The notes under the pieces: model-generated
Told to the model about the DNA's origin: nothing
Databases searched by the model: none
What the model saw: only the letters and a program-made list of their open reading frames with translations
Virus record (IMG/VR): IMGVR_UViG_3300033484_000013
Span: 1 to 22,761 of that record
Origin: a virus
DNA: 22,761 nucleotides
Direction: 5' to 3' (one strand)
In this document: piece after piece, positions 1 to 22,761 of the stretch
How positions within the stretch are numbered: position 1 is the stretch's first letter
Layout: the number at the start of each line of letters is the position of its first letter
Program-made: the position numbers and the translations under genes

Positions 1-339
1 TCACCCTCCGCCGCCCCTAATCACCAGTCTGGTTATGGCGGTCGGGACGCCTCCGTCGATCGAATAGGGGACAGGTACGTCCTCCATCTCGAACCCGGCG
101 AACAGCTCGCGCACCTCGGGCACGTCGTTTACAGACAGGATGAAGCGGCCCTTCAAGGCGCGCAGCTGATCGGCCATGCGGGATAAATCGGCGCGGCTGA
201 AGAGGTCGTCGCCATAGTCTCCCTCGCTGCCCCAGCAGGGTGGATCGAGGTAGAACAGTGTCCCTGGCCGGTCGTAGCGGCGCAGGAACTCGGCCCACGG
301 CAGGCGCTCGATCTTCACGCCAGCAAGCCGCTCGTGCAC
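1..339 (-). pseudogene. C-terminal fragment of a D12-class DNA adenine methyltransferase
   Basis: The reading frame gives about 112 residues from a GTG at 339 and ends on the stop codon at the window edge. It contains FYLDPPCWG, the position of the catalytic DPPY motif of D12/Dam-type N6-adenine methyltransferases, followed by a family-like C-terminal part. Full enzymes are usually around 250-280 residues and begin with a glycine-rich AdoMet-binding motif. Here that half is missing: reading upstream in frame meets a TGA close to the end of the MuF gene. The tyrosine of DPPY is replaced by cysteine. I infer an inactive remnant of a phage modification gene. It lies at the distal end of the leftward late operon, where Mu carries its own modification gene (mom, an unrelated family). 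The family assignment is fairly secure; the inactivity is inferred. Confidence 0.7.
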
Positions 340-347
340 CGCGTGCC

Positions 348-363
348 CCCGCCCTTCGGCGGG
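348..363. other. Short perfect hairpin between MuF gene and methyltransferase remnant
   Basis: CCCGCC and GGCGGG pair around a CTTC loop, a perfect 6-bp GC stem. It sits about 30 bases downstream of the MuF stop on the minus strand. There is no T-run after it, so it is at best a weak or Rho-assisted terminator. It could also be a short palindromic repeat that came with the deletion that truncated the methyltransferase. Confidence 0.4.
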
Positions 364-391
364 ATCGGTGAAAGGGGGTTGCAGGCCGGTT

Positions 392-1588
392 TCACGAGGC
401 GCTCAGCAGCAGTTCGGCGCCATCGAGCAGCAGCTTCAGCGCCGCGTCGTCGAGCCGGTCGACGCGGTCGATCGTCAGGCTGCGGCCGTCGAAGCTGGGG
501 CGGATATAGGCCGCCAGCCAGCCGTCGCCGTCGCGCGCGATCACCACGCGGTCGGCGCCGAGCGCCACCACCTTCTCGGCGCCCTGGCCAAGGCCGGGGA
601 GCTGCCGGACGATCGCTGCATCCAGCCCCGCGATCGCATCGGTCCCCATCCACGCCACGCGCTGCTCGCCGCCGCCCACCGCGGCCATCGCCGCGTCGTC
701 GAGCAGCATCGCCGGGAAGCGCCCGGCAGGCGCGGCGACGAAGCGCTGGAACTCGGGCGCGGCCAGCAGCTCGGCGAGCATCTGCGTCGCCTGGCTCGCA
801 GCGCCCGCCTGCGCGGCGTTCGCGGCCGAGGTGGCGGCCTTCTCGGCGGCGGCGCGCCACGCGGCCTCGCCGGGGTTGTACGCGAAGCCCGGATCGATGC
901 CGTGGGGCACCAGCTCGGGCGCGCTCGCGCCGGGGCGCCAGAAGGGCCTGGGCGGGCCGAGATCGGGCGGCGGCTTCGCAGCGACGCTCCACCCGCGGCT
1001 CTTCAGCTCGTAATCCGAGACGCTGATCGTGGTGCAGCGGCAGTTCCAGCCGCAGGGCGGGAAGTGCGTCTGCCACCATGGGTGGTCGATCGGCAGGATC
1101 GTGCCGTGCCACGCGGCGTGCTCGGGCCGCGTGCGGTTGTCGAGCACCGCCGAGTAGCGGAGGTACGGCCGATACTCCTTCGTGGCCTGATAGCGCGCCC
1201 AGTCGCCCGCCGCGCGGCTGACGCGGAGGTTGGTATCATAGATCGTCCGCAGCCGGTTGGGGCCGACGAAGACGGGCTGCGTCGTGCCGGTCAATTCCGG
1301 TTTTTGAACGAGGCCCCACCAGCCCTGCCGCTGCAGCGTCGGCACCAGTCCCTTCTGGAACTGCTCGAACGTCTGGCCCTCGGCGATCGCCGCGACGACC
1401 GCCTGCCGGATCGCGACGAGCGTATCGAGCTGGGCGGCCTTGGCGACGGTGAAATCGCGCGCGTGCTCGTCGGCGGCCATCTCGCGCCAGCCGACGGTGG
1501 GCCGGAAGCCCTTCGCACGGAAAGCCTTCAGCGCGTCGCCGGGCGGCTGATCGAAGGTCGCGCCCAGTATCTGCGGATCGTCAGCCAT
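392..1588 (-). CDS. Mu F-like head morphogenesis protein (gp30/MuF)
   Basis: This 398-residue protein matches the phage Mu F family, a minor head protein that works with the portal during head assembly and may be packaged. The family signature is seen around residues 150-185: DNRTRPEHAAWHG followed by FPPCGWNCRC, with the paired cysteines typical of MuF domains. The N-terminal part (residues 40-140) is helical and polar. The last 100 or so residues form an additional region that is not part of the core domain. The ATG overlaps the end of the preceding gene by 8 bases (ATGGCTGA), indicating translational coupling. Unlike Mu, where portal and F are adjacent, five small genes lie between them here. 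The family call is strong; the role of the tail region is unknown. Confidence 0.9.
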   Translation of the reverse strand: MADDPQILGATFDQPPGDALKAFRAKGFRPTVGWREMAADEHARDFTVAKAAQLDTLVAIRQAVVAAIAEGQTFEQFQKGLVPTLQRQGWWGLVQKPELTGTTQPVFVGPNRLRTIYDTNLRVSRAAGDWARYQATKEYRPYLRYSAVLDNRTRPEHAAWHGTILPIDHPWWQTHFPPCGWNCRCTTISVSDYELKSRGWSVAAKPPPDLGPPRPFWRPGASAPELVPHGIDPGFAYNPGEAAWRAAAEKAATSAANAAQAGAASQATQMLAELLAAPEFQRFVAAPAGRFPAMLLDDAAMAAVGGGEQRVAWMGTDAIAGLDAAIVRQLPGLGQGAEKVVALGADRVVIARDGDGWLAAYIRPSFDGRSLTIDRVDRLDDAALKLLLDGAELLLSAS

Positions 1589-1838
1589 CGGCGGCCGATT
1601 TCCGCACCAAAGTGCGGCTCTCCCGAATGATCGATGCGATCAAAGCCGCAGACGACATGAAATAGGATGCTGTCAATACTTCAGGCGCATCGAGATCGCA
1701 GGGGACATTCCAGAGCGCGCGGCGAACACCAGGCGGCAGAAGGTCGAAGGCCTTCATCTGCTCGGCAACCGTTCCTGGTGGCGCGACTTCAATCCCGAGA
1801 CGATCGGCCGTCGCCTGGTCAATTGCGTTCGCGTCCAT
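1581..1838 (-). CDS. Small phage protein of unknown function (85 aa)
   Basis: The protein begins MDANAIDQATADRLG and is 85 residues long. I do not recognise the family. It has a predicted mixed helical fold with a moderately hydrophobic segment (SYFMSSAALIASI) near residues 58-70 that is too short and broken to be a confident membrane span. The chosen ATG has a good Shine-Dalgarno (GGAGGG, about 4 bases away), and codon third positions become GC-rich from this point. Its stop overlaps the MuF start by 8 bases. It belongs to the block between portal and MuF, so a head-related role is possible but unproven. Confidence 0.7.
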   Translation of the reverse strand: MDANAIDQATADRLGIEVAPPGTVAEQMKAFDLLPPGVRRALWNVPCDLDAPEVLTASYFMSSAALIASIIRESRTLVRKSAADG

Positions 1839-2017
1839 CCCGCCCTCCGCACAGCCCAGCGGCTGACGATGTGGCGGACGCCATCCTCGAACTCGATCAG
1901 CGCCGAGTTCATGCGCCCGTGCGCAGCCTCCCGGATCGGGCCGATCAGCTCGGCCGACAACGCTTCGCAGTAGGCGTGGTTGGCGCGGTCGACGGCGGGG
2001 ATGCGGTGCTCTTTCAT
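1754..2017 (-). CDS. Small phage protein of unknown function (87 aa)
   Basis: The product starts MKEHRIPAVDRANHAYCEAL and is acidic and helical in its first 55 residues. A good ribosome-binding site (CAGGAG, 9 bases before ATG) and a TGATG overlap with the zinc-finger gene before it support the start. The last 28 codons overlap the following gene in another frame for 85 bases. That is much longer than any other overlap in this operon, and the sequence there reads like a shadow (TRTQLTRRRP). The true end may therefore lie near 1835, with a stop codon lost by mutation or sequencing error. Function not recognised. Confidence 0.6.
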   Translation of the reverse strand: MKEHRIPAVDRANHAYCEALSAELIGPIREAAHGRMNSALIEFEDGVRHIVSRWAVRRAGWTRTQLTRRRPIVSGLKSRHQERLPSR

Positions 2018-2196
2018 CACCGCCACTCCTGCGCTTCGGGGCGGGCGTGGGCGTGGGGGCCGTTGAGCGCGAGGTGGCAGTTGAGGTGGCGGACGATGCC
2101 GCCGCGCAGCGCCACATAGTGGCCCTGGATGAGGTTGCCGCAGGCGTTGCAGCGCAGCTGCAGGCATGCAGCGGGCCTGTCAGCCGAGGTCCGCAT
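2017..2196 (-). CDS. Small zinc-finger-like protein (59 aa)
   Basis: A 59-residue protein, MRTSADRP..., ends in EAQEWR and then TGA overlapping the next ATG (TGATG). It carries C16-x2-C19 followed by H37-x2-C40 and H41, the arrangement of a small zinc-binding finger (CNACG ... HLNCH). An SD-like GGAGGC lies 5 bases upstream of the ATG. It overlaps the preceding gene by 17 bases. Small zinc fingers are common in phage operons as DNA- or RNA-binding or structural accessory proteins; which applies here cannot be told. The overlaps at both ends and the clean metal-ligand spacing argue that it is a real gene. Confidence 0.65.
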   Translation of the reverse strand: MRTSADRPAACLQLRCNACGNLIQGHYVALRGGIVRHLNCHLALNGPHAHARPEAQEWR

Positions 2197-2467
2197 CGCC
2201 GCCTCCGGCCTCGATCGGGCGCACGTCCCCGGGCGTGCCGAGCAGCTGGTCGCGAAGGCTCAGATGCGCGAGCGCGGCCAGCTCGACCGACCGCGCGCAG
2301 AGCGCGGTGTGGCCGAAGGTGTAGTAGGCCTCGTCCGCTACCGGATCGATGACGACGGCCGCGACGACCACCTGCCGGCCGCCCGCTGCGAGCAGATCGG
2401 TGATCGCCACCACCTCCTCGCCAGCGAGCTTCTTCACCTCGTCGCTGATGGCGGGCGCGGTGCTCAT
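2180..2467 (-). CDS. Phage protein of unknown function (95 aa)
   Basis: The protein begins MSTAPAISDEVKKLAGEEVV and is acidic, with a strand-rich centre (GGRQVVVAAVVIDPVADEAYY). I do not recognise the family. The start overlaps the stop of the gene before it by 4 bases (ATGA), and codon use matches its neighbours. It lies between portal and MuF, an unusual position. It is not obviously a membrane or DNA-binding protein. Confidence 0.7.
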   Translation of the reverse strand: MSTAPAISDEVKKLAGEEVVAITDLLAAGGRQVVVAAVVIDPVADEAYYTFGHTALCARSVELAALAHLSLRDQLLGTPGDVRPIEAGGGDADLG

Positions 2468-2811
2468 TCGGTTAAGCCTGCGGCTGCGCTGACGGCGAAG
2501 GCTCCGACGATCTTGGCAGCCGCGTTCGCGTCCTGTCCTGCCGCAACCAGGGCCGACACCGCCGCCCGCGCAAGGCCCATCGCAAATGCGACCGATAGAG
2601 AAGGCCAGGGGCCGCCCGAGCCCGCGCGTGTGTGGGGCGGCCGGTCAGGGTGCAGGCCCACATACGGCCCGACGTTCGCGGCTTCGGGGTACTCTATGCG
2701 GCTCAGCGCACCGGCGACGTAGCCCTTCACGAGCGCGTCGCGGAACAGATCGGAGGCGATCGGGTGTGCGGTCCGCGACCAGGCGATCGCCTCATCGTTC
2801 AGCGTGATCAT
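2464..2811 (-). CDS. Phage protein of unknown function (115 aa)
   Basis: The product starts MITLNDEAIAWSRTAHPIAS. Its C-terminal 45 residues are alanine-rich and helical (VAFAMGLARAAVSALVAAGQ...), which could be an amphipathic helix or a weak membrane segment. It follows the portal gene directly with an ATGA overlap, so it is made from the same message. No family recognised. The position next to the portal suggests a head-assembly or packaging accessory role, which is inference only. Confidence 0.7.
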   Translation of the reverse strand: MITLNDEAIAWSRTAHPIASDLFRDALVKGYVAGALSRIEYPEAANVGPYVGLHPDRPPHTRAGSGGPWPSLSVAFAMGLARAAVSALVAAGQDANAAAKIVGAFAVSAAAGLTE

Positions 2812-4394
2812 GCGCCAGATCCCTTCTTCTGGCTGTTGGCGAGCGCGCGGACGGCGAATCCTGCGCGTTCCAGCGCCTGCATCAGCGGCTCGTGATCGGT
2901 GTCCGGGAAGGCGGCATTCAGCGCCGCGTCGACCTCTTCGAAGCTGCCCGCCGCCTGCACCGCCGCGATCAGCGGCCCAAGCAGCGGATCGGTGACCTCC
3001 TGCCAGCCCGCGTCGAGCCGGGCGACGATCAGGTCGATCGCGTCCTGCGCCGCGGCCTGCGCGTCGGCGGCTGCCAGCTCGGTCACGTCGATCACCGGAT
3101 CGTCGGCGCCGCCGCCAGCATCGCCACCAGCGCTGCCCACGCCAGCGCCGCCCGCATCGGCGGCTGCGCCCTTGGCCGGTGCGGGTGGCGTCACCCGCTC
3201 CCAGCCGTCGCCATAGACCTCCTGGAAGCTGTCCTCGCTGCGCTGCCAGCCCATCTGCCACAGCTTGTAGTCGGCGTCGGCGGTCAGCCCGATGTCGCGC
3301 TCCTCCTTCACCAGGCGCGCGACCATCGGCTTCGGGCAGTCGTTGCCGAAGTTCATGCGCGTCCAGAAGTCGAGGATGTCGGATGTGTTGAAGCTGTCGC
3401 ACAGAAGGTCCGCGTCGGCCTTCACGATCTCCAGCTTAACCTCCTGGTGGGTCTGCGCCTGCGCGCGCGACGAGCCGTGATCGGTGGTCATCGTCTGCGA
3501 AAGGATGATCTTCGCGATGGCGCCGTCCATGTAGCGGCACAGCTCGCCGAAATCGCTGATCGAGCGCTTGGTCTCGAGCAGCTCGATGACCGTTTCGCTG
3601 GGCACCGCCATGCCGCTGTCGTTTGCCAGCTGGCGGATGGCCGACATGATCTTGTTGATCTCGTCGAGCGTCGCGCCCTGCCGGTATTTCGCGATGACCG
3701 TCGGCACGCCCAGCTTGTCGAGGAAGATGTTCCACGCCTTGATGCCGCCGCGCTTGAAATAGACCGGCCAGTAGAGCAGCTCGGCGAGCGACTGGCCGTA
3801 GAAGTCGGCGTCGCTCTCCATGCCGCTCGTCACCACCCAGAACTTGTTGGGCGGCAGCGCCTCGCCGGGCAGCATGTTCTCGCGGGTCAGCAGCCGGAGC
3901 GTGTCGTCGTCGCCCCAGCGGAAGCGGCGCGCGCGCTTGGGCACGATCTTCTTCCACGCCAGGCGGCGGGCGGCGTTCACCTCCCAGATCGCCTCGGCGA
4001 CCGAGTAGCCGTAGAAGCGGCTCCACAGCATCGCCTCGCACAGCCGGTCCCAGCCGACGGCCTGCAGGTCCTCCTCCAGCGCATCGGCCGCTGCCTGGGC
4101 GAGCGGCGTCTCGTCGCCCGGGATCACCTCCCACGGGCGCGAGATGTGCGCGTAGATGCGCTGCTGCATGCAGCTGGCGACCTGGTCGTCCTGCCGCACG
4201 CGGGCATATTCGCCCCAGTTGATCGCGCCCCACAGCCGCCGGTCGCTGGGCTCGCGCAGCCGCCCCATCCACTGGACGGTGATGTCGCGGCCGTTGCCGG
4301 TGGTGGCGATTTCTTGGCTGAGCTCGCGCACGTTCGCGGCCGGGCGGCCGCGGCCGCCGAACATGCGCTGATAGTCGGCGGGCGAGGTGGCCAT
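2808..4394 (-). CDS. Portal protein, Mu gp29-like (DUF935)
   Basis: This 528-residue protein is the portal of the Mu gp29/DUF935 family. As a dodecamer it would form the DNA entry channel at one capsid vertex and dock the terminase. Recognisable features include the N-terminal LREPSDRRLWGAINWGEYARV region, VASCMQQRIYAHISRPWEV, and RFRWGDDDTLRLLTRENM, followed by DKLGVPTVIAKYRQGA in the core. The region near residues 415-445 is a Gly/Ala/Asp-rich linker, followed by a helical C-terminal domain of about 85 residues. The start forms TGATG with the terminase stop. Length is normal for the family (Mu gp29 is about 512 residues). The assignment is secure. Confidence 0.93.
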   Translation of the reverse strand: MATSPADYQRMFGGRGRPAANVRELSQEIATTGNGRDITVQWMGRLREPSDRRLWGAINWGEYARVRQDDQVASCMQQRIYAHISRPWEVIPGDETPLAQAAADALEEDLQAVGWDRLCEAMLWSRFYGYSVAEAIWEVNAARRLAWKKIVPKRARRFRWGDDDTLRLLTRENMLPGEALPPNKFWVVTSGMESDADFYGQSLAELLYWPVYFKRGGIKAWNIFLDKLGVPTVIAKYRQGATLDEINKIMSAIRQLANDSGMAVPSETVIELLETKRSISDFGELCRYMDGAIAKIILSQTMTTDHGSSRAQAQTHQEVKLEIVKADADLLCDSFNTSDILDFWTRMNFGNDCPKPMVARLVKEERDIGLTADADYKLWQMGWQRSEDSFQEVYGDGWERVTPPAPAKGAAADAGGAGVGSAGGDAGGGADDPVIDVTELAAADAQAAAQDAIDLIVARLDAGWQEVTDPLLGPLIAAVQAAGSFEEVDAALNAAFPDTDHEPLMQALERAGFAVRALANSQKKGSGA

Positions 4395-5953
4395 CAGAAA
4401 CTCCCTCCGGACAGCCCGAACCCGTCGCCGCCGACGCCAAACCCGGCGAAGATGCTGTCGGGGTCAGCACCTGCGAGTCGGGGCGCGCGGAGCGCGTTGG
4501 CCGGGGTGAAATCGAACGGCTCGGACGCGTCGCGCACCGCCATCAGGAACAGCATGGAGGCGATCGCGGTGTCGCCGTGGCGCTTGCCCTTCGCGCCGTC
4601 GGCCTTGTCGGTGGTGCGGTCGACGATCATCGGCACGCCGCGCACCAGCTTCACCAGGCGGTGATCATCGAGCACGCCCTCGTCGCGCGGCAGCAGGAAG
4701 GTGCGATCTTCCAGCCCCGCCTTCAGCAGCGGCATGCCCGCCAGATAGGTGTTCTGGGTGGTCTGGACGCACTCGATCCGCGCCGCGCCGAACTCGCGGA
4801 GCAGCTCCTCGCTGATCTGCATGCCCAGCCCGCGCGCATCGAACTTCGCGCCGCAGAAGCGCGGCAGCGCGTGCAGGCTGCGCTTGGCGACCCACAGCTG
4901 CTCGCGGAAAGGGACGTTGCGCATCTCGACGATCACGCGCGCGCGGCGGGTGAGGTCGGGCTCGGTCTGGCCGAGCAGCAGCGCCGAGACGTCGCCGGTG
5001 CGCGCCCAGTCGCCGCCAGCGAAGCTGCGCTCACTCGTGGGGAAGTCGGCGAGCAGGGGGCGGACGTTCTCCTGCCACCACTCGGCGATCCACGCCTCGG
5101 CGCGGTCGGCGGGCCAGTGCACCAGCTCGTCGGGCGCGCGCAGGCGAACGACGTGGGCGTCGGCCACCATCGCGTCCTCGATCACCGCGCGGCTGAGATA
5201 GACGCCCGAGCCGCGCGCGGGGATCACGTCCAGCTCCTCCTCGGCGGCGGGGCCGTAGCGCGCGCGGAGCGAGCGCTCCCACTCCGCCTCGCCCTCGGGC
5301 GTCCATGCGGTGCCGGAAACGAGGCAAATTCGCTTGTAAAGGCCGTCGGCGAGCGCGTCCGCCAGGGTGACGCGCATCACGCATCCTTCGGTCTTTCCCG
5401 CCCGAATATCCTCAATGAGGATGTTGAACGGGTTGTCCGCACCGTCGTGGGTGGAGACGACGACGGTGCCCCCTCTCCCCCACATGCCGAGCGCCAGCGC
5501 CGCCTTGATCAGCTCGGGCAGGTTGTCGACGAAGGCTCCCTCGTCGATCCGGACCTTCCCCTGCTTGCCGCGGAGCGCGCGGGCCACCCCCGGCAGCGCG
5601 ACGATCGATTTGCCGCTGGGAAAGTCGATCCGATAGACCTTGAAGGCGTCCGATCCGTCGACCTTCCAGAAGAACTCGCCCTGGGTGGCAGCGATGTTGA
5701 AGGCCCTGGCGAACGACGCGCAATAATCGATGTACTCGCGGGTCATCTCAAGGTTGTACGACGTGTAATAGACGTCCTCCGCGCCCTCGGCAGCGCTGGC
5801 GCTCAATACATCGTCGGCAGCAAGGGCGTAGGTGATGCCCGTCCGGCGGCTCTTTTCGATCACCAACAGCTTGTGCTGGTGGCTTAGCTCCACGGCCCGC
5901 TGCTGGTAGGGCAGGAACAGCGGTACGTCCATCAGGGCGGCGAGCGCGCTCAC
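4394..5953 (-). CDS. Terminase large subunit, Mu gp28-like
   Basis: The 519-residue protein is the DNA-packaging motor and headful nuclease. A Walker A-like segment KSRRTGITYA lies at residues 34-43, Walker B VRIDEGA at 134-140, and the coupling motif VVVSTHDG at 164-171. The nuclease half shows acidic residues in GGDWART (D315), FDARGLG (D372) and HGDTAIA (D461), matching an RNase H-like fold. The GTG start overlaps the preceding stop (GTGA), and the portal follows with TGATG. In Mu, gp28 follows gp27 directly; here about 1.7 kb of other genes intervene. The fold and role are secure. Confidence 0.93.
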   Translation of the reverse strand: MSALAALMDVPLFLPYQQRAVELSHQHKLLVIEKSRRTGITYALAADDVLSASAAEGAEDVYYTSYNLEMTREYIDYCASFARAFNIAATQGEFFWKVDGSDAFKVYRIDFPSGKSIVALPGVARALRGKQGKVRIDEGAFVDNLPELIKAALALGMWGRGGTVVVSTHDGADNPFNILIEDIRAGKTEGCVMRVTLADALADGLYKRICLVSGTAWTPEGEAEWERSLRARYGPAAEEELDVIPARGSGVYLSRAVIEDAMVADAHVVRLRAPDELVHWPADRAEAWIAEWWQENVRPLLADFPTSERSFAGGDWARTGDVSALLLGQTEPDLTRRARVIVEMRNVPFREQLWVAKRSLHALPRFCGAKFDARGLGMQISEELLREFGAARIECVQTTQNTYLAGMPLLKAGLEDRTFLLPRDEGVLDDHRLVKLVRGVPMIVDRTTDKADGAKGKRHGDTAIASMLFLMAVRDASEPFDFTPANALRAPRLAGADPDSIFAGFGVGGDGFGLSGGSF

Positions 5954-6225
5954 GACCGCACCCCGTGGCGGCGATGGTAATCGTCGATCGCGAGCTTGAG
6001 CGCGGCCGAGCCGAGCGCGGCCTTCTCGGCCCAGCCGCGCGGGGTCGGAGGCCGGGGCACGCGGCGCTCGCCGGTCAGCCCGTCGCCGTAATAGTGCAGC
6101 GCGTCCCTGATCCGCCGTGCCGTGGTGCCCAGCACGTCGGCAGCCTGGTTGTGGGTCGCACCGCGCGCCAGCAGCTCGGCCAGCTCGCGGCGACGCTCGA
6201 CCGTCCAGAAGCCCGGGCGCGCCAT
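5950..6225 (-). CDS. Small helix-turn-helix protein (91 aa)
   Basis: A tri-helical DNA-binding segment is visible in residues 6-48: FWTVERRRELAELLARGATH, then AADVLGTTARRIRDAL. This pattern resembles the GcrA/Myb-like helix-turn-helix found in alphaproteobacterial phages. The C-terminal half is basic and proline-rich, then helical. It immediately precedes the large terminase with a GTGA overlap and follows the frameshifted gene with TGATG. It might be a second packaging-site recognition subunit or a late regulator; the sequence alone does not decide. The HTH call is reasonable, the specific role open. Confidence 0.7.
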   Translation of the reverse strand: MARPGFWTVERRRELAELLARGATHNQAADVLGTTARRIRDALHYYGDGLTGERRVPRPPTPRGWAEKAALGSAALKLAIDDYHRRHGVRS

Positions 6226-6778
6226 CAGCGCAGCTCCACGCGCATCGAAAGGCGGCGGGCGCGGGCGATCAGCTCGGCGTCGGTCAGCAGCTCGCGGTTG
6301 ACGCGCCAGCGGTCGGCCGGGCCGCCGTCGACGCTCGCGCGATAGACGGTGTGCCCGCGCCGCTGCAGCAGCTGGCGCGCCTCGCCCAGCTCGCCGTCGA
6401 CCATCAAGGCTGGCTCGGCGGCGCGGCGCAGCAGGCTGGCGGCGCGCCGGCTGTTCAGGACGCGGCGCCGCTCGCGGAAGGCGGGGCCGACCGGGGCGGT
6501 GTAGAACTGGTCGCCCTGCTTGTAGCGCTCGACCCAGCCGAAGCCCGGTGACGTCGGGCGGCGATCTGCATCGCCTCCAGCGCCAGCGCGTGCGGCAGCC
6601 GCTCCATCAGCGCCAGCCAGCGCTCGGCGGTCTGCACCATCTCGGCCGCGTGCGTCAGCGTGTTCGGCTCCACGCCCAGCTTCCCCGCAGCCGTGATCGC
6701 GCGCCCCGCCGCGCCGATCTCCTGCGCCGCCCACGCATCGAGCAGCTGGTCGATCAGCGCGGCGATCGGGCTGGGCAT
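6225..6778 (-). pseudogene. Phage protein of unknown function, split by a one-base frameshift
   Basis: Coding begins at the ATG at 6778 (MPSPIAALIDQLLDAWAAQE), which has a GGAGG ribosome site. It stays in that frame for about 75 residues up to EAMQIAARR. Convincing coding then continues in the next frame (PGFGWVERYKQGDQFY ... RRLSMRVELR) to the stop at 6225, which couples to the next gene as TGATG. The second part has no ATG, GTG or TTG near its beginning. The total length is 554 bases, one short of a multiple of three, so restoring one base near 6550-6565 gives a continuous protein of about 184 residues. The candidate spot is GCCGCCCGACG on the coding strand. I see no classic slippery heptamer. 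It is either a deletion, a sequencing error or an unusual recoding event. Family not recognised. Confidence 0.6.
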
Positions 6779-7042
6779 CGTCGGCCTCCGGTGGGGTTGC
6801 AGCGTGGGTGAAGGCGGCTTGCAAAGCCGGTGCGACGACCGGGGCGGGAGCTGCGTCCGCATCCGGTTCAACCCTCCGGGCAGCGCCCGTCACAGTCTGC
6901 GGCTCATCCGCGTCCTCCGTCGCCGAGAGACGCGCCCCGCCGTTGTCCATGGCCGCGCATTCGGCGCGCGGCTCGGGGGCAGCCGGGGCCTGGGGCGGAA
7001 CGCCCTCATCCCCTTCGCTCCCGGCGGAGTCTGGAATTGGTG
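6779..7042 (-). other. 264-bp stretch with no assignable gene; one open frame
   Basis: Between two convincing genes, one minus-strand frame stays open and has an acidic, Ala/Pro-rich composition, with an ATG at 6950 (MDNGGARLSATEDADEPQ). About 70% of its third codon positions are G or C by eye, lower than in neighbouring genes. No stop is reached before it runs into the shadow of the next gene. It could be a disordered protein tail belonging to a damaged gene, or non-coding spacer carrying the ribosome site for the gene at 6778. Confidence 0.35.
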
Positions 7043-7288
7043 TTACGCGGGCTTCGCCGTCACCAGCTCGCTGTTCGGGTCGGGCTGCGGAGCGGGCGGT
7101 GCATAGTCCGAGTGGCTCGGCTGGATTTCCTCGATCAGCAGGCCATGCATTTCGGTCAGATACGGATGACGCGAGGAATGTGCTTCGATGCGCTGCTGCT
7201 GTTGCCCGACATGGATCGGCCCCTTCGGATTCAGCGGTGTCACCCGCACCGGCCGGGTGTGCGTCGTGATCGTCACCGTCGTCGTCAT
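7043..7288 (-). CDS. Small phage protein of unknown function (81 aa)
   Basis: The product begins MTTTVTITTHTRPVRVTPLN and ends in a proline-rich tail. A strong Shine-Dalgarno (GGAGGA, 8 bases before the ATG) supports the start, and codon third positions are GC-rich throughout, unlike the overlapping frames. The central part (GQQQQRIEAHSSRHPYLTEMHGL) is polar, with several histidines and glutamines. No family recognised. It lies in the block inserted between the gp27-like and gp28-like packaging genes. Confidence 0.65.
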   Translation of the reverse strand: MTTTVTITTHTRPVRVTPLNPKGPIHVGQQQQRIEAHSSRHPYLTEMHGLLIEEIQPSHSDYAPPAPQPDPNSELVTAKPA

Positions 7289-7496
7289 GCTTCGTCTCCT
7301 CCGTGATGCCCGCGGCGCGGCGGCCTGCGGGGGTGAGTTCGAAGCTGGCGATGTCGATCAGCCCCGCGAAACGCAGCGCCTGGATCGCCTGGCCGAGCCG
7401 GTTCAGCGAAAGCCCGCGCGTCGCCTCGTGGCTGTCGATCGCGTGCGCCACGCGCAGCAGCACGGGCACGGCGGCGGGAGGCACGGGCGCGCTCAT
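7287..7496 (-). CDS. Winged-helix-like small protein without a stop of its own
   Basis: From the ATG at 7496 (MSAPVPPAAVPVLLRVAHAID) the frame encodes a compact helical domain ending LTPAGRRAAGITEE, typical of the last strand and wing of a small winged-helix fold. After about 70 residues the frame runs into the next gene without a stop and stays open to 6225, where it reads as a shadow. The neighbouring frame does stop at 7285 with an ATGA overlap on the next start, the usual junction in this operon. I infer that a one-base loss near 7290-7310 removed the natural stop, or that the stop was mutated. The end given here is where convincing coding stops. Confidence 0.5.
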
Positions 7497-7648
7497 GGCA
7501 GAAATCCGGCGCGGCGGGCCTGCGCTTGGCTGTCACAAGCCACCGCGGCTTCTCCCACAGCGTTGACCGGGACCGGCAGCGCAGGCGGGTGACCCGGTGC
7601 CGCCGCGGCCACCGGGTGGAATGGGGAGAGCCGCAACGTCGCCCTCAT
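7493..7648 (-). CDS. Very small phage protein of unknown function (51 aa)
   Basis: A 51-residue frame, MRATLRLSPFHPVAAAAPGH..., fills the space between DUF3486 and the winged-helix gene exactly. It starts with ATGA on the DUF3486 stop and ends with ATGA on the next start. The sequence is Ala/Pro-rich with no recognisable domain. The double ATGA junction is the main evidence that it is translated. It may be a coupling ORF or a remnant. Confidence 0.5.
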   Translation of the reverse strand: MRATLRLSPFHPVAAAAPGHPPALPVPVNAVGEAAVACDSQAQARRAGFLP

Positions 7649-8208
7649 GCCGCGGCCTTCAGGCCGAGCAACTGGGACTTGATCCGGTTGATCGTCTCGG
7701 GCGAGGCGCCGCCGTCGCGCGCGGCCTTCTCGGCCACCTTGCTCGCCTCGTCGAGCGCCTGCTTGCGCGCGGCGTCGCGGATCTTCTCGACGGTCTCCAC
7801 GTCGAGCTTTCGGGCGCTCGCCAGATCCTTGCAGGCTTTCGCGAAGAAGTGCGCGTCCATCGCGCTGACGCCCGATCCCTCCTCGGCATCGTCGTCGTTG
7901 GCGGTGAGCGCCCTCAGGCCGAGCTTGGTGACGACGCTCGTGAAAATCTGCGTCAGCACGCGGACCTGGTCGTTGCCCTCGGCGCCGAACTCCGATCCGA
8001 ACGCGCGAGCGACGGTCGCGATGTCGCGCTGCTGGTCGGCGACCTTGCGCCAGTTCTTGGCCCAGCGGCCGACCGCCGAGCGACTGACGTCGCCGCCCAG
8101 CTCGCCGATCGTCGCTGCGATCTCGTCGACCGTTGCGCCGCGCGCGATCGCGCTGACCGCGGCGGCCTTGATCTTCGGATCGAGCCGTTCGACCGTGCTG
8201 CGCGCCAT
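7645..8208 (-). CDS. Mu gp27-like protein (DUF3486), putative small terminase subunit
   Basis: The 187-residue protein starts MARSTVERLDPKIKAAAVSA and has an N-terminal helix-turn-helix: TVDEIAATIGELGGDVSRSAVGRW. It then has a long helical part (TRSQ-poor, rich in Ala, Lys and Asp) ending KSQLLGLKAAA. This is the DUF3486/Mu gp27 family, which by position and architecture (DNA-binding head plus helical oligomerisation region) is thought to be the small terminase subunit that recognises the packaging site. The start is TGATG with the gp26-like stop. The family call is good; the terminase role follows from knowledge of Mu-type gene order. Confidence 0.85.
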   Translation of the reverse strand: MARSTVERLDPKIKAAAVSAIARGATVDEIAATIGELGGDVSRSAVGRWAKNWRKVADQQRDIATVARAFGSEFGAEGNDQVRVLTQIFTSVVTKLGLRALTANDDDAEEGSGVSAMDAHFFAKACKDLASARKLDVETVEKIRDAARKQALDEASKVAEKAARDGGASPETINRIKSQLLGLKAAA

Positions 8209-8486
8209 CAGCGCACCCGCTCCACACCATCGACCGCCAGCCGCCGCGCTGCCACGTCGCGGCCGTCGTCGGTGATGTCGGCGACGAGATACGGCCCGGC
8301 CTCGGTGGTGGCGACGAGGCCGCGGTCGGCGAGCCATTCGAGCGCTTCGCGCACCGTGCGGCGCGCGGCGGGGTGGCCGACGCTCGACAGGCTGGCCGCG
8401 ATCACCTCGTCGTTCATCGCGACGCCCGCGGCGTCGAGGAACTTCAGGATCGCGCCGCGCAGCACGGCCGCCACGATCTCGTTCAC
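8208..8486 (-). CDS. Mu gp26-like winged-helix protein (92 aa)
   Basis: The product (MNEIVAAVLRGAILKFLDAAG...) has the layout of a winged-helix protein: a helical start, RRTVREALEWLADRGLV as recognition-helix region, then ATTEAGPYLVADITDDGRDVA as wing. Its place between DUF2730 and DUF3486 is that of Mu gp26 and its relatives. The GTG start overlaps the DUF2730 stop as GTGA. Function in the phage is not established; involvement in packaging or late regulation is plausible. Confidence 0.7.
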   Translation of the reverse strand: MNEIVAAVLRGAILKFLDAAGVAMNDEVIAASLSSVGHPAARRTVREALEWLADRGLVATTEAGPYLVADITDDGRDVAARRLAVDGVERVR

Positions 8487-8917
8487 CTTCCGCCCCGCAT
8501 CGCAGTCTCGACGACCGGGCGCAGATAATCGTGCAGCACGTCGACCTTGTCGCCGATCCCCTCGATCTTGCCGTCGAGCCGCTCGACCTTGCGGCTGACC
8601 TCGCTGATCTCCTTCGACAGCTCGCTGCGCGTGGGGCTGTCCTTCAGGTGCACCTCGATCAGCGCCAGCCGCTTGTCGGCGCCGTCGTGCCGCTCGCTGA
8701 GGCGCATGACCTCGGACTTCAGCAGCGTATCGGTCATGTCGACGCGGCCCTTCAGCTCGTCATGCTCGGCGCGCTTCGGGAACTTGGTGCCCAGCCATGC
8801 GAGCGTCGCCCACAGCGCCGCGCCGCCGACGGGCATCAGCAGGAACAGCACGATGTCGTCGAGATAGGTGATCCACCAGCCGGGCGAGCCGATGGGGGCG
8901 TTTGGGATCAGGTTCAC
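8483..8917 (-). CDS. Membrane-anchored coiled-coil protein, DUF2730 (Mu gp25-like)
   Basis: The 144-residue protein has one membrane segment near residues 20-42 (IVLFLLMPVGGAALWATLAWLG) followed by a long heptad-rich helix (residues 50-135) with repeated Leu, Ile and Val spacing, for example VERLDGKIEGIGDKVDVL. This is the DUF2730 layout. It follows the endolysin directly with a GTGA overlap, so it may take part in lysis, for example as a spanin- or holin-like helper. That role is inference. The GTG start at 8917 is chosen because upstream codons are shadow of the endolysin. Confidence 0.8.
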   Translation of the reverse strand: MNLIPNAPIGSPGWWITYLDDIVLFLLMPVGGAALWATLAWLGTKFPKRAEHDELKGRVDMTDTLLKSEVMRLSERHDGADKRLALIEVHLKDSPTRSELSKEISEVSRKVERLDGKIEGIGDKVDVLHDYLRPVVETAMRGGR

Positions 8918-9378
8918 GGGCGGATACCCCGCTCGGTGCCCCGCGAGCTGACGGTCAGCACGCTGCGGCGCAGGCGCCCGTCGCGGTAGGAGACATGGAC
9001 CCAGCCCGATCGTGGCTGGCCGGGCGTGTGGAACTCCAGGATCAGCTGATCGAACTGGCAGTGCGCCTCGATCGCGCGCGCGAGCTCGACATTGTCGAGG
9101 GCCGGGCACTCGATGTCCGCCGCCTCGCCCAGGCAGTGCTGCGAGGTCGGCACGCCGCCCACCGCCTTGTTGACCGCGACCGAGCGGAAGCCCGAGTTGA
9201 CGTAGATCGGCCCGACACGGGCGCGCAGCGGCTCCAGCACGCGCTCGCACAGCGTCGTCAGCGACGCGATTGCGGCTGGGCCGGGGATGTTGGGGAGGCC
9301 CCTTCGCGCCGCGACTTCGCTCCGCGTCAGCTCGGCGAGCGTGAAGTTGGGGCTGATGCGGGTGGCGAGGTCAATCAC
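8914..9378 (-). CDS. Endolysin, peptidase M15 family (DD/LD-carboxypeptidase type)
   Basis: The 154-residue protein shows the M15A zinc signature: SQHCLGEAADIE (H81 and D88) and a late WVHVSY (H128), with an acidic residue near E115 as likely catalytic base. The N-terminal ISPNFTLAELTRSEVAARRG and the central VNSGFRSVAVN are typical of the family, which cuts peptidoglycan stem peptides. There is no signal peptide, so a holin or similar would be needed for export. It is the second gene of the leftward late operon, matching a lysis cassette. The GTG start overlaps the previous gene by 8 bases. Confidence 0.9.
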   Translation of the reverse strand: MIDLATRISPNFTLAELTRSEVAARRGLPNIPGPAAIASLTTLCERVLEPLRARVGPIYVNSGFRSVAVNKAVGGVPTSQHCLGEAADIECPALDNVELARAIEAHCQFDQLILEFHTPGQPRSGWVHVSYRDGRLRRSVLTVSSRGTERGIRP

Positions 9379-9541
9379 GCGCGCCCTCCCGCTGCTTGAG
9401 GCGGTAGAGGACGTCGATCAGCGCGCCGCCGGAGCGGCTGCAGGGATCGAGCGGCTGGGGCCTGAAGGCCGCCTGCAACGCCGCTGCAGCGCGGCTGAAG
9501 CGCTCGCCGCGCGGCTGCGGATCGGGGGTCGGGTGCGGCAC
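9371..9541 (-). CDS. First small gene of the leftward late operon (56 aa)
   Basis: I chose the GTG at 9541 because a GGAG lies 9 bases before it. A longer frame to 9580 has no ribosome site. The protein starts MPHPTPDPQPRGERFSRAAA and ends in a short helical part (SGGALIDVLYRLKQREG). No membrane segment is visible, so it is not an obvious holin. It overlaps the endolysin start by 8 bases. Function unknown. Confidence 0.5.
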   Translation of the reverse strand: MPHPTPDPQPRGERFSRAAAALQAAFRPQPLDPCSRSGGALIDVLYRLKQREGARD

Positions 9542-9593
9542 GGGCGGTGGCTCCGGTTGGATGCGGAGCAACCCTCGCACGCGCGCGGGGCTG

Positions 9594-9622
9594 GCTTACC
9601 CCGGCGCGGACGCCGGGGTGTG
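9594..9622 (-). promoter_or_regulatory. 29-bp dyad element upstream of the leftward late operon
   Basis: Read on the minus strand, the element is CACACCCCGGCGTC followed by CGCGCCGGGGTAAGC. It contains ACCCCGGC, six bases, GCCGGGGT (9598-9619), a perfect dyad. The same element with two mismatches stands at 20086-20114 before the rightward late operon, in the same orientation relative to transcription. It lies 56 bases before the first late start codon and downstream of the Mor-like gene. Mu Mor and C bind interrupted dyads upstream of middle and late promoters, so an activator site is the favoured reading. A Rho-assisted terminator hairpin is the alternative; no T-run follows. Confidence 0.55.
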
Positions 9623-9637
9623 ACGGGCGGCGGCCGG

Positions 9638-9668
9638 GGGTAGTGAGGACGTCTTGTTGGGACTACCC
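9638..9668. repeat. Inverted repeat with 7-bp arms in the late control region
   Basis: GGGTAGT (9638-9644) and ACTACCC (9662-9668) are perfect inverted arms separated by 17 bases. The pair lies between the hairpin after the Mor-like gene and the 29-bp dyad. It could be a second regulator site or simply part of an RNA fold. Seven bases in GC-rich DNA is only modest evidence. Confidence 0.35.
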
Positions 9669-9678
9669 TCCGGGTCCC

Positions 9679-9708
9679 GGGCGGGAGTGGCTTCGGCTGC
9701 TCCCGCCC
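9679..9708 (-). terminator. Strong hairpin with UUCG-type loop after the Mor-like gene
   Basis: GGGCGGGAG pairs with CTCCCGCCC, continued by two wobble and two GC pairs, closing on TTCG on the plus strand (CGAA on the minus strand). The total is about 13 pairs. It lies 14 bases beyond the stop of the Mor-like gene and would end the early/middle leftward transcript before the late operon. There is no T-tract, so it may pause polymerase or protect an RNA end rather than act as a textbook terminator. Confidence 0.5.
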
Positions 9709-9721
9709 CTTGCCCGTGCGC

Positions 9722-10207
9722 CTAAAGCTCCATCTCGAACTGGCGCAGGCGGAAGGCGAGGCCGCGTTCGAAGCGGTCGCGCGGCGACGCGGTGTCGCCC
9801 GCCTCGGCGAGCCAGCCGCGGATGGTCTTCTGCGAGGTGTGGGCGCGCCACGCAGCCTCCGCGAGGCTGATCGCGCCCGTCCGCGCCTCGGCGAGGATCG
9901 GCTGGCAGCGCGCGACGACGATCGCCTGCTTCGCGCACGGCACCGCGAGGCGCGTCCCGCACATCAGGTCGGCGATCGCCTGTGCGGCCTCCTCGCCCAC
10001 CGTCCTGGGCACCGGGCTGCCGGGCTGCCAGCGCCGCGGCACGGTCAGCTCCAGCCCGCCCAGCGCGTCGCACAGCACCAGCGCCGCGCGCTCGCCGATC
10101 ACGTCGGCCAGCTCGTGCATCACCGGCGTCCAGCGCTTGCAGCGGCGCGGCTTGTCCGGGATCGGCGGCAGCTCGGGGCGGTGCAGCCGGCTGAACGCGC
10201 GACTCAT
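9722..10207 (-). CDS. Mor/C-like transcriptional activator of middle or late genes
   Basis: The 161-residue protein has the Mor-family outline: HELADVIGERAALVLCDALG, then GLELTVPRRW, then VGEEAAQAIADLMCGTRLAVP, and a C-terminal helix-turn-helix, SLAEAAWRAHTSQKTIRGWL. Mu Mor and C are dimeric activators that bind dyads just upstream of middle and late promoters. It is the last gene of the leftward early operon, immediately after GemA (ATGA overlap) and before the late control region, exactly Mor's place in Mu. The N-terminal 30 residues are basic and extra. The family call is moderate, supported strongly by position. Confidence 0.65.
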   Translation of the reverse strand: MSRAFSRLHRPELPPIPDKPRRCKRWTPVMHELADVIGERAALVLCDALGGLELTVPRRWQPGSPVPRTVGEEAAQAIADLMCGTRLAVPCAKQAIVVARCQPILAEARTGAISLAEAAWRAHTSQKTIRGWLAEAGDTASPRDRFERGLAFRLRQFEMEL

Positions 10208-10959
10208 GAGGCTTCGCCCTTGCGAGCGGCCTTCCACGCGGTGCGCCGCCACAGCTTGCCGAGCGCGGTCACGCCGCGCTCCCAGTCGCGCGAGGTCCAT
10301 TCGGGCGGGTGGCGGCTGCTGACCGCCGATCGCAGCCAGTTGGTCATCGGCTCGAACCCCTGCTCGCGCACCGCGTGCGCGTCGTAGAGCCTGGCCCACA
10401 GCGCCTCGCAGACCGCGGTCGCTGGCCAGACGCGCAGCAGCGCGGGCGGAGCGCTCCAGATGTTGCGCCACTCGCGCCGCTCGTCGTCGGCGGGCCATTG
10501 GACGCCCGCGCGCGTGCACCAGTCCTTCAGCGCCTCGATCACGCTGTGGCACTGGCGGGGCGGCAGGAATTTGAGCGCCGCCATCCCAGTCTGCCGCTCG
10601 ACGAAGCGGTCGAGCGCCTTCAGCACCTGGCCGGGCTCCTCGGGCGCGATCTCGTTCAGCCAGTAGAGGTTCCACCAGAGCGCGACGGCCTTGGCGTGCG
10701 CGGGGCGCTGCGCCGCGCGGCCGTCGGGGCGCGGCAGGGCATTCACCGCATCGAGCGCGAGGCCGAGCTCGGCGAGGTCGCAGTCGGCGGCCGAGCGCTT
10801 GCCCGTCGCGCGTTCGAGGATGGAGCGGTAGTCCTCCTCGCAGATCTTCCGCACCGCGCAGGCGGCGCGCAACGCTTTGATGCGCGCGGCGCGGCTGTCC
10901 ATCTTGCCCAGCGTCACCTGTAGCTTGCGGTGGGCAGCCAATCCGAGTGTGACGGCCAT
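10204..10959 (-). CDS. gemA: GemA-like regulatory protein (Mu gp16, DUF1018)
   Basis: The 251-residue protein contains the DUF1018 signature in its N-terminal half: KLQVTLGKMDSRAARIKALR, then CEEDYRSILERATGKRSAADC, and WLNEIAPEEPGQVLKALDRF. Its C-terminal half ends in a basic stretch (LWRRTAWKAARKGEAS). In Mu, GemA modulates host gene expression and DNA topology; the mechanism is poorly known. The start has GGAGAG four bases upstream and overlaps the preceding stop (TGATG). The gene lies just before the Mor-like gene, as in Mu. The C-terminal part is longer than in Mu gp16. Confidence 0.8.
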   Translation of the reverse strand: MAVTLGLAAHRKLQVTLGKMDSRAARIKALRAACAVRKICEEDYRSILERATGKRSAADCDLAELGLALDAVNALPRPDGRAAQRPAHAKAVALWWNLYWLNEIAPEEPGQVLKALDRFVERQTGMAALKFLPPRQCHSVIEALKDWCTRAGVQWPADDERREWRNIWSAPPALLRVWPATAVCEALWARLYDAHAVREQGFEPMTNWLRSAVSSRHPPEWTSRDWERGVTALGKLWRRTAWKAARKGEAS

Positions 10960-11261
10960 CAGTCTCTCCGGTAGTTGAGCCAGGGGCGGGGGGCGGTGGT
11001 CCAGCGGGCGCGATGGGCGTCGCCCAGCGCGCGGGCCTGGGCGATGCCGTCGGGGTCGACGCCGCGAAGGCGCTGGGCGAGGCGGTCGCGCGCGGCCTCG
11101 GCGACGTCGAAGCCGAGCGGGCGGCCGTCGTCGGCGTCGCGCAAGAGCCGCAGCCGCTCGGCGACAGCCACGCGGTTGAAGCGCGCGGCCGGGCAGGCGG
11201 CGGGGCGCGCGGGCTGCGCGGCAACGACCGACAGCCGCGCGCGGATGGCGGTGAGGGTCAT
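10959..11261 (-). CDS. Small early-region protein of unknown function (100 aa)
   Basis: The product starts MTLTAIRARLSVVAAQPARP and is very rich in arginine and alanine, ending in WTTAPRPWLNYRRD. It may be helical and nucleic-acid-binding from its charge, but no domain is recognised. It has a GGGAGG ribosome site and ends in TGATG with the GemA start. Codon use fits the operon. Confidence 0.6.
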   Translation of the reverse strand: MTLTAIRARLSVVAAQPARPAACPAARFNRVAVAERLRLLRDADDGRPLGFDVAEAARDRLAQRLRGVDPDGIAQARALGDAHRARWTTAPRPWLNYRRD

Positions 11262-11287
11262 GCTCCCTCCCTGATGGTGCGATGTGC

Positions 11288-11311
11288 GGGGCGGCGGCGC
11301 TGCGCCGCCCC
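11288..11311. other. GC-rich hairpin inside the early operon
   Basis: GGGGCGGCG and CGCCGCCCC pair perfectly (9 bp) around a six-base loop. It sits in the only real gap of the distal early operon, 5 bases after the stop of the 11316-11531 gene. No T-run follows. It could attenuate expression of the 100-residue gene, gemA and the Mor-like gene, and so delay late activation. Confidence 0.45.
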
Positions 11312-11315
11312 GGGA

Positions 11316-11531
11316 TCAGGCGCGCTGCGCTGTGCGCTCGCGCTCGGTTTCGAGGACGTCGTGCACCATGATGCCGACGCACGCGGCCTGCCGCTCCACA
11401 CAGTGGAGCAGCGCCGACAGATCGGCGCCGGTGACGACGCTGGTTCCGGCCTCGGCGACGAGGACCGAGAGGCAGGAGATGGCTCCGGAGAGCTGCCCGG
11501 CCTCGAACTCCAGATCCATCGCCTCAGCCAT
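11316..11531 (-). CDS. Small acidic protein of unknown function (71 aa)
   Basis: MAEAMDLEFEAGQLSGAISC begins a 71-residue acidic, helical protein with three cysteines and a hydrophobic core (CLSVLVAEAGTSVVTG, CVGIMVHDVLE). Third codon positions are strongly GC-rich in this frame, which decides against the longer overlapping frame that runs to 11258. No good ribosome site is visible before the ATG. Function unknown. Confidence 0.6.
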   Translation of the reverse strand: MAEAMDLEFEAGQLSGAISCLSVLVAEAGTSVVTGADLSALLHCVERQAACVGIMVHDVLETERERTAQRA

Positions 11532-11596
11532 GACGCGGCGTCCCGGTCCTGCGCACGCGCAGCTCCAGCGAAGTTGTCGACGATCAGGGCGCTCAC
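11532..11596 (-). pseudogene. Possible N-terminal stub of a phage C5-cytosine methyltransferase
   Basis: A GTG at 11596 overlaps the previous stop (GTGA) and encodes VSALIVDNFAGAARAQDRDA before running into the next gene in another frame. The segment LIVDNFAG is the usual beginning of phage C5-cytosine methyltransferases, where it continues GGGAS as AdoMet motif I. Here the glycines and everything after are absent. I infer that a deletion removed the enzyme and left its first ten codons. Only eight residues carry the similarity, so this could be chance. Confidence 0.35.
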
Positions 11597-12003
11597 GACC
11601 TCACCCCCGCTTCCCGGGCGTCGTGCGCGGCGGCGATGGTGCGGTAGCGATCGGCGTGGACGATCGCGAAGGCGAGGACGTGACTGTCGGCGTTCTCGCG
11701 CGCCCACTGGCTGGGCTCGGGCAGCGGATCGCGGAGCACGCCGTCCGCCTTCAGCTTCGCGACCTCGCGTTGCGCGCAGTGGCGCACCTGCTCGGGGAAG
11801 CCCTCCCACCAGTGCCAGCAGGCGACGAGCGCGATCAGGATCAGCGCCAGCAGCAGCGCGCCGATCAGGCGCATCCCCGCGCGACGGGCGCAGATGCGCT
11901 GGACGACGCGCGGGTTGCCCATGCAGCTCTCGCACAAAAGCAGCGGCGTCAGCGGGCGGATCAGCCCGCAGCCGTCGCACTGGATGAAGCCGGGCGCGCT
12001 CAC
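11593..12003 (-). CDS. Zinc-ribbon membrane protein of unknown function (136 aa)
   Basis: The protein opens with a four-cysteine zinc ribbon (C9-x2-C12 and C24-x2-C27, CDGCG ... CESCM), followed by a basic patch (RICARRAGMR) and one membrane span at about residues 44-63 (LIGALLLALILIALVACWHW). The remaining 70 residues are soluble, with a possible helical bundle. The basic patch before the span predicts the zinc ribbon inside the cell and the C-terminal part in the periplasm. The GTG start overlaps the previous stop as GTGA. It might act at the host envelope during early infection, for example in exclusion; this is a guess. Confidence 0.65.
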   Translation of the reverse strand: MSAPGFIQCDGCGLIRPLTPLLLCESCMGNPRVVQRICARRAGMRLIGALLLALILIALVACWHWWEGFPEQVRHCAQREVAKLKADGVLRDPLPEPSQWARENADSHVLAFAIVHADRYRTIAAAHDAREAGVRS

Positions 12004-12308
12004 AGCACCAGCTCCCCGCACCGCGCCTCGGCAGCGCGCAGCCAGTTGCGCAGCGCGCCCGCGTAGCTCGACGTGCTGGTCGAGCGGATGTCTGCGAAGC
12101 GCACCACGTGGTGGTGCGGCGGCGTCAGCGTGCAGCGGCCGCCATTCGCCTCGATCACCCCGGCGAGCGCCTTCTCGGCGCGGTCGTAGTTCTCGCGCCA
12201 GACGATGGAATAACGGTCGATGACCGCCGCGCAGTCGCGCTCATGATCGCGCAGCGCCTCGCGCGCGATGGCGACGGCGCGGTTGAGCGGGAGGTTCGGC
12301 GCGCTCAT
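12000..12308 (-). CDS. Early-region protein of unknown function (102 aa)
   Basis: MSAPNLPLNRAVAIAREALR begins a 102-residue protein. The first 60 residues look helical (DHERDCAAVIDRYSIVWREN). A histidine cluster (PPHHHVVRF) follows in the second half. No family recognised. The start overlaps the 31-residue membrane peptide gene by ATGA and the stop overlaps the next gene by GTGA. Confidence 0.65.
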   Translation of the reverse strand: MSAPNLPLNRAVAIAREALRDHERDCAAVIDRYSIVWRENYDRAEKALAGVIEANGGRCTLTPPHHHVVRFADIRSTSTSSYAGALRNWLRAAEARCGELVL

Positions 12309-12400
12309 GCCCGCCCTCCCCAGATCGTGAGGGCGAGGTCGGTGAGGGCGAGCGCGAGCGTGAACCACGTCGCGCGGCGCAGCAGCGGATAGCCGGTCAC
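12305..12400 (-). CDS. 31-residue single-span membrane peptide
   Basis: A GTG at 12400 overlaps the preceding stop (GTGA) and the frame ends with ATGA on the next start. The peptide starts MTGYPLLRRATWFTLALAL and ends LTIWGGRA. One hydrophobic segment of about 18 residues follows a basic RR, so the N-terminus should face the cytoplasm. Overlapping junctions at both ends and the coherent membrane segment argue that it is translated. Small early membrane peptides of phages include Kil-like growth inhibitors and superinfection-exclusion proteins, but the function here is unknown. Confidence 0.55.
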   Translation of the reverse strand: MTGYPLLRRATWFTLALALTDLALTIWGGRA

Positions 12401-12657
12401 CGGGCGCCTCCCATGATCGCGGTGGTCTGGGCGAGCACCTGGTCGGCGGCCTGGTCGAAGAAGGCCATGAACTCGGCCTCCGACAGCGTCACCGTCGCGC
12501 GGTGGCGCCAGAGCGGGCCGTCGCGGCCCTCGACGATCAGCGTCATGCCGTCGGTGCCGCGCGCGACGGCCTTCACCCGGCCGTTGGGCACGAACAGCGC
12601 GGGGAGCGCGGCCGGCGCCACGGGCGGCGCGGCCGATGTGGGAAGCGGATCAGGCAT
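12397..12657 (-). CDS. Early-region protein of unknown function (86 aa)
   Basis: I use the ATG at 12657 (MPDPLPTSAAPPVAPAALPA), which has GGAG 8 bases upstream and overlaps the LexA-like gene by 8 bases. A longer frame to 12687 is possible but lies inside that gene. After a proline-rich start the protein has a small strand-rich domain (NGRVKAVARGTDGMTLIVEG) and a helical end (SEAEFMAFFDQAADQVLAQT). No family recognised. Confidence 0.65.
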   Translation of the reverse strand: MPDPLPTSAAPPVAPAALPALFVPNGRVKAVARGTDGMTLIVEGRDGPLWRHRATVTLSEAEFMAFFDQAADQVLAQTTAIMGGAR

Positions 12658-12928
12658 CGGTGGTCTCCGGTTGCAGGGAGGTTTCAATGGCGCGGGCGCT
12701 GCGGCGGCAGAGCGTCGGCGGCGGCAGCGCGAGGCCGCGGGCCACGGCGGGCGCGCGAACGATCAGCCCGCGCGCGACGAGGGCGGTGATGCGCTCGTGG
12801 AGGGCCTTGCGTTTGACGCCCAGCGCCGCCTGCATCTCGTCGTAGGTGGGCGGGCACCCGGCCCGCAGGCGCGGCTCCAGCCACGCCCACAGCTCGCGCT
12901 GCCGCGGGGTGAGGGGGATGTGCGTCAT
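12650..12928 (-). CDS. Stand-alone LexA-type winged-helix DNA-binding protein (92 aa)
   Basis: The first 65 residues match the LexA DNA-binding domain: LTPRQRELWAWLEPRLRAG, PPTYDEMQAALGV, then KALHERITALVARGLIVR. The peptidase half of LexA is absent and the protein ends after another 25 residues. It would bind DNA, possibly LexA-like operators, but could not self-cleave. This suggests either a phage regulator insensitive to DNA damage or interference with the host SOS network; neither is shown. The start overlaps the preceding gene by ATGA. Confidence 0.75.
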   Translation of the reverse strand: MTHIPLTPRQRELWAWLEPRLRAGCPPTYDEMQAALGVKRKALHERITALVARGLIVRAPAVARGLALPPPTLCRRSARAIETSLQPETTDA

Positions 12929-13278
12929 TGGATCGTCCCCCAGGACGGACCCTTGCGGCCGATCTTCCGTTCTTCCAGCCGATAGCCTTCGGTGAAGTTG
13001 GCGGTCATCGTAATGAAGGCCGCTGTCCGCGCGGCCCCGGCACCACCGACGAAGTGATCCGACAGGATCGCGTTCGTCCGGGCGGCTCGCGCTCCGGCGA
13101 TCAGCCCACAGGCGGCATAGAACATCGACACATCGTCGAGGCTGGTATTGCCGTCCGGCGCGATGATCCTGCAGGCGGCCGCGTCCATCGCCCGCGCGAT
13201 CTCGCGGATTTTCTTCGGGTCGAACTTCGCCTCGAAGGGCTCGCGCTTCGCGGCCCCGGCTCGTGCTTCGCGGCCCAT
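12925..13278 (-). CDS. Early-region protein of unknown function (117 aa)
   Basis: MGREARAGAAKREPFEAKFD begins a 117-residue basic protein. The middle (ILSDHFVGGAGAARTAAFIT) is glycine/alanine-rich and the end is basic (EERKIGRKGPSWGTIQ). It directly follows Gam with overlapping start and stop, so it may join in DNA protection or replication, but I recognise no family. Confidence 0.65.
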   Translation of the reverse strand: MGREARAGAAKREPFEAKFDPKKIREIARAMDAAACRIIAPDGNTSLDDVSMFYAACGLIAGARAARTNAILSDHFVGGAGAARTAAFITMTANFTEGYRLEERKIGRKGPSWGTIQ

Positions 13279-13832
13279 CACGCGGCCTCCCTCAGCTCGG
13301 GGGTGGCGGGGTCGGCGGCCTCGATCGGCGAGACGAAGAACTCCTCCGTCTGCTCCAGCGTGAAGCCCAGCTTGCGCAGGAACGCGGCCTGCGGCGTATC
13401 GAGCTTCAGCGCCTCCATGATCGCGGGCTTGTCGAGCGCGGGGTGCAGCCGCACGAGCTGCCCCTGGAAATTGTCCTGCAGCACGCGGACCGCCTGCTCT
13501 TCGGTAAGGCCGGGGTGCGCGAGCTTCGGGTTCGACAGCCGGTCGCCGATCTGCAGCCCGGCGATCTCGGTGGACTTCTTCTTGCCGCCGGTCACCTCGG
13601 CCTTCGCGACCGCCCACCACGCCTGCAGGCGGCGGAAGCCTTCCTTCAGCGACAGCTCGACGGGCTTCAGCTGCCGGTCGCGCTCGGCGCGGATGCTCGC
13701 GATCGCCTCGTCGGCGACGAGCTTCAGCCGCCGCTTCTCCAGTTCCTGCGCGTGATAATGCGATGCGCAGAGCACCGCCTCGTTCCAGGTCGCGGGCGCA
13801 TCGAGCGCACCCGCCTTCCGGCGCCTGGCCAT
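13278..13832 (-). CDS. gam: Host-nuclease inhibitor, Mu Gam family
   Basis: The 184-residue protein has the Gam layout: a long N-terminal coiled helix (ELEKRRLKLVADEAIASIR, then LKEGFRRLQAWWAVAKAEV), a short basic turn, GLQIGDRLSNPKL as central hairpin, and a helical C-terminal part. Mu Gam is a Ku-like dimer that coats double-stranded DNA ends and blocks exonucleases. Its place downstream of A and B matches Mu. The start overlaps the previous stop (TGATG) and the end overlaps the next gene. Confidence 0.85.
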   Translation of the reverse strand: MARRRKAGALDAPATWNEAVLCASHYHAQELEKRRLKLVADEAIASIRAERDRQLKPVELSLKEGFRRLQAWWAVAKAEVTGGKKKSTEIAGLQIGDRLSNPKLAHPGLTEEQAVRVLQDNFQGQLVRLHPALDKPAIMEALKLDTPQAAFLRKLGFTLEQTEEFFVSPIEAADPATPELREAA

Positions 13833-14215
13833 CAGGTCCTCTCCTTCTCGTGCTTGTCGGTGTTGAAGCGGCAGGTGGGGCACGCGCGCGCGAAGACGTG
13901 CGCGCCCATCGACGTCGGCGTGTGCGTGGCGCGCCGGTTGCGGATGCAGGTCTTGAGCGCGATCGACGCGCCGACGGCGGGGCAATCGACGCGCGCTTCG
14001 ACGAGGCGCGACATCACCTTGCGCTCGATCTCGTCGTAACCCGCGGCGTAGGTGTGGTTGATCACGCGGCTGACCGCGCCCGAGGACAGGCCGATCTTGT
14101 CGGCGACGATGCGCTGCGAGGTAGCGTCGCATGCGTCGGCGAGCTTCTTCACCCACTCGGGCGGCAGCGGAGCCCAGGCGGCGAGCGCCTTCTCGCGGTT
14201 GACCGGACCCTTCAC
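13832..14215 (-). CDS. Helix-turn-helix early protein (127 aa)
   Basis: Residues 20-70 contain a lambda-repressor-like helix-turn-helix: ATSQRIVADKIGLSSGAVSR, then HTYAAGYDEIERKV. This resembles the N-terminal DNA-binding region of Mu B and relatives. Toward the end there are cysteines (CIRN ... CPTC) that could hold a metal. The position downstream of B suggests a free-standing partner of the transposition machinery. GTG start, GTGA overlap with the previous gene. The HTH is fairly clear; the function is inferred. Confidence 0.7.
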   Translation of the reverse strand: MKGPVNREKALAAWAPLPPEWVKKLADACDATSQRIVADKIGLSSGAVSRVINHTYAAGYDEIERKVMSRLVEARVDCPAVGASIALKTCIRNRRATHTPTSMGAHVFARACPTCRFNTDKHEKERT

Positions 14216-14883
14216 GGGCGCCTCCGGCCGAGGATCGGGCCTTTCAGCCCCTCGGGCCTGCGCGTGACGTCGCAGAGATAGCCGGTGTTCGGATCATGGA
14301 AGTTGAGCGTGCGGCCACCAGCCTCGTCGGTCCGGTGCAGGAGAGAAGGCGGCTTCGCGCCGGTGTGCTTCAGCACCATCCAGCGTGTGGTCTCGCCCGG
14401 GCGATTGCCGGGTCCGCGCACCGGCCGGGTGTAGCCAGCGTAGTAGAGCCGGAGCAGGTAGGGCCGCGCGGTCGTCACGGGCACCTGTGAGACCGTCGCG
14501 AGCTGGTCGACATCGAACGGCCCGCGCAGGCGCAGCAGGCGCAGCGCGCGCCACATGCGCTCCTGGCCGGTGGTGCGCGGCGTGCAGCCGGGCCGCCTGA
14601 CCGGGCTCTTGGCGCTGACGCCAGTCACGATCGGCAGCGTGCGCGGTGCACCGGCTTTCGCGCGCCAGCTGCGCCGCTCGCGCTGCCCGTCGGCGCGCTC
14701 GCCGCCCTCCGCCAGGACGAGCTCGACCAGGCCAGCGCGCTTCCACTTGTTGAGCGTGTTGCTGACCGAGCGCACCGAGGCGCTCCCGCCAGCGTGCGCC
14801 CAGAGCGCAGTCGCGGTCATCGGCTGCGCCGCGGCCACCAGCGCCGACCAGACGCCGTCCATGGAGGCGGGCGCGCGGCCCAT
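14212..14883 (-). CDS. Protein with two winged-helix-like segments (223 aa)
   Basis: Two regions look like winged helices. Residues 8-60 read WSALVAAAQPMTATALWAHA with SVSNTLNKWKRAGLVELV, and residues 108-160 read MWRALRLLRLRGPFDVDQLA with VTTARPYLLRLYYAGYTRP. They are joined by an Arg-rich linker. It probably binds DNA and may assist B or act in replication of the phage DNA. The start forms TGATG with the end of B. No named family recognised. Confidence 0.65.
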   Translation of the reverse strand: MGRAPASMDGVWSALVAAAQPMTATALWAHAGGSASVRSVSNTLNKWKRAGLVELVLAEGGERADGQRERRSWRAKAGAPRTLPIVTGVSAKSPVRRPGCTPRTTGQERMWRALRLLRLRGPFDVDQLATVSQVPVTTARPYLLRLYYAGYTRPVRGPGNRPGETTRWMVLKHTGAKPPSLLHRTDEAGGRTLNFHDPNTGYLCDVTRRPEGLKGPILGRRRP

Positions 14884-15657
14884 CAGGCAGCAAGCCGCCG
14901 GGCCGGCAGCTCGCCGGTGAGGATCGGGCGGTCACCCCACCATGCGCGATCGATGTCGGTGACGCCGACGGCCTTCGCCGCGCTCTGCGCATTGAGGAGT
15001 GTCGTCACCAGTCGGCGGGCATTGCCGCCGCTGACGGTCAGGAAGTGGTGGAGCAGATCGTCGGCGATGCCGACGCGGCCCGACTTCAGGTCCTGCTCGC
15101 TCGGCGTGTCCTTCCACGCGCGGCAGCGGTTGTCGCGCAGCGCGCGGGCGTCCTCGAAATCGGTCGGCTGCGCCTTGACCCATGTACGAACGCGGTTGTG
15201 GACGTGACCCCAGCGGCGGATGCTTTCGGGGAAGGTGTCCTCGCCCACGAACAGGATCGGCATCTGCGAGCGGTCGGAGATCTTGCGCGCGACCTGGATT
15301 AGGTTGAGCTTCAGCAGGAAGTCGGCCTCGTCGAGGATGATCGGCCGCTGCTGCTCGACCAGCGCTTCGACGACCTGGTGAAACAGTCCTTCGAAGGTGC
15401 GCTCGGGCGACTTGATGTGCAGCTCACGCGCGAGCTCGGTCATCAGCCACTTCTTGCCGATGCCCTCATAAGCCTCGACATAGACGGCATCGAGCTGAGC
15501 GCCGCAGAAAAAAAACGCTCTCGGTCTTGCCGAGGCCGGAGCGGCCATAGAACACGCCGAAGCGTGGTGTTCCGAACTCGGCCCCGACCAACTCTTCCAG
15601 AGTCTGCAGCGCCAGTGTCATGTTGGTCGTCGGTGCAGGTGGTGGTCGCATCTTCAC
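14883..15657 (-). pseudogene. B: Transposition target-DNA ATPase B (AAA+), frameshifted in an 8-base homopolymer
   Basis: The product is the MuB-type AAA+ ATPase that binds target DNA, delivers it to the transposase and provides target immunity. Walker A is GRSGLGKT (about residues 38-45) and Walker B is IILDEADFLL in the second frame. Coding runs in one frame from the GTG at 15657 to GKTESV, then a run of eight T on the coding strand (15508-15515) puts the continuation (FFCGAQLDAVYVEAYEG...) one base out. With seven T the frame is continuous for 257 residues. As written the first frame stops soon after the run. This could be a sequencing error, a true mutation, or transcriptional slippage that makes some functional B. 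The GTG overlaps the end of A (GTGA). Confidence 0.85.
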
Positions 15658-17285
15658 GATAGGTTACCTTCCGCCTTTGAGAACAGCTTCTCGATGCGCT
15701 TCTGCGCACGATATTCAGGTTCTCCGCGCATCATGTTCGCCCGCGCGAAGTCCCGTTCTTCGACGGGTTCACCCGCAGCTGCGCGCGCGAGGATGGAGTC
15801 GACCCAGCGCATCCGTTCGGCCGGGGTCATGGCTTCGAGCGTCGGTGCCGCTGGCTCGGCGGTCAGCGCCGACTTGACGCGCTCGGCGACGTCGGGCCGG
15901 ATCGCGATCAGCTGCGGCTTGGGCCGGGGTGGCGCGATCGGCGCTAGCGGTTCGGGCGCACGATCGAGGGCTGGCGCCAGCATCTCCGCCTTGGCTGCGC
16001 GCGCCTCCCAGATGATCTCCTCGGGCCGCCAGCGCCTGGCCGCTGCGAGCAGTTCGGCCTGCAGCTCGGCGACCGCGCGCTCCTTCTTGCGGCCTGCCGC
16101 GATCGCGAAGTCACGCTTGGAAAGCCCGAGCGCCTCGTGGTTCAGCGCCTCCCCGATCAGGTTCCAGCGCTGATCGAAGACCAGGAGGCGACCGATATCG
16201 TCCTCCATGCGACGGACGCGGACGCGCTCTCCGTCGCGGCCGATCAGGCACTCGCTCCAGTAGCTGTGGCCCTGATGAACTAGACCCTGCTTGCCCCTCA
16301 CGGTCTTCTCGCCCAGATCCTCGGCGAGCGCGGCGATCAGGATGTTGCGGTCGGGCAGCTCGGCCGGGCGATAGCCTTCGGGCCAGCGCAGCACGCGCTC
16401 GGCTGGCATCTCGCCGGTGGCGCCGTGCGGGCGCAGCCGGTAGCGCCCCGCCAGATACGCGTCGTAGAAGCGCTGCGCCTCCTGCGGGGTGTGGCTGCCG
16501 GTGATCACCGCGCGGCCGGTTTCGCGCTTGGCCTGCGAGCGCAGGCGCTGGGCGGCGGCGACGTTCGGGCCGGTATAGCCGGGGATCAGCCGCGACCCCG
16601 CGTGCATCAGCGTGCGGATGAACGCTTCGACGAATGGCTTCCGGTAGGGCTGCCCGGGGAGGCAGTAGCGCATCTCGATCCCCAGCAGCTTCGCGGCCGA
16701 CTTGACCGACAGCGACGCAAGGCCCGAGCCGTTGTCGGTGCGGATCGCTTCCGGGACCGCGCGCCAGTAGAGGATCGCGGAGAGCAACAGCTTCCGGACC
16801 GCTTCCGAACTCTCGCTGTTGTCGACGATGACGACCGCGTCGCGGCTCCAGACGTCGACCGCGACGAGGACCGTCTTGCGCCCCTCGCTCGTCATCACGT
16901 CCATCTTGGTCGCGTCGATTTCCCACAGCTGGTGCGGGCGCGAGACCTCGGCCGCCATGTCGCCCGCCGCGAGCATGTGGCGGCTGCGATAGCCGTCGCT
17001 GTCGTGCAGGCGGGTCAGCACCTCGCCGTGGCGCGCGCGGAAGTCTGCGACGAAATAGCGGACGGTTCGGTAGGAAGGCGCGTCCCCGCCATAGCGCGCC
17101 TGCAGCAGCTCGTGCGCGTCGGCGGCCGAGGCGTGGGAGTTCCTGGTCAGCAGGCTGCGCACCATGCCCACCGCCTGCGGGTGCCGATCGAACCAGCCCG
17201 ATCCAGCAGGGCGTCCACGGCCCGACCGCGGCTGCGCGGCAGGCGCGAAGTCCGCAGTGACGAGGCGGAGCAGCGGGCGGGTCAT
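15654..17285 (-). CDS. A: Transposase A, Mu-type DDE recombinase
   Basis: The 543-residue protein carries the DDE triad: WEIDATK (D124), IRTDNGSGL (D184) and KPFVEAFIRT (E220). The last two are 35 residues apart after the first, as in DD35E recombinases. Residues 25-110 form the end-binding helical region, and the C-terminal part (from about 330) contains the beta-barrel and a tail that would contact B. It is shorter than MuA (663 residues): the N-terminal enhancer-binding domain (Ialpha) appears absent, and Ner is a separate gene upstream. It would cut and join phage ends during integration and replicative transposition. Start overlaps ner by ATGA. Confidence 0.93.
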   Translation of the reverse strand: MTRPLLRLVTADFAPAAQPRSGRGRPAGSGWFDRHPQAVGMVRSLLTRNSHASAADAHELLQARYGGDAPSYRTVRYFVADFRARHGEVLTRLHDSDGYRSRHMLAAGDMAAEVSRPHQLWEIDATKMDVMTSEGRKTVLVAVDVWSRDAVVIVDNSESSEAVRKLLLSAILYWRAVPEAIRTDNGSGLASLSVKSAAKLLGIEMRYCLPGQPYRKPFVEAFIRTLMHAGSRLIPGYTGPNVAAAQRLRSQAKRETGRAVITGSHTPQEAQRFYDAYLAGRYRLRPHGATGEMPAERVLRWPEGYRPAELPDRNILIAALAEDLGEKTVRGKQGLVHQGHSYWSECLIGRDGERVRVRRMEDDIGRLLVFDQRWNLIGEALNHEALGLSKRDFAIAAGRKKERAVAELQAELLAAARRWRPEEIIWEARAAKAEMLAPALDRAPEPLAPIAPPRPKPQLIAIRPDVAERVKSALTAEPAAPTLEAMTPAERMRWVDSILARAAAGEPVEERDFARANMMRGEPEYRAQKRIEKLFSKAEGNLS

Positions 17286-17572
17286 TGCGGCCCTGCCCTG
17301 CGGCCGCAGCGCGGGCGCGGCTGCGGCGACTTGCGCGAGCCGTCCGGATGATATCGTGACGGCCAGATAACTTCCGGGTGCAACCCGAGCGTCTTCGCGA
17401 TGGCGCGTTCGGCCGGGCCATGCGGGCGGTGGAGTGCAAGGGAGATAACCTGACGATGCAGCAGATGAGCCTCCGCCACCTGCCGGAGGGTCACGTCGCG
17501 CTTTCGGATCGCTGCCTTGATGTCCTCGGGATGCCAGTCCCGGGCCCGCAGGCCGTCCCTCTCCATGGACAT
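17282..17572 (-). CDS. ner: Ner-like early regulator (helix-turn-helix)
   Basis: The 96-residue protein matches Mu Ner/SfsB: DWHPEDIKAAIRKRDVTLRQ, then HLLHRQVISLALHRPHGPAE, RAIAKTLGLHPEVIWPSRYH. Ner is a small DNA-binding protein that shuts down early and repressor transcription once the lytic cycle starts. It is the first leftward gene, divergent from the repressors across an 80-base control region. The ATG at 17572 is used; a second ATG lies two codons later. No strong SD precedes it, so it may be translated from a leaderless or short-leader message. The C-terminal 20 residues are basic. Confidence 0.9.
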   Translation of the reverse strand: MSMERDGLRARDWHPEDIKAAIRKRDVTLRQVAEAHLLHRQVISLALHRPHGPAERAIAKTLGLHPEVIWPSRYHPDGSRKSPQPRPRCGRRAGPQ

Positions 17573-17652
17573 ATGATGTGCCCTGCGGGACTTTGCTTTG
17601 TCAATGCGGTTCCACTAGCGCGCAAAAAAGTTTCGGAGGGCGCCCAGGCGGC
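17573..17652. promoter_or_regulatory. Divergent control region between ner and the repressor genes
   Basis: This 80-base region must hold the early leftward promoter, the repressor promoter and operators. On the minus strand a perfect -35-like TTGACA lies at 17604-17599, but the hexamer 17 bases on (GCACAT) is a poor -10. ACAT-ATG-ATGT (17569-17579) is a small dyad overlapping the ner start and a candidate operator. The rightward repressor has GGAGGG at 17635-17640. The region is AT-richer than the flanks, including AAAAAA. Exact promoters cannot be fixed from sequence alone. Confidence 0.5.
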
Positions 17653-18312
17653 ATGAAGCCGGAGTGGAATTTCTCAGCTGACGCGAAAGATCGGCTGCGC
17701 CGCGCCGTCGAGCGCTGGGGCAACCAGGCGCGCGCCGCGGCGGCGTCGGGCCTCAACAAGCAGACGGTACAGCGACTGCTCGATCCGAAGGTGGAAAGCG
17801 ATGTGTCGCTGACGCGTGTCGCAGCGCTTGCGCGAACCGTTGGCGTCAGTCTCGACTGGGTTATTCACGGGCGGCAGGAGCCCGCGTCCGGACCCGGAGA
17901 GGAGTTTGGCTTAGTGGCGCTCTACGATATCGAGTTGGCGGCTGGGCATGGCCGCCAGCCGATGACCGAGGAGCCGACGGGGTTTTTCGCGTTCAGGCAG
18001 GATTATCTGAACCGCTTCGCCGACCGGTCAGCACTCGCGGTCCTGACGGTCAGGGGCGACTCCATGACGCCTGAGCTGCAGGACGGCGATAATGTGCTAA
18101 TCGACCGGGCGCAGTCCCGCGTGGGGGACGGCATCTATGCCGTGCGCCTCAGCGATCAGCTGCTGATCAAGCGGGTGCAGCAGATGGTTGGCGGCATCTG
18201 CCTGCGGAGCGACAACCGAGCCTATGAGCCTCTCTACCTGGCCAATGGCGATCCCGAGTGGGCGATCCTTGGCCGGGCCGTGTGGGTCGGCCGCAAGCTG
18301 GCAACCGATTAG
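17653..18312 (+). CDS. CI/LexA-like prophage repressor 1 (HTH + S24 peptidase)
   Basis: The 219-residue protein has an N-terminal helix-turn-helix (residues 12-70; GNQARAAAASGLNKQTVQRL) and a C-terminal LexA/S24 domain with the serine in RGDSMTPELQDGD (S137) and lysine in LLIKRV (K173), spaced 36 residues as in LexA. An Ala-Gly bond in ELAAGHG (97-98) is in the right place for self-cleavage, so induction by RecA after DNA damage is plausible. The ATG at 17653 is preferred over upstream codons in frame because the HTH starts here. It should keep the early operon silent during lysogeny. Confidence 0.85.
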   Translation: MKPEWNFSADAKDRLRRAVERWGNQARAAAASGLNKQTVQRLLDPKVESDVSLTRVAALARTVGVSLDWVIHGRQEPASGPGEEFGLVALYDIELAAGHGRQPMTEEPTGFFAFRQDYLNRFADRSALAVLTVRGDSMTPELQDGDNVLIDRAQSRVGDGIYAVRLSDQLLIKRVQQMVGGICLRSDNRAYEPLYLANGDPEWAILGRAVWVGRKLATD

Positions 18313-18327
18313 AGGACCGTAGAGCGC
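18271..18327 (+). repeat. Direct repeat at the end of repressor 1 (copy 1 of 2)
   Basis: These 57 bases align without gaps to 18964-19020. The first 29 are identical (codons for GRAVWVGRKL) and about 19 of the next 28 match, running past the stop codon into non-coding DNA. This shows that the two repressor genes arose by tandem duplication including their 3' flank. Confidence 0.75.
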
Positions 18328-18354
18328 TATTCCTGCGTGGGAAGGGGGTAAATC

Positions 18355-18996
18355 TTGTTAACGAGCGACGAGAGGGACCGCTTGCGGGAGGCGATCCGGC
18401 GTGCGGGCGGCTACGACCGTGTTCACGCGGCGACCGATATCCCTGTGTCGACGCTGAAGAAGATGGTTGGCGAGGCGAGCGATCCGGGGTTCAGCCGAAC
18501 GGCGAGGGTTGCCCGTGCAATAGGTCTCGGGCTGGAGGAGTTGGCGTTTGGCGACGCTCCGGGCTCAAGCAAAAGCGGCATGTCTGAATTCGGGCACATC
18601 CCGCTCTATGACGTGGAAGTGTCTGCCGGAGATGGACGCACGGGAACCCTCGAGCGGCCAGTCGGCACGCTCGCATTCCGTGAGGACTATCTGCGAAGGT
18701 TCAGCGACCGGTCGAAGCTCGCTGTGCTGCTCGTGCGCGGCGATTCGATGGTGCCCGAGCTGCAGGACGGCGACCATCTGCTGATCGATCAGTCAGAGCG
18801 CCACGCGGCCGAGGGGCTTTGCGTGGTTCGGTGGGGCGACCTACTGATGGCGAAACGGATTGTTCGAACGTCGGCGAGCGGCATGCGACTGGTCAGCAGC
18901 AATCCCATCTACCCGCCGATCGAGATCGACCGCGACGCCGAGGGCGACAACTTCGCGATCATCGGCCGGGCCGTGTGGGTCGGCCGCAAGCTCTGA
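18355..18996 (+). CDS. CI/LexA-like prophage repressor 2 (HTH + S24 peptidase)
   Basis: The 213-residue protein begins at a TTG with a strong ribosome site (AAGGGGG). Its C-terminal S24 domain is clearly related to repressor 1, about half identical by eye, with the serine in RGDSMVPELQDGD (S131), lysine in LLMAKR (K167) and an Ala-Gly bond in VSAGDG. The N-terminal 60 residues (REAIRRAGGYDRVHAATDIP, TLKKMV) differ from those of repressor 1, so the two probably recognise different operators. It may be co-transcribed with repressor 1, 42 bases downstream. The weak TTG start suggests lower expression. Its distinct role, perhaps controlling the other arm of the phage, is inference. Confidence 0.85.
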   Translation: MLTSDERDRLREAIRRAGGYDRVHAATDIPVSTLKKMVGEASDPGFSRTARVARAIGLGLEELAFGDAPGSSKSGMSEFGHIPLYDVEVSAGDGRTGTLERPVGTLAFREDYLRRFSDRSKLAVLLVRGDSMVPELQDGDHLLIDQSERHAAEGLCVVRWGDLLMAKRIVRTSASGMRLVSSNPIYPPIEIDRDAEGDNFAIIGRAVWVGRKL

Positions 18997-19020
18997 GCCG
19001 TTTTAAGGCCCGTGGAGCGC
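18964..19020 (+). repeat. Direct repeat at the end of repressor 2 (copy 2 of 2)
   Basis: Partner of 18271-18327, 48 of 57 positions matching without gaps by hand alignment. Here the stop codon falls three codons earlier in the alignment than in repressor 1, so part of what is coding in copy 1 is non-coding here, yet similarity persists. Confidence 0.75.
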
Positions 19021-19142
19021 CTTCGAATCGCCGCCCGGTGTCTGACGCCAGACGACCCGCAAAAGGCGCCCAGTGGGGCTGGGCACGGCTGCACAGGGCT
19101 TTCCCGCCGGCACCCCCGTCCGGAGCCCGCTAGAGCGCGAGC

Positions 19143-19451
19143 GTGAAGCCAGACGAAGACGCTGCCGCACTGCCGGTGACGCCAACGGCGAGCCGATCGT
19201 TGCCCGCGCTTGCAACCGCCTCGCTCGTCGTGACGGCAGTGTCCACGGCGGCGATGGCGATCTGGCTCATTGCACCCGGCTCGCTGCGTCCCGGCATCTT
19301 CGGACCAAGCCAGGCGGTGTGCGCGAGAGCGGCGGGACAGGAAGCCGAAGCCCGCGCCAGGCTGCTTACCAGTCGCAACGACCCGTATAACGCCATGATC
19401 GCTGCCAGCGAGATCAAAAACCTTCAGGTGGTGCTGAGCCGCTGCGACTGA
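19143..19451 (+). CDS. Small single-span membrane protein (102 aa)
   Basis: The GTG-initiated product has a polar start (MKPDEDAAALPVTPTASRSL), one membrane segment at about residues 22-46 (LATASLVVTAVSTAAMAIWLIA) and a 55-residue soluble tail with two cysteines. Codon use is looser than in the late genes, like that of the repressors. It lies between the immunity region and the capsid operon on the same strand as both, a place where phages often carry genes expressed in the lysogen. It could be an exclusion or envelope protein; no family recognised. A ribosome site is not obvious. Confidence 0.55.
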   Translation: MKPDEDAAALPVTPTASRSLPALATASLVVTAVSTAAMAIWLIAPGSLRPGIFGPSQAVCARAAGQEAEARARLLTSRNDPYNAMIAASEIKNLQVVLSRCD

Positions 19452-19650
19452 CGGGTGGCGTTTGCGTCGGAGGCTTCCAACCGATTAGGCCGCGCAGAAC
19501 CGCTCGCAAACTGCCTTAAGGTCCGTCCGTAGCGCGGCACCCCCCCGAAAAAGCGCTGGCGGGGCTGTGAAAGGGATTCCCAGGCCGATCGTTCGGCGCC
19601 GCGACCCTGCAAAGCTGGCAACGGCACCGCGAGCGGGCTACAACGCGCGC

Positions 19651-20025
19651 GTGAACGCCGTCCGGTCGATCATCGCGCTCGCCGCGGCGCTGGCGTTGGC
19701 CTCCTCTCCGGCGGGTGCCGCGCGCAAGGCGTCGGCCGCACGCAAGCTCTGCTGGCAGGGCTATTGCCCCTGCACCGGCCCGTACCGCGACGGCCCCGAT
19801 TTCATGATCTGCCGCCAGCTGCGCGCGGGCATCCACGTGGAACCCCGCATCCTCGCTGCTGCGTCGGGCCTGCGCGACGCACGGCGGCAGATGGCGGAGT
19901 TCTCGTGGGGCGGCGATACGAGCCTCCGCGAGAAGCGGCGGATCACACGCGATCCCTGCCTGGGCATCGAGACCCCAAGCGAGATACGGCTGTGCGAGGC
20001 CGAGCACGATCAGCCCCGCCACTAG
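19651..20025 (+). CDS. Small secreted, cysteine-containing protein (124 aa)
   Basis: From the GTG at 19651 the protein has a signal peptide: NAVRSIIALAAALALASSPA with a likely cut after AGA (about residue 22). The mature part holds CWQGYCPCTG and further cysteines (MICRQ, DPCLG, RLCEAE), six in all, suggesting disulfides in the periplasm. A longer frame from 19567 adds 28 residues that would mask the signal peptide, so I prefer the shorter start. Third codon positions are GC-rich in this frame. No family recognised. It may be a lysogenic-conversion gene. A minus-strand frame across the same DNA also begins with a signal-like sequence but has worse codon use. Confidence 0.6.
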   Translation: MNAVRSIIALAAALALASSPAGAARKASAARKLCWQGYCPCTGPYRDGPDFMICRQLRAGIHVEPRILAAASGLRDARRQMAEFSWGGDTSLREKRRITRDPCLGIETPSEIRLCEAEHDQPRH

Positions 20026-20060
20026 CGCCAGCCTCGCCACCGCGGCGCTGATCGGCTAAG

Positions 20061-20079
20061 CCCGCCCGCGCGCGGCGGG
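20061..20079 (+). terminator. GC hairpin after the secreted-protein gene
   Basis: CCCGCC and GGCGGG pair around a seven-base CG loop, 35 bases after the stop of the 19651 gene. No T-run follows. It may reduce read-through from the immunity side into the capsid operon. Confidence 0.4.
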
Positions 20080-20085
20080 GAATTC

Positions 20086-20114
20086 CACACCCCGGCGTCG
20101 GTGCCGGGGTAAGC
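20086..20114 (+). promoter_or_regulatory. 29-bp dyad element upstream of the rightward late operon
   Basis: The element reads CACACCCCGGCGTC then GGTGCCGGGGTAAGC and contains ACCCCGGC, six bases, GCCGGGGT (20089-20110). It matches 27 of 29 bases of the element before the leftward late operon, in the same sense relative to transcription. It ends 30 bases before the protease ATG. A CTACAG at 20131-20136 is a possible -10-like hexamer, which would put the dyad centre near -43. A Mor/C-type activator site is the favoured reading; a terminator hairpin is the alternative. Confidence 0.55.
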
Positions 20115-20144
20115 GTCGACGCGGCCCGCTCTACAGCCGTCTCC

Positions 20145-21110
20145 ATGACGGCCCGCGTCCCTGTCCGCTTCCGGATCCTCCGGCCCCGCAAGACGGCGGA
20201 CGTGCGCGGGCGTCCCGTCGAGTTCCGGTCCGAGCATCTCGACCAGGTCGTCGCGAACTTTGCCGCCGAGGGATCGAGGGTGCCCGTCGTCATCGGCCAC
20301 CCGGAGACGAACGCCCCCTCCTACGGCTGGGTCAACAAGGTCGAGCGCGTCGGCGACGCGGTCTATGCGGACGCCGACGTCCACCCCTCCTTCGCGGCGG
20401 TGCTGAAGGACGGGTTCTACGGCCCTGTCAGCCCCTCGCTGTGGGGGCCGGAGCAGCCCGGCAACCCAAAGCCCGGCGAATGGACGCTGCGCCACATCGG
20501 CGTGCTCGGCGCCGCCGCCCCCGCCATCCCCGGCCTGGAACCGGTGGAGCTGAGCGGCGGCCACGAAGACTTTCAGCTCATCGAGGAGCAGGACCCCGTG
20601 ACCTACAAGACCACCGACCTCGCCGCCGAGCTGGCGGCGAAGGAAGCCGCGCTCGCCGAGCGCGAGGCGAAGCTGGCCGATGCCGAGAAGGCAGCGGCTG
20701 CCGCCCAGGCCAGGGCCGTGCGCGACGGCGCGATGGCGTTCGCCGCCGGGCTGGTCGACGCGCACAGGCTGGCCCCGGCCGCGAAGGACGCGGTCGTCGA
20801 GCTGCAGGTCGCGCTCGCTGGTGCCGCGGTCGAGCCGTTCGCCTTCGCTGCGGGCGGCGACAAGGTCGACCCGCTGACCGCCTTCCGCAAGCTGTTCGAA
20901 GGCGCGCAGCCGCTGGTGCCGCTGGGCGAAGTCGCCGGTGCTGCGACCGATCCTGAAACAGGCTCGACATACACCTTCTCGGCGCCCGTCGGCGTCGCCG
21001 TCGAAGCGCGCGGCGCCAAAATCGATGCCGAGGCCAAGCGGCTGATGGCTGCCGACCCGAAGCTTTCCTACAGCGAGGCCGCCATCCGCGCCTCCAAGTC
21101 CATCGCCTGA
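20145..21110 (+). CDS. Head maturation protease with scaffold tail, Mu I-like
   Basis: The 321-residue protein matches the Mu I-like family. Residues 1-140 form the protease part (HLDQVVANFAAEGSRVPVVI, GHPETNAPSYGWVNKVERV, FYGPVSPSLW, LRHIGVLGAAAPAIPGLEPV). Residues 160-195 form an Ala/Glu/Lys-rich coiled coil (AAKEAALAEREAKLADAEKA), typical of the scaffold half that is removed as the head matures. The C-terminal end is helical (AEAKRLMAADPKLSYSEAAI). In Mu this gene follows F on the same strand; here it opens a separate rightward operon. No clear SD precedes the ATG, so the message may start very near it. Confidence 0.85.
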   Translation: MTARVPVRFRILRPRKTADVRGRPVEFRSEHLDQVVANFAAEGSRVPVVIGHPETNAPSYGWVNKVERVGDAVYADADVHPSFAAVLKDGFYGPVSPSLWGPEQPGNPKPGEWTLRHIGVLGAAAPAIPGLEPVELSGGHEDFQLIEEQDPVTYKTTDLAAELAAKEAALAEREAKLADAEKAAAAAQARAVRDGAMAFAAGLVDAHRLAPAAKDAVVELQVALAGAAVEPFAFAAGGDKVDPLTAFRKLFEGAQPLVPLGEVAGAATDPETGSTYTFSAPVGVAVEARGAKIDAEAKRLMAADPKLSYSEAAIRASKSIA

Positions 21111-21123
21111 GGAGCGCGATCCG

Positions 21124-21789
21124 ATGAGCCAAGAAAATGTCGTCCTCCCGATCACGCTCAAGGCATCGGGCGTGGTCACCAAATTCCGCTTCGTTACCCC
21201 GGCGGGAGCGCAGGTCTCTGCGCTGAACACGCCCTCGATCGGCGTCAGCAAGTATGACGCCGCGACCGGCACCAACTTCGCCGCGACCGTGCTCGGCACG
21301 GCGCGCGTGGAGGCGGGCGGCGCGGTCAACGTCGGCGACAGTGTCGGCGCGGACACGAGCGGTCGCGCGATCGTCGCGAACGGCATCCTGATCCAGGGCA
21401 TCGCCCTGCAGGCCGCCAGCGCGGCGGGCCAGTTGATCGAGGTGTTCCTGATGCATCAGCGCGAGCGCGGCAGCTTCCGCGTCGTGACCGCTGGTGCGGG
21501 CGGCCACACCGCAGGCGCCTTCGTTGCCTTCGATGCGACGACCCAGTCGGCCGCCGGTGCGGCCTGCCTCGGCATCGCGCTCGCAACCGTCGCGGCGGGC
21601 CAGCCCTCGGTCGTTCAGCTTTCGGGCGTCGGCCAGGCGCTCGCCGGAACCGGGGGTCTGGCGCTCGGCGGGCCGGTCAAGAGCGCGGCCGACGGCAGCG
21701 CCATCGCGCAGGGCGGTACCGGCGTCATCGCAGCCTACGCGCTCGCAGCCATCACCGCGGGCCAGCTCGGCCCCGTCCTCATCAAGTAA
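21124..21789 (+). CDS. Capsid decoration protein with two similar halves
   Basis: The 221-residue protein is glycine, alanine and valine-rich and strand-rich, like DUF2190-type head decoration proteins found between protease and capsid genes. Two halves look alike: residues about 40-105 (LGTARVEAGGAVNVGDSVGA ... AASAAGQLIEVFL) and 150-221 (LSGVGQALAGTGGLALGGPV ... AAITAGQLGPVLI). Single-domain members are about 110-120 residues, so this looks like a tandem duplication or fusion. It would bind the outside of the capsid and stabilise it. A GGAG lies 9 bases before the ATG, 13 bases after the protease stop. Confidence 0.7.
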   Translation: MSQENVVLPITLKASGVVTKFRFVTPAGAQVSALNTPSIGVSKYDAATGTNFAATVLGTARVEAGGAVNVGDSVGADTSGRAIVANGILIQGIALQAASAAGQLIEVFLMHQRERGSFRVVTAGAGGHTAGAFVAFDATTQSAAGAACLGIALATVAAGQPSVVQLSGVGQALAGTGGLALGGPVKSAADGSAIAQGGTGVIAAYALAAITAGQLGPVLIK

Positions 21790-21813
21790 CCGTCCGGCCA
21801 GGAGCCCGATCCC

Positions 21814-22761
21814 ATGTCGATGACCCTAGCACAGGCCCGCGTTTCCGATCCGGTCCTGACCGAACACGCCCGCGGCTACACCAACGCGGATTTCGTCGGC
21901 GAGCGCGTGTTCCCGCGCGTCGACATGCCCACGCGCGCAGCCAAGCGCATCATCTTCGGCAAGGAGCATTTCCGCCGCTACAATGTGGAGCGCGCGCCCG
22001 GGGGCCAGATCCGCACCATCACTTTCGGCCTGGCGTCCGCGACTGTGTCGCTGACGCAGCGCGCGCTGGGCTGCGTCGTCCCGCGCGAGTGGGTTGAGGA
22101 GGCGCAGAACGTCCCCCAGCTCAACCTCCAGCTCGATGCGGTCGACGTGACGATGCAGGTCGTCAGCCTCGAGAAGGAAATCTCGATCGCGAACGTCGTG
22201 CGCGACGCGACGCGCTATGCCAACGCCAACAAAACGGTGCTCAGCGGCGCGAGCCAGTGGAGCCAGTCCACCTCGACGCCGCAGAAGGACGTGCTGACCG
22301 CGCAGGATGGGGTCCGCGCGGCGATCGGCCGCCGCCCCCAGTGCATCGTCATGGGTGGCAAGGTCTATTCGGCGCTGCGCTACCACCCGAGCGTGCGCGA
22401 CTACTTCAAGTACACCTCCACCGAGGTGATCACCGAGTCGATGCTCGCCACCTATTTCGGCGTGTCCGAGGTGATTGTCGGCGACGGCGTTTACACCACC
22501 GACGGCGGCACCACGATGTTCGATATCTGGGGCGGCGACGTGGTGCTGTTCTTCAAGGCGCCCGCCCGCACCAACGGCCGCCGCTCGATGGCGATGCCGG
22601 GCTTCGGCTATCTCTACGGCCTGCTGAACTACCCGTATGTCGAGCCGATCCGCTTCGAGAAGGCCATCGCGAGCTGGCAGGCGGACTATTACGACGAGTG
22701 GTCGCCCGAGATGGTCGGCCCCGACGCAGGTGACCTGCCCCCGTCGAGTGGACCGGGTTGA
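21814..22761 (+). CDS. Major capsid protein
   Basis: The 315-residue protein starts MSMTLAQARVSDPVLTEHAR, has good ribosome site GGAG 9 bases upstream, and follows the decoration gene by 24 bases. Features of an HK97-fold coat protein include an extended N-arm, RRYNVERAPGGQIRTITFGL, the long helix region QLDAVDVTMQVVSLEKEISI, ARYANANKTVLSGASQWSQ, and the axial domain (YTSTEVITESMLATYFGVSE, ending PYVEPIRFEKA). It does not look like Mu gpT; it resembles coat proteins of other tailed phages and prophages. The frame ends on the last base of the window. Tail genes would be expected to follow. Confidence 0.85.
   Translation: MSMTLAQARVSDPVLTEHARGYTNADFVGERVFPRVDMPTRAAKRIIFGKEHFRRYNVERAPGGQIRTITFGLASATVSLTQRALGCVVPREWVEEAQNVPQLNLQLDAVDVTMQVVSLEKEISIANVVRDATRYANANKTVLSGASQWSQSTSTPQKDVLTAQDGVRAAIGRRPQCIVMGGKVYSALRYHPSVRDYFKYTSTEVITESMLATYFGVSEVIVGDGVYTTDGGTTMFDIWGGDVVLFFKAPARTNGRRSMAMPGFGYLYGLLNYPYVEPIRFEKAIASWQADYYDEWSPEMVGPDAGDLPPSSGPG

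Follow-up and report, generated by a model that had tools for sequence, protein, structure and literature searches.

The DNA analysed here (the window) is the entire IMG/VR record IMGVR_UViG_3300033484_000013, a fragment of 22,761 nt. It is best explained as an internal piece of a single transposable (Mu-like) phage whose lineage would have arisen from an ancestor with Mu gene order through a single inversion of ~18-20 kb, about half of the genome, each arm having its own late operon; the probability of this explanation as a whole is put at roughly 0.9. Head genes with co-assembling products are usually thought to stay together. In a real lineage of Mu-like phages of Sphingomonas-type bacteria, however, the head operons are split, with a whole clade keeping its head genes on opposite strands around the lysis-lysogeny switch.

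Gene content and conservation of the split layout

The features of the window, with the family matches that identify them, are as follows.

1..390, - strand: Dam-type (D12) DNA methyltransferase, C-terminal part, 5'-truncated, the final left-arm gene (phrog_56, E=4e-26)
392..1588, - strand: MuF minor head protein/DNA pilot (phrog_220, E=1e-87; PF04233, E=1e-24)
2808..4394, - strand: portal protein, Mu gp29 (phrog_113, E=1e-107)
4394..5953, - strand: terminase large subunit TerL, Mu gp28 (phrog_2, E=2e-20)
within 7645..8337, - strand: terminase small subunit TerS, Mu gp27 (PF11985, E=8e-22; phrog_426), start probably near 8220
8208..8486, - strand: gp26-like protein (phrog_436, E=3e-21)
8914..9378, - strand: endolysin, M15 peptidase, close to where the left late operon begins (phrog_894, E=7e-41; PF08291)
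9594..9622, - strand: palindrome copy 1, ahead of the left late (lysis-packaging) operon
9722..10207, - strand: candidate Mor-family activator (PF08765, E=2.7e-4; 21.4 bits, under the curated cut-off of 24.9)
10204..10890, - strand: GemA (PF06252, E=2e-22)
13278..13847, - strand: Gam end-protection protein (PF07352, E=2e-12)
14883..15657, - strand: MuB-like transposition ATPase (phrog_296, E=1e-27 for 14883-15548)
15654..17285, - strand: MuA-like DDE transposase (phrog_310, E=2e-51; rve and Mu-transpos_C)
17282..17572, - strand: ner (PF13693, E=9e-25)
17653..18312, + strand: S24 CI-like repressor 1, longest ORF from 17578 (PF00717, E=5e-20)
18355..18996, + strand: S24 CI-like repressor 2, sharing 45% identity with repressor 1 (PF00717, E=1e-20)
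19143..20025, + strand: two ORFs, X1 (19143-19451) and X2 (19567-20025), in a variable slot
20086..20114, + strand: palindrome copy 2, in a PI-like position 31 bp ahead of the protease gene
20145..21110, + strand: head maturation protease (phrog_976, E=2e-61)
21124..21789, + strand: head cement/decoration protein (PF09956, E=1e-13)
21814..22761, + strand: major capsid protein (phrog_1005, E=3e-79)

These family searches bear out the genes and strands given in the initial annotation, with MuF, portal, TerL and TerS running leftward together with ner, MuA and MuB, and protease, cement and capsid genes running rightward past the repressors. The head module is thus cut at the MuF/protease boundary, and the window does not have the canonical Mu order, in which the repressor adjoins the left end and the head genes form a single co-directional block. 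Among the features by which the proposed Saltoviridae are recognized, the window has the DDE transposase MuA with the MuB ATPase, as well as GemA, Gam and MuF-type head genes. Its MuA lacks the N-terminal HTH_Tnp_Mu_1 domain that is present in two relatives, and its TerL matches the HS6, RC1 and MuM16-1 terminases at 36-43%. The Dam fragment matches positions 158-246 of the 253-position MethyltransfD12 profile (E=0.0013, under the Pfam cut-off). Neither X1 nor X2 matches a Pfam or PHROG family or has a counterpart in relatives, in which the slot between repressor and protease is filled by other genes (e.g. Dam in G002 and G290).

A transposase profile search of Sphingomonas-type genomes returned seven relatives (G001, G002, G290, G136, G271, G040 and G113; E<1e-190) among 397 genomes of the family of G001, and an eighth, G1011, came from an order-level genome draw; four scans of viral contigs, with the window's protease, portal, capsid and transposase, returned none. 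In all eight, repressor-protease-capsid-tail lies on the strand opposite to that of MuF-TerL-MuA, and since they share it the layout in the window is not due to chance. The left tip holds a longer Dam gene in G001, G136, G271 and G113 and a Dam match in G1011, and in four relatives Dam ends about 270-330 bp from the phage end. Genes of both arms are under purifying selection: when G002 is compared with G290, nine genes drawn from the two arms and the regulatory region have dN/dS values of 0.02-0.18. The split phages are monophyletic for TerL (SH-aLRT 100) and portal (99), whereas one split clade is not resolved in the MuA, protease and capsid trees; in the last it is disrupted by G271, as the capsid of this phage falls with that of the canonical G418.

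Phage ends and probable origin of the layout

Because the window begins at the stop codon of the Dam fragment and finishes at that of the capsid gene (its terminal triplets), its termini are not phage ends; the window stops short of both, and the ends of its own phage are inferred from relatives. A left end of the TGTG(A/C)C... type is predicted ~300 bp to the left of nt 1, and ~15 kb of tail genes with a TGTAGC-type right end past nt 22761. In six of these, phage ends with perfect 5-bp target duplications were mapped.

G136: duplication ATCGA, unit of 39,159 bp
G271: duplication CTCGA, unit of 38,635 bp
G113: duplication TCCTC, unit of 37,539 bp
G290: duplication CTGAA, unit of 37,211 bp
G001: duplication CCGAT, unit of 40,266 bp
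G1011: duplication CCGAA, unit of 37,940 bp

With one duplication-flanked pair of ends in each, both arms form a single transposition unit, bounded by their distal tips. The six also show the 5'-TG...CA-3' ends with 5-6 bp duplications at varied sites and the genome size of ~37-40 kb (here 37.2-40.3 kb) given in the Saltoviridae proposal. The ends of G040 were sought and not found, this prophage lying near one end of its contig. Repeats resembling transposase sites cluster at both ends in all five phages scanned. The right end starts with TGTAGC in both split and canonical phages, and the left end is marked by GGGA blocks. In the five split relatives measured, 18-20 kb separate the repressor from the left end, in keeping with the initial view that this end cannot simply adjoin the repressor genes unless the capsid genes belong to another element. 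The ten transposase outgroups are all co-directional, and in the four with mapped ends a left-type end lies ~0.7-1.2 kb from the repressor.

It had also been considered that the capsid operon might belong to a second, adjacent prophage, in which case a phage end or host gene fragment was expected between 18996 and 20145; the record might also be an assembly chimera. The window by itself is compatible with either, neither X1 nor X2 matches a phage family, and the termini of the record coincide exactly with gene ends. Nevertheless, the best end-motif score in that gap is 8.6 bits, a strength at which ~6 chance hits are expected in the window, as against 14.6-23.1 bits at mapped end sites; a scan of the whole window gave chance-level hits only, and no sign of a host gene fragment was seen in the gap. 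Furthermore, the eight relatives have the same order (three, all with mapped ends, lie on contigs 1.4-3.7 Mb long), and a single end pair encloses both arms in six, leaving a second prophage or chimera very improbable indeed. Acquisition of the capsid arm from another phage, its nearest named relatives (RR1-B and RcapMu) carrying a different TerL, was also considered and was ruled out because prophages hold both kinds of gene in one unit.

A single inversion is the simplest history. The segment repressor-ner-MuA-MuB-lysis-terminase-portal-MuF would have flipped in place between the MuF/protease boundary and a breakpoint slightly inward of the left end (attL). This would put an attL-type end on the MuF/Dam tip, leave the attR-type one on the tail tip, and bring the lysis-lysogeny switch to mid-genome, between a lysis-packaging-portal-MuF operon and a protease-cement-capsid-tail operon. 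An alternative in which the protease-capsid-tail module was moved and inverted, or in which several rearrangements occurred, could draw on the partial MuF copy that sits between repressor and protease in G136, and on Dam, which lies at the right end in the canonical RR1-B and phiSHP3 and at the left tip or centre in split phages, so that at least this gene has moved. Yet the tail module has kept its order and still adjoins the TGTAGC-type right end, while a left-type end adjoins MuF, which is the outcome of one inversion of the left half; the alternative is accordingly judged improbable.

Palindromes and possible late control

In Mu, a separate late promoter, PI, lies at the MuF/protease boundary. 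The two palindrome copies in the window, one ahead of each late operon, are identical at 27 of 29 nt, and none of 37 random segments scored as high. Pairs ahead of both late operons also occur in G113 and G271, and a matching palindrome precedes the lysis and protease operons in the canonical G551, G418, G543, G697, RR1-B and RcapMu. No convincing pair was found in G001, G136 and G1011, G290 has a match that is a poor palindrome, and none was found in KS10. The Mor candidate lies between GemA and the late operon, as does the late activator of RcapMu and RR1-B. Judging from sequence, this placement of the palindromes suggests joint late activation: a Mor/C-type activator acting there would switch both operons on together, and all head parts would thus be made simultaneously.

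The palindromes may instead be shared terminators or host-type repeats. GC-rich hairpins can serve as terminators, the late promoters are themselves predictions, and about half of the split phages tested lack a clear pair. On the other hand, each late operon has its palindrome upstream, on the strand that is transcribed, the palindromes of one phage match each other but differ in sequence from those of other phages, and in RcapMu and RR1-B the same pairing is found directly behind the late activator gene. The terminator or repeat interpretation is considered rather unlikely.

Comparison with known transposable phages

With the clade described here, KS10 is no longer the sole phage with a divided capsid module. 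The clade offers a natural test of the purpose of Mu gene order: does an enhancer or operator near the left end matter for transposition, and can split head operons be coordinated by a shared late activator alone? The clade also cautions against cutting at the repressor when prophage boundaries are called. The initial contrast with Mu and B3, whose head genes form one block, holds for those phages; KS10 is already split at the same place.

In the canonical set (Mu, RcapMu, RR1-B, HS6 and RC1, and prophages in G551, G418, G529 and G543) the same kinds of gene and transposition proteins are found, and the mapped prophages have TGT...ACA ends with 5-bp duplications, but the repressor is near the left end (at the short distance given above for mapped prophages) and the head genes are all on one strand. 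BcepMu-type phages (phiSHP3, Lsp-JY19) resemble the split phages in having early and late genes divergent from the regulatory region; they differ in that only the early genes are reversed, TerL-portal-MuF-protease-capsid being one co-directional block. Transposable prophages of the Leptospira TG1 group, unlike the split phages, are reported to have head and tail modules transcribed in one orientation, and Mor/C genes were not found in them (PMC8705779). In Magnetococcales, the repressor is beside the protease at three loci (L067, L077 and L082); contig G003:C166, tried as an instance of the same layout, was rejected, as it proved to be KS10-type, and G004:C40 has host-like genes upstream of the repressor, with TerL not found on that contig stretch.

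The Burkholderia phage KS10 (NC_011216) was described in 2008 as unique in dividing its capsid module (PMC2628397). Its MuF, portal, terminase and lysis genes run leftward from the left end and its protease, capsid and tail genes rightward, with the repressor mid-genome, and since KS10 makes plaques, a split layout of this kind works. A tentative joint reading, put at clearly less than even odds, is that the attL-to-PI segment of Mu-like genomes is permissive for inversion: with the same two boundaries each time, it would have flipped in a Mu-ordered ancestor to give the present clade and, independently, in a BcepMu-ordered one to give KS10 and a Magnetococcales prophage. The segment would be permissive because each half has its own late-activator element, and, with the operator and any transposition enhancer moved 18-20 kb off the left end, the transpososome would be built without an end-proximal enhancer. 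A split at MuF/protease is already known from KS10, but there the protease shares its rightward direction with transposase, MuB, GemA and Mor, and the repressor goes with the packaging genes; in the window and its eight relatives it is the packaging arm whose direction the transposition genes, MuA and MuB included, share, and the repressor goes with the capsid arm.

Gene order in the window and in related prophages

Profile searches placed MuF, portal, TerL and gp27/TerS on the minus strand of the window, together with MuB, MuA and ner, and placed on the plus strand two S24 repressors and, beyond them, protease, cement protein and capsid; they thus bear out the gene calls and strands of the initial annotation. 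The 22,761 bases are an entire IMG/VR virus record, which is a fragment. The outermost three bases on each side are stop codons, those of a Dam methylase fragment (first) and of the capsid gene (last), suggesting that the record was cut at gene borders; the window borders are therefore not phage ends. Further features are as follows:

1-390, Dam-type methylase gene adjoining MuF
17578-18996, plus strand, tandem pair of S24 repressor genes
19143-19451, X1, ORF between the second repressor and the protease, no family match
19567-20025, X2, second ORF in the same gap, no family match

The Dam gene covers only positions 158-246 of the D12 profile, the N-terminal half being missing, and appears to be a remnant truncated at its 5' end. 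Four related prophages (G001, G136, G271 and G113) have longer copies at the left tip, and in two others, G002 and G290, the gene lies antisense between repressor and protease. The paired repressors are 45 % identical to each other; mapped relatives show one gene there. The HTH_Tnp_Mu_1 domain of MuA is present in G001 and G002 and absent from the window's MuA.

Scanning genomes with an alignment of capsids led to two from Sphingomonas that share 48 % capsid identity with the window, and in which transposase, ner, repressor, protease and capsid follow a window-like divergent order. Among the remaining capsid loci of sufficient length, most have portal and MuF immediately upstream of the protease and on its strand. 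At three loci (L076, L078 and L089) the protease gene is downstream of the capsid gene, reversing the usual order. When a MuA alignment was searched against 397 genomes of the family of G001, seven close relatives (E<1e-190) were obtained, all seven with the divergent layout; an eighth relative, G1011, likewise divergent, came from an order-level draw. Transposase identity to the window is only 35-38 % among the seven family-level relatives, which are therefore not one assembly in several copies. The pair G002 and G290 is close (DNA identity 85-93 %); dN/dS between them is 0.02-0.18 in nine genes taken from the two arms and the regulatory region, so both arms are maintained. The divergent head operons first noted in the window are thus a recurrent layout.

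Phage ends

For each relative, every TG/CA pair, one on each flank, with an identical 5-bp flank was ranked by terminus similarity. The best-ranked or joint best-ranked pair of each of the five genomes tested fits a single consensus, TGTGAC... at the MuF/Dam tip and TGTAGC... at the tail tip; since the ranking makes no use of the consensus, its recurrence counts as evidence. A sixth pair, in G1011, was found by searching with the consensus. The six transposition units are 37.2-40.3 kb long, and repeated 14-bp sites (14-23 bits) lie close to their ends; several phages have them in a tandem array at the right tip but spaced apart at the left tip. Two of these prophages adjoin homologous host genes resembling an exopolysaccharide locus (G136:C1 2833246-2836057 and G271:C116 17971-20872), which may reflect target preference or chance.

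In Mu the operator region, close to the left end, also serves as a transposition enhancer. The five phages measured have their repressor-ner region near mid-genome, at a distance of 17.9-20.2 kb from the left end. A scan of the window for end sites gave none above 10.9 bits, and the repressor-protease gap, where a phage end would have marked the capsid operon as a separate element, reached 8.6 bits at best, which is chance level; such an end is therefore absent. Together with the end pairs mapped in six relatives, this upholds the earlier argument that, unless the capsid genes were foreign, the left end could not lie beside the repressor.

Probable origin of the layout and proposed late control

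Ten outgroups, five found with the same transposase profile at class level (G543, G551, G418, G529 and G697) and five at phylum level (G1024, G1041, G1102, G1171 and G1257), carry head genes and transposase all on one strand, and in the four with mapped ends the repressor is ~0.7-1.2 kb from one end. The two end types can be told apart across mapped elements: the right end starts TGTAGC in 10/10 (for G1011, TGTAGC was part of the search itself), and among nine elements counted, two to four GGGA-type blocks fall within 110 bp in the left end and none or one in the right. In split phages the MuF/Dam tip bears the left-type end and the tail tip the right-type end, so that one inversion of the segment from repressor to MuF converts the canonical order into the split order, which would have arisen by this single event. 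Eight split phages, the window and seven relatives, form one clade in the TerL (SH-aLRT 100) and portal (SH-aLRT 99) trees; the MuA, protease and capsid trees did not resolve a single split clade. In the capsid tree, G271 carries another capsid type yet keeps the divergent layout, its sequence indicating a capsid swap. That capsid (G271:C116:45990-46706), in the same divergent position, groups with canonical G418. G136 carries an 88-aa fragment, sharing 66 % identity with the phage's own MuF, in the interval from repressor to protease and on the strand of the protease (G136:C1:2812147-2812410); it may be left over from an ancestral adjacency of MuF and protease or from duplication at the breakpoint.

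The protease gene I of Mu is preceded by the I promoter. A 29-bp palindrome in the window stops 31 bp short of the protease start, and a second copy (27/29 bases matching) stands on the other strand, immediately behind a Mor-like gene and just before the lysis-packaging operon. G113 and G271 have a palindrome of different sequence, again present as matching copies in both positions; for the window, G113 and G271 alike, 0 of 37-40 random segments reached such a score. In G290 the matching sequence does not form a good palindrome, and no convincing pair was seen in G001, G136 or G1011. Among canonical phages, the pairing is exact in RcapMu and G697, differs at two or three positions in G551, G418 and G543, and extends to four copies in RR1-B. 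From these sequences we infer that the palindromes are late-promoter elements; the position of the Mor-like protein's gene and a sub-threshold match suggest that it may act in late control. In Mu, activator C governs several distinct late promoters, lys, I, P and mom (PMC4461284). The inversion boundary would fall just upstream of the protease's element, and both halves would thus have kept their own late control, separable without loss of coordination.

Comparison with known systems

When Burkholderia phage KS10 was published in 2008, its divided capsid module was said to be unique (PMC2628397). As here, MuF, portal, terminase and lysis genes point leftward in KS10 and protease, capsid and tail genes rightward; however, its transposition genes and Mor are on the protease arm, whereas here the transposition genes and the Mor-like gene share the strand of the packaging arm, and the repressor that of the capsid arm. 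KS10 (L187) was reported without TG...CA ends, and its right terminus AGTAGCGCGCC (~37625-37635) resembles the TGTAGCGCGCC right ends found here. A Magnetococcales prophage, G003:C166 (L214-L216), has the KS10-type order, with MuF-portal-TerL leftward and ner-MuA-MuB-GemA-protease-capsid rightward. At other Magnetococcales loci (G004:C40, L217-L219; L067; L082) the repressor is directly upstream of protease-cement-capsid, and terminase and portal genes were not located at these loci; host-like genes lie beyond the repressor at L077 and L067. BcepMu-type phages (phiSHP3, Lsp-JY19) differ in that the early genes alone are flipped, and in Leptospira TG1 prophages TerS-TerL-portal are separated, with a single orientation reported for head and tail modules (PMC8705779). 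The open-licence papers searched yielded no account of the present gene order. A split head module in a Mu-like phage is already known, and the order seen here is a new variant. Its lineage is a conserved clade with mapped ends, its origin can be explained simply, and the regulatory model proposed for it lends itself to testing.

Follow-up and report, generated by a model that had tools for sequence, protein, structure and literature searches.

Two 29-bp elements, each situated ahead of one of the two divergent late operons of a Mu-like phage, are very probably the operator sites through which the phage's single activator of the Mor/C family serves both late promoters. The phage is represented here by a viral fragment of 22,761 nt—hereafter, the window, by which we mean the whole stretch analysed—and was recognized as Mu-like from its gene calls and profile matches. 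According to the mechanism that we propose, the activator, as the final product of the early operon, would bind as a dimer to ACCCCGGC-N6-GCCGGGGT, with the dyad centre lying about 44 bp ahead of the point where the transcript starts; once bound, that protein would substitute for the missing -35 contact and would recruit or activate the host RNA polymerase, and the lysis/packaging and capsid genes would be switched on together from the two divergent late promoters. The resulting cascade would have a single tier, with one activator acting where Mu uses Mor and then C.

The features on which this proposal is built are collected in Table 1. A preliminary reading of this DNA from its letters alone (the sequence-only reading) had stated that both elements point into a late operon, and that a Mor-like gene closes the early operon; the gene calls bear out both statements, with lysis and packaging running leftward and protease and capsid rightward. 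In addition to the two S24-type repressors, the window encodes a PHROG_2030 regulator, and a probable small gene, on the same strand as copy B of the dyad, ends at 20025. Between the Mor-like stop codon and copy A lies a separate strong hairpin, which structure is a candidate for the end of the early transcript.

Table 1. Positions of genes, dyads, and proposed promoter elements in the window.
Feature	Position	Strand	Remarks
MuF-like	392-1588	-	Leftward late operon
Portal	2808-4394	-	Leftward late operon
Terminase	4394-5953	-	Leftward late operon
Endolysin	8914-9378	-	After the 56-aa first ORF
Leftward late operon	392..9378	-	Endolysin, DUF2730-like, terminase, portal, MuF-like
First ORF of leftward late operon, 56 aa	9371..9541	-	GGAG ribosome site at 9554-9551
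Proposed weak -10, GAGGGT	9571..9576	-	Preceded by TG at 9579-9578; lysis-side site alignment
Dyad copy A, CACACCCCGGC-GTCCGC-GCCGGGGTAAGC	9594..9622	-	Centre between 9608 and 9609
Separate strong hairpin	9679..9709	-	CGAA loop on the minus strand, UUCG on the other; fold -26.9 kcal/mol
Mor/C-like activator gene, 161 aa	9722-10207	-	Closes the leftward early operon
GemA-domain ORF	10204-11382	-	Gene calls
AAA transposition protein	14883-15548	-	Gene calls
Transposase	15654-17285	-	Gene calls
S24-type repressors, two	17578-18312 and 18355-18996	+	Gene calls
Dyad copy B, CACACCCCGGC-GTCGGT-GCCGGGGTAAGC	20086..20114	+	Centre between 20099 and 20100
Proposed -10, TACAGC in gcTCTACAGCcg	20132..20137	+	Alignment with relatives
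Rightward late operon	20145..22761	+	Head maturation protease, cement/scaffold protein, major capsid protein; runs off the record

Direct comparison of the minus-strand sequence from 9622 to 9594 (CACACCCCGGCGTCCGCGCCGGGGTAAGC) with the plus-strand sequence from 20086 to 20114 (CACACCCCGGCGTCGGTGCCGGGGTAAGC) confirmed the agreement already noticed: 27 of the 29 bases are identical, both mismatches fall within the N6 spacer, and the flanks CACA and TAAGC are the same in the two copies. The dyad itself occurs exactly twice in the record, a search of which found no third copy near the repressor/early promoter region; and a search for 29-mers that match one another at 26 or more positions yielded the dyad pair plus a single direct repeat shared by the two repressor paralogues, such pairs being absent from all 15 Markov shuffles. 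Lone N6 dyads with 8-bp arms were found 4 times in the window versus 0–5 times in shuffled sequence; since a single dyad of that kind is not rare at 70% GC, the weight of the observation rests on the repetition plus the flanks. Copy A lies 100 bp past the Mor-like stop (9722) and copy B 30 bp ahead of the protease ATG (20145). Neither a sigma-70-like promoter nor a recognisable -35 was found in either dyad region. In IMG/VR, the exact matches to the dyad were mostly T-tailed terminators or coding sequence of unrelated phages, and were set aside; the dyad together with its TAAGC flank was present in one unrelated contig (L315), apparently by chance. An alternative centre was also considered, since the GGGGTAAGC half resembles the GGTAAGC dyads of two relatives (L215 and L236), and was dropped because the other half does not fit.

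The 161-aa protein encoded by the Mor-like gene matched the PHROG_836 profile, "late transcriptional activator," with an E-value of 2e-19. When a profile of the protein and 18 relatives was compared by hhalign with one containing Mu Mor, Mu C, and other phage activators, the match scored 98.4% (E 5e-15). The Pfam model PF08765 (Mor) gave 21.4 bits with the window protein, under its gathering cut-off of 24.9, and matched 4 of the 19 family members at E < 0.01. The structure of the protein was predicted with confidence (pLDDT 86), its best viral fold match being a Mor-like factor (probability 1.0, at a modest significance of E 8e-3); searches of solved structures, either by sequence or by fold, recovered no Mor. 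The window contains one real match to a Mor/C-like gene, and a single such gene per record was counted in 13 of 14 relatives, which count suggests that one activator may do the work of both Mor and C of Mu.

Single-protein searches with the transposase (genomes and viral contigs) and the portal (viral contigs) disclosed no close relative of the phage. Relatives were gathered by portal alignment among prophages and viral contigs, the closest being mainly from Sphingomonas and Sphingobium, and their protease regions were located within the same records as the portal. The divergent layout is kept in 22 sphingomonad relatives, with the Mor-like gene, the lysis genes, and the portal oriented one way and the protease the opposite. 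Upon alignment of 23 phages at the protease ATG—the window included, and some of the phages being close kin, so that the 23 are not fully independent—dyad symmetry peaked solely at centres from -46 to -44: at least five of six pairs were found there in 17 of the 23 phages, versus 8 cases over the remaining centres between -80 and -26 combined. About 14 bases ahead of the ATG, and some 32 bp from the dyad centre, stands a CTATCC- or CTAAGC-like hexamer; counting from that centre, T occupies position +33 in 17 of 21 sites and A position +34 in 19 of 21, and no member of the aligned set has a Shine–Dalgarno-like motif just ahead of the ATG. The dyads themselves vary among the relatives (GTCCG.., GTAAGC.., TGCGC.., GTCCC.., TTTCC..). 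When the phage and its relatives were searched for the dyad, as the sequence-only reading had suggested, the two copies in the record stood, but the exact dyad appeared in none of the relatives found, where different dyads occupy a like geometry; and the case for the window rests, as a consequence, on analogy of geometry.

In order to locate the lysis-side partners, we searched each protease-side dyad over the 14–22 kb portal-side locus of its own phage. In 19 of the 22 relatives the best match lay just past the Mor-like gene, heading the lysis operon, with several of the matches one small gene further on; in L225 the lysis-side match was second best, and neither L222 nor L132, nor the later-found L316 and L318, showed a good partner on the lysis side. 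The sum of the dyad matches for the phages' own pairs was 288, versus 234 on average under permutation (sd 5.1, maximum 256; 20,000 permutations), and because the dyads are very unlike between phages, the match within each phage amounts to covariation. The lysis-side sites had been chosen by dyad match alone, yet the base at +34 is A in 16 of 16 sites, the window included, with T at +38 in 10 of the 16; the count omits three sites that extend into the end of the Mor-like gene, and those have A at +33. On this side the spacing is mostly untied to any start codon, which circumstance sets a promoter apart from an explanation based on translation. The similarity of the helix-turn-helix tracked that of the dyads weakly (Mantel r 0.30, p 0.02), and a link between recognition helix and dyad beyond overall protein similarity was unsupported (partial p 0.39).

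In bacterial -10 hexamers, conservation is highest at the second and sixth positions, and the common A at +34 fits the second base of such an element. In the window, the distance from the dyad centre to the first base of the proposed -10 is 32.5 bp at both sites. On the protease side, where the centre lies at -45 from the ATG, TACAGC occupies the place of the TATCCx or TAAGxx of the relatives, whereas on the lysis side GAGGGT holds the common A. Both hexamers would be weak as -10 elements, GAGGGT above all. From these placements the rightward transcript would start at about 20144, one base before the protease ATG, and the leftward late transcript at about 9564, so that the protease/capsid message would probably be leaderless or nearly so.

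The nearest known counterparts are the promoters of Mu. There, Mor binds as a dimer to inverted repeats of 5 bp that enclose a GC-rich 6-bp spacer, with the centre at -43.5 (PMC4390567); Plys, PI, PP, and Pmom contain related dyads, to which C binds (PMC4287176), and the transcription of lys, I, and P requires C (PMC4461284). In the window dyads, a GC-rich 6-bp spacer separates inverted repeats of 5 bp or more, the arrangement by which a Mor/C-dependent promoter is defined (PMC4390567); and in the window and its relatives alike the gene calls place the sites before the lysis and protease (I) genes, the positions given for Mu (PMC4461284). With Plys and PI the window shares a dyad upstream of a weak -10 before the lysis gene and the protease gene I, as well as an activator gene just upstream of the lysis operon; with Pm it shares a GC-rich 6-bp spacer flanked by inverted repeats, with the centre close to -43.5, and an activator gene that closes the early operon beside GemA, although Mor in Mu drives the middle operon (gene C) and not the late operons. 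Because the same parts stand at the same places as in Mu, we file the window under promoters of the Mor/C-dependent kind, and the claim of the sequence-only reading that these are Mor/C-type sites, with one activator for both operons, thereby gains comparative support from the geometry, the within-phage dyad match, and the family profile. Relative to Mu, the differences are the divergent layout of the operons, the longer and perfect arms (8 bp), an apparently single activator—one Mor/C homologue being seen in the window, whereas Mu has Mor and then C—and a protease message that is presumably almost leaderless.

Among other Mu-like phages of alphaproteobacteria or Pseudomonas, RcapMu, RR1-B, RS1, and B3 each have one dyad before both the lysis and the protease genes, of which sites we found no published description in the literature searched; these phages differ from the window in that their late genes run mostly in one direction and their dyad sequences are unlike, and RcapMu and RR1-B also in that the dyad copies carry a T-run. 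In the Burkholderia phage KS10 the early region is likewise flanked by divergent late operons and a single Mor is annotated, but that gene adjoins the protease operon instead of the lysis operon, and a shared site is only weakly visible.

The dyads might, alternatively, be intrinsic terminators that end a transcript ahead of each late operon, their likeness being that of one copied insulator. As RNA, they fold into strong hairpins (-19.4 and -17.6 kcal/mol); each copy is downstream of a same-strand gene—the Mor-like gene and the probable small gene, respectively—so that position alone does not decide against termination; in Mu, too, mor and C are each followed by a hairpin; and in RcapMu and RR1-B comparable dyads are followed by TTTT, one of them at the stop codon of the activator. 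Conserved flanks, which the sequence-only reading had advanced against a terminator, are insufficient as an argument when taken alone. A T-tract, however, follows neither of the window dyads nor any of the 23 protease-side dyads, which absence renders termination unlikely. Moreover, another hairpin already precedes copy A, certain dyads of the relatives (TGCGC-N2-GCGCA) lack the length needed for termination, in RS1 the protease-side dyad is preceded by a gene on the other strand, and a terminator would leave the constant distance of 32 bp between the dyad and a -10-like hexamer, with its A in 16/16 lysis-side sites, to be accounted for. We consequently hold termination to be very improbable.

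Operators of a different phage regulator, for example an S24-type repressor or the PHROG_2030 protein, that would repress the late promoters in the lysogen constitute a further alternative, which we rate as improbable. Such regulators are indeed encoded in the window, and the positions of class-II activators can double as repressor sites; but the early promoter and repressor region harbours no additional copy of the dyad, the position of the dyad agrees with that of Mor/C sites, the partner site in the relatives adjoins the Mor-like gene and the lysis operon, and the lack of a -35 means that an activator is needed. As to the dyads' functioning as 5' leader structures in the RNA, with control over the stability or translation of both late messages, their good folding and their nearness to gene starts would accord with that role; in the relatives, however, the -10-like hexamer lies between the dyad and the start codon, which order would leave the dyad upstream of the transcript, and the arm length varies at a constant distance to the hexamer, as fits a site in DNA. 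That role is accordingly exceedingly improbable.

If the elements are operators of the Mor/C-like activator, a repeated palindrome becomes a rule for promoters that can be tested across some 25 Mu-like phages, uncultured or little studied: given one protein and two sites at a fixed distance, the onset of late genes would be predictable from sequence. By extension, the chances seem slightly better than even that the Mu-like phages of sphingomonads share a one-tier late switch, in which a single Mor/C protein would serve two divergent promoters from dyads some 44 bp upstream, with a capsid message leaderless or nearly so; the dyads, diversified between phages and matched within them, would form a natural series of activator–operator pairs, and could help to work out how Mor/C proteins recognize DNA. 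The nearly leaderless protease message that we infer would be unexpected for a capsid operon. Three phages served as holdouts: L316 and L318, which came to light afterwards in a search with a different protein, show new perfect dyads at -44 accompanied by a -10, and in L367, whose late genes are collinear, both sites are present, with A at +34 and T at +38 in each.

One relative (L226) has both dyads despite an apparently damaged Mor-like gene, which looks truncated or frameshifted; a match to PHROG_836 is absent from the L226 record.

In the known Mu-like phages RcapMu and RR1-B, the lysis genes and the protease genes are each preceded by a nearly identical dyad and then by TTTT, and the dyad copy situated at the stop codon of the activator could act simultaneously as a terminator and an operator.

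Within IMG/VR, the sole match to CCCGGC-N6-GCCGGGGTAAGC was at 8427-8450 of the contig locus L315, whose 9.1 kb resembled none of the tested Mu-like proteins; this match looks like chance. A single viral contig of 36.7 kb (IMGVR_UViG_3300006467_000173; L032 and L034) carries four palindromic copies of CACCCCGGC-N6-GCCGGGGT(G).

Features in the window and in related loci
Feature	Record	Position	Strand	Remark
S24-type CI-like repressor paralogues	window	17578-18312 and 18355-18996	+	adjacent pair
Probable small gene	window	19567-20025	+	high GC3
Mor-like gene	L226	about 5936-6229		97 aa
Dyads	L123 (RcapMu)	13945 and 22367		followed by TTTT
Dyads	L125 (RR1-B)	11530 and 18994		followed by TTTT

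The probable small gene, which has the repressors on one side and the protease operon on the other, had no match in PHROG or Pfam; the start of its product resembles a signal peptide, and the gene is possibly cargo. The 3' ends of the two S24-type repressor genes share a near-identical direct repeat of 29-30 bp, with copies at about 18266 and about 18959, and the pair of genes looks like a tandem duplication of a repressor gene.
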